DNA from: Enterobacterales bacterium
Lineage (GTDB): Bacteria; Pseudomonadota; Gammaproteobacteria; Enterobacterales; Enterobacteriaceae
Direction: 5' to 3'
Assembly (NCBI GenBank): GCA_015655145.1
Contig: JAATFO010000101.1
Span: forward strand, 1-59,060
Length of the DNA: 59,060 nt
A program made the position numbers and the translations under genes. This document shows positions 1 to 59,060 of the stretch, one piece after another; position 1 is the first letter of the stretch; the number at the start of each line of letters is the position of its first letter. The notes below the pieces were generated by a model. It did not search any database. It worked only from the letters and a program-made list of their open reading frames with translations, and had not been told where the DNA came from.

Positions 1-1803
1 CAAACCTGTGTTGGTGTTGTTAATCGTTCACCGGTGATCCCATTCTACTGGGGCTATAAACCGGTCGATCACGATGCTTTTGTGCAAGACCAGAAACGCT
101 ATAAAGCCGAGCTGCTGAAGAAGGGCAATCAGGCTGACGTGCCGTACGATACCTACCGTGAATATAACGCCAAAAAGATTGCTGCACACAACAGTGCCAA
201 AATCGATAACCTGAATAACTGGTTAGACGCTTCATCCGCCAAAGGCGGAGGGACGTTTGCCAATGCGACCACAAATATTCCCGATATGTTTGGCCCGGGA
301 GCAAGGGGGCTGATACTGGCCGTAATTGGCAAGTTAATGTCACGTACAGAACTGGGCAATTGGCACAAAAAAGACTGGAGTCACCCTATTTATCAGAATC
401 CGCATCGCATTTATCAGGCGTATGCGGCAAGAAGACTGGCTGATTTGATTATTAATATACGCCGTAATGAAGAAACCGGGAATGACACGATTAATATCGT
501 GGCTCACAGTCAGGGTACCATCATTACCATGCTGGCGAATATGTGGGTGCAAGCTGAAGGATTCGCTCCCGCTGACTGCGTAATACTTAATCACTCGCCT
601 TATGCGCTGGAAAATCGCTGGCTGGAAAACACGATGCCTGGCAACCAACAAACCAGCGATGCCCGAAAAAAGACCTTTGCTAATTTCTGTAAACTGATGG
701 CGAAAAATCCTAACGCGCCGCAGGGAACCCTTTCTCATGACAGTGCCTATATTCAGGAAATAATGGATACCGGCTGTCTGGCTAAAAAGGCGAAAGAAAC
801 TTTCTGGCAGAGCCCGCTCTATAACCGCAATAACTTTGGCCGGGTTTATAATTACTTCTGCCCTAACGATCAGGTGGTTTGCATGCGACCGATCCAGGGA
901 TTTGGCTGGAGAGGTATTCCGGACAAAATCAGGGCGCAGCTTGGCGATAATCTTTATCAGCGCGTTTTTTGCAAAGGGGTCATGGTTGGCGATAAAACCG
1001 ATTTTCATTTTGCAATGCCGGCGCGTCAGCCTGATGATTCGAAGGATACCGGTTACGCCTACACCGATGTCACCATCAACGCACCGGTGTTGCCAGAGCC
1101 GTTTCAGTTCACATTAACGGCACAGGGGAAAGATAACTATAAAGCCAAAATGGCCGGTAATGACCGTGAAATAGCCAAAGCAGCCATGAAAGCGGAAAAA
1201 TTTATTCCTGAAACGGTAGATATACCGGACAGCCCTCTGTTTCACGGACTGGGGGCAAACGGAAGCCGGCTGCGGCCAAACCAGTTGGCTGAACTGAATG
1301 CCCGGCACGAGCCCAACGTCTTTGTTTCTGGTGTAGTTTCAGGCCACAAAGACTCATTTCAGCAACTTATTCTTCAGCGGGAAATGACGAATGCTGAGTT
1401 GGAAGCCGCTGTGCAAATTGATGTTTCCTACAGCCAGCACTCTTCGATTGTCACCAGTGAGAAGGCTCCCGCTCAGGCAATGGCCTATGATTTAGCGATT
1501 GGTCAGTGTGAAGCGTTTGAGCGACCTGAATTTTGGGAGCGGTTGCTGTTGCGCGCCGACTGGCGTAGACCGGAAAGCCCAATGGTTGAAGAAAAAAAAT
1601 ACTATCAAGACGGAATTCTACCACCAACTTTCAAGCCATTCATGAATAAGCCTGAACGCCCCTATGCTATGCCATTGGGAGACAGCGGTGTTGTTAATGA
1701 TTATGGATCCAGACAAATGATAAAACCTGGTAATAAGCGTGAGATGGAACACAAAACTGTTGATATTTTACAGTGGGATTTACCTAACCCACATATTTTA
1801 TAA
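1..1803 (+). CDS. Tle3-like T6SS lipase effector, 5' truncated by window edge
   Basis: The reading frame is open from the first base, so the true start lies outside the window; about 600 residues are visible. An alpha/beta-hydrolase nucleophile elbow (IVAHSQGTII, near bases 493-522) gives the catalytic serine, in a form typical of the Tle3 family (DUF3274-type phospholipase effectors). In known Tle3 systems the enzyme is delivered by T6SS to the periplasm of a rival and is neutralised by a Tli3 lipoprotein. The next gene encodes exactly such a lipoprotein, and a PAAR tip protein follows further down, so context and motif agree. The Tle3 assignment rests on the elbow and the neighbourhood; the acid and histidine of the triad were not placed. 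No signal peptide can be judged because the N-terminus is missing. Confidence 0.8.
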   Translation, partial: QTCVGVVNRSPVIPFYWGYKPVDHDAFVQDQKRYKAELLKKGNQADVPYDTYREYNAKKIAAHNSAKIDNLNNWLDASSAKGGGTFANATTNIPDMFGPGARGLILAVIGKLMSRTELGNWHKKDWSHPIYQNPHRIYQAYAARRLADLIINIRRNEETGNDTINIVAHSQGTIITMLANMWVQAEGFAPADCVILNHSPYALENRWLENTMPGNQQTSDARKKTFANFCKLMAKNPNAPQGTLSHDSAYIQEIMDTGCLAKKAKETFWQSPLYNRNNFGRVYNYFCPNDQVVCMRPIQGFGWRGIPDKIRAQLGDNLYQRVFCKGVMVGDKTDFHFAMPARQPDDSKDTGYAYTDVTINAPVLPEPFQFTLTAQGKDNYKAKMAGNDREIAKAAMKAEKFIPETVDIPDSPLFHGLGANGSRLRPNQLAELNARHEPNVFVSGVVSGHKDSFQQLILQREMTNAELEAAVQIDVSYSQHSSIVTSEKAPAQAMAYDLAIGQCEAFERPEFWERLLLRADWRRPESPMVEEKKYYQDGILPPTFKPFMNKPERPYAMPLGDSGVVNDYGSRQMIKPGNKREMEHKTVDILQWDLPNPHIL

Positions 1804-1813
1804 GAAAAATAAT

Positions 1814-2542
1814 ATGAAACAGATTAATATAATGGTGTTGATAGTACTGCCTAACTTTATAAGTGCGTGTCATGCCACACCTCAGTCGCCTTCCACACAG
1901 GTGGTTTATCGGTTTGATGATCATCGCTATCTCGAGTTAGTCGGATATAACTGTGAAGGTGCACTGTGGTTTACCGATACCAAACGGGGAATACATTCCC
2001 AAGTCGAGGAACAATTTTATAAGATCTTTACCAGACGTTATATCCATCCATCCGAAAGATATATAGCCATTACTGAATTTGAAGGGTCTGGGTTCTATAT
2101 TTCCAAAGATTTTGGTCGCACATGGGGTATGGCAAAATACTCACCCGGCGGTGGCGCTGTCAGATATGCTGATGATAAACCCCAACGCGAAGAAATTGAA
2201 TCATTCACCGTAGTCAACGACCAGGGCTTTATGCTGACCAAATCCGGTGATATCTACATGAGTTCCAGGCCGTTTGATGATCCGCGCCTTGAGCCGGGAG
2301 GCAGCGGTATTGATTATACAATCACAACAAAACGTGGGCTTGTACAGACACACCACATTACTCCTGGTTACGGTGGAGGAAAATGGGGTGAAAATTACCT
2401 TTCATGGAATTCCGTGCAAGGCCCAAAACCATGGTCAATTTTGGCGTATAAAACCAATTTTCAGGATATCCCCAACCAGGTTCCTGAAGTCAAAAATTAC
2501 ACCGGCTGGGACCATATGCGCTGTGACCCGAATTTAGGGTAA
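1814..2542 (+). CDS. Tli3-like immunity lipoprotein (cognate to Tle3)
   Basis: This 242-residue protein starts with a lipoprotein signal ending in a lipobox (FISAC, Cys19), so it is probably anchored in a membrane facing the periplasm. That is where a Tle3 phospholipase would act. It lies 10 bases after the effector stop, in the same direction. The body is rich in beta-type segments with Trp/Tyr/Gly and no enzyme motif, in keeping with a binding or inhibitor protein. I chose the ATG at 1814 because it gives the lipoprotein signal; an upstream in-frame start would place about 25 extra residues inside the effector gene and hide the signal. Function is inferred from position and export signal; direct family recognition is moderate. 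Confidence 0.65.
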   Translation: MKQINIMVLIVLPNFISACHATPQSPSTQVVYRFDDHRYLELVGYNCEGALWFTDTKRGIHSQVEEQFYKIFTRRYIHPSERYIAITEFEGSGFYISKDFGRTWGMAKYSPGGGAVRYADDKPQREEIESFTVVNDQGFMLTKSGDIYMSSRPFDDPRLEPGGSGIDYTITTKRGLVQTHHITPGYGGGKWGENYLSWNSVQGPKPWSILAYKTNFQDIPNQVPEVKNYTGWDHMRCDPNLG

Positions 2543-2566
2543 CCATCATTTATATAAGGAAGTAAA

Positions 2567-3052
2567 ATGAATTATTTGAAATGGAAATTAATATTACCTT
2601 TAGCAACATTATTTATTTCAGGCTGCAATACTCATCCTGAAAGACACAAGGAAACCTGTCCCGATATCCAGGGAAGTTATAAAATAGAAAAATATGTCGT
2701 TTTTTATATTCAGAAGCAAAGCGAAGGTGATTACTTAGCGATGGTTCAATCAGGAGAAAAATCCACTGATTTCTTGACCGCAACTGTACTTAAAAAGCAA
2801 TATCTTGAAGAAGAAAAACATTCCGAGTGTGCAGTGATAATAGAATGCATGGGGTTACTGATGCCTGCATATAAAGACGAAAAATACAGTGTCAGTGCAG
2901 GATCACAGAATTATATAACAGAGAAAAAGAGAGAAACTCCTCTGGTTATTTTGTTCATGGCAGGATTCCAGTCAATCGTTTTTAGTGTTGACAGAACATC
3001 CAATACATTGCCGCCATCAGTACTAACCGCTTACGTAAACAAGGGTAAGTAA
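2567..3052 (+). CDS. Small lipoprotein in T6SS effector module, function unknown
   Basis: A 161-residue predicted lipoprotein with a good Shine-Dalgarno (AGGAAG, 2558-2563) and a clear lipobox (FISGC, Cys20). I do not recognise a family. It has two closely spaced cysteines in the middle (around ECAVIIEC) that could form a periplasmic disulfide. It sits between the Tli3-like lipoprotein and the Sel1 protein, with 24 bases before it and 2 bases after it, so it is part of the same transcript. It may be a second immunity or adaptor lipoprotein. The base composition of this and the next gene is more AT-rich than the tss genes, which suggests the effector cassette arrived separately from the secretion apparatus. 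Confidence 0.6.
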   Translation: MNYLKWKLILPLATLFISGCNTHPERHKETCPDIQGSYKIEKYVVFYIQKQSEGDYLAMVQSGEKSTDFLTATVLKKQYLEEEKHSECAVIIECMGLLMPAYKDEKYSVSAGSQNYITEKKRETPLVILFMAGFQSIVFSVDRTSNTLPPSVLTAYVNKGK

Positions 3053-3054
3053 TA

Positions 3055-4029
3055 ATGGAAATATCTGAATTTATTTTAGTATTACCGTTAATAACGACTG
3101 TGCTGTTATTGAATGGCCATATGTCTATCGCATCACGCAACATCAGTTTTGGCAGAAATCAACCTGCAGTTTACCCAGGCACTTTTTATGATATTTTATT
3201 TTTCCCCTCTCCATTTTCCCCTTTAACTTTAACAGGTCTCCCTTTTTCTTTCGTTGCCAACACGCTGATGTTTCCCATTGATATCTGCCACGAAACTGAT
3301 CGTAATTTAAATCCACCTCAAAAAATCGCATTAAAAGAAAAACAATTTAAAACGGGTGATGTGTGTTTAACTAATAGGGTAAGCCATAATTTTCACAGTA
3401 ACAGCATTAAGTTTGTTGAGCAGGGTAATAAATATTACGCCAAAGCACTTCCAGACTACGCTCAGGTATTTCATCTGTATAGTCAGGCAGCAGAACTTGA
3501 TGATGCAGCGTCTCCATTTAATTTAGGGAATGTTTATTATCCTGGCCGAGGCGTCCCTGTTAATGATGAGATGGCCTACACATGGTATCTAAAATCTGCA
3601 AACTCTACGGATAATCATGATTCTTCGCCATCAAATCTCAATATAGTAAATATACATTACAATGGTTTATATTTAAAACAAGACTACCAACAAGCCACCG
3701 AGTGGTATATGAAAGCAACGAAGTGCCGCCATCCGGATGATCATCGCAAGACCTACTGTGAAAGTGCATTGCAGGAAAAAATTTCCTTAGGTAATATTTA
3801 TTATAATGGCGCAGAGGTAACGAAAGATCTTAAAACAGCTTTCGACTGGCATACACTGGCCCAACATTTGAATTTGCAAATGGTTCCTCAGAAAGGAAAA
3901 GTCCAAAAAACACTTTCACGTGATGAACTTAAAGAGGCGGCCAATAAACTGGCTAAAAAATATGGCTTAGCTTACGGGGGTGCCATATTTACTGATTCTA
4001 AAATTAGAGCCAATTATCAATACAGATAA
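3055..4029 (+). CDS. Sel1-repeat protein in T6SS effector module
   Basis: A 324-residue protein with a hydrophobic N-terminal segment (residues about 5-25, possible signal/anchor) and Sel1/TPR-like helical repeats from about residue 125 onward (for example AELDDAASPFNLGNVYY and YQQATEWYMKATK). Sel1 repeats are protein-interaction modules and are common next to T6SS effectors, where such proteins act as immunity factors or adaptors. It starts 2 bases after the upstream lipoprotein and ends 11 bases before the PAAR gene, so it is co-transcribed. The stretch before the repeats (about residues 25-120) is low in recognisable structure. AT-rich like its upstream neighbour. Role in this locus is inferred from context only. 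Confidence 0.65.
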   Translation: MEISEFILVLPLITTVLLLNGHMSIASRNISFGRNQPAVYPGTFYDILFFPSPFSPLTLTGLPFSFVANTLMFPIDICHETDRNLNPPQKIALKEKQFKTGDVCLTNRVSHNFHSNSIKFVEQGNKYYAKALPDYAQVFHLYSQAAELDDAASPFNLGNVYYPGRGVPVNDEMAYTWYLKSANSTDNHDSSPSNLNIVNIHYNGLYLKQDYQQATEWYMKATKCRHPDDHRKTYCESALQEKISLGNIYYNGAEVTKDLKTAFDWHTLAQHLNLQMVPQKGKVQKTLSRDELKEAANKLAKKYGLAYGGAIFTDSKIRANYQYR

Positions 4030-4040
4030 AGGACTATCAC

Positions 4041-4295
4041 ATGCAAGGCGTTATTCGTTTAGACGATCCACACACACACGGCGGCAAGGTCAGTTCAGCT
4101 TCAGGGCCAATATTTGACGGCAAACCAGTAATGCTGGCCGGTGACACGGTCAGTTGCCCTCAGCATGGCACAGTGCCAGTGAATCAGGGACATCCCAGTT
4201 GGAAAATGAACGGTAAAGCAGTAATCGTGGACAGTTGTAGCGCACAGTGCGGCTGCATTGTGCATACCACGTTACCGAACGCCGGAGCACAATGA
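4041..4295 (+). CDS. PAAR-domain T6SS spike-tip protein
   Basis: An 84-residue stand-alone PAAR protein. It shows the expected pattern: an N-terminal DPHTHGG motif, AGDTVSCPQHG in the middle, and a Cys-rich end (SCSAQCGC). His and Cys residues would bind the zinc at the tip of the cone. In T6SS the PAAR protein caps the VgrG trimer and can recruit effectors; the Tle3-like effector upstream is a natural cargo. The gene overlaps the next one by four bases (ATGA), which couples the effector module to the tss genes in one operon. Confidence 0.92.
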   Translation: MQGVIRLDDPHTHGGKVSSASGPIFDGKPVMLAGDTVSCPQHGTVPVNQGHPSWKMNGKAVIVDSCSAQCGCIVHTTLPNAGAQ

Positions 4296-5707
4296 TGAAC
4301 TGGCGCCTTCCGGAGATGTCTCGTCAGGCTATCCCAAAGCTTCCCGCCTGGTGGTGGTGGCTGGCCGTACCGGCAGGTTGTATTGCCCTGGCTGCCATCG
4401 CATTGTTTTTCACCTGGCCGGTACAGCGTGGTTATGCTGATCTGCGTTTTTGGTTCTGGCTGTTGTTACTGCCGGTGTTGTTGTCATCCGCCGTGATGGC
4501 CTTTGTGCTCAGCGGCTCATTACAGTCCCGCCGTCATATACACTGGCGGCATCTGTTTCTCGAACGTAAATATGCCAACTGGCAGCACTGGGGGCGACGG
4601 TCATTACGTCTGGTGGCGTTTCACTGCGTGACACCTGAAGCTGATATCGCCAGCCGCACCCTGGGCCTGTCAGGTATGCCGCCGCAGGCACCGGCCAGGC
4701 CGGAAAACATTATCCCCGTTCAACCATTACAGTTGGGGGAGTCTCCATTAAAAGACACCCTCTCTCAGACACTGAAACCGCTATTCGATACGCTACGCGC
4801 GCAATCTGCCGTTAATATATGGCTGTATGCGAATACGCCGGAAGAACAGGCCAGAAGTGCAGTAGAACAGTACTGGTCTGAACGGCTCAAAAAGCGCTTA
4901 CCCGCTGAAAATATTCACTGGCAGCATACCGCTCCGGATGCTGCGCTGCTCTACGGCTGGTGTGATGAAGATATCACCACCTCGCGTCTGGTGATCGCCC
5001 TGCATCTGGTAGATGACCAAAGCCGGGCCAGTGCCTGCAGCGCTGCCCTGCTTTTCCAGACCTCCGCCGGCCCGCAGGTAAAAGCCCCGCCTTTCCGCCC
5101 TGTTTATCTGTTTCGCCCGTTAATGACGCAAGCACACGAGCTGGAAGCCGATTTTCCCCGTTTTCTGGCCACTGGCCAGACCAATGTCAAACGACTGAAC
5201 CACCTGTGGAACGCCGGTCTGCAAAGCCGCGAACGCGGTGCCCTGCTGGCTCTGTTGGACGAGAACGGTGTAATACTATCGGCACAGGGGCGTCACGATC
5301 TGGCCCTGCTGTCAGGCCCTCAAAGCCCGGCCTCATTCTGGCTTACACTGTGCCTGGCCGCGCAGGGATGTGATTTAGGCCAGCGTGGTCAGTTGGTCGC
5401 TACGCAGCACGATGAATCCGTCAGTCTGACTCAGCTCAGCACCCAGCCGGCCACACCGGTTGAAACACCGCGTGATACGGTTTCGCGCTATCCACTGGCG
5501 TATGTCAGCGGGATTTTTTTCGTCCTGCTGTCCCTTATCTTGCTGCCTTCTGAACGCGACACGCAGATAACCATGCTGCCCTGGCTGGCTGGTGGCCTGG
5601 TGATCGTCGCGGCGTTACTGAGTTTCTCTGTCCCGCTGGCGCTGCGTTTATGGTGCAAACAACTGGATGTTGAATGGCACTTGCTGGAACAAAAACGTCA
5701 TGACTAA
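4292..5707 (+). CDS. T6SS-associated four-TM membrane protein upstream of tssM
   Basis: A 471-residue protein with two N-terminal transmembrane helices (about residues 20-43 and 52-75), a large soluble middle, and two more hydrophobic helices near the C-terminus (about 405-425 and 433-460). It overlaps both neighbours: ATGA with the PAAR gene and eight bases (ATGACTAA) with tssM. I chose the ATG at 4292 because of that overlap. I do not know a Tss name for it. Its place directly before a TssM that lacks the usual P-loop (see next entry) suggests a partner of the TssJLM membrane complex. The soluble part has no catalytic motif I recognise. T6SS association is certain from position; exact role is unknown. 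Confidence 0.75.
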   Translation: MMNWRLPEMSRQAIPKLPAWWWWLAVPAGCIALAAIALFFTWPVQRGYADLRFWFWLLLLPVLLSSAVMAFVLSGSLQSRRHIHWRHLFLERKYANWQHWGRRSLRLVAFHCVTPEADIASRTLGLSGMPPQAPARPENIIPVQPLQLGESPLKDTLSQTLKPLFDTLRAQSAVNIWLYANTPEEQARSAVEQYWSERLKKRLPAENIHWQHTAPDAALLYGWCDEDITTSRLVIALHLVDDQSRASACSAALLFQTSAGPQVKAPPFRPVYLFRPLMTQAHELEADFPRFLATGQTNVKRLNHLWNAGLQSRERGALLALLDENGVILSAQGRHDLALLSGPQSPASFWLTLCLAAQGCDLGQRGQLVATQHDESVSLTQLSTQPATPVETPRDTVSRYPLAYVSGIFFVLLSLILLPSERDTQITMLPWLAGGLVIVAALLSFSVPLALRLWCKQLDVEWHLLEQKRHD

Positions 5708-8700
5708 AAGTCTTCATATATTGCTGGTGATGATACTTACCCTGGCAGTGAGTACTCTGTGGCTGAAAACCGGCGACGACACCGCCACGCGGGCCATCGT
5801 CTGGTGGGGCACTGGCGTCATTCTGTTGAGTTATTTTTTGATGGCCCGCTACGCTTTCGTCTTTGAGTTACTCGATTTTAACCGCCCACCGGAAAAGCAG
5901 GACGACGCCCGGATTTCAGCTTTTGACACCCTACGCTTTACCCTGCGTCACCGCTATGGCTGGAACTGGAAGCACCAGCAGCCCTGGCTGCTGGTCACCG
6001 GTGAGGCTGAGGTCGTTGAAAAACTGGCGCCCGGACTCACACAGGCGCGCTGGCAGGAAAGCCAGAACGCTGTGCTGATCTGGTGTGGCGAAGCGAAAGC
6101 GCTGGATTTCCCGGCAGTGACGCAGTTGCGCAGCATCCGCGGACGTCACGCATTCAACGCCGTACTGTGGGTGACCGATATGGCGGTTTACCCAACTTAC
6201 CAATGGACAACGCAAGAACCGGCAGACCAGAAAGCGCCATACGACAACGATGACACCGTCTACCACCAATTTGTCGAACTCGGGAAAATCCTCAGTTGGC
6301 GGCCACCGGTGTTTGCCGTGTGTCTGAGCGAACCACTGTGGGAACAGGATGATCGCCCGGTGCAAAGTGTCGGCTGTCACTGGCCGGTCGGCACGCAGGT
6401 ATCTCTCGCTGGCAAACTGAATGCACTGGCCACCACGCTGATACCACAGGGTATGGCACAACTTGGCAAAGAAAAACGCTGGGCTTACCTGCTGCAACTC
6501 TCTGCCGATCTGGCACACGGCACTGGCGCATTACTGGGACACCGTTTTCAGCCGTGGCTGGATCAACATCCGCGCATGCTACCAGCCGGCCTGTTCTTTA
6601 TGCCTGCGGCGGCGGAACCGCCGTCTGTGCCATCAGGCCCTAATGTCTGTTACCTGTCACCGGCCTGGAACGGGGTGATTGCACAGAGCCAGCAACAACG
6701 TGGATGTCGCGACCACCTCTCGATCGGCGACAGACTGACCATCGGCACGCTGGCGCTTGCCGGAATGTGGATCCTCGGTATGAGTCTCTCAACCTACAGT
6801 AACCGCAATCTGATAGAAGAGAGTCATTCGCTGCTTAAAGCGGTGACCATCCCGGCATCAATGTCGGAAAAACTCGCCCATGAGACAGCCCTGCAGGACG
6901 GTATCGACCGCCTGTTGTGGTGGCAGTTGAACGGTTCACCGTGGTCACAACGCTTTGGTCTCAACCAGCGTGATGCAGTGCTTAGTGCATTATGGTCAAC
7001 CTATATGCAGCAAAACCAGACGTTGCTGATCACCCCTATAGTCAGGGAACTTAAAGCACAACTGCAGGCGTTTGTTTCCCTGCCTGCAGACTCAGCCGAA
7101 CGCCGTCAGGCCGGTAAGATAGCCTATCAACAGTTGAAAGCCTACCTGATGTTGCTACACCCTGAGCGAGCTGACCCGGCCTTTATGCAGCCAGTCCTGG
7201 CCCCGTTGTGGACGGCACCGGTCGGCGTCACGCCGGGAGAATGGCTGGCTCACTCGGACAAACTGCTGAGCTTCTATCTGCAACAGTTGCCATTGCACCC
7301 GCAGTGGAAGTTGCCTGCCGATACCATGCTGGTCGCCAATGTGCGCACTATTCTGCGCAGTCAGAAAGGCATCAGCAACAGCGAAAATACCCTGTACCAG
7401 CAAGTTTTGCTGTCAATCTCAGCGCACTATGCCGACGTCACGCTGGACAGCCTGCTCGGTGATACCGCCAGCAATCAGTTATTTACCACCAGGCAAATAT
7501 TGCCTGGTATGTTTACGCGTCTGGCCTGGGAGGGCGAAGTCAGTGATGCCATCAATAAAGCGGCCTCCGCCCGTCACGTGACCTCAGACTGGGTGTTAGA
7601 TGACGAAGGCGAACAACAGGTACTAACCAAAGAGCATTTGCAGTACCGCCTGACCGAACGCTACTTTTCCGACTACACCAACGCCTGGCTCAACTTCCTC
7701 AACAGTATCCGCTGGATCAACAGCGATGCCCTCAGTACCTCACTCGACCAGTTGACCCAACTGGCCGACGCGCGCCAGTCGCCGTTGCTGGTTCTGGCCC
7801 GCGCCCTGCATTATCAGGCCGCTGCCGGTCAAAACCGTGAAGCGATGGGTGAATCCCTGCTAAAATCCGCGCAAAAGCTGGTATCGAAAAACACAGGTGA
7901 AGGCGGAATGTCCGGCGAGCGCAATAACCCGACCCGCGTACTGAGTGATACCTTTGCCCCGCTGCTGGCCGTGCTGCCACCGCAAGGTCAGGCCGCGAGA
8001 GAAGCACAGCTGACGCAAACCGCCACCGGGGTATCGCTCAGCAACTACTTGCTACAGGTGTCACAAACGCGGCTACAGTTGTTGCAGGTCGCCAATGCCT
8101 CAGACCCACCAGCGATGGCACAGGGCCTGGTCAAATCTGCCTTCAACGGTAACACTACGCTGTCTCAGAGTCGTCACTACGCACAGCTTCTCGCCGCCAG
8201 CCTTGGCGGAGAATGGAGCAGTTTTGCCGATGCCGTATTTGTCCAGCCGCTCAAACAGGCGTGGAACGGAGTGATGTCACCGGCACAGCAGGGGCTAAAC
8301 AGTGCATGGCAGGCTCAGGTGAGGAACCCGTGGCAGTCTGAGTTTTCCGGGCGCTATCCATTTGATAACACCCGGAATGACGCCGCCTTCACGCAACTGG
8401 CTCACTACCTGACGCCAGGCACCGGCCTGATTGACCAGTTTATTATCCAGCATCTGGCTGGCGTTCTGGAAAAACAGGGCGATAGTTGGGTAGTCAACCC
8501 GATGAACACGCAGGAAATGGTCATTAACCCGGATTTCCTGATCACCGTTAACCAACTGAGCCAGTTGGGTCAGCGATTCTTCTCACAGGGACAGGCCGGG
8601 GTGATCTTTGAATTGCAAATCCGCCCAACCCGCAATGTGGTGGAAACCGACCTGCAGATTGACGATGCAACCATGAAGTACTTTAACCAGATGCCTGGCT

Positions 8701-9065
8701 GGCAGACATTCCACTGGCCAGATACCGCCAGCAAGCATCCACAGGTAGCACTGACGTATTCTCCGGTCGCAGCATCGGGGAAAAATGCCGACACATTCCA
8801 GACCTATTTTCAGGCGGACGGAGGTTGGGCCTGGCTGCGCCTGCTCGACAAAGCGCAGACAGAACAACTCGACAGCAGCCGTTATCGCCTGAGGTGGCAG
8901 ACACCAACCAAAGAAACACTGACTGTTTTGTTACGTACTCAAAGCGGCGCTGGCCCGCTGGAGCTGCTCACCCTGCGCCGCATTAAGTTGCCAGCGCAAA
9001 TATTTACCTCGCCGGACAGCGTACCGGCCCCCGATGAGGACGCTAAGCGTAATGACGCCCCATGA
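5700..9065 (+). CDS. tssM: TssM (IcmF/VasK) inner-membrane T6SS protein
   Basis: This 1121-residue protein has the TssM layout: two N-terminal membrane helices (about 4-22 and 30-52), a cytoplasmic domain, a third helix near residues 343-365, then a large periplasmic domain that binds TssJ. It forms the trans-envelope complex with TssJ and TssL. Where many TssM proteins carry a Walker A loop (PWYLVIGPPGSGKT-like), this one reads PWLLVTGEAEVVEKLAP, with no GKT, so the cytoplasmic domain is not expected to bind nucleotide through a P-loop. Start at 5700 gives the membrane helix at once and an 8-base overlap with the upstream gene; it also overlaps tssJ by 14 bases. Confidence 0.93.
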   Translation: MTKSLHILLVMILTLAVSTLWLKTGDDTATRAIVWWGTGVILLSYFLMARYAFVFELLDFNRPPEKQDDARISAFDTLRFTLRHRYGWNWKHQQPWLLVTGEAEVVEKLAPGLTQARWQESQNAVLIWCGEAKALDFPAVTQLRSIRGRHAFNAVLWVTDMAVYPTYQWTTQEPADQKAPYDNDDTVYHQFVELGKILSWRPPVFAVCLSEPLWEQDDRPVQSVGCHWPVGTQVSLAGKLNALATTLIPQGMAQLGKEKRWAYLLQLSADLAHGTGALLGHRFQPWLDQHPRMLPAGLFFMPAAAEPPSVPSGPNVCYLSPAWNGVIAQSQQQRGCRDHLSIGDRLTIGTLALAGMWILGMSLSTYSNRNLIEESHSLLKAVTIPASMSEKLAHETALQDGIDRLLWWQLNGSPWSQRFGLNQRDAVLSALWSTYMQQNQTLLITPIVRELKAQLQAFVSLPADSAERRQAGKIAYQQLKAYLMLLHPERADPAFMQPVLAPLWTAPVGVTPGEWLAHSDKLLSFYLQQLPLHPQWKLPADTMLVANVRTILRSQKGISNSENTLYQQVLLSISAHYADVTLDSLLGDTASNQLFTTRQILPGMFTRLAWEGEVSDAINKAASARHVTSDWVLDDEGEQQVLTKEHLQYRLTERYFSDYTNAWLNFLNSIRWINSDALSTSLDQLTQLADARQSPLLVLARALHYQAAAGQNREAMGESLLKSAQKLVSKNTGEGGMSGERNNPTRVLSDTFAPLLAVLPPQGQAAREAQLTQTATGVSLSNYLLQVSQTRLQLLQVANASDPPAMAQGLVKSAFNGNTTLSQSRHYAQLLAASLGGEWSSFADAVFVQPLKQAWNGVMSPAQQGLNSAWQAQVRNPWQSEFSGRYPFDNTRNDAAFTQLAHYLTPGTGLIDQFIIQHLAGVLEKQGDSWVVNPMNTQEMVINPDFLITVNQLSQLGQRFFSQGQAGVIFELQIRPTRNVVETDLQIDDATMKYFNQMPGWQTFHWPDTASKHPQVALTYSPVAASGKNADTFQTYFQADGGWAWLRLLDKAQTEQLDSSRYRLRWQTPTKETLTVLLRTQSGAGPLELLTLRRIKLPAQIFTSPDSVPAPDEDAKRNDAP

Positions 9066-9585
9066 CACCTTACGTATAACACGCGGCACCGTGCTGTTAT
9101 TACTCCCTTTGCTGTTAAGCAGTTGCGGCCTCTCACAGCGCGTGGCTAAAGGCTCCTCTTCGACGGCTGACGCCGTGTTCTATCGTCGGATTGATACCCT
9201 GCACCTTATGTTCTCTTCCCGCGCAGCCCTTAATAACAACGAAGGCGGCATTGCCCTGCCCACGATGGTCTGGGTTTATCAGCTAAAAGAGCGTAAGACT
9301 TTCGATACCGCCAGCTACACCTCGTTACTCAAGCAGGATAACACCGTACTGGCCACCGACCTGCTCGACAAACAGGTGGTTCAGGTGATGCCGGGCTTTG
9401 AGACCACAGTTACTGTACCGATGCAGGCCGATGCGCAATATGTAGCTGTGGTCACGCTGTTTATGGCACCCGATCTGGCGAACAACACCTGGCGTACCGT
9501 CATTAAACGTAACGATCTCTCCCCCGACAAAGGTCAGGTGATTGAGCTCAATGACAACCGGCTGCAACTGAGGAGCAATCAGTAA
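9052..9585 (+). CDS. tssJ: TssJ (SciN/VasD) outer-membrane T6SS lipoprotein
   Basis: A 177-residue lipoprotein with signal and lipobox (LLLSSC, Cys25). The mature part is a short beta-sandwich domain of the size normal for TssJ, with a typical segment ALPTMVWVYQLKERKTFDTA and a C-terminal RTVIKRNDLSPDKG-like region. TssJ anchors in the outer membrane and contacts the periplasmic C-terminus of TssM, the gene just before it. The start at 9052 leaves a signal peptide of normal length and overlaps the tssM stop; its stop codon (9583-9585) shares one base with the tssF start, so translation is coupled along the operon. Confidence 0.92.
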   Translation: MTPHDTLRITRGTVLLLLPLLLSSCGLSQRVAKGSSSTADAVFYRRIDTLHLMFSSRAALNNNEGGIALPTMVWVYQLKERKTFDTASYTSLLKQDNTVLATDLLDKQVVQVMPGFETTVTVPMQADAQYVAVVTLFMAPDLANNTWRTVIKRNDLSPDKGQVIELNDNRLQLRSNQ

Positions 9586-11360
9586 TGCAAGACAATTTCT
9601 TAACCTATTTTGACGGCGAAATGCGCTATCTGCAGGAAGCCGGGCTGGAGTTTTCGCAGGAATTTCCCGAAATTGGGCGTGTATTAGGGTTAGACAACAG
9701 TCCGGTACCACGCAATGAATCCGTCGAACGCCTTTTTCAGGGGTTTTCGCTGATGATGGCCAAACTGCGACAGAAGATTGATGACGACATTCCGGCACTG
9801 ACCGAGCCGCTGCTTTCGCACCTGTTGCCGGTGATTAACCGCACGCTTCCCTCCACGGCTATTGTCGAGCTGACGCCCGCCGCGCCTGAGCTGCATGTCC
9901 GTGAAGAGGTATTGCCGGCCGAAAGCGAGTTGTTCACCCAGCCGCTGGGGAGTAACCGCCAGCGCTGCGCATACCGAACCACCCGTGCGTTCACTGTGCA
10001 TCCGTTTGCGCTTGATAACGTCACCCTGTTTACCCTTCAGGAAGGCCGGCAGGCGCTGCGCCTGCGCTTTAGCTTGTCCGCACTGACCGAGATCCGCCCT
10101 GCCGACTGGGAAAATATTAGTCTGTATCTTAACGGTGACCGCGTGTTGCAGTCCGCGCTCTATCTGGCACTTAGCCGTCAGGTGAAACAGGTGCTGGTGC
10201 GTTTCTGGCAGGACTCAACCGCCCTTACGCCGGTGGCGGCGCAGTTTGTGCCGCGCTGGCAGACGGAAACGGACGCCTCGTTGTGGCCGGACAGCGACAG
10301 CCCGGCGCTGTGTGGCGAAGTCCGCCCGTGGCTTGAGTATTTCACCGCGCCGGAACGCTATTTCTTTATGCAGTTGCGCGGACTGGAAACACTGGCATTC
10401 CCGCCGGAAACCACCTCATTTGACATTGAAGTGACGCTGAGTGAACGCTGGCCGCACACATTAGCGGTGCCGCCGGATGCCATCCGTATGCACTGCGTGC
10501 CGGTAATTAATCTGTTCCGTCTGCTGGCCCAGCCGCTGACAGTGACGACGGCGGTCAGCGATTACCGCCTGCGGCCACACCGGCTCAACGACGGGCATAC
10601 CGAGATTTATGCGGTGAACGACGTTGCACAAATAACGGAAGACAACACCGAATTCAGCTACCTGCCTTACCATCAGTTCCGGCAAAAAGGCGGCATGCTG
10701 AAATACGAAAAATCGTGGCCAGACCGCTATTATCACACCCGCATATACCGCGGTCCTTCCGGGCTGCACGAAACCGTGTTGATACCGGGAGGCCGGGCAC
10801 ACGCAGGGCAGGATGGCATGAAAATGCGCCTTAACATCACCTGTACCAATGGCGCCTATCCGCGTAGGGCGTTGCAGGAAAGTGTGTTCGACGGCGAAAT
10901 GGCGCTCGGTAATTTTGCATTGAAATGCACGACCCGCCGCAAACCTGGCATGCCTTATTACCCGCCGGTCGCTGAACTCTTCCAGTGGCAGGTGTTGTCG
11001 CTACTGCATCCGCAGGCGATTGCCGGGCTGATGGAAACCGTGACGCTGCGTCACGCCCTCGGCCTGCTGGACTGGACAAATGATCCGGACAACGCCCGGC
11101 GCATCGCCGGTATTACGCACGTTGCATACACCCCCGCGCATTACCCTGCTGAAGGCTGGCACGGTGTGACGATCAGCGTGCGGCTTGATGAAACACAATT
11201 CTCTGGCCAGGGTGACGCCCTGCTGTTTGGTGAAATCCTTGAACAGTTCTACACCCAGTACGCCGATATCCGCCGGTTTATACAACTAACGGTGACGCTC
11301 AGTCAGTCCGGCAGGCAATGGTCATGGCCGCAACGACGCTTAACACGGATCCTGTGCTAA
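9585..11360 (+). CDS. tssF: TssF (VasA/ImpG) T6SS baseplate protein
   Basis: A 591-residue baseplate protein. The N-terminus (FLTYFDGEMRYLQEAGLEF) and the following segment on the order of RLFQGFSLMMAKLRQKIDD are typical of TssF, and length is normal for the family. TssF forms a TssF2-TssG wedge with TssG and TssK in the baseplate under the sheath. A good Shine-Dalgarno (GAGGAG) sits about 10 bases before the ATG inside the end of tssJ. The stop (TAA 11358-11360) overlaps the probable tssG start in a TAATG junction. Confidence 0.94.
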   Translation: MQDNFLTYFDGEMRYLQEAGLEFSQEFPEIGRVLGLDNSPVPRNESVERLFQGFSLMMAKLRQKIDDDIPALTEPLLSHLLPVINRTLPSTAIVELTPAAPELHVREEVLPAESELFTQPLGSNRQRCAYRTTRAFTVHPFALDNVTLFTLQEGRQALRLRFSLSALTEIRPADWENISLYLNGDRVLQSALYLALSRQVKQVLVRFWQDSTALTPVAAQFVPRWQTETDASLWPDSDSPALCGEVRPWLEYFTAPERYFFMQLRGLETLAFPPETTSFDIEVTLSERWPHTLAVPPDAIRMHCVPVINLFRLLAQPLTVTTAVSDYRLRPHRLNDGHTEIYAVNDVAQITEDNTEFSYLPYHQFRQKGGMLKYEKSWPDRYYHTRIYRGPSGLHETVLIPGGRAHAGQDGMKMRLNITCTNGAYPRRALQESVFDGEMALGNFALKCTTRRKPGMPYYPPVAELFQWQVLSLLHPQAIAGLMETVTLRHALGLLDWTNDPDNARRIAGITHVAYTPAHYPAEGWHGVTISVRLDETQFSGQGDALLFGEILEQFYTQYADIRRFIQLTVTLSQSGRQWSWPQRRLTRILC

Positions 11361-12436
11361 TGAAGCCTGATGATTTTGATGACAACGCAAACTATGCAGA
11401 CAATGCCCTGAGGACATTCTGGCAGGATAACGACGGTACCGACCGGGCACATGCGTTTAATTTCTACCGTTTTTGCCAACAGATTGAGCAGCAACTGTCA
11501 GACAAGAAACCCATCGGCAGCACCTTTTCGCTCAAAGACGATCCAATACGTTTCCGTCCGCATCCGGGCATGGGTTTCCCGGTCAGTGAGATCAAGGCGG
11601 TGGAAACCCATCCGGCTCGCCAGGACACGCCGCCGACTGTGCGCACCACGTTTATGGGGTTGTATGGCGTAGACTCACCGCTGCCGACCAGCTACACAGA
11701 CGATATCACTCAACAGCGTGAAGGCCATGAAAGGCTGGAAACTTTTTTGGATATCTTCAACCACCGGATGATGACGCAGTTTTATCGCATCTGGCGAAAA
11801 TACAGCTATCCTGCCACCTTTGAAGATAGCGGTACCGATAAAACCTCACGCAGCCTGATGGCACTGAGCGGTATCATCGACAGCGGCGAGGTACCGGCGT
11901 CGAGATTGCTGGCGATGTTGCAACCGCTGGTAAGCACCACGCGTACAGCGGAGGGAATTGTCAGCGTCATCAACACTCAGGCGCCCAACACCCAGGTGAC
12001 GGTGAAGCCTCATCGGGTCACACTGATGCCTGCGGGCAAACCCGCGAAATTCGCCTTTTCAGCACCACAACGGCTGGGCGATCACCTGGTTCTCGGCAGT
12101 CATACGGCAGAGGCGAACTATTGCATTGCGGTGGAGATGTCTACCGACGATCCGCAGGAAGCCAGAGGCTGGTTACCCGGAGGCCAACTGCGAGCTGACG
12201 TTTTCGCACTACTGCGGGTGTATCTGGGCTGTGACTACGACGCCAGTCTACAACTCATCATCCCGGTTAAACTCGTGCCACTTCCGCGTCTCGGCGACGG
12301 TTCGCTGCTTTCTGGTTATAACGTTGTGTTGGGGCTGAGAGAGAACAATTTGGATGAAATGCCCAAAGAGGTGACAATGAATCTGGGCCGCATAAGGGAT
12401 AAAACCGAATTAAACAAGGTGACCCCCTCTGAATAG
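11360..12436 (+). CDS. tssG: TssG (VasB/ImpH) T6SS baseplate protein
   Basis: A 358-residue baseplate partner of TssF. It has the family's N-terminal FYRFCQQIEQ region and the segment TTFMGLYGVDSPLPTSYTDD, a hallmark of TssG. I chose the ATG at 11360 because it forms a TAATG junction with the tssF stop; an in-frame ATG at 11318 would add 14 residues within tssF. tssG is the last T6SS gene on this strand: the next genes are convergent, so the sheath, tube, ClpV, TssK/L and VgrG genes must lie elsewhere (probably left of the window). Confidence 0.92.
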   Translation: MKPDDFDDNANYADNALRTFWQDNDGTDRAHAFNFYRFCQQIEQQLSDKKPIGSTFSLKDDPIRFRPHPGMGFPVSEIKAVETHPARQDTPPTVRTTFMGLYGVDSPLPTSYTDDITQQREGHERLETFLDIFNHRMMTQFYRIWRKYSYPATFEDSGTDKTSRSLMALSGIIDSGEVPASRLLAMLQPLVSTTRTAEGIVSVINTQAPNTQVTVKPHRVTLMPAGKPAKFAFSAPQRLGDHLVLGSHTAEANYCIAVEMSTDDPQEARGWLPGGQLRADVFALLRVYLGCDYDASLQLIIPVKLVPLPRLGDGSLLSGYNVVLGLRENNLDEMPKEVTMNLGRIRDKTELNKVTPSE

Positions 12437-12531
12437 CGGATATGCGCAGCCGGAACATTTATTCCCAAAACCAAAGCAGGTGCTTCATGCTTCCGGCCGC
12501 ACTTCGTCCATGGCTGACGCCATGTTCGCTG

Positions 12532-13206
12532 TCAATGCAAACAACAATGTTTGAATTTCTTCCCACTGCCGCAGGGACACAGGTCGTTACGCCCCACGGT
12601 CGCGGTCGCCACAAAAGGCATTGATATCGGCGTAACCGGCACAGGCAACCGCTGACTTAGCCAATAAGCATGCAAGCTGAGTGCTGCCGGTTGTATTTCC
12701 TCAATGCTGGACTCAACCGCTGCAGAAGACATTTTTTCCAGTAACAAAAAATTGTCTTCCCGTCCGTGCAGGGCAATGGCATCCAGAGAAGGCTGCAGGT
12801 TTTTCGGCAGTGTCGACCAGTTATCCAGCGCCACTCCGCGCATATAACCAAAACACCACTCTTCCACTATGGTGTATTCCGTGCCATCAACCGTGCGAGT
12901 ACCAAAAAGCGGGGCAAACTGATCAGGGTAGTAACAAAGCCGGTCGGCAATATCATTCATATGTTGAAAGGTCAGATCCATAAAACGGGTTAATTCACTT
13001 TCCGATGCCCAGCGCGGGGCATTTTTCGCGCCGCCCCAGACAGACGATAACCAGCGCCCGGGTTGAATCATATTGGGTCCGGAAAGAATGGCGGTCAGCA
13101 GCCCATCCAGTTCAGCCACATCCAGCACGGCATCGTCATTGCCGTACTCCATTAATACATTATCCAGCCATTCCAGCTCGTTTTCGGTTAATGGTCCTTG
13201 TTTCAT
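12532..13206 (-). CDS. UPF0149 (YecA-like) protein with C-terminal SEC-C zinc motif
   Basis: A 224-residue protein. The N-terminal two thirds match the UPF0149/YecA helical family (LDVAELDGLLTAILSGPNMI and EEWCFGYMRGVALD), and the C-terminus is a SEC-C zinc-binding motif (GRNDLCPCGSGKKFKHCC), as found on SecA and on many YecA-type proteins. Molecular role is not settled; SEC-C tails bind zinc and, on SecA, contact SecB and ribosomes. Its ATG overlaps the stop of the small upstream ORF (ATGA), so the two are translationally coupled. It is convergent with tssG and not part of the T6SS operon. Confidence 0.9.
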   Translation of the reverse strand: MKQGPLTENELEWLDNVLMEYGNDDAVLDVAELDGLLTAILSGPNMIQPGRWLSSVWGGAKNAPRWASESELTRFMDLTFQHMNDIADRLCYYPDQFAPLFGTRTVDGTEYTIVEEWCFGYMRGVALDNWSTLPKNLQPSLDAIALHGREDNFLLLEKMSSAAVESSIEEIQPAALSLHAYWLSQRLPVPVTPISMPFVATATVGRNDLCPCGSGKKFKHCCLH

Positions 13207-13376
13207 GAGGTTACGTCCTCCCTGGGCGCGATTTGAATACGAAGTTTTTCTGTGAATAACGACGAAATCCGCGTTTTTGCCGTGTCTTCACGTACCAGGA
13301 TCATAATAATAATGACCGGGAAATTGATTGCGTTTGCAATGTAACATTTTTCGTCAGTCAGCTTATAGAAATCCAT
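13203..13376 (-). CDS. Small hypothetical protein coupled to the UPF0149 gene
   Basis: A 57-residue ORF beginning MDFYKLTDEKCYIAN. An AAGG Shine-Dalgarno lies eight bases before this ATG. The frame is open further upstream (to about 13463), but those starts lack a good ribosome site. The protein has a hydrophobic middle (PVIIIMIL) followed by a basic, polar tail. I do not recognise a family. The main support is the ATGA overlap with the UPF0149 start: such an overlap is unlikely by chance for a spurious ORF and suggests a short leader gene whose translation drives the next one. Confidence 0.45.
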   Translation of the reverse strand: MDFYKLTDEKCYIANAINFPVIIIMILVREDTAKTRISSLFTEKLRIQIAPREDVTS

Positions 13377-13489
13377 CGTGAATACCTTGTCGAATTGTGA
13401 CGAATTAACCACACGGGGATCTCGTGTGGTTTCAACAATGTGCATCCATAATGCCACGGCCATTGACCTGGTGATGATAACCGGCTGAA

Positions 13490-14350
13490 CTATTTCACCG
13501 AAAACGCGACCGGCGCGGTAATGGCAGAGGGAAAATCCGCTGGCGGTGCCGGTAAGGGCGAAGCTCGGCGTACCAGTGCCAGTACTTCACTATCCAGTGC
13601 GGAAAATCCCGATGAACGCGCCAGTTCCACCGACAGAACATTACCTGCGGTATCAAGACTGAACCGAACAAAAACCGTCCCGGTTTCCCGCCTTGCACGT
13701 GCCTCAGCGGGGTATTTTTTGTAGCGCTCCAGCCGCGCCATCAACTGGCTTTGCCAGGTCTGGATCGCCTGAGGAGATGCCTGCATACTTGATGTTGCCT
13801 GGCGGGCCGCATCATGTTGCGATGGCGTGACCTGCGCCTGCGCCTGAATTGCCGCTTTTGACGACGCTTGCGCCTGCCGGGGAGACGGCGCTGGAAGCTG
13901 ATGTGTCTCTGTATGGCGCACAGTGTGCGCCGGATGCTGGCGTGATTTTTTCTCTACAGTGGGCAGCGGTATCAGGGCCTTCTCCATCGGTACTGCCGTT
14001 TTTTCTTCTTTCAGCGGCTTTTCTGGCGGCTTTTCAACAACCTCGTCCGTTTCCGGCGCCTTAACCGGCCGTGCCGCCTGGCTTTCTTGCGCTGTCATCT
14101 GCGCGGCTGAAATATCATTGCTGGCGGTATTGATAGCTTGCGCAGTCTCGGCAAAGGTGATCATGATGGCCGGCGGCGGCGCAGCAACGCTTTCAGCGCG
14201 CGGCGACGACGGTAATAGCCAGAACAGGACGCCGCCATGCAGCGCCAGCGCAAACAGAAGTCCCCCACCCCAGCGACAGGCGTCGCCGGAAGGCAGGGCG
14301 CACATACAGGCTTCAGCGCCCTGCCTTGCGCGGTGATGGATAAGCGCCAT
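13490..14350 (-). CDS. TonB-family energy transducer paired with the receptor
   Basis: A 286-residue TonB-like protein: short cytoplasmic start, one membrane helix (about residues 27-48, GGGLLFALALHGGVLFWLL), a Pro/Lys/Glu-rich periplasmic spacer (KPPEKPLKEEKTAVP) and a C-terminal TonB domain (LERYKKYPAEARARRETG ... GFSALDSEVLALVRRASPLP). It would couple the proton motive force, with ExbB/ExbD from elsewhere, to the receptor encoded nine bases upstream. A dedicated TonB next to its receptor recalls HasB of Serratia heme systems, but no haemophore or HasDE-type exporter is present here. The start is uncertain: no strong ribosome site precedes 14350; an ATG at 14305 also leaves the helix intact. 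Confidence 0.85.
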   Translation of the reverse strand: MALIHHRARQGAEACMCALPSGDACRWGGGLLFALALHGGVLFWLLPSSPRAESVAAPPPAIMITFAETAQAINTASNDISAAQMTAQESQAARPVKAPETDEVVEKPPEKPLKEEKTAVPMEKALIPLPTVEKKSRQHPAHTVRHTETHQLPAPSPRQAQASSKAAIQAQAQVTPSQHDAARQATSSMQASPQAIQTWQSQLMARLERYKKYPAEARARRETGTVFVRFSLDTAGNVLSVELARSSGFSALDSEVLALVRRASPLPAPPADFPSAITAPVAFSVK

Positions 14351-14359
14351 TACGTGGGA

Positions 14360-17083
14360 CTAAAACGTGGCGGTAAGCGTGGCATAAAATGTTCGTCCCG
14401 GGCCCGGCACATTAATCAGGCTGAGCGGATCGACATAGTATTTATCCGTCAGGTTTTCCACACGGAGTGATGCGGTCAGGTTGTCGTTAATACTGTAATC
14501 GGCAAACACATCAATCAGCGTGTAAGGCTTCCATTGCACCTGGGTGATAAATTGACTCAGCCCCTGCGACGTCACCTGTCCATGTCCGATAGCACGCGGT
14601 CCGGTACGTGTCGCCCGGGTACCCACAGTCAGCTTGTCATCAAACAACTTCTGCGACAGCGTCAGGTTGACCGTGTATTCGGGCGGTACCTGATTGGTGG
14701 CATAGTCACCGTACATTGACTTCTCTTCACAACTGCTGTTGCTTTGGCAAAAGGCAACGTTCAGATAGTAGTTAGCCCCCAGTTCCGCCGCAAAACCGTT
14801 ATGCTCATAGCGGGAAGACCATTCAAGACCGGAAAATTTCGCCCGGTCGATGTTGTAAACCTGCATCCCGGACCATGTAGAACCATCGGCGTTCTGGAAT
14901 TCACGGAATGATCGGGCGATATAGTTCTTCACCGACCAGTTGAAGTAACTTAGCTTGACCATGCCTTTATCATCACGGTTAAACAGATGATCCTGATGAT
15001 AATTGACCCCCACTTCCCAGTTGCTGGAGCGCTCCGGCTCTATATTCGGGTTGGGGATAATGGTAAACGCCGAGACCGATTCAAACAGACTGGGGAAGCG
15101 CAACGCGTTGCTGTAGTTGACATAAAATTGAGTATTATCAGTAGGTTTAATCGTGATCCCTACCGAAGGACTGTAGCCGCCTTCCCCGCGGTTGGGCTTG
15201 GGATTAATCTGGTTCTCGCTGTTTACATTGGTTTGCCGGTCATGGGACCAATAATGGGCATAGCGCAACCCACTGTTGAAGATAAACCAGTCAACGGGCT
15301 GGTATTCCGCTTTAGTGTAGAAGGCCGCTTCTTTTCTGGTCGCATTACGCAGATTAAGCCAGCCTTCAATCACCTCGGTATAGGCGCTTGGGCGAGTATC
15401 TTCGCTATTCCACGAGGCGCCGTATGTCAACCGTAATGCGCCATAGTCCGTTTCCCAGCTTGACTTATTGGCGATATCCGCCCCCCACATGCGGGTGTCG
15501 GATCCGGTACGAAAATCACCAGGCAAGCCAAGCGATGCGGCAGAGGTGCCATAGGCGTTACGCGGCGGGTTGCGCAGTTTAAGCTCGGTCATCCATAAAT
15601 GACTGCTCAGATCGATCAGATCACTGTCCGATGGTTTCCAGCTATACCCCAGCGTGCCGGTGTCCAGCCGCGTTCCGGCCGTTTGTGACTGCTGTTTTTC
15701 CTGAGAGGTATTACCCGTCAACATAGAAGCAAGCAGATCACCGGCTTCACTACGAAAGTTGGTATAACCCAGTTGAATGCGCTGACCATCGCCAAAATGA
15801 TAGATGCCTTTGGTCAGCCATGACTTGGTTTCCAGCTGGGTATTGAGCACTTCCTCACCCGCGCGGTAGTTAGTTAATCCCTTGTTTTCTATGTAATCGC
15901 TATACGCCAGCGAGGGTAAACATGTGCCATTGCTGTAGCAGTAGGGTCTGGGGCCGGTGTTAACCACATTGGCCGCCGGTCCGTGATTACCCGCATAGTA
16001 ATTCCCCCGACGACGATAGGCATAACCGCCGAGCAATTCGAAGCGTTCATCTCTTACCGCCGCTACAATGCTGACCGATCCCTGGGTTGGCTTGAGAACA
16101 TTCGGTCGGTCCATACTTTTATCCGGGGCGGTGGCCTGAGGTGGCGGCGCACTGGTTCCCGGGTAATTCTGAATGCTGTATCCGGCCATGTCGCCAGCAT
16201 GCGGCGAGGCGCTATTGCTACCGTAACCGCCTTTGAGCCGGAAGCCAAAGTTGTTGCCGTCTTTAATAATATCGCCAGGATTCAAGGTACGCATATTTAC
16301 CGTACCGGCGATACCGCTGGATGCCACATCGGAGCCTTTAGTGATATCGACACCCGCCAGTAAATCAGGATCGACAAAGGTACGATTGGATATCCCCTGA
16401 TACCCCTGATAGACCTGTAGCGCATTTTCCGCGCCGTCAACGGTGGTCTTGACACGTCCCATACCCTGCATACCACGGATATTCACATCAATGGAGCCTG
16501 CGCCATTACGGGATTCTCCCGACATCACGCCGGGTGTACCACGAAAAATGTCAGCCGGGCTCGATCCACGGAAATGTTCGATATTGTCAGCGGAGATGTA
16601 AGAAGTAGGTGCCGCAGTTTGATAAGGCGCCTCGACGGGGTTGCTGGCCGGGCTGGCGGTCACCGTGATGGTATCGAGCAATAATGAATCACTGGCGCCA
16701 GGTACGCTGGCCGAGGCGCTGTCGACGCCTGGCGCAGCACTGAGCGTCACCGTATGTGCATCGGTATAGTGCCAGGATAACCCCGATCCCTGTAACAGGC
16801 GCGACAAAGCCACTGTCGGCTCGGTGTTGCCAGACACGCCAGGAGTGAGTTTACCCTGAGCTAATTCAGGCCGGTAAGTGACCTGCAAGCCGGACTGACG
16901 ACCAAACTCAGCCAGTGCCGGGGATAGCGGGCCTGACGGCACGCTAAAGGACGGCTGCGCCGCCAGTGCAGACAGCGGCAGTGCGGCCATCGCCAGTGTC
17001 GTGGTAACTGAACCTATCATTGCGGCAGCCAACAGACGTTGATGGGACTGTCTGACTACGCAGAACGCTTTCTTTGACTTCAT
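14360..17083 (-). CDS. TonB-dependent outer-membrane receptor with N-terminal STN domain
   Basis: A 907-residue receptor. In order: signal peptide ending near ALAA (residue 42), STN signalling domain (about 45-115), a TonB box (DTITVTA, 137-143), plug domain (SYISADNIEHFRGSSPADIF onward), and a 22-strand barrel ending in Phe. The STN domain passes a ligand signal to FecR, encoded just upstream. The plug and barrel most resemble the heme/hemoglobin group (HasR-like), but no diagnostic His-Phe-Arg-Ala-Pro heme motif was seen, so a ferric siderophore or heme complex are both possible. The ATG at 17083 is chosen because it has a GGGAG ribosome site four bases before it and begins the signal peptide; longer starts do not. 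Confidence 0.9.
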   Translation of the reverse strand: MKSKKAFCVVRQSHQRLLAAAMIGSVTTTLAMAALPLSALAAQPSFSVPSGPLSPALAEFGRQSGLQVTYRPELAQGKLTPGVSGNTEPTVALSRLLQGSGLSWHYTDAHTVTLSAAPGVDSASASVPGASDSLLLDTITVTASPASNPVEAPYQTAAPTSYISADNIEHFRGSSPADIFRGTPGVMSGESRNGAGSIDVNIRGMQGMGRVKTTVDGAENALQVYQGYQGISNRTFVDPDLLAGVDITKGSDVASSGIAGTVNMRTLNPGDIIKDGNNFGFRLKGGYGSNSASPHAGDMAGYSIQNYPGTSAPPPQATAPDKSMDRPNVLKPTQGSVSIVAAVRDERFELLGGYAYRRRGNYYAGNHGPAANVVNTGPRPYCYSNGTCLPSLAYSDYIENKGLTNYRAGEEVLNTQLETKSWLTKGIYHFGDGQRIQLGYTNFRSEAGDLLASMLTGNTSQEKQQSQTAGTRLDTGTLGYSWKPSDSDLIDLSSHLWMTELKLRNPPRNAYGTSAASLGLPGDFRTGSDTRMWGADIANKSSWETDYGALRLTYGASWNSEDTRPSAYTEVIEGWLNLRNATRKEAAFYTKAEYQPVDWFIFNSGLRYAHYWSHDRQTNVNSENQINPKPNRGEGGYSPSVGITIKPTDNTQFYVNYSNALRFPSLFESVSAFTIIPNPNIEPERSSNWEVGVNYHQDHLFNRDDKGMVKLSYFNWSVKNYIARSFREFQNADGSTWSGMQVYNIDRAKFSGLEWSSRYEHNGFAAELGANYYLNVAFCQSNSSCEEKSMYGDYATNQVPPEYTVNLTLSQKLFDDKLTVGTRATRTGPRAIGHGQVTSQGLSQFITQVQWKPYTLIDVFADYSINDNLTASLRVENLTDKYYVDPLSLINVPGPGRTFYATLTATF

Positions 17084-17171
17084 AACGCTCCCAATCCGTT
17101 TTACGATGCTGTTATCGAGTGGCCGGTGTTGCAATGGCAAAACCGTAACCTGCGGAATAAAACGAATGGGA

Positions 17172-17188
17172 GGGAGAAATTTTCTCCC
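17172..17188. promoter_or_regulatory. Perfect 17-bp palindrome between fecR-like gene and receptor gene
   Basis: The sequence GGGAGAAATTTTCTCCC reads the same on both strands in an 8-1-8 pattern. It lies 88 bases before the receptor ATG in a 123-base gap. On the transcribed strand a run of T comes before it, not after, so it is not a normal intrinsic terminator. It could be an operator for a dimeric regulator, or a stem that tunes read-through between the anti-sigma and receptor genes. FecI-type promoters for such receptors normally lie in this gap. Confidence 0.5.
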
Positions 17189-17206
17189 CTGAGGAAAAAA
17201 AAACTT

Positions 17207-18199
17207 TCAGGCGGCAGTAATGATGGTTAACAGCGGGGAAAACTGACGAACTTTGCTGCCATAAGGTTGTACCACGGCCCTGAGGGCGCTCATTGGATCG
17301 GAGAGCGTGTAGATACCGCTGATACGCTGCGCACCCAGATGATGGCTGGCAATCGTAATATGACCCGGTTGCCAGCGGCCAATACGGGCAACCACGGCGG
17401 AGAGGATCTCGCGATCAGCCACCAGCATGCCTTCACGCCAGGCTGCGACCTGTTGCGGGTCACAATGACCACGTTCAACGCGACCACTTGCTGGATCCAA
17501 CGTCAACCATTCTCCCGCCGACACCGTCGCCCGTGGTTGAGCATCGCGGTCAGACACCGGGGAAATATCCGCCTGACCGCGCCCGACGGCCATGCTCAGA
17601 AGACCCGCATCGCTGCTGAGATCAAACGCCGCGCCAACGGATGTCACCACCATCCCTTTGACCACGGCGCGAAACGGCAACACGGCGTTGTTTACCACCT
17701 CGAAAAATGCCATGCCGGCAAGCAACTCAACCCGCCGTTCATCTGAGGAGATATGGGCACGCAGAGCACTGTCTGGCCCCAGCGACACCACAGAACCGTC
17801 ACTCAGCGGGATACGCCGCGTCTGGGCAGTGGCAGTCAGATAGTCGGCGCGCGTGCGAAGCAGCAAATCAGGCGCGATGATGGCGCCAACACTGACCGCC
17901 GCCAGCACGGCACCACCACCGAAGATAACCTGTCGCCGTGAGAGTCGCCGCCCGGCGTGAGCGGTACGGCATGCCGTTTTACTGGTGGTTATTTCCCCGC
18001 GCCGCGCCAAAACGGCTTGCCCCGACAGTTGGTGAATGTCCACCACGTCGGCCCATACCGCCTGGTGACGCGCGCTACGTGCGCGCCAGCGTGCAATGGA
18101 AACTTGTGCATCCGGGTTTAACGGTTCGCTTTGCCAGCGAATGAGAAGGTCAATCGCTTCTTCCAGTAGTTTATCGTCGTGCACGCTCTTCTCAGTCAT
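17207..18199 (-). CDS. FecR-family anti-sigma / signal transducer
   Basis: A 330-residue protein with an N-terminal DUF4880 cytoplasmic helix domain (EEAIDLLIRWQSEPLNPDAQ), a twin-arginine-like stretch directly before the membrane helix (SRRQVIFGGG, about residues 95-104), a periplasmic FecR domain (RIPLSDGSVVSLGPDSAL), and a C-terminal STN-like end. FecR binds the STN domain of the loaded receptor and activates or releases the FecI-type sigma factor. The start at 18199 gives a normal FecR N-terminus (MTEKSVHDD) with AGGA upstream. It lies 81 bases after the sigma factor gene and 123 before the receptor, the classic regulator-regulator-receptor order. Confidence 0.92.
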   Translation of the reverse strand: MTEKSVHDDKLLEEAIDLLIRWQSEPLNPDAQVSIARWRARSARHQAVWADVVDIHQLSGQAVLARRGEITTSKTACRTAHAGRRLSRRQVIFGGGAVLAAVSVGAIIAPDLLLRTRADYLTATAQTRRIPLSDGSVVSLGPDSALRAHISSDERRVELLAGMAFFEVVNNAVLPFRAVVKGMVVTSVGAAFDLSSDAGLLSMAVGRGQADISPVSDRDAQPRATVSAGEWLTLDPASGRVERGHCDPQQVAAWREGMLVADREILSAVVARIGRWQPGHITIASHHLGAQRISGIYTLSDPMSALRAVVQPYGSKVRQFSPLLTIITAA

Positions 18200-18280
18200 G
18201 AGTGAGTAAGTCCTGTGGCGCTGGCGAGTTATTCTGTACCGATGACAACGCATGGTGGCGCAATATTATCGGCACGCGTA

Positions 18281-18778
18281 CTAAATCACATCATCGTCAA
18301 GGCTGGCGCGTAAATGCAAATACGCTCGGCGGATCAACGTCCAGGTTCGCGAAACGGACAAGTCCAGTTCGGCTGCCACCTCCGCGATGGTCATATCGCC
18401 GAGACGATATAACTCAAATGCCTGACGGGTTTTTTCCGGCAACGTTTCCAGCGCGCGGTTGACGATCGCCAATCGCTGGCGATCATTAATGATCTTCTCC
18501 GGCCCTGGGGCATCATAAGTTATCGGGGAAACATTTTCCTCCCACATCTCGTTGCCGATGAGCTTGTCGCGCCGATGCAAATCAATGGACAAATTTCGCG
18601 CCACCTGATGCAGGTAAGCCCGCGGATTCTCATCATGGCCTGGCGGCGCTGACGCCAGTATCCGAAGGAAGACATCCTGGGTCAAGTCAGACGCCACTTC
18701 CGCATTGTGTCCGTTCCGACGCAAGAAACGATCGATTTCCCTGGCATGTTTCAGGAACAGACATTTGATATCCCACAT
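18281..18778 (-). CDS. FecI-like ECF sigma factor
   Basis: A 165-residue ECF sigma factor of the iron-transport (FecI) group. Region 2 is seen at LTQDVFLRILAS ... NPRAYLHQVARNLSIDLHRR, and region 4 at LPEKTRQAFELYRLGDMTIAEVAAELDLSVSRT (helix-turn-helix). It would direct RNA polymerase to the receptor promoter when FecR signals ligand. GAGGGG sits seven bases before the ATG. A Fur-like box lies about 330 bases upstream, so iron starvation may raise sigma factor levels. Confidence 0.93.
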   Translation of the reverse strand: MWDIKCLFLKHAREIDRFLRRNGHNAEVASDLTQDVFLRILASAPPGHDENPRAYLHQVARNLSIDLHRRDKLIGNEMWEENVSPITYDAPGPEKIINDRQRLAIVNRALETLPEKTRQAFELYRLGDMTIAEVAAELDLSVSRTWTLIRRAYLHLRASLDDDVI

Positions 18779-19339
18779 CAGTAACCCCTCGCTATCGCGA
18801 CCGGGCGCATCATTGATTTAAGCCAGATGCTTTGCGGACCGGCGTCGCTGACGGTAGCGATCGGTGGCAATGGTTGGGGAAGAACATAATCACAAGCCAT
18901 TTACAGTACCCTGAAAAATGCCAGCATAGGGTCTCCCGATAACGATATCCGTCGTAAGTCACTGCGATATCCTGGCGGTATCTGAGCCATCGAATCACAG
19001 GCTGGCTGTCCAGGCATACCTGGGCTACCTTGCTGCAATTCGCCATCGTTTTGGGAGCATGTCAATACGGTTTCAATCAGAATATCGAAAAGAGATATAA
19101 AATAATAATAATTTTCATTCTCATTAATAAATCTTTGCTACCTAATACCGCAAAGGACTAAAACGCGAACAATAACCATACTTTTCAGATTGTTAAATTA
19201 ATTCAGCTATTTCACTGGGGGAAAATATAAATACTGTTACTCAAAAAAAACGGGTCCATACTACGAGAGGCAATAAAAAAATCTTATACTTGAAAAATAC
19301 TGAGCATCATTCTGACTCGCTGCCACCAAAGGAGTATTT
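18779..19339. other. Intergenic region between fecI-like gene and aspT
   Basis: This 561-base gap divides two divergent operons. It holds the Fur-like box at 19107-19125 and AT-rich sequence on both sides. A 78-codon ORF on the minus strand (18810-19046) lies between the box and the sigma gene, but it has no ribosome site or recognisable protein features. The long distance from the box to the sigma factor start implies a long leader or an unseen small RNA. Near the right end an AAAGGAG ribosome site serves aspT. Confidence 0.6.
19107..19125. promoter_or_regulatory. Fur-box-like site upstream of the fecI-like operon
   Basis: The 19-mer AATAATTTTCATTCTCATT matches the Fur consensus (GATAATGATAATCATTATC) at 11 of 19 positions and sits in a tract of ATAATAATA repeats that adds further overlapping half-sites. 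Position upstream of an ECF-sigma iron uptake operon is what one expects of Fur control. It is 330 bases from the sigma factor start, further than usual. Confidence 0.45.
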
Positions 19340-22725
<3,386 letters not shown>

Positions 22726-22772
22726 ATCAAGGGTTAACCGCACGACGCGCTTGCCCTACGTGTTCTAAAAAC

Positions 22773-22800
22773 GGCCGCCACACGCACTGTGGCGGCCTTC
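22773..22800 (+). terminator. Intrinsic terminator after aspD
   Basis: A perfect 10-bp inverted repeat (GGCCGCCACA / TGTGGCGGCC) with a five-base loop, preceded by an A-tract and followed by a short T-rich run. The A-tract on the other side would let it work in both directions. Confidence 0.8.
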
Positions 22801-22907
22801 ATCACCCGCATACTGGCGCAATAATCAAACAACACTGATCGTATGCCTTGCCAGCTACAGCTATAACTGCAGGTTATACCCCTCGGTCAAACAAGCATTC
22901 GTCAGCG

Positions 22908-23213
22908 ATGGCTGAACGTGATGTAGTCGAATCAGACCACATTACGATGAGAGACATCATGCTGATCCCACAACCCTATTTATTATTCCCTGGCGACGTT
23001 ACCGATCCGCTGCATGAGATCCTTTTTTTCGTTCCAAAGGAGACCCGCCTGCATGACGGGTCAAAAAATGCACTTAGCGTACATTTTCGTACGGTTGGGC
23101 TTCAGCCCCTAAAAGGCACCCGGGAAGTGGGGGTGAAACCTCATTACATGCTGATCTTTCAGACTGAAGAGGATGTTCTGGCGGTTTTACGTGTCCTTCA
23201 TGCAGCAAGGTAA
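22908..23213 (+). CDS. Small hypothetical protein in debris region
   Basis: About 101 residues; not recognised. The C-terminal part (about 85 residues starting MLIPQPYLLF at 22959) has a balanced, protein-like composition with a conserved-looking stretch HYMLIFQTEEDVLAVLRVLH. The start is unclear: in-frame ATGs at 22908, 22947 and 22959 all lack a strong ribosome site. It lies between the aspD terminator and a fragment of a coiled-coil protein, so it may be a surviving gene of a lost plasmid- or ICE-like element. Treat as tentative. Confidence 0.35.
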   Translation: MAERDVVESDHITMRDIMLIPQPYLLFPGDVTDPLHEILFFVPKETRLHDGSKNALSVHFRTVGLQPLKGTREVGVKPHYMLIFQTEEDVLAVLRVLHAAR

Positions 23214-23294
23214 TGGCTGCCAGTTACCTGACGGAAAAATCTGAAGTTCCGGCGTAGAACCCCATAAGGCTGTCCGGGCAGCAGAACGGCGGGT

Positions 23295-23388
23295 GAACAG
23301 AAGGCACAGGCCGAACGGGAGCTGGCCGACGCAGCACAGACCGTTGACGATCTGGAAGAAACCCTTGATACCCTACGTTCACTTACCA
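23295..23388 (+). pseudogene. Fragment of a KfrA-like coiled-coil protein
   Basis: Read in the frame starting at 23295, this stretch encodes EQKAQAERELADAAQT and VDDLEETLDTLRS, an acidic/Ala-rich heptad coiled coil like the body of KfrA-type plasmid/ICE DNA-binding proteins. There is no start and it runs straight into the reverse complement of the RpiR remnant, so it is a broken end. It marks a recombination junction. Confidence 0.4.
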
Positions 23389-23905
23389 AGCGCCCGGTAC
23401 AAATCCTGAATGCGCTTCATCGACTTAATGGTCTGCTGCGGTACAGAGGAAGCCACCGACATCACGATCATCTCCAGACACACCAGCACCGGACCGTGCT
23501 GCGGCACTTTGTTGTTATCGCCACCGCGCGGCACCGTTACCACCACATCCGCTTCTTTACTGAAGCGTGAATCGGTGGCATTTGTCAGCAAAACAGTTGG
23601 AATGCCTAAGCGTTTTGCCTCACGCAGTGTCGCCTGCCCTTCGCGGTGCGCAGACTTCTGCGCCATCATAATCAGTACATCACCGCGCCGCAGGTTGATG
23701 ATCTGTTCAGCCAGCATGAGTCCGGTGCGATTGAGCGGCACGGCGGGCATGCCGACGCGCCATCAATGTAAAGTCCGGCTCATAGTAAGTGACAATGGAT
23801 TCGCGTTTACCCTGTCCGGCCTCGCATTCCATTGTGCCGGGAACACCATCGCTGCGCATAAATCGGTAGCCCCACCGCCAGCATCCTCGGGGCCGTTCGC
23901 GGCGT
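23379..23905 (-). pseudogene. Frameshifted RpiR/MurR-type regulator remnant (SIS domain)
   Basis: The 3' part (23379-23750) encodes most of a SIS sugar-phosphate-binding domain (LRRGDVLIMMAQKSAHREGQ ... LGIPTVLLTNATDS) as in RpiR-family regulators. Upstream, another frame carries its expected lead-in (KRESIVTYYEPDFTLM near 23770-23815), so there is at least one frameshift near 23752. The N-terminal helix-turn-helix is missing altogether. RpiR regulators often control sugar catabolism, and the remnant lies at the end of the L-rhamnose gene block, so it may be its former regulator. It is also cut by the coiled-coil fragment on its other side. Confidence 0.7.
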
Positions 23906-23941
23906 GAATGTCGATCACACCACGATTTTACCGTGGTAAAA

Positions 23942-24712
23942 TTATTGCAGGTTTACAAATGCACCGCCATCTACCAATAAGGATGCTCCGGTTACATATT
24001 GCGCCATTTTTGACGCCAGAAAGACGGCCGGTCCGGCAAGGTCTTCAGGTCTTCCAAGGCGTCCCAGCGGAATGCGTTCGATCATGCGCTGGCGCTTTTT
24101 CTCGTCGCTGAGATCGTCTTTATTAATGTCAGTGGCGATGGTCCCGGGCAACAAGGCATTGCAGCGAATACCATAAGGCGCCAGTGCGATGGCGCAGGAG
24201 TTCATTAGCGAGAGCAGACCCGCCTTGGTCGGGGTATAGTGAGTCTGGTTTCCTCCACCGACCAGCGCACTAATCGAACTCACTGCAATGATTGTCCCAC
24301 CGCAGCCCTGATCAGCCATCCGGCGTGCGGCGGCCAGTGTCGCGAAATAGGCCCCATTAAGGTTAGTGTTAATAGTGCGTAAGTAGGTTTCCCTGGGCAT
24401 GTCGAGAAAGGCATGGAAAGGGCAGATACCCGCATTGCTGACGAAAATGTCGATGCCGCCAAAGCTATCGACTGCTTTCTGTGCAAGCGCTTCCCCGGTA
24501 TCGGGATCTGATATGTCCCCACCTTGCTCCACAGCAAGACGTCCCAGTGCTTCGATCTCGGTAATTAAGCTGGCCGCCTCCTCTTTACTGGTGTCATTTC
24601 CGGGGTGACCGATAACCACATTCGCGCCCTGGCGGGCATACTCCAGAGCAATTGCGCGACCTATACCACGGGAGGCACCGGTGACGATAGCGCGTTTATC
24701 TTTAAGCAACAT
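23942..24712 (-). CDS. SDR-family L-rhamnose 1-dehydrogenase (probable)
   Basis: A 256-residue short-chain dehydrogenase: cofactor loop TGASRGIG (near residues 12-19), NAG motif, catalytic Ser in AVSSIS and the Tyr-x-x-x-Lys pair in HYTPTKAG. In the non-phosphorylative pathway this enzyme oxidises L-rhamnose to L-rhamnono-lactone with NAD(P)+. Within the SDR family the sequence looks like known bacterial L-rhamnose dehydrogenases, and it shares a block with the lactonase, dehydratase, mutarotase, transporter and aldolase of that pathway. It is the last gene of the block; the gap to the RhaT gene is 39 bases. Confidence 0.8.
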   Translation of the reverse strand: MLLKDKRAIVTGASRGIGRAIALEYARQGANVVIGHPGNDTSKEEAASLITEIEALGRLAVEQGGDISDPDTGEALAQKAVDSFGGIDIFVSNAGICPFHAFLDMPRETYLRTINTNLNGAYFATLAAARRMADQGCGGTIIAVSSISALVGGGNQTHYTPTKAGLLSLMNSCAIALAPYGIRCNALLPGTIATDINKDDLSDEKKRQRMIERIPLGRLGRPEDLAGPAVFLASKMAQYVTGASLLVDGGAFVNLQ

Positions 24713-24751
24713 AGTTTGGTCTCCTGGATTGATAGGCCAGCCTCGCAGGCT

Positions 24752-25810
24752 TTATCCTAAATAGTTACCGAAAGCCAGCATTCCGATAGATATCAAAATG
24801 ACGATGTTCCCAAGAAGAAGAACCCTTTTATTGTGCAGACTGGTGCCGTGCCATTCGCGGAAATAGAGTCCCCATATGTTTGATACAATGATAATGAAAG
24901 ACATGTGCAACACCCATGAGCTGGCATCGTTGTGCAGACGACTTTCACCCATACCGTAAAAGAAGAATTGCAGGAACCACAGGGTTCCGGCGCTGGCAGA
25001 GAAGAGATAGTTGCGCAACAGTGGCGCATGGCGGTTGAGATAATCACCGAAACTGTGGTTTCTGAATCCCAGTACTAAGCACCAGATGGCATTGGAGGTT
25101 AAACCACCCCACATAACGAACATGAAGGTGACATTATTCTGAAACAAGGAGTCGGTCCCGGCGGCTACCGTCGCTTCGGCCAAAGGATGACCCGCAGAGA
25201 TGCCATAACTGAAACAAGCACTCAGCACGCCTGATATCAGGGCGACGATAATGCCTTTGCGTAGTGAGAACTCTTTGATGCTGATCTGTTTGATGTCATC
25301 GGCGAGCTCCCGATCTTTAAGCATGCCCGACCAACCGCAGATTGCGATGCCAACGAGCGATACGGCCACCCCGAGTAGGACCAGTTGGCCACCGGGGCGC
25401 CCGGCCATCGCACTGATGGTTTGCGTTCCACCGGTACCTGAGAGATCGTTATAGAGCAGCGGCATCAGAGAACCGAAAGCTGACGTCAGCCCCATCACCA
25501 TCGACATGCCTAGCGAAAGGCCCAGATAGCGCATCGTCAGCCCGAAGGTAAGTCCGCCAATGCCCCACAGTACGCCAAAGAGGTAAATCCAGCACAGCAT
25601 GGATGCATTGGCTTGCGAGATAATGTCGCCAAAATCGGGAACAGTGATCGCCACAGCAATGAAAGGAACGATTAACCAGGAAAAACTGCCGCCGACCAGC
25701 CAGTAGCTTTCCCATGACCAGCGTCTGACGCTTCTGAACGGTATATAGAAGCTCCCGGAGGCAAAACCGCCGAGGAAGTGCAAAAAGATGCCAAGTACCA
25801 CAGTTCCCAT
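24752..25810 (-). CDS. rhaT: L-rhamnose-proton symporter (RhaT family)
   Basis: A 352-residue membrane protein with about ten helices, starting MGTVVLGIFLHFLGGFASGS and carrying the RhaT signature IPFRSVRRWSWESYWLVGG. RhaT imports L-rhamnose with a proton; length agrees with the E. coli protein (344). The ATG at 25810 is chosen since GGGG lies upstream and this is the normal N-terminus; longer in-frame starts would extend into the preceding gene. It lies seven bases after the amidohydrolase gene, in one operon. Confidence 0.92.
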   Translation of the reverse strand: MGTVVLGIFLHFLGGFASGSFYIPFRSVRRWSWESYWLVGGSFSWLIVPFIAVAITVPDFGDIISQANASMLCWIYLFGVLWGIGGLTFGLTMRYLGLSLGMSMVMGLTSAFGSLMPLLYNDLSGTGGTQTISAMAGRPGGQLVLLGVAVSLVGIAICGWSGMLKDRELADDIKQISIKEFSLRKGIIVALISGVLSACFSYGISAGHPLAEATVAAGTDSLFQNNVTFMFVMWGGLTSNAIWCLVLGFRNHSFGDYLNRHAPLLRNYLFSASAGTLWFLQFFFYGMGESRLHNDASSWVLHMSFIIIVSNIWGLYFREWHGTSLHNKRVLLLGNIVILISIGMLAFGNYLG

Positions 25811-25817
25811 TTCAGTA

Positions 25818-26732
25818 TTACCCCTCTTTAATGTGGTAATAACGTCGGGCGTTATCGACAAAGAGCTGGCTGCGTTCCTGTGCCGAAGCGTCTTTCAGCA
25901 ATTGTGCATAAGCTTCCCAGACCCTGCCATAACTGGCATAGAGGCCATCAACCGGGAAATTGGATGCGAACATACATCGTCCGACGCCAAAGGCATCAAT
26001 CGCTTCGAAAACCAGCGGGCGGAGACTATTGAGGCTCCAGGCGTGATCCAGCATGGCGAAGCCACTGAGCTTGATAACCACATTAGCGTGTCGGGCCAGC
26101 GCGCGCAGCCCATCGCGCCACTCGCGCCAGCCTCGTGGGCCGCCGCGGTCGACATACATACCGGCATGATTGATAACGATAAGTAAATCGGGATGCTGGC
26201 GGGCAATCTCAGCCGCCTCAGTCATCTGGTTTGGATAAAGCTGCAGTTCAAACAGCAGCCCATATTTTTCCAGTAACGCCAACTGTTGACGCCATATAAC
26301 ATCGCGCATGAAGTGATAACCGACATAGTCGAACAGGGGATCCTGATGAACGTTGAGCGTTTGTCTCACACCCCGGATGCGTGGCGTGATGGCGAGATGG
26401 GCCTGAATCTTTTCCCCGGCGTCAGCAGCGGACAGATCGACATAAACCGACAACGCGGAAGGTAACAGACGTTCATCGCAAGACTCCGCCCCATCCATCT
26501 GCTCGGCCAGCCAGGCCGTTTCCTGCAAAGGATCAGCGGGATTAGCCTCAACATTGACCATGCCCAACAGGTCGATGCCCTCTTCCATGGCGAGACGGCG
26601 CAGGTCCGTCAGGGTGAAATCATGTGCCATAGGGGAGTAGTCTCCCATCAGACTGGGAACAGGGTGCTCAAGCCAGGGATAGTTGCCCGAGGCCAATGAC
26701 CATAGATGAACATGGGGATCGATAACTTGCAT
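25818..26732 (-). CDS. Amidohydrolase-fold lactonase, probable L-rhamnono-lactonase
   Basis: A 304-residue TIM-barrel hydrolase of the Amidohydro_2 group. The N-terminal metal motif is DPHVHLWSL, and the barrel ends with INHAGMY and a DNARRYYH tail typical of this family. In the L-rhamnose pathway it would open L-rhamnono-1,4-lactone to L-rhamnonate, the step between the dehydrogenase and the dehydratase encoded on either side. Its start shares one base with the mutarotase stop (TGATG). Substrate is inferred from neighbours. Confidence 0.82.
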   Translation of the reverse strand: MQVIDPHVHLWSLASGNYPWLEHPVPSLMGDYSPMAHDFTLTDLRRLAMEEGIDLLGMVNVEANPADPLQETAWLAEQMDGAESCDERLLPSALSVYVDLSAADAGEKIQAHLAITPRIRGVRQTLNVHQDPLFDYVGYHFMRDVIWRQQLALLEKYGLLFELQLYPNQMTEAAEIARQHPDLLIVINHAGMYVDRGGPRGWREWRDGLRALARHANVVIKLSGFAMLDHAWSLNSLRPLVFEAIDAFGVGRCMFASNFPVDGLYASYGRVWEAYAQLLKDASAQERSQLFVDNARRYYHIKEG

Positions 26733-27082
26733 CAGGATGACCCCTTATCAAGGGAGAAAACGTTTGCGAGCGGCACGCTGACAGGGCGTTCGTCCACTTC
26801 TGTCGCCATGATGTCGGCCATGTAACGCCACCAGCGGCGCATTACAAGCCGGCTCGACAATTCCTCTATTTCATGCGGATCACGATGACGCATAACGGCA
26901 AATAACGCGTTATCACGTTCATCAAGGAAGATGTGATAGTCGATCACGCCTGCGGCATGTAGAGCGTTCACTAATTCAGGCCAGATTTCCTCATGACGAC
27001 GCTGGTACTCCGCAGCCTGCCCTGGATTGAGTTGCATGCGGAACGCCCGCACCTTTGTGTTAACGACAGATTCAGCGAGCAT
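26732..27082 (-). CDS. rhaM: L-rhamnose mutarotase
   Basis: A 116-residue protein of the RhaM/RhaU ferredoxin-like family. Conserved pieces seen: [28 protein letters not shown] and [11 protein letters not shown], the WW pair and His being the sugar-binding residues. It interconverts alpha and beta L-rhamnopyranose, giving the dehydrogenase its preferred anomer. It overlaps the dehydratase gene by 11 bases and the lactonase gene by one. Confidence 0.93.
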
Positions 27083-28259
27083 AAGGGCGTACCAGTTTGA
27101 CTTCCGGATTGAGGTCCACGCCGAAACCAGGTTTATCCAGCGCCGAGGCTTTCAGGCGACCGCCTTCCGGTATCGGCTCATTAAGCAGCAACGGATTGAA
27201 CATAGGCACCACCTGATCAGCTTTCGGCGCCATCATCAGAAACTCTGCGAAGGGGCTGTTGTGGCGGGTGATAACGAAGTGATAGCTGTAGACCGAGGAA
27301 CCATGGGGCACGACCAGCTTGCCAAAGGCGTCGGCAAGTGCGGAAATTTTGATCAGCTCAGTGATACCACCGCACCAGCCCACATCGGGCTGGATCACGT
27401 CACAACATTCCATTTCCAACAACATACGGAAACCCCAACGGGTGGCTTCGTGCTCACCGGTGTTGACCAGCATCCCTTTGGGAACATTGCGTTTGAGTTC
27501 CGCATAACCCCAATAGTCATCCGGCGGCAGCGCTTCTTCAATCCACTTAAGTCCGTATTCATGGCCAAGCCGAGCCAGTCTGGTCGCGTAATTGACATCA
27601 AGACTCATCCAGCAGTCGAACATTAACCAAAAATCGTTTCCGGTACGCGAGCGCATTTCGGCCAACTCTGCAATGTTGCTTTGCAGTCCCTCTTCACCAC
27701 TGGCGGGACCATATTTGAGCGGAAGCTTGCCGCCAATAAAGCCCATTTTCTGCGCCAGGTCAGGACGGGGACCGGTCGCATAGAAAGTCAATTCGTCACG
27801 TACCGCACCGCCAAGCAGCGCGTACACGGGCTCATCCCGGACTTTGGCAGCAAGATCCCACAATGCCAGATCAACCGCCGAAATGGTGTTAAGCACGATG
27901 CCCTTGCGGCCATAGAAAAGAGTCCCATTGAACATCTGGTCCCAGATCTTCTCGAGATCGGTCACCTTCTGGCCTTCAACAAAGCGTGCCAGATGGTGTT
28001 CAACGATCCAGGCGCCTAACTGGCCCCCGGTACTGACACCAAACCCCACCGTGCCATCACTGGCCTCGACGATAACCACCAAAGACCCCAGTACATTGAG
28101 GCCAAAGCTTTTGCGGTGCAGGCAATATTCGGGGTACTTGCTCATTGGGGTAGATATCTGCCCATCGATCCAGTGATCATCACCCTGGTCGTGATAGTCT
28201 GCCCCGCCGCCGGCAACTGTGGTAAAGGCACGAATATGTTTGATAGTAATTGCGTTCAT
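27072..28259 (-). CDS. rhmD: L-rhamnonate dehydratase (enolase superfamily)
   Basis: A 395-residue enolase-superfamily enzyme close in length and sequence style to E. coli RhmD. Visible active-site pieces: metal ligands in [28 protein letters not shown] and [11 protein letters not shown], the general acid/base dyad in QPDVGWCGG and [10 protein letters not shown], and an N-terminal capping region with [15 protein letters not shown]. It converts L-rhamnonate to 2-keto-3-deoxy-L-rhamnonate. GAGGATGAGTACGG before the ATG is a fair ribosome site. It is the first gene of a five-gene run (rhmD, mutarotase, lactonase, rhaT, dehydrogenase). Confidence 0.94.
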
Positions 28260-28392
28260 CCGTACTCATCCTCATTACTTAATCATTAATGGAGTCAGCT
28301 CCAGGGTTAATATGACCTGAGGTTGGCGTAATCTTTCTGATATTCTCTGTCACAGTCATGCTGTATTTAGTAGAATGTGGTAATAGTTATAA

Positions 28393-29688
28393 TTATGGAA
28401 CAGAGGTCGATAAGAAATTGAAACGTTTCAAATTAAACACGAAGAATATATTAATAATGGTCAATATTGATATCATATAAAGACCTGCGGAATTAGAATG
28501 AAAATAACTGTCTGACCATTGTTTCAGATTGGGAGCCAAAAAACCGCCCAAAGCACCTATAGTATTAATTAAAGCGATCCCCGCAGCGGCGGCATTGCCG
28601 CTAAACATACGGGCAGGGAATGTCCAAAATAACGGTTGAACTGCAATAAACCCTGATATTCCTATACATATTGCTACAAATATAAGAAGCGGTGTGACAA
28701 TAGTCACCGAGGCCGCTATTCCCAGACAGCCAAGTATCAGACTAATTACTGCAAACAACCGGTGTTTTTGAAAATGATCTGCCCAGGAGCACACTAAATA
28801 AGTAAGTATTATCGCGCAAATCCAGGGCAGTGCAGATATCATCCCCACTTTCCAATCCATTTTACTTCCCATCAATGAGGCTACCTGCCCTGGCAAATAA
28901 AATACCATGCCATAAACACCAGTCTGAATAAGACTATAGATAATACAGAGATACACAGTACCTGGTTTTATAAGAGACTTGAATGTGTCAGAGCCGCGAT
29001 CAATAAGCGTCTTTTGTTCCCGTTTTATTTCACTGACCAGAATATGGCTGTCGGACACAGAAAGCCATTTAGCATTTTGCGGACGATCATCAAGATAGAA
29101 GTAAGCAATGATTCCTACAATAGATGCCAAAGCGCCTTCCAACAGAAACATCCATTGCCAGCCTTGAAAATTTCCAATACCATCAAACCCAAGTAAAAGT
29201 CCTGATAACGGCCCTCCAAAAATAAAAGCCAATGGTGCGCCAAAATAGAAAATCCCCATGGACTGAGAGCGATGTTTTTCGGGAAACCAGTAAGTAAGAT
29301 ATAAGATAACGCCCGGAAAAAAACCTGCCTCAGCAGCACCTAATATAAATCTCATAATAAAAAACATCTGTGCGTTATGGACCCAGGCCATCGCACCAGA
29401 GGCAACCCCCCAGGTTACCATGATACGACACATCCAGATTTTTGCGCCTATCCGATGAAGGATCAAATTACCTGGAATTTCCAGAAGTGCATAACCAAGA
29501 AAAAAAACACCCGCACCGAAAGCAAAGGCAGCGTCAGATATACCGGTATCTGCCTGAAATGCCTCTTTTGCAAAACTTACATTAGCACGATCCAGAAAAG
29601 CCACAATATACATCAAAAGAAGGAATGGAAGGAGTCTACAGGACACCTTCCTTATTACGCGTTTTGTATCAACCTCTGATATCTTCAT
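28393..29688 (-). CDS. MFS transporter of the anion:cation symporter (ACS) family, RhmT-like
   Basis: A 431-residue, 12-helix transporter. The N-terminus (RKVSCRLLPFLLLMYIVAFLDRANVSFA) and GAAEAGFFPGVILYLTYWFP are hallmarks of the ACS family that imports sugar acids such as galactonate, glucarate and, for RhmT, L-rhamnonate. Position between the dehydratase and the aldolase suggests uptake of L-rhamnonate or a related acid, giving the pathway a second entry after RhaT. The gene is more AT-rich than the rhmD block, as is the aldolase gene next to it. Confidence 0.88.
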   Translation of the reverse strand: MKISEVDTKRVIRKVSCRLLPFLLLMYIVAFLDRANVSFAKEAFQADTGISDAAFAFGAGVFFLGYALLEIPGNLILHRIGAKIWMCRIMVTWGVASGAMAWVHNAQMFFIMRFILGAAEAGFFPGVILYLTYWFPEKHRSQSMGIFYFGAPLAFIFGGPLSGLLLGFDGIGNFQGWQWMFLLEGALASIVGIIAYFYLDDRPQNAKWLSVSDSHILVSEIKREQKTLIDRGSDTFKSLIKPGTVYLCIIYSLIQTGVYGMVFYLPGQVASLMGSKMDWKVGMISALPWICAIILTYLVCSWADHFQKHRLFAVISLILGCLGIAASVTIVTPLLIFVAICIGISGFIAVQPLFWTFPARMFSGNAAAAGIALINTIGALGGFLAPNLKQWSDSYFHSNSAGLYMISILTIINIFFVFNLKRFNFLSTSVP

Positions 29689-29737
29689 CGGATTATCCTC
29701 CCATCAGGACACACGTTGAAACTCTCCGGTATATCTT

Positions 29738-30661
29738 TTATGCCCAGCGCAAGACCAGTGCATCAAGATCTTTGGCGATCTCGGTTAATTGCAAACGCGT
29801 ATGTTCATTTAGCGGAGGTAATGGTGACCTCGGCAAATCACATTTGATAATCCCCCCAGCCTTGAATAAGGCCTTAGCGGCCAGTAAACCCGCTTGTCGA
29901 TTTTCGAAATTTATCAATGGCAGCCAACGATTATATCGTTCTTTGGCTCCCTGACGATCTCCTGAAGCATAGGCTTTGATTATAGGCTGCAAACCATCAG
30001 GATATCCGCCGCCTAATATTCCACCTCGGGCTCCGGCCTCTAAATCAGCGAATAAAGTGATAGCCTCCTCGCCATCCCATGGTCCTTCTATAGCATCTCC
30101 CCCTAAGCGAATAAGATCTCTGAGCTTATTCGCTGATTGGGGAACTTCAATTTTAAAGTAACAAACGTTGGGAACATCATGAGCCAACTTTGCCAGGTAT
30201 TTGGCGGATACAGGCGTACCGCTCATAGGCGCATCCTGGTACATAATTGGAATATCCAATTCATTTGCAACGGTTTCATAGAAATGATGTATTTGGTATT
30301 CAGAAACACGGATGGTCGCCCCATGGTAAGGCGGCATGATCATGACCATTACTGCCCCCATGGTCTGTGCATCCTTGCTGCGTTCTGCACATATTTTTGG
30401 ACTAAAATGGGTCGTCGTTACTATCACTGGCACACGTCCACTGACATGATCGAGAATAACCTCAATGAGTATATTCCTCTCATTATCAGTCAGTGAAAAT
30501 TGTTCTGAATAATTGGCCAGAATACATAACCCATCAGCCCCTGCATCAATGATGAAATCAATACAACGTCTCTGTCCTTCAAGGTCCAACTCACCCTGTG
30601 TATTAAAAATGGTAGGAACTACTGAGAATGCTCCCGTATAACGTGGGTTGGTGGCAGTCAT
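29738..30661 (-). CDS. DapA-family aldolase, probable 2-keto-3-deoxy-L-rhamnonate aldolase
   Basis: A 307-residue class I aldolase of the dihydrodipicolinate synthase/N-acetylneuraminate lyase group. The Schiff-base lysine is in CYFKIEVP and the partner tyrosine in PIMYQDAPMSG. In the non-phosphorylative L-rhamnose route (LRA4 type) such an enzyme splits 2-keto-3-deoxy-L-rhamnonate into pyruvate and L-lactaldehyde; E. coli uses an unrelated HpcH-type aldolase (RhmA). I chose the ATG at 30661, eight bases after GGAG; the ATG at 30667 is too close to that site. It begins the whole minus-strand sugar-acid block and is followed after 49 bases by the transporter gene. Confidence 0.85.
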   Translation of the reverse strand: MTATNPRYTGAFSVVPTIFNTQGELDLEGQRRCIDFIIDAGADGLCILANYSEQFSLTDNERNILIEVILDHVSGRVPVIVTTTHFSPKICAERSKDAQTMGAVMVMIMPPYHGATIRVSEYQIHHFYETVANELDIPIMYQDAPMSGTPVSAKYLAKLAHDVPNVCYFKIEVPQSANKLRDLIRLGGDAIEGPWDGEEAITLFADLEAGARGGILGGGYPDGLQPIIKAYASGDRQGAKERYNRWLPLINFENRQAGLLAAKALFKAGGIIKCDLPRSPLPPLNEHTRLQLTEIAKDLDALVLRWA

Positions 30662-31353
30662 GAGCATACTCCTTTATCGTGGATGATAGATAAATAACGG
30701 CTTTAATGAAAATTATTCTTCTTTAAATTAAATAGCAATTTTTATTCCAATACCGGGTGGAATTACAAAATAAATAAGTAGTGTCACTGAAGTTCTGTGT
30801 CATTTGTTTATTTTAATGTTATTTCAATTATAATTAAGAATCATCGAAGATATAAAAATAAACCTATCAGTGGCACTACTTTATTTTTCCTGTTGTCTGT
30901 TTTAAAGATATCTCACCACATTTATATATGTGAACGCCGGGGATGTTCCATTTATGTGCATGAACGTTTATTTTGGTGCAGAAAAATGCCCATGGGTCTT
31001 ATGGCATTTAATTATAGACAGGCGGGATCATTTATAATCCAGGAGAATAGGTACTATCAGGAAGGAAAGTCAGCAAGGGATAGGTACACAGATAACCTCA
31101 GCGCAGATGACATGCTACCGGATAAAAAAATACATTACAGGCAGGATTTACACACACCGAATTGAACGTAAAAATCTGCGCTTTAATAACAGGCTGAAAC
31201 GACGGAACGGTAAGCCGTCCGGGTACTCAAAACCCACAGAAATGGATGACAAAACCATCGGTACACTTATTGCGCGCAAACATTATCTATATTGATATCA
31301 ATCAACACGATTGAATACCGCCTGTTTTTTATATCTGAATACGTTCAGGTTAG
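30662..31353. other. Intergenic region with IS1-family remnant
   Basis: The left 130 bases are AT-rich and should hold the promoter of the sugar-acid block. The rest contains short broken reading frames, of which only the right part (to 31295) is recognisable as IS1 transposase debris. No intact gene is seen. Confidence 0.55.
30980..31295 (+). pseudogene. IS1-family transposase (InsB) remnant
   Basis: The 3' end, in the frame ending at 31295, encodes GRIYTHRIERKNLRFNNRL, then KRRNGKPSGYSKPTEMDDKT and IGTLIARKHYLY. This is the C-terminus of IS1 InsB (catalytic DDE end region with the QRIER pattern). About 60 bases upstream the match moves to another frame (DDMLPDKKIHY), so the gene is frameshifted. 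No insA part or terminal repeats were found. The element is dead. Confidence 0.75.
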
Positions 31354-31590
31354 TCATTCTTTTTTTTTGCCTTTAGGCCGACCGGGGATAGGTTTTGCGC
31401 GCAGGGCGTCCATTCCCCCGCTGCGATAATCGGCGACCCAGCGAAAGACCGTGCGCCGGTTTAAACCTAATATCTCCGCAACCTGATTCGCTTTCCATCC
31501 TTGTTCTATGGCAGCAACCGCCCGTTGTCGCATGACTTCCAATACGTGATGATTAAGGCTGCGGGCGTCGAAAGATCGCTTGGTTTTCAT
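31354..31590 (-). pseudogene. IS630-type transposase N-terminal fragment
   Basis: A 78-residue fragment starting MKTKRSFDARSLNHHVLEVM with a helix-turn-helix (KANQVAEILGLNRRTVFRWV) and the IS630 linker end GGMDALRAKPIPGRPKG. A full IS630 transposase goes on with a DDE catalytic domain of more than 200 residues, absent here: the frame ends in a Lys-rich tail at 31354. It lies 10 bases after the MFS gene on the same strand. Confidence 0.75.
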
Positions 31591-31600
31591 TTCGATGTGC

Positions 31601-32782
31601 CTATTTTGTACTTGTGGAGCGAAGCGCGGCGACAGTTCCGATAATTTGCAAGGCCAGAAGGAAGAAAAAGAGCAGTGCAATGTTCCCGTTGTTTTCCAGC
31701 GGGACAGCCATGGTCAGACTGGAACTCAGACCACCACAAATCATCATTCCGCATCCCAGCAGGCTTGCGGTAGTCCCTGCGCGTTCAGGAAACAGCGTCA
31801 TGGTCAACGCCACCATATTGGAGAACAACAATCCCTGACCGAAGTTAACCAGAATGATTCCGGTTAAAAGCGGAACCAGCGCAATTGAGCCAGGTTCAAT
31901 TAACATGCAGGCAATTCCTGTTGCATTACAGACGAGGCCAGCCAATATCAGAAAATGATTTCTGATGCGTTTGATCAGGAACCGGTTGATGATGGTCGCC
32001 AACAAATAAGCTAACCCGGCAGCGAGAGCGGTGCCCCCATAAAAAGTGGGAGAGTAATGCAAGGTGTGTTGGATCAGAAAAGGCCCGATCACATTCCAAA
32101 TCAGAAACAGGGCGAGGCTGGTGCCAAGCGCTAATGTCGCGAAGAGAAATCTTCGGTTACTCAACACGATGCGATATCCATACAGTGATTGCAGGATGGA
32201 CATCCGCGCTTTTTGCGGGAGTGATTCCCGCAACCGGAGGCTAAGCAGTATAAGTATTCCGCTGTAGAGCGCATAAAGGGCGAAATTCCAACGCCAGCCA
32301 AGTTGTTGTTCAACGATGCCGCCGATAAAGGGCGCGATGACGGGTCCGATTCCCCATGCCAGGCTCAGCCAGGCGACGGCCGAATAGAAACGTTCGCCCC
32401 TCACGTTATCAACCAGCATGGCACGGGCCGTGACCTGACAGGCACCGACAGCAAAACCTTGTATGGCGCGGGCAAATAAAAAAGTCGCCAGGTTATGCGA
32501 AAACATGGCGAGCAGGCTACCGGCGAGGAACAGGCACAGTCCGGGAAACAGCGCGATCAGCCGGCCGCGACCATCCGCGATTAAGCCGAAAAAAAGCTGG
32601 CCGACAGCATAAGCAATCAGCGTAACCGAGATGCTGTTCTGCATTTGCGCGACACTGGCGCCGAATTCCGCGCCAATAGCTGGCATGCTCGGCGCGAACA
32701 GGTCAATGGCTATGCCGCTTAAGCTATTCAGCAACGGCGCTATGATTATCACATAGCCGGTGTAGTCGCGTAGCGGTCGCAT
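31601..32782 (-). CDS. MFS exporter of the Bcr/CflA (DHA1) family
   Basis: A 393-residue, 12-helix efflux transporter. The N-terminal pattern IDLFAPSMPAIGAEFGA ... VGQLFFGLIADGRGR is typical of Bcr/CflA drug and peptide exporters. It starts four bases after the livF-type gene stop, so it is the last gene of the long amino-acid operon. In this position it may export an excess or toxic amino acid, dipeptide or product. Substrate unknown. Confidence 0.88.
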   Translation of the reverse strand: MRPLRDYTGYVIIIAPLLNSLSGIAIDLFAPSMPAIGAEFGASVAQMQNSISVTLIAYAVGQLFFGLIADGRGRLIALFPGLCLFLAGSLLAMFSHNLATFLFARAIQGFAVGACQVTARAMLVDNVRGERFYSAVAWLSLAWGIGPVIAPFIGGIVEQQLGWRWNFALYALYSGILILLSLRLRESLPQKARMSILQSLYGYRIVLSNRRFLFATLALGTSLALFLIWNVIGPFLIQHTLHYSPTFYGGTALAAGLAYLLATIINRFLIKRIRNHFLILAGLVCNATGIACMLIEPGSIALVPLLTGIILVNFGQGLLFSNMVALTMTLFPERAGTTASLLGCGMMICGGLSSSLTMAVPLENNGNIALLFFFLLALQIIGTVAALRSTSTK

Positions 32783-32785
32783 GAT

Positions 32786-33505
32786 TTAACCTGCCCTGGC
32801 GCCGAGATAAAGTTCCTGCATACGCTCATCCTGCAACAGTGCCCTGGCATTACCACTGAGGGCAATCTGACCAAGGGACAGGACATAGGCCCGGTCGGAA
32901 ATATCCAGCGCCTCCACCGCATTTTGTTCAACCATCAGGATGGCGACTTCTTCGTGTTTGCGTATTTGCTGGATCGCGTCGAACACTATCTCCAGCATTT
33001 TGGGCGATAGCCCGGCGGAAGGTTCATCCAGCAGCAGGGTTCTGGGCCCGGACATCAATGCGCGGGCCAGCGCAAGGATCTGGCGCTCGCCGCCGGAGAG
33101 TGCAGCCGCGGCCGCGTGCATTTTTCGGGCGAGGATGGGATAGAGGTCGCACAGTTGCTCCATTCTCGCCTGACAGGCTTTGGGCCGCAAAAAGTGGCCG
33201 CCAATAAGCAGGTTTTCCTGGACGCTCATGGCGCCGAAGACATTATCTGTTTGCGGTACAAACCCGAGGGCGCACTGCCGTACCTTAAGATAGACCGGGG
33301 TATGCCCTACATCATCGCCTTCCAGGTTAATCAGACCCTGGCGGGGAAGCAGATAACCGGCAATGCACTTCAACAGGGTTGATTTGCCGCATCCATTGGG
33401 TCCCAGAAGCGAAACAATTTCAGCGCGCCCCACGAACAGGTTGACGCCGTTAAGAATATTGATCCCCGGGGTGTATCCCGCCGTCAGGTTTTCAACTGTC
33501 AACAT
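32786..33505 (-). CDS. LivF-type ABC transporter ATPase
   Basis: A 239-residue ATPase of the branched-chain amino acid (HAAT) importer group. Walker A GPNGCGKST, signature LSGGERQILALA and Walker B TLLLDEPSAGLSP are present. It pairs with the LivG-type ATPase whose gene overlaps it by seven bases. HAAT importers also carry urea, amides and D- or aromatic amino acids, so the name does not fix the substrate. Confidence 0.93.
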   Translation of the reverse strand: MLTVENLTAGYTPGINILNGVNLFVGRAEIVSLLGPNGCGKSTLLKCIAGYLLPRQGLINLEGDDVGHTPVYLKVRQCALGFVPQTDNVFGAMSVQENLLIGGHFLRPKACQARMEQLCDLYPILARKMHAAAAALSGGERQILALARALMSGPRTLLLDEPSAGLSPKMLEIVFDAIQQIRKHEEVAILMVEQNAVEALDISDRAYVLSLGQIALSGNARALLQDERMQELYLGARAG

Positions 33506-34284
33506 AGTGTCATTTTCTCCGCCGCATGCGCTTTTTTACCCAAATAGGCCTGCAACACATGTACATTGCTGGACAGTTCTGCCGGGGTGCATTCAGCGAC
33601 AATATGCCCGCGATCCAACACAATGCAGCGTTCGCAAAGTTCACGAATAAAATGCATATCGTGTTCGACAACCATCAGAGTAATGCCGTCCGCCGCCAGT
33701 TGCTTCAGCATCGTGACCATTTCGCGCCGCAGATTAGGATGTACGCCAGCAGTAGGCTCATCCAGCATCAGCAGGCGTGGATGTCCCATCAGGGCGCAGG
33801 CGATGCTGAGCAGTTTTTTCTGACCGCCGGAAAGGGCGGCGGCTGGATTATCCCGGACCTGGCTCAATAACAGTCGCTCCATCAACTGTCCGGCTCGGGA
33901 ACGGGTTTCACGTTCACTACGCCGCACCGACGGCGTATTCAGCAGATTACTCCAGAAACCATGATGTGCGGTGCCGCCGGCCATGATCACCTCCAGCACC
34001 GTCATTTTTTCCGGCATCGCCGGCAACTGGAACGTACGCGCCACCCCATGCCTGACGATTTGGTGCGCGACAAGATGCTGTAATGGTTGGCCATCAATGA
34101 GAATTTCCCCGTGATCAGGCCGGGTGAAACCGGAAATGGCATTCAATAAGGTGCTTTTGCCGGATCCATTGGGACCGATAACGCCAATGATCTCGCCGGC
34201 ATGAATATTGAAGCTTACTGACTCCAGCACCCGGTTACCGCCATAAGCTTTGGCCACATTGGAAACCTTAAGCAGGGGTGTCAT
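33499..34284 (-). CDS. LivG-type ABC transporter ATPase
   Basis: A 261-residue ATPase. Walker A GPNGSGKST, signature ALSGGQKKLLSIA, Walker B LLMLDEPTAGVHP, and the LivG-type C-terminal tail (LGKKAHAAEKMT). Works with the LivF-type protein on the cytoplasmic face of the importer. It overlaps the LivM-type gene by four bases (ATGA). Confidence 0.93.
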   Translation of the reverse strand: MTPLLKVSNVAKAYGGNRVLESVSFNIHAGEIIGVIGPNGSGKSTLLNAISGFTRPDHGEILIDGQPLQHLVAHQIVRHGVARTFQLPAMPEKMTVLEVIMAGGTAHHGFWSNLLNTPSVRRSERETRSRAGQLMERLLLSQVRDNPAAALSGGQKKLLSIACALMGHPRLLMLDEPTAGVHPNLRREMVTMLKQLAADGITLMVVEHDMHFIRELCERCIVLDRGHIVAECTPAELSSNVHVLQAYLGKKAHAAEKMTLC

Positions 34285-35168
34285 CGTATTCTCCTCGGTC
34301 GTTCAGGCAACAGACCACTGGTGCGCCAGAGCAGACACAACAACAGAATCAGTCCAACCAACCCCAACCGCAGTGCGCCGCTGATATCGGGACTGATGGA
34401 CAGATAATCCTGCACGAAGGGGACAAAGGAATAGACAACCTGCACCAGCAGACTGCCTGCCAGCACGCCCGGCACCGTACCAATCCCGCCGATCATCACC
34501 ATACTCCAGACCAGAAATGTCTGGGTGGCGAGGAGATAGTCCGGGCTGACATAATGGGTGTAGCAGGCGAGCAGCGCGCCGGCGAAGGCGGCGAGGACGG
34601 AACCAGACATCATCGCGCGGGATTTGAGTCCGCGGATGTCGTAGCCCAGGCAACTGGCTAGCTGCGGCTGTTCCCGCATCAGACGCAACGCCCGGCCAAA
34701 ACGTGATCCGGCAAGTTTTGAGACCATCCAGGCCACAAGGCCGACACAAATTAGCCCCAGTACCAGAAAAACCGGATTCTGCATCGGCAACGGCATCATA
34801 TCTACAGGCGATGGCAGCGAGCCGATACCTTGTGCTCCGCCGGTGATTTGCGACTGGTTAAGCGCAATGATACGGATTATTTCTGCTATCGCCAGCGTCG
34901 CGATGCCCCAGTAATCGGCGGCTAATTGCCCGCTTAAGCGGGCAATTCCCCAGGATAACGCCATGGAGACTACCATGCCGACAATGACGCTTAGCGCTAA
35001 AGGCCAGCCAGCCATATGCCCAAGACCGACGGCGTAGGCGCCGATACCGACGAAGGCGATATAGCCGAAATTAAGTAATCCGGCATAACCGGCCTGAATA
35101 TTGAGGGAGAGCGCCATCAGCGCAAAGATACACGTCAGTGTGAGCACGTGAACGCAGAAATCAAACAC
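34281..35168 (-). CDS. LivM-type ABC importer permease
   Basis: A 295-residue permease with about eight to ten helices and the HAAT permease motif LNIQAGYAGLLNFGYIAFVGIGAY. I chose the GTG at 35168: it has a near-perfect ribosome site, GGGAGG (35175-35180), and overlaps the LivH-type stop by eight bases. Upstream in-frame ATGs (35195, 35282) would push the start far into livH and give a polar, unlikely N-terminus. Confidence 0.9.
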   Translation of the reverse strand: MFDFCVHVLTLTCIFALMALSLNIQAGYAGLLNFGYIAFVGIGAYAVGLGHMAGWPLALSVIVGMVVSMALSWGIARLSGQLAADYWGIATLAIAEIIRIIALNQSQITGGAQGIGSLPSPVDMMPLPMQNPVFLVLGLICVGLVAWMVSKLAGSRFGRALRLMREQPQLASCLGYDIRGLKSRAMMSGSVLAAFAGALLACYTHYVSPDYLLATQTFLVWSMVMIGGIGTVPGVLAGSLLVQVVYSFVPFVQDYLSISPDISGALRLGLVGLILLLCLLWRTSGLLPERPRRIR

Positions 35169-36054
35169 GCCGTACCTCCCGATTGAAAATGCCATAAGGG
35201 CGTAAGATGAGCGCCAGCAGCAGGATGATGAATGAGGCTGCGCTGATGTAACCGGCAGGGATGAACGCCAGGCTCTGACCATAAAGCCAACCTATATTCA
35301 GGTTGGTAACGAAGGTTTCCGCCAAAGCAATAATCAGCGTACCGGCCACGGCGCCCAAAGGATTACCCAGTCCGCCCAGCACCGCCGCGGCAAAAATCGG
35401 TAGCAGCAAATCATTCCCGAGATTATTGTAAGCACCGGTATTCAACGCCAGTATTGCCCCGCCCAGACCGGCGAGGCCACCGCCCAAAAAGTTCACCAGC
35501 CGGGTGATCGCCTCCGTATTTAAACCCGCGGCAGAGGCGAGGGAAACATTGCATGCCATCGCCCGAAGAGAACGCCCCAGACGGGTTTTGAACAAAATGA
35601 TGGCGAAAAACACCAGCAACACCAACGTCGTCGTCATGGAAATCAGTTGGTTCTGTGAAACGATGGCCCCGCCAAGGATCAGCGGCGGTTGAACCGGCAA
35701 CTGGTATTGCAACGGGCTGGATCCAAAGCTCCCTAAGACCACCGCAACCATAACCATCGCCAGCGCCATAGAACCGATCATTGCAATAGCAGGCCCGGCA
35801 CGCAGCAGGCGACGAAATAAAACCAACTGGCATACCATCGCCAGAAATCCCACAGCCAGCGCCGCCGCAAGGATTGATAGCGCCAGGGGCGCGCCGATAC
35901 GCTGAAGTCCAACGCTGACGTAAGTTCCAACCATTGCGTACTGCACGTGGGCAATATTTGGAAACTTCGCCATGCCATAAACGAGGCTCAAACCCAGCGC
36001 AATCAATGCCAGATCACCCGTTCGGCTTAAGGTATCAAACAGGAATTGCAACAT
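35161..36054 (-). CDS. LivH-type ABC importer permease
   Basis: A 297-residue permease beginning MLQFLFDTLSRTGDLALIAL, with the LivH-like motif NIAHVQYAMVGTYV and the coupling region RAMACNVSLASAAGLNTEAI. Forms the membrane channel together with the LivM-type permease. It follows the binding-protein gene by 63 bases. Confidence 0.93.
   Translation of the reverse strand: MLQFLFDTLSRTGDLALIALGLSLVYGMAKFPNIAHVQYAMVGTYVSVGLQRIGAPLALSILAAALAVGFLAMVCQLVLFRRLLRAGPAIAMIGSMALAMVMVAVVLGSFGSSPLQYQLPVQPPLILGGAIVSQNQLISMTTTLVLLVFFAIILFKTRLGRSLRAMACNVSLASAAGLNTEAITRLVNFLGGGLAGLGGAILALNTGAYNNLGNDLLLPIFAAAVLGGLGNPLGAVAGTLIIALAETFVTNLNIGWLYGQSLAFIPAGYISAASFIILLLALILRPYGIFNREVRRV
35175..35180 (-). promoter_or_regulatory. 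Ribosome binding site that fixes the LivM-type GTG start
   Basis: GGGAGG on the minus strand, spaced six bases before the GTG at 35168 and lying inside the end of the upstream permease gene. It decides between the GTG and longer ATG starts. Confidence 0.7.
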
Positions 36055-36117
36055 GACTAAGGTTCCTTTTTAGCAACAACTGCGACAGCGGAAAGCCATA
36101 TATCAGTCATTGATTAT

Positions 36118-37215
36118 CTACCGTTCGGACATGCCGCCATCTTTAACCACCAGCTTGTCATAAGGCTGTTCGGTACGCTGGCCGTTGGCATCAAGGGCAA
36201 GTTTCCCCGTCACGCCATTGAAGGTTTTTCCCACTTCACGTAATGCGGCAGAAATTTTGGCCGGATCATCGGAGTGCGCCTTCTCAATACCCGCAGCGGC
36301 AAACATGACGGCATCGTAGGCGTAGCTGCTGTACGAGGATTTCATGCCGAAACCATATTTTTTCTTGTACGCGTCCGCAAACGCCTTGCCCGACGTTCCC
36401 ATGCTGGCCACTTCCATCCCTGTCTGGCCATTGGAAATCTGTGGGGGTGTATCCGAGATACACATGGTCAGGTAAATGCCATACCAGGGCGTATGGTTGA
36501 GGCCTAATTCATAAGCATTACGATTAATAATCGCGGCCTCTTGCCCATAGGCGCTATAAACATAGACATCAGGCCGCGTACGCTGAATTTGCTGCAATTC
36601 ACGCTGATAACTCGATTGTCCTGGGTTATAGAGGACATCAGCAACCAGCGTGCCGCCGCCGGCTTCAATGTCCTTTTTGAATTCATCTGAAATACCCTGC
36701 CCATAGGCGCCATTGGGGGCGATAAACGCAATTTTCTTGTAACCCATCGACAACACATCTTTTGCAGAGAATTTAGCGGCAATAGTGTCCAGGCCAATCA
36801 GACTAAATGAATTCAAACCAATCAACGCGACCTGAGGGCTGGAACTGCCGATATTGAGGTGTATCAGGCCGTTTTTGACCAAATACTGGCCGAGTGGAAT
36901 GGTAATGCTGGATGAGTATTCGCCCAATACGACAGGAACGTGTTTGACGCTATGCAGCCGGGTGGCCGCATCCAGAGCGCCGGTCACGCTATTGCCCGAG
37001 TCCTCGATGGCGATACTGAAAGGCTGGCCCAGTACGCCCCCTTTTTTGTTCAGTTCTTCCACCGCGAGTTCGATACCGCGTTGCTGATCTTCGCCGATGG
37101 TGGCATTGGGGCCGGTAAGCGGTAGAACCGAGCCCAGCGTCACCGCTGAAACATTGGCGGAGAACAATAGAGTCAGCATAATCCCAGCGACTAACTTACA
37201 TTTAGTACAGGCCAT
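36118..37215 (-). CDS. LivK-type periplasmic amino-acid-binding protein
   Basis: A 365-residue type I periplasmic-binding protein with a signal peptide (MACTKCKLVAGIMLTLLFSANVSA, cut near residue 24). The mature start VTLGSVLPLTGPNATIGEDQ is typical of the Leu/Ile/Val-amide-urea family. The ligand is unknown; operon partners (D-amino acid dehydrogenase, racemase, RidA) argue for a D-amino acid or an imino-forming amino acid. It is encoded 30 bases after the regulator gene. Confidence 0.92.
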   Translation of the reverse strand: MACTKCKLVAGIMLTLLFSANVSAVTLGSVLPLTGPNATIGEDQQRGIELAVEELNKKGGVLGQPFSIAIEDSGNSVTGALDAATRLHSVKHVPVVLGEYSSSITIPLGQYLVKNGLIHLNIGSSSPQVALIGLNSFSLIGLDTIAAKFSAKDVLSMGYKKIAFIAPNGAYGQGISDEFKKDIEAGGGTLVADVLYNPGQSSYQRELQQIQRTRPDVYVYSAYGQEAAIINRNAYELGLNHTPWYGIYLTMCISDTPPQISNGQTGMEVASMGTSGKAFADAYKKKYGFGMKSSYSSYAYDAVMFAAAGIEKAHSDDPAKISAALREVGKTFNGVTGKLALDANGQRTEQPYDKLVVKDGGMSER

Positions 37216-37245
37216 GTGATGATCCTCTGTGTTGACAGAACCCGG

Positions 37246-37962
37246 TTAATCAGGGGCATAGAGCCGTATGACTCCCGCCTTAATAAAAGCAATAATGTCT
37301 TCCATTCGTTGTGAAATATGCTTGTGTATCAGCGCGTCGCACTTCCCTGCGTCACGGCTGGCAAGCGCGTCCAATATGTCGAAATGGTCTTCGTGGAGTT
37401 CAGCGAGTTCGGTCCGGTGTTCTTCCAGATCGACCCAACGAAAGAAACGAATCCGTTCATTAACGCTGGCTAATGAATTGGCTATTTCCTTATTGCCGGA
37501 AAGCAAAGCAAGTTGGTAATGAAAATCTTCGTCATCTTTGACCAGTTCCAGGTTGCTGCGGGTTTCAGCTTCCTGCATGACGCTTGCCCAGTCCTGACGC
37601 AGGTTGCTGATTGATTCGTCCTTTGCACGCTGGAGCGACAGCTCAATCGCGGACTTTTCCAGCATTTTACGTAATTCATAGAGGTCGAATACTTCCTGGC
37701 TAACCAGTTTGCGGCCATAGAAACCCTTGTTAGGAATGACCGTGAGCATATTCTCGGCAACCAGCCGGTACAGTGCTTCGCGTAAGGGCGTTCTGCTTAC
37801 GCCCAGCGTGACGGATAGCTCACTTTCGTTAACCCGTTCTTCCGGACGGATCTTGAACAGGATCACCTTTTCTTTGATGATGCGATACACATCATCACCG
37901 GCTCGTCCCACGCGTTTACGAGAATCTTCCTGTGCTGTTTTTATCTCTGTCATATCGAACAT
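37246..37962 (-). CDS. GntR-family regulator with FCD domain
   Basis: A 238-residue regulator: winged helix-turn-helix at about residues 20-80 (NESELSVTLGVSRTPLREAL) and an FCD ligand domain with the metal-binding Asp/His pattern (DEDFHYQLALLSGN, HEDHFDILDAL, DALIHKHI). FCD regulators often sense organic or amino acids. It lies inside the operon and overlaps the racemase gene by 13 bases, so it likely controls its own operon. A second ATG three codons in (37953) is an equally good start. Confidence 0.93.
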   Translation of the reverse strand: MFDMTEIKTAQEDSRKRVGRAGDDVYRIIKEKVILFKIRPEERVNESELSVTLGVSRTPLREALYRLVAENMLTVIPNKGFYGRKLVSQEVFDLYELRKMLEKSAIELSLQRAKDESISNLRQDWASVMQEAETRSNLELVKDDEDFHYQLALLSGNKEIANSLASVNERIRFFRWVDLEEHRTELAELHEDHFDILDALASRDAGKCDALIHKHISQRMEDIIAFIKAGVIRLYAPD

Positions 37963-38735
37963 TGCGTGAACAAAAGCCCCCGTTCAGGTTGAGCGTCCTC
38001 TACGCCGGCCAGGCGCAACGCATGCCAGGCCATGGCATAATTACTTGATATAACTGGCTTACCTAACTCAGCTTCCAGTTCAGGAATTTGATCGGCCAGC
38101 CGCAGGCTGGTACAGGAGACGAATACGGCGTCCACCGTCTGATGACGACCAAGGGAGATGACGGCTTGCCTGAGTGATTCGCGATCAATGCGGGCAACTT
38201 CGTTATCATCTGAGTGATTGAAACTACCGACATGGCTGACATGTATGCCCGTCTTTTCAATGAAGTCGACGAAAAGCTGGTTGATCGCCGGGACATAAGG
38301 CGTCAGCAGCGCGATACGCTTTGCTTTCAGCGTGTTAAGCGCCGCCATGGCGCCGGTCAATGGTGTAGTGCATGCCACGCCAGGCCGCGCATCGCGAATG
38401 CGTTTGAATACCGTTTCTTCGCCAATCACCAGCGTACCGGAGGTACAACCGAAGGCCACGACCTGTAACGGTATATCGGGGAGAATCAGTTCCACCGCCG
38501 GGCGGATATCTTTCTCCATCAATGCCAGCGTCGAGGGCGATATGTCGGCTGAATTGTGCAGACGACTCTCGAAAAAAGCGACGCCCGGTTGGTCCAGTAA
38601 GCGCCGCCATTCATATTCCACCGTGTGATCGGTAGCCAGAACGACAATGCCGATTGCGGCGCGAGCAGTAATGCCCGCATCCATGGTGAAGGGAAACTGT
38701 TCGTAGGGTACTGCGGTAATTTCCGTGTTTTTCAT
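37950..38735 (-). CDS. Asp/Glu racemase / maleate isomerase-superfamily enzyme
   Basis: A 261-residue protein of the aspartate/glutamate racemase superfamily with the two cysteines needed for two-base chemistry: FGCTSGT in the first half and SCTSLRLAD in the second. The set-up VEYEWRRLLDQPGVAFFESR resembles maleate isomerases and arylmalonate decarboxylases as much as true racemases. Together with the D-amino acid dehydrogenase it may racemise the imported amino acid or isomerise a dicarboxylate. It overlaps its neighbours on both sides (13 and 4 bases). Confidence 0.85.
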   Translation of the reverse strand: MKNTEITAVPYEQFPFTMDAGITARAAIGIVVLATDHTVEYEWRRLLDQPGVAFFESRLHNSADISPSTLALMEKDIRPAVELILPDIPLQVVAFGCTSGTLVIGEETVFKRIRDARPGVACTTPLTGAMAALNTLKAKRIALLTPYVPAINQLFVDFIEKTGIHVSHVGSFNHSDDNEVARIDRESLRQAVISLGRHQTVDAVFVSCTSLRLADQIPELEAELGKPVISSNYAMAWHALRLAGVEDAQPERGLLFTQCSI

Positions 38736-39985
38736 ATCAGTGTCATCCCCGTCAAATCAATCTCTGGTGTACGTCCGTCCATGATGTCAGTCAGTACACG
38801 TGCTGAACCGCAGGACATGGTCCACCCCATGTGACCGTGTCCGGTATTAAGAAAAAGGTTTTGGTGATGGGTTTTCCCGATGATCGGCGTCCCCGCTGGG
38901 GTCATTGGACGTAAACCGACCCAATAATCCGGTTTGGAATAGTCGGCTCCGTTTGGGAACAGCTCGCGGCCAGACGCCTGCATGTGAGCAAAATCTTTTT
39001 TCGTAAATTGCTTATCGAAACCGGTAAATTCCGCAGTAGCGGTGAACCTTAACCGGTTGCCGAAACGGGCATAAGCCACCAGGTTGTTCTCATCGACGCC
39101 GCCAATGTCCGGCGGTTCAAATCCTTCGCCGGTGGGAAAGGTGACCGAATAACCTTTGACCGGGTAAACCGGCAAGCGGTAGCCAAGGGGACGGGCCAAC
39201 AACGGGGCGTGACACCCCAGCGCGATGACGTATTCATCGGCGGTTAATAGTCCCTTGTCAGTCATCACGCCGGTGACCTTGCGCCCCTCGTGTTGGATCC
39301 GTTCCACCGTACAATTGAAGTCAAATTGCACGCCCCGTTGTTTACATCGCTCAGCCAGAGCGAGGGTGAACAAACGGGCATCGCCGCTTTCATCACTGGG
39401 ACAATAAATAGCGCCGGCGATATGCTCACGGGCCCCGGCCAGCGCCGGCTCCAGCTCAACAACCTGCTCCGGATTAATGACCTTCAGCGACAAGCCGCCG
39501 TCAGCAAGTATCTTCATGTTCGCGGTGCCGCGATCGAAAGACGGGACATCGCGGTAAAGATACATCAGCCCTTTGCTGAGCAGATCGTAATCCAGCCCTT
39601 CCTTGTGGGTGATTTCGTGTAACTGTTGTTGTGAATAACGGCACAACACCAATTTACGTGAGGTATTTAAATGCGAGCGCTCAGCCGTACAGTTGGCCAG
39701 GAATTGCATTCCCCAAGTCAACAGTGCGGGATCCCCGAAAGCCCTGAGCTTCAGACGCAAGGCCTGCCCATCCTGAAACAGCGATTTCATCAGGATTTTC
39801 GGCGCACGCGGCGAGGCCCAGGTATAAGCGTGCCCCGGCGCGATCTCGCCTGCATTGGCAAAGCTGGTTTCCATGGCGGGCGCGGGCAGCCGCTCGACAA
39901 CGTTCACTTTGCGCCCGGTGCTGGCAAGAAAGTACGCGGTAGTGGTGCCTATTACGCCAGCCCCGAGAACAAGCGTGGTAGTCAT
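38732..39985 (-). CDS. dadA: DadA-like D-amino acid dehydrogenase
   Basis: A 417-residue FAD enzyme. Dinucleotide motif GAGVIGTTTAYFLA at the N-terminus and the DadA C-terminal signature WVGLRPMTPAGTPIIG ... LNTGHGHMGWTMSCGSA. It oxidises D-amino acids to 2-imino/keto acids and ammonia at the membrane. The ATG at 39985 has AAGGGA upstream and begins the FAD motif at once. The gene is 19 bases after ridA, whose product clears the reactive imine made here. The housekeeping dadAX would be elsewhere; this copy is probably specialised. Confidence 0.92.
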   Translation of the reverse strand: MTTTLVLGAGVIGTTTAYFLASTGRKVNVVERLPAPAMETSFANAGEIAPGHAYTWASPRAPKILMKSLFQDGQALRLKLRAFGDPALLTWGMQFLANCTAERSHLNTSRKLVLCRYSQQQLHEITHKEGLDYDLLSKGLMYLYRDVPSFDRGTANMKILADGGLSLKVINPEQVVELEPALAGAREHIAGAIYCPSDESGDARLFTLALAERCKQRGVQFDFNCTVERIQHEGRKVTGVMTDKGLLTADEYVIALGCHAPLLARPLGYRLPVYPVKGYSVTFPTGEGFEPPDIGGVDENNLVAYARFGNRLRFTATAEFTGFDKQFTKKDFAHMQASGRELFPNGADYSKPDYWVGLRPMTPAGTPIIGKTHHQNLFLNTGHGHMGWTMSCGSARVLTDIMDGRTPEIDLTGMTLI

Positions 39986-40004
39986 GTTGGTTATCCCTTT
40001 CTGC

Positions 40005-40352
40005 TCAGACTGCGGCAATGACCGCGATCTCTACGGTGAAAGGAGGGAAAGCGAGAGCCGACTCAACGCAGGCTCTCGCCGGGGCTTTACCCGCAATAAC
40101 CCAGCGATCCCAAACCTCATTAAAAGCCCCAAAGTCTTTATGATCAGCCAGCCAAATGCTGGCGCTGAGGAGGGTTGACTTATCGCTGCCGGCTTCAGCT
40201 AACAGGGCATCAATCTTCTTCAGAATTTGTTCAGCCTGACCGGCGGTGGAAGCAGAAGTATCGTCGGCAACCTGCCCGGAAATATAGACAACGCCATGAT
40301 GAATGACGGCCTGACTCATACGAGTATTCGTGTTAATGCGCTGGATGGTCAT
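40005..40352 (-). CDS. RidA-family imine deaminase
   Basis: A 115-residue YjgF/YER057c/UK114 protein. The catalytic arginine is in PARACVES and the trimer core in GVVYISGQVADDTSAS. It hydrolyses reactive enamine/imine products to keto acids, fitting the flavin dehydrogenase encoded next. It is the first gene of the whole minus-strand operon that runs through the ABC importer to the MFS exporter. The ATG at 40352 begins the usual N-terminus (MTIQRINTN). Confidence 0.92.
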   Translation of the reverse strand: MTIQRINTNTRMSQAVIHHGVVYISGQVADDTSASTAGQAEQILKKIDALLAEAGSDKSTLLSASIWLADHKDFGAFNEVWDRWVIAGKAPARACVESALAFPPFTVEIAVIAAV

Positions 40353-40682
40353 AGCGAAACCTGTCCCCTTTGTGTTACGTGATGGATAATTATCTGTATA
40401 CAGTTTTGTATAAAGCATGTTCTGTGCCAGTTATTGGCATTGTTGATATCATCAGGAGGGAATAAAAAAGAGTGCCACTCTGCTGGTGAAAAACCGTCAA
40501 TTAACACATCAGATTGATGTGATCATCATGTGGCTTTCCTTTTTGGATTTTTTTTGGCTCATTAATTTGAACTCGCTAAATGCCCCTTTCCGGCTTAATC
40601 ATTTGCACTAAACAAGTGCGCAATAAGGAGGACTCGCCCTGATTTCGTGAGCGATTGCCGACCATCAATCATCTGATCAAAC
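40353..40682. other. Upstream region of the ridA-dadA operon
   Basis: About 330 bases, AT-rich in its middle, holding the promoter of the amino-acid operon and probably the GntR-type operator. No gene is seen. It ends at the terminal repeat of the IS6-family remnant. Confidence 0.5.
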
Positions 40683-40989
40683 GGCACTGTTGCAAAAATG
40701 TGGAATGACAAGCTCAGGCTTTACTTCGGCATAAGAAATAGCCCATGACACCATTCAAAGGCAGGCATTTTCAGGGAAAAAACATCCTCCGGGCCGTTCG
40801 CTGGTATCGTGAGCCGGAATTTGCGCTGATTGCGAGCCGTTACACTGAATGGCATGTATACAGAAAGGGATTCTGCAGTGAGGAAGAGATGCTCAAAACG
40901 CGATTACCTTCCACCACAACGGGCAGTCCGTCCCTGATACATAACCGGTGTTTACCCGCGTCAGCGGCGCGGCGATATGGTATCTGATA
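40683..40989 (+). mobile_element. IS6-family (IS26-like) remnant
   Basis: The left end carries the IS6 terminal inverted repeat GGCACTGTTGCAAA at 40683-40696. The start of the transposase follows at 40745 (MTPFKGRHFQGKNILRAVRWY, matching the family's MNPFKGRHFQ... opening). After residue 21 the reading no longer matches and the DDE domain is missing; only a short open frame continues to 40989. The element is therefore a deleted remnant, ending just before the tRNA pair. Confidence 0.8.
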
Positions 40990-40998
40990 AAAAACAGC

Positions 40999-41027
40999 TT
41001 GCGCTAACTGACTGTCTGGATTAGATT
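40999..41027 (+). promoter_or_regulatory. Possible promoter for the tRNA pair
   Basis: A TTGCGC -35-like and TAGATT -10-like element with 17-base spacing lie 14 bases before the first tRNA. Matches to consensus are partial (3/6 and 4/6). Confidence 0.3.
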
Positions 41028-41040
41028 AACAGCCTCTCGT

Positions 41041-41116
<76 letters not shown>

Positions 41117-41117
41117 C

Positions 41118-41191
41118 GCGACCATCGTATAATGGTATTACCTCAGCTTCCCAAGCTGATGACGCGGGTTCGATTCCCGCTGGCCGCTCCA
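41118..41191 (+). tRNA. tRNA-Gly (anticodon CCC), with an acceptor-stem mismatch
   Basis: A 74-base tRNA with encoded CCA. The body (D arm ATCGTATAATGG, T arm GCGGGTTCGATTCCCGC) follows the glyT type, which normally reads TCC, but the anticodon loop is TTCCCAA, giving CCC. The acceptor stem GCGACCA/TGGCCGC has one A-C mismatch at the fourth pair; all other pairs are good. It may be a functional variant or an early-decay copy. Confidence 0.88.
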
Positions 41192-41487
41192 GCTTAGCTG
41201 TCGCGGATACCCACTCAGCGTTGTTGTTTTAGCCATCTTAATTCACCGCAAAAAAATAATGCCATTAACCTGCAGGAAGCCTCGCGTTATCGTTCAGGGG
41301 TCTGCCTGAAAAACGGCATTTATGGTTACGCCCAAGAAGGGCTTCCCCGAGATAAGATGGTGTGGCATAAGGCTTTGCGGTTGATGTCTTTTACCTGTCC
41401 CCATTCGCCTTTAATGTGGCAGTACTTTGATCCCAGTACCCGACGGCCAGCCGCCGCCGTGCCTGACTGCCCGCACAGCGGAGTACT
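41192..41487. other. Gap between tRNA-Gly and the biosynthetic cluster
   Basis: A plus-strand frame ending with the TAG at 41488-41490 contains a protein-like stretch (GLPRDKMVWHKALRLMSF, then HSPLMWQYFDPSTRRPAAA), which looks like the C-terminal end of some lost gene. I cannot name it. No tRNA 3'-end repeat marking an integration site was found here. Confidence 0.35.
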
Positions 41488-42405
41488 TTAGCTTTCGAGC
41501 AGCGCAGAAAGCGTTTGTTCCATGCCGGCAATATTTGCTGCTTTCGGCAAAATCACCTCGCGCTTAAAACTGCCGGTAGCCGCATAAATATTAAGCAGAT
41601 CACGTACCGATCTGGCTTCTGCTGCAATACGATTACTGAGTTTTTCTGCCTCAGAAAAAGCGGGATTTTGCTGCAAAAATTTTGCAAAACAGATTCTGGA
41701 TCCCAGGATCACGGAAAAAACGTGCGCCATGCTCTCCACGCTGGTTTTATTCTTTTCCATTGTGGCGATATCTTCGAGGATTGTGAAGTTATCACTGCGG
41801 TTAATCCGGCTGTTAGCAAAAAGCAAACCGACCGCCGGGTTGTTGCCTTCTCCATTTTCCGCAGGCAGCTTTTCAAATACCCGAAAGACTTTTTCTTTTG
41901 AGGCATTACAAATTTCGGAAAGATATTCACCGGTAAAGGTGAACTTCGCCAAATGACCAGAAGACACATCATCAATCGCCTGCCACGCCCCATTTTCCAC
42001 ATCATATGAAAGTAACGTAACAAAGTGGTTGATATGTTTTTTATAATAAAATTCTGGACGGTGTGGCACCAGAAAAACGTCACAAGAGACCAGAACAAAA
42101 GAATCTCGGTTAATCGCATCAACCAGTTGCGGAATAGCCTCTTCAAATGAGCGATATTTTATTTCAGAATACTTTATCCCGATCGTGACATAATCTCTGA
42201 CCATCAAACCGTCATAAATAAAATCGTAGCGTGGTATTTGCTTTAAAAATACCTGTTCTCTGATAATATCAGTGCTGATTTGAGCATTGTAAAATAAGTT
42301 TGCGGTTTTACAGCCGAACGATTCTAAAGCCACGATACCTTGCCGCTGAGAGCAATTCAGGAAATTCCTGTTGTAAACGTCGCGTTCATATTCAAACTCA
42401 ATCAT
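41488..42405 (-). CDS. BtrH-like cysteine acyltransferase/peptidase-fold protein
   Basis: A 305-residue protein. A candidate catalytic triad of the C39-like fold is in place: Cys18 (NFLNCSQRQGIVALESFG), His127 (KKHINHFVTLLSYD) and Asp145 (AIDD). This resembles the BtrH N-terminal family, whose founder moves an amino-acyl group from a carrier protein to the amine of butirosin. The cluster has a carrier protein, so this enzyme may release the product by passing it to an amine. I chose the ATG at 42405, which has AGGAG at 42411-42415; the frame is open to 42579 but that part has no ribosome site and poor composition. Last gene of the cluster and clearly AT-richer than the middle genes. The family call is from motif order and fold pattern, not from close identity. 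Confidence 0.65.
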   Translation of the reverse strand: MIEFEYERDVYNRNFLNCSQRQGIVALESFGCKTANLFYNAQISTDIIREQVFLKQIPRYDFIYDGLMVRDYVTIGIKYSEIKYRSFEEAIPQLVDAINRDSFVLVSCDVFLVPHRPEFYYKKHINHFVTLLSYDVENGAWQAIDDVSSGHLAKFTFTGEYLSEICNASKEKVFRVFEKLPAENGEGNNPAVGLLFANSRINRSDNFTILEDIATMEKNKTSVESMAHVFSVILGSRICFAKFLQQNPAFSEAEKLSNRIAAEARSVRDLLNIYAATGSFKREVILPKAANIAGMEQTLSALLES

Positions 42406-42410
42406 TTCAA

Positions 42411-42415
42411 CTCCT
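42411..42415 (-). promoter_or_regulatory. Ribosome binding site fixing the start of the BtrH-like gene
   Basis: AGGAG on the minus strand, five bases before the ATG at 42405. It rules out the longer in-frame start at 42579. Confidence 0.7.
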
Positions 42416-42553
42416 GCATTATTAACTTTCTTTTTTAACAATAAGAACAACGCGTTATCATTACCGGACAGCCGTATTCTTATCAGAATGAGAGCGGCAT
42501 TGTGTATTTTCGCCCGCGTACCCGAGGTAAGCGGGCGGGTGTGGTTACTGTTG

Positions 42554-43510
42554 TTATCGTTTACCAGAAGAGTATTCATTACCGTCTGGAGGCATAAAAT
42601 CCGGCTTTCTTTTTCTCATCCAGAAGTTAGCCAGTAAGATAGACAAACAGGTGGTAATGATGAACAGCGGCACCCAGAAAGAAGGCCAACCTTTGGTGAA
42701 CATTTCAATGGTTAATGCAATCGCCGGAATAAATGGCGTAATAATGGAAACCCTTGGCGCACCCAGTTTCTGAACGGAATATTGTAAAGCAAATACCGGT
42801 ATAACCACGGAGATAAATGCCAGGAACAGCAATTTAACCAGCATAAACGAATCCATCGTGGTGATACTAACCAGATCTCTGGCACTAATGACAGCCGTGA
42901 CAACTAACAACAGGAAAAAACGGTTACACAGAATTTCCAGCGTGCTGGCACCATAGTTATACAGTTTCGCAGAGCGGAAAACATAGATCCCCCCAGTCAG
43001 CCCCCCCGTGACAGCAAGGAAAATCCCGAGTTTTAACTCATCCGCAGTGAAATTAAACACGCCGGCTGCATAATATAACCGGAAAATAACCAGCGCAGTG
43101 AGGTTAATGGCTATCAGGAAGATCCCCAACGCACGCTTGCTGAACACGTTGACTTTACCGGCGATCAGTTCACACAACAGCACCCCGATTGGCAGCGATC
43201 CCTGAAATACCGCACACTCGATAGAGGGTTCAATTTTGTACAGCGAGAGGAAAGCAAATAACCAGCTGGTCAGTGTCAATACATTTAAGATCAGCATTTC
43301 ACCAAAAAAGACGCGGGTTAATTTAAATACATGACCTCCCGATCTTTTCTGGAAAAAGACAAACACGCAAAATGCCACGAATAACGAAAAGAAGGTAACA
43401 ACAAAACCGCTAATGCCGGTAAACGAGAAAGAAATCCATACCGCAGAGAGTGCGGTACAGATACAGTACATAAAAATAGAAAAAGGCGCGAGTAACTTTC
43501 CAGAATTCAT
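42554..43510 (-). CDS. DMT/EamA-type membrane transporter, likely product exporter
   Basis: A 318-residue protein with ten predicted helices in two five-helix halves, the EamA/DMT layout. It has the typical mid-protein repeat (LKLGIFLAVTGGLTGGIYVF). DMT proteins often export amino-acid-like metabolites, so a self-protection or export role in the cluster is likely. A 197-base gap before it and a 148-base gap after it (to the next start) are the largest in the cluster; an extra promoter could lie in the first. Both this and the last gene are AT-richer than the rest. Confidence 0.85.
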   Translation of the reverse strand: MNSGKLLAPFSIFMYCICTALSAVWISFSFTGISGFVVTFFSLFVAFCVFVFFQKRSGGHVFKLTRVFFGEMLILNVLTLTSWLFAFLSLYKIEPSIECAVFQGSLPIGVLLCELIAGKVNVFSKRALGIFLIAINLTALVIFRLYYAAGVFNFTADELKLGIFLAVTGGLTGGIYVFRSAKLYNYGASTLEILCNRFFLLLVVTAVISARDLVSITTMDSFMLVKLLFLAFISVVIPVFALQYSVQKLGAPRVSIITPFIPAIALTIEMFTKGWPSFWVPLFIITTCLSILLANFWMRKRKPDFMPPDGNEYSSGKR

Positions 43511-43707
43511 ATCAACACTCTCATCAATAACATCATAAAATGCGAATACAGCGATGAGTCAACATTGCCCCTCAGCGCCTATAGTCAACCGTTTTATCCG
43601 ACGGAAGACGTGGAAACGGATAACATTCCCGCCGCTCATCAGTCACTCAACGCAATTCGCCTCTCACTTCATGCTTAATGTTCAGTTAACCCGTAAGCAA
43701 CGCAGCG

Positions 43708-44940
43708 TTATGCCTCCCGCATCTTGCGTTCAGACGCATTCTGCCGAATTTTGCTAATCAAGAATTTATTCTGAAAAGCCGCAGGTAAGATTAATCGCCC
43801 CGTCAAGTCACGGTACTGACGCTGTAATTCAGGATCGTTGAGGATGGTCCGAAAGGTCGATTTTTGTCCCTGATCGTCTTTCGCTATCCGCGCGTCAGCA
43901 ATAATGCCGCGCGCGTGGAAAGGGAAATACGCATTAAACTGACGCTGATAAGCCTGCAAAGCCCGTTGAGTATTGACTGCACCCTGCTGCAGCGTCGTTT
44001 CCACCGCCTGGGCCAGCATCGCCGCGGTTTGCAGCGCAAAACTGCATCCCACGCCACTCATCGGATCAAGTGATAGCGCCGCATCACCAATAAAAGCCAC
44101 ATCCTGGCAGATCGGCTGGCGCGTCAGGTTCGGGTAATCCCGATACCCCATCACCTGAGTTTCAAAGGTCACATTATTCATGGCAGGCATTGCGGGAACG
44201 CCGGCAAAGAACGCCACCAGACTGGCCTTCACATCCTGCTGATACCACTGCTGTGCGGTCTCTTTGCCGATATACGCTGACAACAACGTACGTCCATTAA
44301 TTAATGGATAGAGAAACGCCATACCGCTTTGATGATGAGCAAACAGCGAACGGTTATCCGCCGGTGCCTCAATACCACTGCAATAAGCGAAACAGGTGGC
44401 CCGCTGGTTTTCATGGCTCTGTAGCGGATTATCCAGTAACCGCGCCAGTAGTGACATTCTGCCGTCCGCCGCGATCAGGAAACGCCCTTCAACGCTCAAC
44501 GTTTCCTCTTTCCTTTCTACCGTCAACTGCCATCCCTGCGGCGAACGCTGAACGTCCATGACCCGTTCCGCATAGCCGATTTCAACACCACATTCCTGTG
44601 CCTGCTGGCGCAGTGCGGGATCCAGTACCGACCGCTCAAGATTGAGCGCGTACTGCTCGCTGTCGGCACCATAAAATCCGTCGGGATCGATAATACCGGC
44701 TGGGGTGATAAAGGTTGCCCGGGTACGCACGCTGTAGTCACGCGCTGCCAAATACGCCATACCCAACTGGCTTAACACCGGCACGGCGGAGGGCTGAATA
44801 AAGTGAGTACACAGTTTTTTATAGGATGACGCTGACGGAAGCTTTTCAATCACTCTGACGCTCAGCCCCAGTTTGCGTAACAGGATGCTGGAAGCAGCAC
44901 CGCTGGCGCTGGCGCCGACAATAACCACATCATAGATCAT
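43708..44940 (-). CDS. FAD-dependent monooxygenase/reductase (PHBH/geranylgeranyl-reductase-like)
   Basis: A 410-residue single-component flavoprotein. N-terminal FAD loop VIVGASASGAASSILLRKLG (variant GxSxxG), and the second FAD motif FIGDAALSLDPMSGVGCSFA, as in PHBH-fold hydroxylases and tryptophan-halogenase relatives. No halogenase WxWxIP motif is seen. In the pathway it could hydroxylate or desaturate the carrier-bound or free hydrazine intermediate, for example to a hydrazone or azo group. It overlaps the aminotransferase gene by four bases. Confidence 0.85.
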   Translation of the reverse strand: MIYDVVIVGASASGAASSILLRKLGLSVRVIEKLPSASSYKKLCTHFIQPSAVPVLSQLGMAYLAARDYSVRTRATFITPAGIIDPDGFYGADSEQYALNLERSVLDPALRQQAQECGVEIGYAERVMDVQRSPQGWQLTVERKEETLSVEGRFLIAADGRMSLLARLLDNPLQSHENQRATCFAYCSGIEAPADNRSLFAHHQSGMAFLYPLINGRTLLSAYIGKETAQQWYQQDVKASLVAFFAGVPAMPAMNNVTFETQVMGYRDYPNLTRQPICQDVAFIGDAALSLDPMSGVGCSFALQTAAMLAQAVETTLQQGAVNTQRALQAYQRQFNAYFPFHARGIIADARIAKDDQGQKSTFRTILNDPELQRQYRDLTGRLILPAAFQNKFLISKIRQNASERKMREA

Positions 44941-46298
44941 TGTGTGGCTCCTGCATGGCGCAGGATGTCGTCGTGCGCGATTAACGGTAAAGGTGTTGCC
45001 TCAGCGTCGGTTAAGCACGCTTCCATTGCCCGCGTCAGGATCACCAATCCTGCCAACAGCGTTTCCTCAGAAATAGTCAGGGCTGGCATAATCTTAATCA
45101 CCTGATCGCGCTCACCGGAACGTTCGACAATAAGCTGCTGCCCGAAGCAATACCCGGTGATCTTCTTCGCCAGCTCAGGAGAATAGAGTTCAATACCATA
45201 AAACAGGCCGCGCCCACGGGTCTGTTTGATAAAGCGGGGAAAACGCGCTGTTATCCCCTCCAGCCACTGTTGAACCACCTTTTCCTGACGAAAAATATGC
45301 TCACTGAGCTGATCATCTCGCCAATAATTTTCCAGTGCCACTTTAGCGGTAACAAAGGCCGTGGTATTGCCACGGAAGGTGCCGTTATCTTCACCGGGTT
45401 TCCACTGATCCCAGCGAGGTTTAAACAACAACAGTGAGAAAGGCAGTCCGTAACCGCTCAGGGATTTAGACAGGCACACCATATCAGGCTGAATACCGGC
45501 AAACTCAAAGCTGAAGAAATGACCAGTACGCCCGCATCCGGCCTGAATATCATCAATAATCAGCAAGATATCATGATGTTGCAATAGTGTATGTAAACGT
45601 TGTAACCAGGTTTTTGAGGCCACATTAATGCCACCTTCGCCCTGCACTGTTTCCAGAATTATCGCGGCAGGAATATCCATTCCCGAGCTGTTATCCGTTA
45701 ACAGCTTTTCGAAATAGGCGATAGTGTCCAGCCCTTCCAGGTAGCCGTCATACGGTAGCCGGAATACATGGGAATCAATGGCACTCTGCCGGTTATCACG
45801 ATTACCGGTCAGCCCCAGTGCGGTATTGGACATTCCGTGAAAGCCATTGGTAAATGCCACCACATTGGTCCGGTTTTTCACCTTGCGCGCCAGCTTAATG
45901 GCGGATTCCACCACGCTGGTGCCGGTCGGCGAAGTAAACTGCATTTTGTAATCAAGTCCGCGTGGTTGCAGAATGATAGCGTTAAATGCCGTAATAAATT
46001 CCGCTTTGGCAACCGAATGCATATCCAACGCCGCCTGAATACCGTCAGCCGACAGATAAGCGATCAACGCCTCTTTCAAGGCAGCCGGATTATGACCGTA
46101 ATTCACCGATCCCGCGCAACTGAGAAAGTCCAGCCATGCGTTGTCATGCTGATCGTAGAGATAGCTCCCTGAAGCCCGCTGAAAGATCGCCGGGAAATTG
46201 CGACAATAGCTTCTGGCTGAGGACTCATGATCGGAAAAAACGTTAAGTGCATTGTTATTTTCAGGCGTAGTCATAGCAATTTCTCTGTAAATATTCAT
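44937..46298 (-). CDS. Class III aminotransferase, diaminobutyrate-2-oxoglutarate type
   Basis: A 453-residue PLP enzyme of the EctB/DABA-aminotransferase branch. PLP lysine Lys278 (CLSKSLSGYGLP), PLP-contact motif IIDDIQAGCGRTGHFF, and SPTGTSVVESAIKLARKV near residues 123-140. The family makes L-2,4-diaminobutyrate from aspartate semialdehyde. Here it may supply a diamine for the N-hydroxylase or transaminate another omega-aldehyde, such as the semialdehyde left after oxidative cleavage of a hydrazine-linked lysine. Start at 46298 is supported by the ATGA overlap with the hydroxylase stop; an ATG at 46274 is possible. Confidence 0.88.
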   Translation of the reverse strand: MNIYREIAMTTPENNNALNVFSDHESSARSYCRNFPAIFQRASGSYLYDQHDNAWLDFLSCAGSVNYGHNPAALKEALIAYLSADGIQAALDMHSVAKAEFITAFNAIILQPRGLDYKMQFTSPTGTSVVESAIKLARKVKNRTNVVAFTNGFHGMSNTALGLTGNRDNRQSAIDSHVFRLPYDGYLEGLDTIAYFEKLLTDNSSGMDIPAAIILETVQGEGGINVASKTWLQRLHTLLQHHDILLIIDDIQAGCGRTGHFFSFEFAGIQPDMVCLSKSLSGYGLPFSLLLFKPRWDQWKPGEDNGTFRGNTTAFVTAKVALENYWRDDQLSEHIFRQEKVVQQWLEGITARFPRFIKQTRGRGLFYGIELYSPELAKKITGYCFGQQLIVERSGERDQVIKIMPALTISEETLLAGLVILTRAMEACLTDAEATPLPLIAHDDILRHAGATQ

Positions 46299-47632
46299 GA
46301 CAGGACCGTTTTTTTGGTCAGTTGCCGATCCAGTGACTGTAAAATTTCCTGTGAACGTAGCGACAGCAGGCTGAAAGAGCCGGCATCACCATAACCATGT
46401 GACGATTCACACAGCCCGTTCAGGAATAGCGGAGGCAGTTGCTCCTGCGCACTGGCAGACTTAAGGCTGTAATCCCGCTCTAATTTGACGAATCCACCGT
46501 CGTTATTTTTCGCCAGCAGAGGATAGAGATCGGTCATTAACGGCGGACAAAGTTCGTCGTTTTCTCCGTTACCGAAATTACGGAACCCGGTTGCCAGCAC
46601 GATGCCATCAATATTATCGAGTGTAAGTTGTTCACCCGTATTCACTTCCCGAATCTGCAGCTGGCAGTCGTGTTCATCCTCACTGTAATTCAGAATTTCC
46701 TGGCAGGACCAGATTTTCACCGGCGTTTTACCCTGCAATTTGTCTTCATACATGCTCATGTAGAGCTGATGAATGACATCTTTATCGGCGGCAGAGTAGT
46801 TAGTGAAATGCAGTTGCTGGTTAAGCCGTTTTTTCCCACTTGCAGAAGCATTAAAATAGTAGTCTACGAACTCAGGGAAATAGACATGATCGCTGAACGG
46901 GCTGGTATCTTTCAGGCGAAAACCATAAGCGCGCTGAATATTAATAATGTCCGCATTCGGATAGTTTTGACGTAAATGAAGAATGATTTCTACCGCACTC
47001 TGACTTCCCCCTACCACAACAATTCGGTTCAGCGGTTTTTGTTCGTTTAACTGGTGAAGCGTCTTTAAATAACGGGTTAGATGGAAAACACGATGAGGAT
47101 GCGCCTTCTCAAAAACCGTTGGGATCATGGGCGTGCGACCCGGTGCCACCACCACTGAACGGGAGAAGTACACCTCATTTTTATCGGTCTCAATCCGATA
47201 ATATTTTTCGTTGTGATGATTAACCAGCGTCAGTTTTTTGACACTACGACCATAGCTAATCTGATGAGAAAAGAAACTTGCCACCCATTGAACATATTCG
47301 GCAAACTCGCGACGTAAAGGGAATTCCAGACCCAGGTTAAGATGCTCAAACAGTCTGTTATTTTCAAATAAGAAATTGGTAAAAGTATAGCGGCTGCGCG
47401 GATTACGCGGCGTCACTAAATCACGACAGGGGTTATTCTGAATATCGCTTCCCGACAACAGCATTTGCGGTTGCCATTCGGTTTTAGTGTTGCGTTCCAG
47501 AAACAGACAGCGGCCGCTAAATTGTGCTTCTTCCATCGCAATGGCCAGCGCAATATTGGCAGGACCAAAGCCGATGCCAATCACATCATACAGGTCACCA
47601 TTAACTGCTTCATTATCAATGGATACAGACAT
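46295..47632 (-). CDS. L-lysine/L-ornithine N-monooxygenase family enzyme
   Basis: A 445-residue flavoprotein of the IucD/SidA/PvdA group. FAD motif IGIGFGPANIALA (residues 18-30), NADPH motif VVVGGSQSAVEI (about 200-211) and the C-terminal LATGFRN. These enzymes hydroxylate the side-chain amine of lysine, ornithine or a shorter diamine. In siderophore systems this feeds hydroxamates, but no IucA/C synthetase or hydroxamate NRPS is present here; next to MetRS-like, cupin and DadA-like partners it fits the N-hydroxylase of hydrazine-forming pathways. Substrate length (Lys, Orn or diaminobutyrate) cannot be told by eye. Confidence 0.9.
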   Translation of the reverse strand: MSVSIDNEAVNGDLYDVIGIGFGPANIALAIAMEEAQFSGRCLFLERNTKTEWQPQMLLSGSDIQNNPCRDLVTPRNPRSRYTFTNFLFENNRLFEHLNLGLEFPLRREFAEYVQWVASFFSHQISYGRSVKKLTLVNHHNEKYYRIETDKNEVYFSRSVVVAPGRTPMIPTVFEKAHPHRVFHLTRYLKTLHQLNEQKPLNRIVVVGGSQSAVEIILHLRQNYPNADIINIQRAYGFRLKDTSPFSDHVYFPEFVDYYFNASASGKKRLNQQLHFTNYSAADKDVIHQLYMSMYEDKLQGKTPVKIWSCQEILNYSEDEHDCQLQIREVNTGEQLTLDNIDGIVLATGFRNFGNGENDELCPPLMTDLYPLLAKNNDGGFVKLERDYSLKSASAQEQLPPLFLNGLCESSHGYGDAGSFSLLSLRSQEILQSLDRQLTKKTVLS

Positions 47633-47657
47633 TTTTTGCCCCCCTTAAAGTCAAAAA

Positions 47658-48026
47658 TTATTGCGTGATTTCTTCGGTATTACCGACATAATCCCAGCGC
47701 GATATCAGGTCACCATTAAACGTTAAAATTTCGAAAATTTTACTTCGGTATGCTTTGCTATTTTCACGGTTGATATAGCGGGCAATAACTTCAATGCATA
47801 CGGTATCCCCCTGAGTAAGGATGATTTTTTTATCTAACTGGTAATCAGATAACACTTGATAACGGGGTAAAAGGAATGACAGTAACGCCTCTTTTCCGTG
47901 AATGACGTCCAGCTGATTATATTTCACCACCACGTCATCGGTAAAACAGGAGGCAATTAACTTCATATCAAGCGTACGGAATTTATCGCGCACCACAGAT
48001 ACACGCACGGAATAGTCTACATGCAT
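47658..48026 (-). CDS. NTF2/SnoaL-like small protein
   Basis: A 122-residue protein with the cone-fold pattern of SnoaL-like proteins: an N-terminal helix with FRTLDMKLIASCFTDDVV, then HGKEALLSFLLPRYQ, and beta strands ending FEILTFNGDLISRWDYVG. Such proteins act as isomerases, cyclases, dehydratases or binding proteins in biosynthetic clusters. The ATG at 48026 is preferred to an upstream TTG (48050). It lies 25 bases before the N-hydroxylase gene, and 94 bases after the rhodanese gene, a minor break in the operon. Confidence 0.7.
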   Translation of the reverse strand: MHVDYSVRVSVVRDKFRTLDMKLIASCFTDDVVVKYNQLDVIHGKEALLSFLLPRYQVLSDYQLDKKIILTQGDTVCIEVIARYINRENSKAYRSKIFEILTFNGDLISRWDYVGNTEEITQ

Positions 48027-48120
48027 AGTTTTATCTGACCATATCAGCAAATAATTAAAACTTAACAGGCATCCGTACTATTATTTAAATAATACGGATG
48101 GTAATTCTGTATTCTGATCC

Positions 48121-48519
48121 TCAGCAACCGCAGGAAACCGGCGTACCTTCTTTCCCCTCGATACCCTCAGTGGAATAATTATCGCGTTTCCACCAGTCAA
48201 GCCCACCCAGCAATTCTTTTACCTGAAAACCCAGCGTCATCAGTTTCAGCGCAGTTTTTGTCGAGGCATTGCAACCAATGCCGTCACAGTAGCAAATATA
48301 TATTTTTGTTTTATCTAACTTTTCCGTGTTATTAAAACAGATTTCTTTATGAGGCTGGTTAATCGCCCCCGGAATATGTTCTCTCTGGTACGCCTCTTTA
48401 CTGCGTCCATCAACCACAACGACATTTTCGTTATTCTTTAATGCCAGATACAGATCCCATGAGTCTGTTTCGTAAGCCAATTTTTTTTGATAATAAGATA
48501 ACTGTTCAATCGCTGACAT
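48121..48519 (-). CDS. Rhodanese-domain protein with Cys-Gly-Cys tail
   Basis: A 132-residue single-domain rhodanese. Features in order: VVVVDGRSKEAYQREHIPGA (CH2A-like motif), the active-site loop YICYCDGIGCNAS, then LGGLDWWKRD, ending in PVSCGC. Rhodaneses carry persulfide sulfur on the loop cysteine; the extra C-terminal CGC could take over the sulfur or bind a metal. In a biosynthetic cluster this hints at sulfur in the product or at repair/recycling. The ATG at 48519 overlaps the hydrolase gene by 14 bases; longer open frame upstream is the antisense-free read-through of that gene. Confidence 0.85.
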   Translation of the reverse strand: MSAIEQLSYYQKKLAYETDSWDLYLALKNNENVVVVDGRSKEAYQREHIPGAINQPHKEICFNNTEKLDKTKIYICYCDGIGCNASTKTALKLMTLGFQVKELLGGLDWWKRDNYSTEGIEGKEGTPVSCGC

Positions 48520-49417
48520 AATAACTCCATTGTTTACAGGTAAGTTTGTGCTCAACATCCAACGCCGCAGCAATCTGTTCAACGGCCTCGCAGGAACTAC
48601 CGAGTTTGCCGGCATACAGACAAAAGTCATGGGGCAATGCCGGATGATGATAATGTTGTAATGATGCCCCCGCCTGGCGGGCGAGCGCGGCGAAAGTGAA
48701 GCCTTCATCCACCAGCACATCATATCCGGCGGTGTGCAGCACGACAGGTGGCAGCCGGCTGAAAGCATAATCTGACGCCAGCGGGTCAAACTGCTGACGA
48801 CGACACCAGGGAAGCCAGTGTTCGGCAAACCAGCGCAGTATGGCGGCATCCAGGAGATAACCTTCGCCATAACGCCGGAAAGAATCAAAATTGTGATGGC
48901 TCGCCAGCACCGGATACAGCAAGTGGATCCGGGAAAAAGCCTGACTGAACGCTGAACCAGCAAACCAGAGCGTTAACAGGCCGCCCACGCTGTCTCCCAT
49001 CAAACAGGGCGCGGCGTCAACATGGTTAAGCTCGGCGGATAGCTGATGTTCCAGGTGGCCGACGATCTCAGTCATTGGCGTTTCCGGCGCTTTTGGATAA
49101 TCAAATGCGCGGATCTCCCGCCCGCTGATATGCGCCAGCGTGCTTAAAAAAGCGCTGAATACCTCGGTAGAGTAATAAACGAGGCCGCCGCCATGCAGAT
49201 AAAAAATCGGCTCAGCATTCAGCAATTTTTCGGGGATAAAGCGGCGCACATAGCCGGTCACCACTGTTTTCCCGCTCAGCGGTGCCGATACATTTGCTAT
49301 CCAGCGCGCCGCACGCCGACGACCATAGTCGGATTCATGTTGCGGCCCCTTGCCAACAAACAGTCGCCGGGCAGCCAGCAGATTGGCAAAATCCCTTGCC
49401 AGCGGCACCGTATTCAT
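48506..49417 (-). CDS. Alpha/beta hydrolase (HSL/esterase-acetylhydrolase type)
   Basis: A 303-residue serine hydrolase: oxyanion motif YLHGGGLVYY (HGGG at 75-78), nucleophile Ser143 in GDSVGG, and the acid and base in AGYDVLVDEG and LPHDFCLY. The hormone-sensitive-lipase family cleaves esters and amides of small acids, and could remove the protecting acyl group set by the GNAT enzyme or release a carrier-bound product. It overlaps both neighbours (4 and 14 bases). Confidence 0.88.
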   Translation of the reverse strand: MNTVPLARDFANLLAARRLFVGKGPQHESDYGRRRAARWIANVSAPLSGKTVVTGYVRRFIPEKLLNAEPIFYLHGGGLVYYSTEVFSAFLSTLAHISGREIRAFDYPKAPETPMTEIVGHLEHQLSAELNHVDAAPCLMGDSVGGLLTLWFAGSAFSQAFSRIHLLYPVLASHHNFDSFRRYGEGYLLDAAILRWFAEHWLPWCRRQQFDPLASDYAFSRLPPVVLHTAGYDVLVDEGFTFAALARQAGASLQHYHHPALPHDFCLYAGKLGSSCEAVEQIAAALDVEHKLTCKQWSYYVSD

Positions 49418-50340
49418 ACGCTCACCTCCGGAGTAAGAACAATCTGCAGTCCACGATGCGTGGCCTGCCAGAGTGAAAAACTGGCGGGATGGCTCTCACG
49501 TTGTGCATCAAACTTCAGCGTCCCCAACAGGGTTTTCGCAGGAAAATCAGGATACCGGCAGGCAACCTGCAAGGCCGCCATGGTTTCCCAAAAATAGCAT
49601 CCCGGCGTTCCCCCCCAGCGCTGGCGCCAGGCGGCAAACAGTGTGGAAGCCTGTTCGCCGGTGGGTTGCGGGGCTATCGCCGCCACATAAATCTGTCGTG
49701 AAGCTAAGTCGATGCCGCTGGCCAGCAGTGCGGGCACCAGTTTTGCAGAAAACGCATCATCCGCCAGAATCAGACGGGCGCCTTCAGGGGAGCAATGTGC
49801 CCAGAGGAGCGCGCGCTCCAGCGCATAGCGAAAGCTACCGGCAAAAAAAGTCGTCGCCGCTTGTTGTGGGTGCTCTGCCGGTTTTATCGCGGCACTCAGC
49901 CGGTGCGCCACACTTTTACCGTGTACCGAACCATCGTGATCAATGGCCACGGCATCCGACTCCTGAGACGTCAGTAGCGGTAATAACCAGCAAACATAGT
50001 CTTCATCGTTATCACATAAACGCCAGGTTGTAGAATACGTGGTCAGGTGTTTCGCTGTTGCCGCCGGTAAAAACAGGGGCAAATTATGCTGCGCGTACAG
50101 CGGTGCCGCTGCTTCTGCGCAAGCCGAGGCAAAATGCCCGACAATGGCATCGGGTGACCAGGCCACTATCTGCCGGGCGGCTTCAGTGGCTCTCCGGGCA
50201 TCGGCATTATCATCAAACAGTTTCAGCGTGACCTGTGGCGGCAGTAGAAATTCCCGGGCCAGCTCCATGGCACGCAGCCAGGTGATGGTGTGGACGGACT
50301 TGTTTTCGTCCATACAGGCAACGCAGGCCAGCCTGTTCAT
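49414..50340 (-). CDS. Type I periplasmic-binding-protein-fold protein without signal peptide
   Basis: A 308-residue protein with the two-lobe layout of Leu/amide-urea binding proteins (Peripla_BP_6): LKLFDDNADARRATEAARQI and VAWSPDAIVGHFASACAEAA are the first-lobe signature, and PLFLPAATAKHLT follows. The N-terminus (MNRLACVACMDENKSVH) is not a signal peptide, so it should stay in the cytosol, unlike true transport receptors. No ABC permease is in the cluster. It may sense or sequester a pathway amino acid, or have become an enzyme. ATGA overlap with the upstream gene supports the start at 50340; it overlaps the hydrolase by four bases. Confidence 0.8.
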   Translation of the reverse strand: MNRLACVACMDENKSVHTITWLRAMELAREFLLPPQVTLKLFDDNADARRATEAARQIVAWSPDAIVGHFASACAEAAAPLYAQHNLPLFLPAATAKHLTTYSTTWRLCDNDEDYVCWLLPLLTSQESDAVAIDHDGSVHGKSVAHRLSAAIKPAEHPQQAATTFFAGSFRYALERALLWAHCSPEGARLILADDAFSAKLVPALLASGIDLASRQIYVAAIAPQPTGEQASTLFAAWRQRWGGTPGCYFWETMAALQVACRYPDFPAKTLLGTLKFDAQRESHPASFSLWQATHRGLQIVLTPEVSV

Positions 50341-51383
50341 TGCAGATACTCGCAAATCTGTTGGCTGAACTGGCGCGCCGCATCAGGAATATATTTCGCC
50401 CCACGCCCTGAAAAACCACAGAACAGCGCCAGATGGCGTTCGGCTATCAGTCTGGTCTGCGGCAGGAAGTCAGCGGTGTAACCATCATAGCCGTCCCAGC
50501 CATGACTGAGCTGTAACGGGACGTCTGGCAGCATCTGCTGCGCTAACTGCAAATTGGCCGGGTGCACGCCACGGGTCTGCGGCAATGCTGCGGGCGCAGT
50601 TGCATCATGCTGTGGCGCACCGCCGGCAAAAACAAAGGAGGTTGATCCCGGGCGCATATAGCTGCCGCTGTATTCATCGATCAAACAGGTTTGCGGCGCC
50701 TGTGCGCCTGTGCTGTAGAGGGTACTCAGCGGGATTGAGCGACTGAACAGCGGGATTTCGGGGATCAGCGTACGACTGTGGGCGCCCGCTGCCACCACCG
50801 CCAGTCGGGCAGTTAATACCTGGTGCTCAGTATGAACACTGACTCCGTTGCTTTGCGATTCAACACGCTTCACCTGTACGCCTTCCAGCAGTTCCGTGCC
50901 CTGCTCCCGCGCCTGATGCGCCAGTAACTGACAGGCCAACCGGGGGTTAACGTATCCTCCCTGCGGTTCATGAAGAATGCCCGCCTGTGACGGGATATTC
51001 AGTCCCGGCATCACTCTTTGTGCCTGATGGCGGGAAATTAACGCAATGGGATACTCAGACGAAGAAAACGCCCGCAACAGCCCCTGCGCGCCCTGAATAT
51101 GCTCCTCTCTGAGCAGGTAGATAATCCCACACTGACGGAAGATCCCCGGCCAGCGCTGATTCAGCCGCCGCCATTCACGCACGCCACCCACGTTATATTG
51201 CATCAGTGTGGGACTGGGATCGTACACCCGCACAATACCGCGCGAACAGGCGCTGGCACCACCACTACCGGGCTCGGCTGACTCCAACAGCAGAGTGCGC
51301 AGACCCGATTGACTGATATTTTCAGCCAGCGCACTGCCAGCAAGACCGGCACCGATAATAATGATATCCCAGTGGTTCGCCAT
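50337..51383 (-). CDS. DadA/glycine-oxidase-like FAD amine oxidase
   Basis: A 348-residue DAO-fold flavoenzyme. FAD loop IIIIGAGLAGSALAENIS, substrate-side HEPQGGYVNPRLACQLLA, and C-terminal CGFSGRGAKYIPDAARQF. In the s56-p1, triacsin and formycin-type pathways an enzyme of this family oxidises the N-N-linked lysine adduct, so that a hydrazino acid (hydrazinoacetate) is released and a semialdehyde is left. I infer the same role here. It differs from the D-amino acid dehydrogenase at 38732, which belongs to another operon. The start is set by the TAATG junction with the carrier-cupin gene. Confidence 0.87.
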   Translation of the reverse strand: MANHWDIIIIGAGLAGSALAENISQSGLRTLLLESAEPGSGGASACSRGIVRVYDPSPTLMQYNVGGVREWRRLNQRWPGIFRQCGIIYLLREEHIQGAQGLLRAFSSSEYPIALISRHQAQRVMPGLNIPSQAGILHEPQGGYVNPRLACQLLAHQAREQGTELLEGVQVKRVESQSNGVSVHTEHQVLTARLAVVAAGAHSRTLIPEIPLFSRSIPLSTLYSTGAQAPQTCLIDEYSGSYMRPGSTSFVFAGGAPQHDATAPAALPQTRGVHPANLQLAQQMLPDVPLQLSHGWDGYDGYTADFLPQTRLIAERHLALFCGFSGRGAKYIPDAARQFSQQICEYLQ

Positions 51384-52036
51384 TATTGCCCAGCCTTTTC
51401 TTCTTCCTGTGCCAGATAAGCGCGTGCTCCCGTCTGATTCCACCAGATGGTAAAGAAGTGGAAAGATTGGTCGCTGTTGTTACGCACATAGTGATGACTG
51501 CCGCGCGGGATAAAGATTTGGTCGCCCTGGGTAAACGGATACTCTTTACCCTCGATCACCACCAGAGCCTGGCCCTGGATACCGACAAAAAGCTCATCTT
51601 CATCATTCGGCTGGTTGATATGTGGCAGTGTTTCGGTGAGCGGGCGAACGATGCAATAACCAGAGCCGATTGGCGTATTCACATTTTCCCAGGGAAAGGT
51701 GCGAATGCCGTCCAGACCATATTCGTAATGCAGTGCCTGCTGAGAGAAAAATTTGATATTAGCCGGTGCGGCATTGTCAGGCTGGCTGTCGGCGCTGAAC
51801 TTTGCCGCCAGTTCACAGAGATCGCCGATCGTTTTCAGCCCATCGATTTCACTGACAAAATTTTCCAGTTCAACCTGATAATCTGTCGCCAGTGCCAGCA
51901 ACACATTAATGGTGGTCAGGGAATCAATCCCTAATGTGTACAACTCAGTCTCTTCTTGCAGTTGCACGTCCTGCGAAAACGTTACCGTTGCGCGGATAAC
52001 CTTTTCTACACGCGTTAAATAAGCCTGATGACTCAC
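51383..52036 (-). CDS. Acyl carrier protein fused to a cupin domain
   Basis: A 217-residue two-domain protein. Residues 1-80 are a carrier domain with the phosphopantetheine serine Ser39 in TLGIDSLT. Residues about 100-205 are a single cupin: H139 and E148 in LPHINQPNDEDELFVGIQG, G156-type turn, and H181/H182 in PRGSHHYVRN give a likely metal site. In known hydrazine synthetases the cupin is fused to, or works with, the MetRS-like domain; here it is joined to the carrier instead and the MetRS-like protein is separate. This suggests that N-N bond formation or rearrangement takes place next to, or on, the carrier. Overlaps its neighbours by four bases and one base. Confidence 0.9.
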   Translation of the reverse strand: MSHQAYLTRVEKVIRATVTFSQDVQLQEETELYTLGIDSLTTINVLLALATDYQVELENFVSEIDGLKTIGDLCELAAKFSADSQPDNAAPANIKFFSQQALHYEYGLDGIRTFPWENVNTPIGSGYCIVRPLTETLPHINQPNDEDELFVGIQGQALVVIEGKEYPFTQGDQIFIPRGSHHYVRNNSDQSFHFFTIWWNQTGARAYLAQEEEKAGQ

Positions 52037-53661
52037 GCATCACCTCGATTCATTGGAGTAAAACTGCCGCCCTGACGGCGGATGAAATAACGTGACCGTT
52101 GCTGACTTGCAGCATCAACCAGTTGATCTAACAATTTTTTTTCGTCAGTTTTGCCATTGGCGCTTAAATTGACTTCTTCTGCCCAGCCCCATAACGTTGG
52201 CAACATATAACGCGGTAATTCCGCTGCCAGCGAGGTCTCAATATTGACCAGTTCACCGCTTTCTTTGCCAGTAATGACCATGGCGATATGATCTTTGCCG
52301 TCCAGTTGCACTTTACGGATCGCCACGCGCTGAGCGCCACTGGCGGCCAGGCATTTCTGGCGAATCTCGCCGAGGTGAATACGACGGCCGGCAATTTTGA
52401 CTTCATCATCGCGGCGGCCCACGTATAAAATATTGCCGTCCGCCTGGTACAGGCAGATATCACCGGTGCGGTAATAACGCGTGCCCTGATGTTCGAAAAT
52501 GACTTTTTCCGTTTCCTGTGGCTGTCCCAGATAGCCCTTCATCACCAGATCTCCACCAATGCACAGCTCACCGGCAATATCCGTACCCTTCTGAACGTGC
52601 TGATTTTCATCGAGCATCAGGCAGAAAACGTTCTGCAGAGGAACACCAATTGGCCAGCTTATTGTGCGCTGCTCATCCGGTTGTTCAATTTCATAACAAC
52701 AGCACACAATGGTGGTCTCTGTCGGGCCATAGGCATTAATCAGGCGTACCGCTGGCAGATTCTGCTTCCATAAATTGATGATTTTAGGATCGCAAACTTC
52801 AGCCCCGGTCATCACCATTTCCAGCATCGGAAAATGCTCTGCCGTAATGTGTTTGCCATTTTCGGTAATCAGGGAGAGCAGTGTAGAAACGGCGATAAGA
52901 TGGGTGATCTTTTCCCGAATGATGATACTGCGCATGATGGCACCGGCATGTACGCTGGCAAATTGCCAGACAAAAGCCCCCAGTGACAGCGGCAGTAACG
53001 TGTCTTCAATGGAAACATCAAAATGAAACGGCGACAGGCTGAATACGCGCGAATCAGGCGTAAATTGCAGCCATTGATTATGCGCGCCAAAATAGGTTTT
53101 CAGGCTGTTGGCGCTAATTTCAACCCCTTTGGGTTCACCCGTTGATCCTGAGGTAAAAATGATATAAGCCGTATCATCCGACGCATGTTGATATACGGGT
53201 AATATTCCTTCCGCGGGTACAGACCGCCGGCACACCGCGAGTAGCGCTTCGCCACTTAACCAAATCCCCGAGTTATCCAACGGAGGGTGGGAAATAGCCA
53301 GCACGACTGGCGCATCCAGTCGGGCAAGCAGTTTGCGGATACGTGCTTGTGGCAACTGGCCGTCAAGGGGAACATAGACCGCGCCCAGCTTCCAGCCGGC
53401 CACCGCTATCACGGGCATAATGGCGCATTTTTCCGCCAGTACAGGGATGCAGGCCCCCGGTTTCACCCCATTCTGCGACAGCCATAGCGCCAGACTGGTC
53501 GCCATATCATCCAACTGTGCAAAGGTATAACTTTGTTTACCATCGTTGATAGCCAGCTTTTGCGGGTTACGTGATCTGCCGAACGCAAATAATTCGCCCA
53601 GTGGGTAGTCGCTAGTTTGCCCGGCATCGGATTTATAGGCCCAACGAGGTAATATTGTCAT
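52033..53661 (-). CDS. Stand-alone adenylation enzyme (NRPS A-domain type)
   Basis: A 542-residue ANL enzyme with all core motifs: IIFTSGSTGEPKGVEIS (A3), NAYGPTETTI (A5), GELCIGGDLVMKGYLG (A6), YRTGDICLY (A7), VGRRDDEVKIAGRRIHLGEI (A8) and the A10 lysine region SANGKTDEKKLLDQL. It activates an amino or hydrazino acid as AMP ester and should load the carrier protein encoded four bases downstream. In triacsin biosynthesis a comparable ligase loads acylated hydrazinoacetate. The substrate is not read here; the binding-pocket Asp region is FHFDVSIEDTLL. Confidence 0.92.
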   Translation of the reverse strand: MTILPRWAYKSDAGQTSDYPLGELFAFGRSRNPQKLAINDGKQSYTFAQLDDMATSLALWLSQNGVKPGACIPVLAEKCAIMPVIAVAGWKLGAVYVPLDGQLPQARIRKLLARLDAPVVLAISHPPLDNSGIWLSGEALLAVCRRSVPAEGILPVYQHASDDTAYIIFTSGSTGEPKGVEISANSLKTYFGAHNQWLQFTPDSRVFSLSPFHFDVSIEDTLLPLSLGAFVWQFASVHAGAIMRSIIIREKITHLIAVSTLLSLITENGKHITAEHFPMLEMVMTGAEVCDPKIINLWKQNLPAVRLINAYGPTETTIVCCCYEIEQPDEQRTISWPIGVPLQNVFCLMLDENQHVQKGTDIAGELCIGGDLVMKGYLGQPQETEKVIFEHQGTRYYRTGDICLYQADGNILYVGRRDDEVKIAGRRIHLGEIRQKCLAASGAQRVAIRKVQLDGKDHIAMVITGKESGELVNIETSLAAELPRYMLPTLWGWAEEVNLSANGKTDEKKLLDQLVDAASQQRSRYFIRRQGGSFTPMNRGDA

Positions 53662-53720
53662 CGTGATATCCTGTCTGTTTATTTTTTCGGCAAAAAACCA
53701 TCACCACGGCATTATGCCTG

Positions 53721-54185
53721 TCACAGGCGATTCCTCTGGCGCAGCGTAAAGCGGATCTTGTTGAGGCTGGTCGCACCAAGATGCTGATAAAAACCAATAC
53801 CGAGCTGGTTATCCGGCGGCGTCTGCCACTGAATTTCCGCGCACTGCTGCTGTTCAGCAAAATCAATTAAGGTGTTCATTAACTGCCGCCCGATACCCTG
53901 CCCGCGTAAATCTGCGGTTAAATACAGGCAATCCATATAGACAAACGGTGCCGCAGACCACGTGGAGTAATCAATGGTGGCGGATAAATAACCGTGCAGA
54001 TCATCGTTATCACCAGCCACTACCCAGATAAACAATCGGGCGGGCTGGCTGAACAGCACCGTCTGTAAGCGCTGATGCTGGCCGTTATCGCGGTAGCTTA
54101 ACTTCTCGTATTCGGCATGTTCAGCACACAAGACAACCAGCCGGGCAAGATCGTCAGGTTTGACTGGTCGAATATTTAAACCCAT
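53721..54185 (-). CDS. GNAT-family N-acyltransferase
   Basis: A 154-residue GNAT protein similar in layout to diamine acetyltransferases: N-terminal IRPVKPDDLARLVVLCAEHA, central YMDCLYLTADLRGQGIGRQL (acyl-CoA loop QGIG), and C-terminal GIGFYQHLGA. It may mask the terminal nitrogen of a hydrazino acid with an acyl group before loading, as the GNAT N-succinyltransferase does in triacsin assembly, or act as a resistance enzyme by acetylating the product. It overlaps the upstream gene by 10 bases; 59 bases separate it from the adenylation gene. Confidence 0.87.
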   Translation of the reverse strand: MGLNIRPVKPDDLARLVVLCAEHAEYEKLSYRDNGQHQRLQTVLFSQPARLFIWVVAGDNDDLHGYLSATIDYSTWSAAPFVYMDCLYLTADLRGQGIGRQLMNTLIDFAEQQQCAEIQWQTPPDNQLGIGFYQHLGATSLNKIRFTLRQRNRL

Positions 54186-54640
54186 CCGCTGTACCCCTGT
54201 TGCAAATAACGTTGGACATTCGCATCCTCAAGTTTTTCTGTGGTCATCACCTGCGCTATCCAATAGCTACGCTCATAGAACATCACGGCCAGCTCCCAGA
54301 CGCAGGCAATGATTTTTGTGCTGTCTAAGGGCTGTAAGCGGTTTTCATTGTCGAGAGTAAATACCCGGTGGCGCAGCATATTGGCATCGCACCAGGTGCT
54401 GATCAGCAAATAGTGACCGTCATCAGCGGCGTGAATAATGGCAAAGCCAATATGATGTTCTCCGGGAAAATCCGCTTCATCCAGCCCCTGCGTCAGCCAC
54501 TGACGCTGAAGTTCAGCGTCAGGAACCGGCGCCGCCGCCTGCTTTTCGCTGGTGAGGTAATACATTTTTATCTGCGCCTGCCCGATGGCTTGCGTGCCGA
54601 GAAAACTCACCGCGCGTTTCTGATAATTAAGCGGGTTCAT
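54176..54640 (-). CDS. Unrecognised cluster protein, 154 residues
   Basis: I do not recognise a family. The protein is mixed alpha/beta, without signal or membrane segments. It has a His/Asp-rich centre (GEHHIGFAIIHAADDGHYLL), a Trp/Cys stretch (STWCDANMLRHRVFTLD) and an aromatic C-terminus (GYSGWV). It overlaps the MetRS-like gene by 14 bases and the GNAT gene by 10, so it is translated with both, and it was probably selected to work with the MetRS-like protein. The ATG at 54640 is chosen because an upstream extension would lie entirely within the MetRS-like gene. Confidence 0.7.
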   Translation of the reverse strand: MNPLNYQKRAVSFLGTQAIGQAQIKMYYLTSEKQAAAPVPDAELQRQWLTQGLDEADFPGEHHIGFAIIHAADDGHYLLISTWCDANMLRHRVFTLDNENRLQPLDSTKIIACVWELAVMFYERSYWIAQVMTTEKLEDANVQRYLQQGYSGWV

Positions 54641-56087
54641 GGAGTACCCTCGCAGACTGCACGCCGGAGGCGGGTGCAGAGAGGATCGTGCCTGAGAAGT
54701 CAGGGCACAAAGGCTGAACCAGTTCGGCCATGATCTGCCAGGCTTCAGGCGCAACAGACAGTACATCATCCGACTGAATAAACCCGGAAAAATCCAGCAC
54801 GGCCCGCGCCATACCCGCAATCGAAAATGCCTCAAGAGAGGACGCCTGCTGCCAGTTCAGGCAGGCCGGGTGGCTGCGTAAACGCTGCAGTTGTTCGGTG
54901 GCGAGGGTGATGCCGGAATCGGTGACCTGTTCAGCCTGTTTGACCAAAGGCAGGAAGATGTGGTGATACCAGTGCTGAAACTGTTCACGGCTGAAGTTAC
55001 TGACTGCGAATTCAGGTGCGGTTAACGCACTGAACAGGCGGATGGCGTCAGAGGGATATTGCCCGGTCAGATCTTTGATCCAGACAGCGTGCCCGCGGCT
55101 GGTGGAAAAATCTTCACCATCCAGTTTAAGAAAGCGATTAGTAATAAAAGTACCCGGACGAGGCCCGGTTTGATCGGCCAGCAACAAGCTACTGTAGCCA
55201 ACAGCATGGCTGTAGGAACAATCAAAACCCAGCAAATGAACCAACTCAGTATCGGGTGCCCACCACGCGGCAAACTCACCACGTTCAGGATGCGCGGCCA
55301 GATAGCTCTCAACGCAGCTTCTGTAACCAGACAGCCCCATAAACCAGGTATGCAGTGGATAATTATCCAGTGCGGCAATCGGTACACCGGCATCACCCGG
55401 GCGGGTCAACGGCCACTGTTCATTCTCGTTGCTCAACACCTCGTCAAGATAATCTTTCAGACAGGGGCGCAGCGGACGCTGCTGTAAAGCGGCTTTGACC
55501 GCCGGATAATTCTGACCGATCTTCCAGATATGTTGTTTTACCTGCACCGGTTGCATCGCACCCTGGCAGGACATACAGGTCATTGCGGTAATTTTTTCAA
55601 TATCAGGCACGCGGGCGCAGTGTTCACACTGGCTGGTGTCTGACGAGGTTCCACACCAGTTACACTGGGTTCTGCCAAAGCCTTCGTAACCATACAGATT
55701 GCAGGCGGCACAGTAAAAAGTCTTATACGCCTTAAGTTCGATCTGCCCGGCGATCAGCCCCGCATAATGTTCGCCTGAATGCTGATAAGCCGGCGTATCG
55801 GCAGCCTGCATAAAGGTATCAAAACGGATATTAACCAGTTCCAGAGACAACTGCATTGCCTGACGCATCAGGCGGGCATACGCAAAAGGCTTTCTGCGTA
55901 ATGTCTGGGTTTTTCGGGGTAAATAACTTTGATAATCATCGCTATAGGTCACAAACAGCACATCATGTCCCAGCTGTTTGAGTCGCCGTTGCATCACATC
56001 AGCAGCCAGGAAAGGCCCGGAAAGGTGTCCGAGATGGAGATCACCATTTGGCGTTGGCGGGGTTGCTGTAACGATAAACTTTGCCAT
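54627..56087 (-). CDS. Methionyl-tRNA-synthetase-like protein of hydrazine-synthetase type
   Basis: A 486-residue class I synthetase. HLGH at residues 18-21 (HIGH box), eight cysteines in four CxxC pairs at 126/129, 142/145, 154/157 and 171/174 (two zinc knuckles as in MetRS), and a KMSKS-like loop DFSTSRGH at 326-333 in which the first lysine is lost. A reduced helical C-terminal part follows (to 486). It is clearly shorter than E. coli MetRS (677) and its place in a biosynthetic operon rules out housekeeping use. In s56-p1-type pathways the homologous domain activates an amino acid (glycine) and joins it to N-hydroxylysine together with a cupin. First gene of the cluster. I chose 56087, where the conserved N-terminus starts (MAKFIVTATPPTPNGDLHLG). 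Confidence 0.9.
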   Translation of the reverse strand: MAKFIVTATPPTPNGDLHLGHLSGPFLAADVMQRRLKQLGHDVLFVTYSDDYQSYLPRKTQTLRRKPFAYARLMRQAMQLSLELVNIRFDTFMQAADTPAYQHSGEHYAGLIAGQIELKAYKTFYCAACNLYGYEGFGRTQCNWCGTSSDTSQCEHCARVPDIEKITAMTCMSCQGAMQPVQVKQHIWKIGQNYPAVKAALQQRPLRPCLKDYLDEVLSNENEQWPLTRPGDAGVPIAALDNYPLHTWFMGLSGYRSCVESYLAAHPERGEFAAWWAPDTELVHLLGFDCSYSHAVGYSSLLLADQTGPRPGTFITNRFLKLDGEDFSTSRGHAVWIKDLTGQYPSDAIRLFSALTAPEFAVSNFSREQFQHWYHHIFLPLVKQAEQVTDSGITLATEQLQRLRSHPACLNWQQASSLEAFSIAGMARAVLDFSGFIQSDDVLSVAPEAWQIMAELVQPLCPDFSGTILSAPASGVQSARVLHEPA

Positions 56088-56599
56088 GCTTATTATTTCC
56101 CGTGAAAACATAAGAAAAAATTAACCATGTGAGAGGTTTGAATTCAAATGAGAATTTTTCATAACTCCATAATAAACTCATAATTAATTGATTTTAATAC
56201 TTTTCTAAAAAAAGCATAAACGAGCACTTATACCCCACGGTACAACAAAAGCAATGGAATACGCTATATATAGAATGTTCAGGCTTATTTAATTCTGGTT
56301 TTTATGACTTTTTTAAATTAAATAATACTTAATAGTTAAGGGGGTTTATTGTTATCTGATGTTTTCCCGGATATGGCGAGATGAGATGAACAGGCGAGAA
56401 CCGCCGCCTTACTCAGCAAGTGAACGCGCAAAGCGTGATTCCCGCGTGGTATAAAAGAGTAAAAATACTTAACTAAAAGGCGATACCGACAGAATAAAGC
56501 CACTGAAATTAAGTAAATTTCGTGCGAATAGTACAATAAATCACACGATTTCTTCGGATAAAGGTCAACAGCTGTTTGACCCGACAATACAACGTCTGA
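56088..56599. other. Upstream region of the biosynthetic cluster
   Basis: About 500 bases, very AT-rich in the first 250 and presumably holding the cluster promoter. No sharp sigma-70 pair could be picked. An 83-codon frame on the minus strand (56336-56587) has no ribosome site and no family features; I do not count it as a gene. No dedicated regulator gene is seen at this end of the cluster. Confidence 0.5.
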
Positions 56600-56980
56600 C
56601 GGTCACATGCTCAACATCGCTTTCTGGCCTTTGATATTGATGCCCGAAGCCAGGCATACAGATTTGCTGAACACGCGGCTGGCCTGCCGCACTGTCAGAG
56701 CGATACGGTCAGGATAAACAAGGGGATACCGTACATTCCGAGGCCGTGTTTCGCCATTCGGTGACCGGTTCCATCACGGCATCAGTGACCGTTGAGATCA
56801 GTGCCGGCGACACATCCGCGCCATACAGCCCTTTAACCGCGGCGGCGATCTCACGGGTGGTGGCAGTCTTGGGGGACGGGTATTAGCCCCGAATTTTGGC
56901 TGATTTTTCTCATAGCCGAGATGATGGGTCATTTCAGCATTAAGGGCGGCTTCGATGCTGATTTTTTTTAGTCAAGGGGT
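56600..56980 (-). pseudogene. IS256-family (mutator type) transposase remnant
   Basis: On the minus strand three pieces in different frames match the IS256 transposase in order: IEAALNAEMTHHLGYEKNQP, then VKGLYGADVSPALISTVTDA and VMEPVTEWRN, then SVCLASGINIKGQKAML. Gaps and frameshifts between them show it is decayed. It marks the right border of the biosynthetic cluster. Confidence 0.7.
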
Positions 56981-57018
56981 TCTACGCCGGAACTGCCGAA
57001 ATTTCCGGCACGAGGTTT

Positions 57019-57291
57019 TTAGTGATCTTTCGGCACTTCAATGACGCCATCTGCAATGCCTTGTGCCAGTCTTTCCAGCCATTTTGCAAAGCGAAAATAT
57101 CCAGGGTATTGCAGGCAAATGTAGTCCATCTGGACTTTTGAAGCGCTGTCCATTACCCGCTTAAAAGCATCCATATAGTCATAACAGCCCTGTAATAACT
57201 GAGCATCGCCATTTTCTGTCAGAGGAAACCGGCAGGCATAATCATGAACTATTTTCGCCAGCTGTCGCTGTTCTGCGGTTAAGTCGAGCAT
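57019..57291 (-). CDS. Small hypothetical protein downstream of hcp
   Basis: A 90-residue, helix-rich protein with a strong ribosome site (AGGAGG, about four bases before the ATG). Acidic/aromatic composition, no signal peptide, no membrane helix. Segments: LDLTAEQRQLAKIVHDYACR and YPGYFRFAKWLERLAQGIAD. It lies 56 bases after the hcp remnant on the same strand. A gene directly after an orphan hcp is often an Hcp-linked effector, chaperone or immunity protein, but no family is recognised. Confidence 0.6.
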   Translation of the reverse strand: MLDLTAEQRQLAKIVHDYACRFPLTENGDAQLLQGCYDYMDAFKRVMDSASKVQMDYICLQYPGYFRFAKWLERLAQGIADGVIEVPKDH

Positions 57292-57347
57292 TTTACCTCC
57301 TCGTTAGCGTCAGAGGAGGCATTTGCCCCCTCTGATACCCTTCGTCA

Positions 57348-57826
57348 TCATGCACAACAACGGTCGTTCCATGAATCACGATAGATAATATTACCTTCCG
57401 TATACTTCCAGGTAATTGCTTCATAACGCAATTCAAGCGTTTCAAGGTGAGTACTACTCATACCGTTAGGTGACAGGTATGGCGCAACCGTTGTGAACTT
57501 GACGTTTTCCAGAATGATATTGAAATACTCGGCCTCGATACCCGATTCCAGAATACGGTACATCTTGATTGTCGCTTTCTTCATGGTCCGGCCTTCGCAG
57601 ACAGCGCGATACAGAAGTGGTGTTGTCTGATCAAATTCTTTCACTATCGTGATAGGACGGTGTACGCGCGTACCTGTAAGTTTTCCCCAGCTCGGGTAAC
57701 CGGAATAGTGACACCGTGAGAGAATGATTTTAACTCGATAGAGCCCAGGCGAAGTGGCATCATGCAGCCACCGACTACCGGGGAGCCATTCTCATCTTCA
57801 AGCCATAAATGTGCGGGAGTAGACAT
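57348..57826 (-). pseudogene. Orphan hcp (T6SS tube protein), frameshifted
   Basis: The first part (57644-57826) encodes the Hcp N-terminus (MSTPAHLWLEDENGSPVVGG ... GSIELKSFSHGVTIP). The second part (57348-57644), in another frame, encodes the rest (KEFDQTTPLLYRAVCEG ... YFNIILENVKF ... EGNIIYRDSWND). In the shared stretch the frame must change at GGGGAAAAC (about 57680-57690): where the family has TGKLTGTRVH, one frame reads AGENLQVRAY and the other GKLTGTRVH. Both halves are otherwise well preserved, so the break is recent, or a homopolymer sequencing error. The full protein would be about 160 residues, normal for Hcp. Confidence 0.9.
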
Positions 57827-57872
57827 GTAATTTCCTTATCTGTGTGTATTAAATATTGGGGTGTTCAGCATT

Positions 57873-58061
57873 TCACCATTTCACATAACGACCAAAAATA
57901 ATCATTACGGCTATGAAGAAAACACCGATTGGCCAGACTGGACTACCGGGGAAGAAATGGGCCTGAACCAGGGCAAAAACGATTGTTAGCACGGTTGGGC
58001 CGTAGACCGAAAAGAAGAAGCGTCCCTGCCACCGAAAGAAACGTTTGATATACGTCATCAT
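57873..58061 (-). CDS. Small two-TM membrane protein upstream of hcp
   Basis: A 62-residue basic protein with two hydrophobic segments (about residues 14-34 and 42-58: YGPTVLTIVFALVQAHFF, WPIGVFFIAVMIIFG). It starts two bases after the stop of the 230-residue gene, so the two are a unit. Small membrane proteins beside T6SS genes are often immunity proteins against membrane-targeting toxins. The pairing here is by position only. Confidence 0.6.
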   Translation of the reverse strand: MMTYIKRFFRWQGRFFFSVYGPTVLTIVFALVQAHFFPGSPVWPIGVFFIAVMIIFGRYVKW

Positions 58062-58063
58062 GG

Positions 58064-58756
58064 CTATTGGATCATCCTGCTGATGATGTCCACAATGTCG
58101 TTATTTGATGCCCATTGCGCTTCGATAGCGCCCGCTTTTTGGAACACTGGCTCAATGAGGAAGTAGAGCATTTCCAGTCCCTGAACATAAAGAGCAGAAT
58201 AATAGGCAGGGAATTGAATATGCAGACGATGAGCACTGTCCGCAGCTTTCTGCACTACTCCATAAATACCAACAGCGGCAATACCACGGGAGGCCCAAGT
58301 ACCGGCAAGAGCACTTATTTCAAGGCTGAGGTTTAACCCAATACGAACGCTGCTGGCAACTGCTAACGTAAATCCGGCACTGGTGAGAGAACTGGCGGCT
58401 ATATGGACATTTACGGCCATGAGGCACTGCTTGATGTATTCTAATTGCTCAGATGTTTTGTATTTGAAAATTTCTTCAAAGTAGATCCGAAGCATCTCAT
58501 AGACCACATCACCGTGGCGTATTACTTTATAAACGGCATCCCTGAAGCGCAGATCTTCCGTCTTTTGCTGTTGGCAAACATCGTTATATTCATCGGTAAA
58601 ACAGGACGTGTAATAAAGCAGGCGGGTAGCGCCCTTTCCTAATGTTTCAACTTGATTTGTGACCTGTTGACCGACTGCTGAAACGGCATGGTCGAGTTTT
58701 AATGCGAGGATCTTATTGGCCTGCAAATAACTGATAACGTCATTGCTGTAGTACAT
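58064..58756 (-). CDS. Hypothetical protein with hydrophobic core, possible T6SS-linked effector
   Basis: A 230-residue protein, no signal peptide. The first 110 residues are polar and helical; residues about 113-160 are hydrophobic and Ala/Ser/Gly-rich (AVNVHIAASSLTSAGFTLAV, LSLEISALAGTW), followed by a third hydrophobic stretch near 195-212. Such a layout (soluble helix bundle plus amphipathic hairpin) recalls pore-forming toxins and membrane-inserting effectors, but no family is recognised. It heads a minus-strand unit with the two-TM protein and hcp. Confidence 0.55.
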   Translation of the reverse strand: MYYSNDVISYLQANKILALKLDHAVSAVGQQVTNQVETLGKGATRLLYYTSCFTDEYNDVCQQQKTEDLRFRDAVYKVIRHGDVVYEMLRIYFEEIFKYKTSEQLEYIKQCLMAVNVHIAASSLTSAGFTLAVASSVRIGLNLSLEISALAGTWASRGIAAVGIYGVVQKAADSAHRLHIQFPAYYSALYVQGLEMLYFLIEPVFQKAGAIEAQWASNNDIVDIISRMIQ

Positions 58757-58795
58757 AATCGCTCCATGCTCATTTTCATTAAATCCAGTTTTCGA

Positions 58796-59060
58796 TTATT
58801 TTCCACGGGAAAGCGTCCGATAGACCGTGGGCCGCGAAACGGAAAATAACCCAGCCAAATCACTGATTGAATACTCGCCGCTTCCGTGCATCCTGCAAAG
58901 CTCTTTTTGCTGTTTATCAGACAACTTTGGTTGTTTCCCCCGCAGTTTCCCTTTTGCCCGTGCGATGGACATCCCTTCGCGGGTACGCAGCCGTATCAGG
59001 TCACCTTCAAACTCGGCAAATGTCGCCAGCACATTGAAGAACATCTTACCCATCGGATCC
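58796..59060 (-). CDS. Serine recombinase (Hin/Pin resolvase family), cut by window edge
   Basis: The frame is open to the last base of the window, so only the C-terminal 87 or so residues are seen. They include the end of the catalytic domain (DPMGKMFFNVLATFAEFEGD), the arm helix LIRLRTREGMSIARAKGK, and a C-terminal helix-turn-helix (YSISDLAGLFSVSRPTVYRTL). Family members catalyse site-specific inversion or resolution. It shows that a mobile or invertible unit adjoins the hcp locus. Confidence 0.9.
   Translation of the reverse strand, partial: DPMGKMFFNVLATFAEFEGDLIRLRTREGMSIARAKGKLRGKQPKLSDKQQKELCRMHGSGEYSISDLAGLFSVSRPTVYRTLSRGK

Follow-up and report, generated by a model that had tools for sequence, protein, structure and literature searches.

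A conserved 15-gene operon at unrelated sites in enterobacteria and its predicted hydrazine product

A single conserved operon of 15 genes is sited at unrelated places in several enterobacteria, and we consider it probable that its product is a hydrazine, i.e. a compound with an N-N bond, which is likely derived from 2,4-diaminobutyrate. Natural products with such a bond are rare and often bioactive, and a large part of what has been characterised of their enzymes was worked out in actinomycetes. The copy analysed here belongs to an Enterobacterales bacterium (assembly GCA_015655145.1, contig JAATFO010000101.1), from which positions 1 to 59,060 of the forward strand were examined (59,060 nucleotides, hereafter the window).

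The operon, its relatives and its surroundings

Analysis of open reading frames and profiles placed 15 tightly packed minus-strand genes (g01 to g15), overlapping or closely spaced, at 41488-56087 (14.6 kb); domains were called using Pfam and NCBIfam models with the model cut-offs. All genes named in a preliminary description of this region are present and lie overlapping or close together, and three genes it had not named were added, encoding a 154-aa protein (g02, 54176-54640), a periplasmic-binding-protein-like protein (g07, 49414-50340) and a SnoaL-like protein (g10, 47658-48026).

The cluster is not a chance assembly, because the Xenorhabdus plasmid pXT29 carries all 15 genes in identical order with protein identities of 80-93%. 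Two other enterobacterial genomes, G017 and LSJC7, likewise contain the identical genes in identical order, while 13 of the 15 recur in Vibrio beside Tn7-like genes and 11-12 in Janthinobacterium, Pantoea and roseobacters. For a near-identical copy in E. coli, megablast, which detects close DNA only, gave no match in 20,395 records, and no published account of the 15-gene cluster was found in the open-licence PMC literature, subscription papers lying outside this search. The preliminary description had regarded the hydrazine gene set as known from actinomycetes and not from Enterobacterales, a view that is too narrow since relatives occur in many Proteobacteria; excerpts from PMC11705231 also count proteobacterial members and place hydrazine synthetase family members in Pseudomonas, Ralstonia, Colwellia and Mesorhizobium.

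DNA similarity stops at the borders of the operon (41486-41489 and 56092-56100). Genes for tRNA-Lys and tRNA-Gly (41041-41191, plus strand) adjoin its 3' end, and the C-terminal part of a resolvase/invertase is found near the end of the window (58796-59053, minus strand; Resolvase 31.0 bits, HTH_7 41.6 bits, PHROG 125). No integration footprints were detected at the tRNA genes, the 15 direct-repeat families in 40900-59060 all being two-copy, 22-27 nt long and 70-83% alike, and promoter and terminator scans of 55900-57100 were no better than shuffles.

Substrate, loading and the proposed route

The flavin N-hydroxylase g11 (46295-47632; Lys_Orn_oxgnase 291.2 bits) had been proposed to act on lysine or ornithine. 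The evidence now favours 2,4-diaminobutyrate as more likely than lysine, because a gene for an EctB-type diaminobutyrate aminotransferase is present (g12, 44937-46274; TIGR02407 657 bits, cut-off 552.2) and because the N-hydroxylase clade is tied to such genes, so that g11 is a predicted diaminobutyrate N4-hydroxylase. In the N-hydroxylase tree each of the 15 rows of the g11 clade (SH-aLRT 99) comes from a locus with an EctB-type gene. Against this reading, the N-hydroxylases of Bacillota loci with a 29-30% EctB-like gene fall outside the clade. The identity of g11 to AzsL is 24%, and it is placed in a separate clade from the lysine-type N-hydroxylase.

The free-standing NRPS-type adenylation enzyme g04 (52033-53661; TIGR01733 330.9 bits, cut-off 317.4; AMP-binding) has the code DVETMGAIVK, which is kept in 11 of the 12 other cassette loci. 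As read from the sequence, this code resembles ornithine/arginine-type codes, matching at 7/10 places both DVETLGGISK from the ornithine section of PMC12283262 and the arginine-type consensus D-A/V-E-D-I/V/L-G-A-V/I-T/D-K from the same excerpts. The similarity of g04 to an azaserine NRPS (29%, E 1e-52) exceeds that to the AzsP loader (23%, E 3e-8). The GNAT N-acyltransferase g03 (53721-54185; Acetyltransf_1 63 bits), which is kept in the cassette and whose predicted acyl acceptor is the hydrazine or amine, gave no BLAST match to AzsS at E<0.5, and a Pfam search found no Tri22/AzsF-type acyl-CoA dehydrogenase among the 15 genes. The parallel to the mask-and-load steps of triacsin drawn in the preliminary description thus does not hold: g04 is not the triacsin/azaserine loader, because it is NRPS-type with an ornithine/arginine-like code, and direct orthology of the loading genes to those of triacsin or azaserine was rejected on the sequence comparison of g04 and g03.

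The DAO-family FAD oxidase g06 (50337-51383; DAO 153.8 bits; start read) has the predicted role of breaking a C-N bond next to the hydrazine. The family had been recognised correctly, its likeness to DadA less so, as models of N-methyltryptophan/sarcosine oxidases outscore the DadA model. It forms a group of its own with cluster oxidases from Pseudomonas, Serratia and Vibrio, far from AzsM.

In the proposed route EctB (g12) would supply L-2,4-diaminobutyrate, whose side-chain nitrogen would be hydroxylated by g11; the MetRS-like protein g01 would activate a second, probably small amino acid that forms an ester with the hydroxylamine, and the cupin half of g05 would rearrange this ester to the hydrazine. 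These four steps are proposed because of homology to characterised enzymes. Subsequently, g06 would cut one C-N bond, the hydrazine likely staying on the diaminobutyrate skeleton to give L-2-amino-4-hydrazinylbutanoate, an ornithine look-alike, after which g03 may acylate a nitrogen, preventing early ring closure, and the A-domain of g04 may put the resulting alpha-amino acid onto the carrier half of g05. These three steps are proposed because of the A-domain code and the parallel to actinopyridazinone, for which excerpts from PMC11705231 give the conversion of diaminobutyrate and alanine to L-2-amino-4-hydrazinylbutanoate by Apy11, Apy9 and Apy10. Finally, we guess from the family names that g13, g08, g09, g10 and g02 finish the product on or off the carrier, that g15 serves acyl transfer or release and that g14 exports the product.

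Alternatively, g06 might cut on the diaminobutyrate side. A hydrazino acid such as hydrazinoacetate would then be set free together with aspartate semialdehyde; EctB would re-aminate the latter to diaminobutyrate and thereby close a cycle, with GNAT, A-domain and carrier acting on the hydrazino acid as in triacsin/azaserine. The combination of GNAT, adenylating enzyme and carrier does recur in azaserine clusters according to excerpts from PMC10445470. However, the ornithine/arginine-like code of the NRPS-type g04 is unlike AzsP, the 15 genes lack the AzsF/Tri22-type dehydrogenase, and AzsM scores 61 bits on the oxidase profile compared with 375-470 for the rows that built it, all of which makes this route unlikely.

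The predicted N-N-forming core

The assignment as a hydrazine-synthetase-type cluster in an enterobacterium was supported by MetRS phylogeny and motifs, by cupin homology and by a gene content kept across Proteobacteria, and from these comparisons the N-N reading of the core is well supported. A hydroxamate or other N-hydroxy product with no N-N bond would arise if g11 and the GNAT made N-hydroxy-N-acyl-diaminobutyrate for loading by g04, the MetRS-like protein and cupin being otherwise employed. Siderophore hydroxamates are indeed products of GNAT and N-hydroxylase pairs. The code of g04 also resembles an ornithine-type code that PMC12283262, seen in excerpt, gives where it treats hydroxyornithine and nitropentanoate units. 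Nevertheless, 67 of the 80 retained loci combine the N-hydroxylase gene with those for the MetRS-like protein, cupin and DAO-family oxidase, and the standalone MetRS/cupin pair of Rhodococcus forms an N-N bond according to excerpts from PMC8664883, which renders the hydroxamate reading quite improbable.

The MetRS-like protein g01 (54627-56087; 486 aa; tRNA-synt_1g 171.5 bits; start codon read), the predicted amino-acid-activating half of the hydrazine synthetase, has the motifs PPTPNGDLHLGH and DFSTSRG, and both a cupin partner and an N-hydroxylase are encoded alongside it. In a 64-row tree with one housekeeping MetRS it grouped with hydrazine synthetases; the placement with ordinary MetRS proteins against which the preliminary description had warned did not appear. 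Although g01 exceeds the cut-off of NCBIfam NF008859, methionine--tRNA ligase (674.7 versus 553 bits), the database reading as a duplicate or resistance methionyl-tRNA synthetase is at odds with its distance from the genome's own MetRS in the tree (24% identity), with the absence of KMSKS and LPYANG, both motifs of the housekeeping enzyme, and with its company of g02, g03 and g04 in 9/9 cassette loci compared. It has a very slight probability, an ordinary or resistance MetRS being rejected on motifs and tree.

The gene g05 (51383-52036) encodes a fusion of an N-terminal carrier-protein domain (51797-52036; GIDSL motif; PP-binding 20.2 bits, just below the cut-off of 20.8) with a C-terminal, predicted N-N-forming cupin (51401-51739; Cupin_2 44.7 bits). 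ACPS-family genes, whose products modify carriers, are encoded elsewhere in the genome. The best solved relative of the cupin is plu4264 (4mv2, E 6e-31), and RHS1 is matched at E 0.35 only. In the alignment, which does not include RHS1 and PyrN, the window's motif reads H-x-N-x-P-x-D-E-x-E with a 3-residue insert; the first His, catalytic Glu and distal His are kept, and the second His is replaced by Asn, with the insert, in the window's clade and by Gln in Pseudomonas rows. Excerpts from PMC8664883 list the zinc ligands D63, H65, E69 and H103 for RHS1 and H50, H52, E56 and H90 for PyrN, and report that RHS1 H65A failed and PyrN H52A had <3% activity left; the His mutated in these two would correspond to the Asn of g05. 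At the KMSKS-like position of the MetRS-like proteins the window's clade has Asp (DFSTSRG), many Pseudomonas rows Asn and the azaserine type Lys (KFSTSR), PyrN being outside this alignment; PyrN K458A showed negligible activity (excerpts from PMC8664883). Judged by these alignments, the predicted metal site of the cupin and the KMSKS-like motif depart from those of characterised enzymes.

Remaining genes, known systems and significance

For g02 (AlphaFold2 pLDDT 91.3), which lies between the MetRS-like and GNAT genes, there was no Pfam or NCBIfam match and its AlphaFold2 model had no PDB match at E<=0.001; homologues numbered 17 at E<=0.001, the window's own counted, among 24 scored candidates. 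The Peripla_BP_6-like g07 (32.0 bits, cut-off 31.7; N-terminus without evident signal peptide) has a match in 70 of the 80 retained loci, and the Pantoea plasmid cluster also has one. An alpha/beta hydrolase of the HSL type (g08, 48506-49417; Abhydrolase_3 95.1 bits) is a predicted deacylase or release enzyme. The single-domain rhodanese g09 (48121-48519; Rhodanese 56.1 bits) has the loop CDGIGCNAST, kept in 12/12 other matching loci, some from the same organism, with G replacing A in three. Further genes encode g10 (SnoaL_2 36.4 bits), an FAD monooxygenase (g13, 43708-44940; FAD_binding_3 76.2 bits; QhpG/UbiH-like, best model QhpG at 108.4 bits, below its cut-off of 240) and a predicted DMT exporter (g14, 42554-43510; EamA 34.6 bits). 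The label of BtrH-like acyltransferase for g15 (41488-42579), predicted to serve acyl transfer or offloading, stands for the Vibrio homologue, which passes the BtrH_N cut-off of 29.7 with 30.8 bits, but the window's own copy remains below it (19.0), as does L109 (23.1), L110 giving no match; the invariant C76, H185 and D203 are kept in 4/4 aligned sequences.

Compared by description in excerpts from PMC11705231, actinopyridazinone of Streptomyces (Apy9, Apy10, Apy11) involves, as is predicted for the operon, a diaminobutyrate hydroxylase, a MetRS/cupin hydrazine synthetase and a DAO-family oxidase, and, as known from a cited title alone, carrier-mediated later chemistry. In contrast, the present operon is enterobacterial, its MetRS is separate, carrier and cupin are fused, and g02, g07, g09, g10, g13 and g15 are additional. 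With triacsin/azaserine, represented by the azs-like locus of a Streptomyces NBC_00158 plasmid (L095), it has in common the MetRS-like protein (30%), cupin (27%), N-hydroxylase (24%), GNAT, adenylation enzyme and carrier, whereas those systems have a lysine-type hydroxylase clade, another loader, another GNAT, and an acyl-CoA dehydrogenase, P450 and saccharopine dehydrogenases that the operon lacks. The two-step MetRS-like plus cupin mechanism predicted here is that of PyrN (pyrazomycin) and RHS1 (Rhodococcus, standalone proteins) in excerpts from PMC8664883, from which the operon differs by the Asn for a metal-site His, the insert and the fused carrier domain. Among Proteobacteria, Table 2 of PMC11705231, seen in excerpt, lists Ral1-Ral2 of Ralstonia solanacearum CFBP2957 as an identified hydrazine synthetase; a MetRS-like protein of Ralstonia pseudosolanacearum (P0031, 50% identity) falls inside the g01 clade, which does not imply that it is Ral1 or Ral2. 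In the same excerpts Por9/Por11 of Pseudomonas orientalis, likened here by description, is a proteobacterial hydrazine synthetase as predicted for the operon and takes N4-hydroxy-diaminobutyrate or N5-hydroxyornithine with glycine. No homologues of g12 or g04 were found in the Pseudomonas loci of the gene-content comparison.

A new product is plausible. More tentatively, and with less confidence than for the hydrazine itself, the operon may represent a mobile pathway common to enterobacteria and other Proteobacteria, in which aza-ornithine (2-amino-4-hydrazinylbutanoate) would be selected by a dedicated A-domain, loaded on a carrier that shares one protein with its own N-N-forming cupin, and turned into a new class of N-N antimetabolites. 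The metal site of the cupin would be a variant one, and the KMSKS motif of the MetRS-like enzyme would do without lysine. The operon would then yield an A-domain selecting a hydrazine amino acid and a variant metal site for an N-N-forming cupin. As the operon is compact (14.6 kb), also found on a small plasmid and common to enterobacteria, expression in E. coli should be easy, and its study would give functions to genes that in Xenorhabdus, Dickeya, Cronobacter and Pantoea now go by the names 'methionine--tRNA ligase' and 'hypothetical protein'.

Operon limits and mobility

The operon lies on the minus strand at 41488-56087 and comprises 15 genes, g01 to g15, most of which overlap by a few bases. 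Domain searches bore out the gene list of the preliminary description and added three genes to it, encoding a 154-aa unknown protein, a periplasmic-binding-protein-like protein and a SnoaL-like protein. The end coordinate proposed there, 56087, coincides with the start codon (ATG) of g01, which encodes the MetRS-like protein.

The same operon is found at other sites. All 15 genes, in identical order, are present on the Xenorhabdus sp. TCT-1 plasmid pXT29 (protein identity 80–93%), and chromosomal loci of two enterobacterial genomes, G017 and LSJC7, have all 15 as well. When the window is compared with the three loci at the nucleotide level, similarity spans the operon and ends at 41486-41489 and 56092-56100; outside the operon, the rest of the 59-kb window gave no match to those stretches at E<=1e-3. 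We read the operon as moving laterally as one unit. In the window it is flanked by tRNA-Lys/tRNA-Gly on one side and, 2.7 kb past the operon end on the opposite side, by the C-terminal part of a resolvase. In pXT29 a Tn3 transposase and a resolvase-family gene lie upstream of the operon, and on a Vibrio halioticoli plasmid a Tn7-like set (L091:7656-15429) lies immediately upstream of the cassette, consisting of TnsA, a Mu/TnsB-type transposase, a TniB/TnsC-type ATPase, TniQ and a TnsE-like gene, the last at 24.0 bits, below the cut-off of 26.7.

Several neighbouring features were also recorded. An Hcp-like (T6SS_HCP) fragment is located between operon and resolvase piece (57348-57644), and type VI secretion genes (IcmF/TssM, TssF, TssG) with a Tle3-type effector occupy 34-12436 of the window. 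In the Cronobacter-type genome (L108:4083-8379, L109) the cassette adjoins genes that by eye are a GNAT-like gene and an AzlC/AzlD-like pair; a 249-aa ORF upstream had no Pfam match.

The predicted N-N core

The grouping of g01 with ordinary MetRS proteins, which according to the preliminary description would speak against a hydrazine cluster, was not seen. In a 64-row tree g01 is far from the genome's own MetRS, which is encoded on another contig (C52); its neighbours are cassette relatives and the Ralstonia protein P0031 (50% identity), with Pseudomonas and azaserine types further out. The MetRS-like rows long enough to show the regions have in common PPTPNGDLHxGH (PPTTNGD or PPTSNGD in three) and (K/D/N)(F/L)STS, the housekeeping MetRS having LPYANGPIHLGH and KMSKSRG instead. 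At one of these sites the window's clade has DFSTSR versus KFSTSR in the azaserine type. NCBIfam NF008859 names g01 "methionine--tRNA ligase", and database names based on this model are probably wrong for the g01 clade.

For the cupin half of g05, the nearest solved relative is plu4264 of Photorhabdus (PDB 4mv2, E 6e-31), versus a match at only E 0.35 to the hydrazine synthetase RHS1 (5uqp). PMC8664883 gives D63, H65, E69 and H103 of RHS1 as required and less than 3% activity for H52A of PyrN, another hydrazine synthetase. The cupins of the window's clade retain two His (the first and the last) and the Glu, have Asn in place of H65 and carry three extra residues; Pseudomonas rows have Gln at the H65-equivalent place. 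Because the cupin and DFSTSR deviations are common to the whole clade, they are not decay of a single copy. The N-N function is predicted from sequence, and the deviations may affect activity.

In alignment, the sequence of plu4264 (PDB 4mv2/4q29) is nearly identical to that of a Photorhabdus bodei cupin (L029:9642-9992), whose gene has as neighbours a DAO oxidase, an EctB-like gene, N-hydroxylases and a MetRS-like protein. It is likely that plu4264 serves as the cupin part of a hydrazine synthetase. Its name occurs in three papers.

Substrate, loading and later steps

The aminotransferase g12 scores 657 bits against an EctB model cut-off of 552.2. Of the 55 rows in an N-hydroxylase tree, 15 group as a single clade (SH-aLRT 99), and every one of these comes from a locus with a gene of the EctB type; the 32 rows whose loci lack one all lie outside the clade. 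Eight others outside it, from loci labelled EctB, speak against a simple EctB/N-hydroxylase rule: four loci contribute their second N-hydroxylases, and the remaining four rows come from Bacillota loci with an aminotransferase of no more than 29–30% identity. For actinopyridazinone, PMC11705231 describes Apy11 as a diaminobutyrate hydroxylase whose product is coupled with alanine by Apy9.

The NRPS-type A-domain g04 has the code DVETMGAIVK, placed by hand, using A-domain alignments, at pocket positions which we take to be those of gramicidin synthetase. Twelve other cassette loci, near-copies included, come from alpha-, beta- and gamma-proteobacteria; 11 of them share the code exactly and L016 differs by one letter; overall A-domain identity is only 44–53% in the more distant loci. 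In A-domains, Asp235 together with Lys517 indicates that the substrate is an alpha-amino acid. A hydrazinoacetate-type route, as in triacsin or azaserine, would load a hydrazino acid such as hydrazinoacetate. The azaserine loader lacks the Asp that g04 possesses. PMC12283262 lists DVETLGGISK under ornithine, with use for an amino-nitropentanoate unit as well, and also gives a consensus of the arginine type; the g04 code agrees with each at 7 of 10 positions. Compared with hydrazinoacetate, the better fit to the code is L-2-amino-4-hydrazinylbutanoate, an ornithine isostere that a 2,4-diaminobutyrate route would give. Carrier and cupin are one fused protein in enterobacterial cassettes, Pantoea Cy-639 excepted, and separate in Vibrio and Janthinobacterium.

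The oxidase g06 would cleave one C-N bond. An oxidase profile built from 12 cassette and Pseudomonas-type rows (375–470 bits for these) gave 227 bits for L070, 194 for L082, 175 for the EctB-bearing actinomycete L136 and 156 for L074, 61 for the azaserine oxidase and 18 for that of a Pantoea plasmid cluster. For the BtrH-like g15, all four sequences that were aligned have Cys76, His185 and Asp203, and the Vibrio homologue exceeds the BtrH_N cut-off. The exporter type varies (DMT in the window, MFS in Vibrio and Cronobacter), and an additional alpha/beta-hydrolase-like gene precedes the A-domain in Cronobacter-type and Janthinobacterium cassettes. The predicted fold of g02 is confident (pLDDT 91.3); a search for a clear solved structural relative found none.

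The binding-protein-like g07 (49414-50340) has no evident signal peptide and goes with the oxidase in proteobacterial hydrazine clusters, with a homologue in 70 loci among the best 80 of 239. By a rough measure, and with start positions that are uncertain, 8 of 72 N-termini of such proteins were hydrophobic.

Distribution

Relatives of g01 are encoded in 239 stretches of named species genomes, of which the best 80 were kept. Among these 80, g01 to g04 occur together in nine loci (L009-L016, L019). Of g01-g13, Vibrio (L011) has 13 of 13, Janthinobacterium (L013) 12, two roseobacters (L014, L015) 12 each in a different gene order, and Pantoea Cy-639 (L012) 11, several of these loci stopping at a contig or fetched-stretch border. 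Many others among the best 80 are Pseudomonas/Burkholderiaceae loci with cupin, MetRS, oxidase, binding-protein-like gene and N-hydroxylase. In the window's own family, 13 of 392 genomes have a g01 match at E<=1e-30, six of them (its own included) at 66% identity or more; one such lineage resembles Cronobacter dublinensis, its match being nearly identical to a named protein. Named proteins near g01 come from Xenorhabdus, Pantoea ananatis, Dickeya chrysanthemi, Salmonella enterica and Cronobacter, and megablast against E. coli records gave zero matches.

Pseudomonas sp. R5(2019) (L073) contains a remnant, consisting of part of a MetRS (69% identity) and, after it, parts of a hydrolase and a rhodanese. 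A second hydrazine cluster type in enterobacteria is carried by Pantoea ananatis plasmid pOC5aB (L090), with N-hydroxylase, cupin, MetRS-like, FAD oxidoreductase, MFS, ATP-grasp, binding-protein-like and GNAT genes, and by match only on three P. agglomerans plasmids.

Searches of the open-licence PMC literature gave no description of this gene set with its diaminobutyrate/A-domain logic; the enzyme family is already known. The operon is real, laterally spread and of the hydrazine type.
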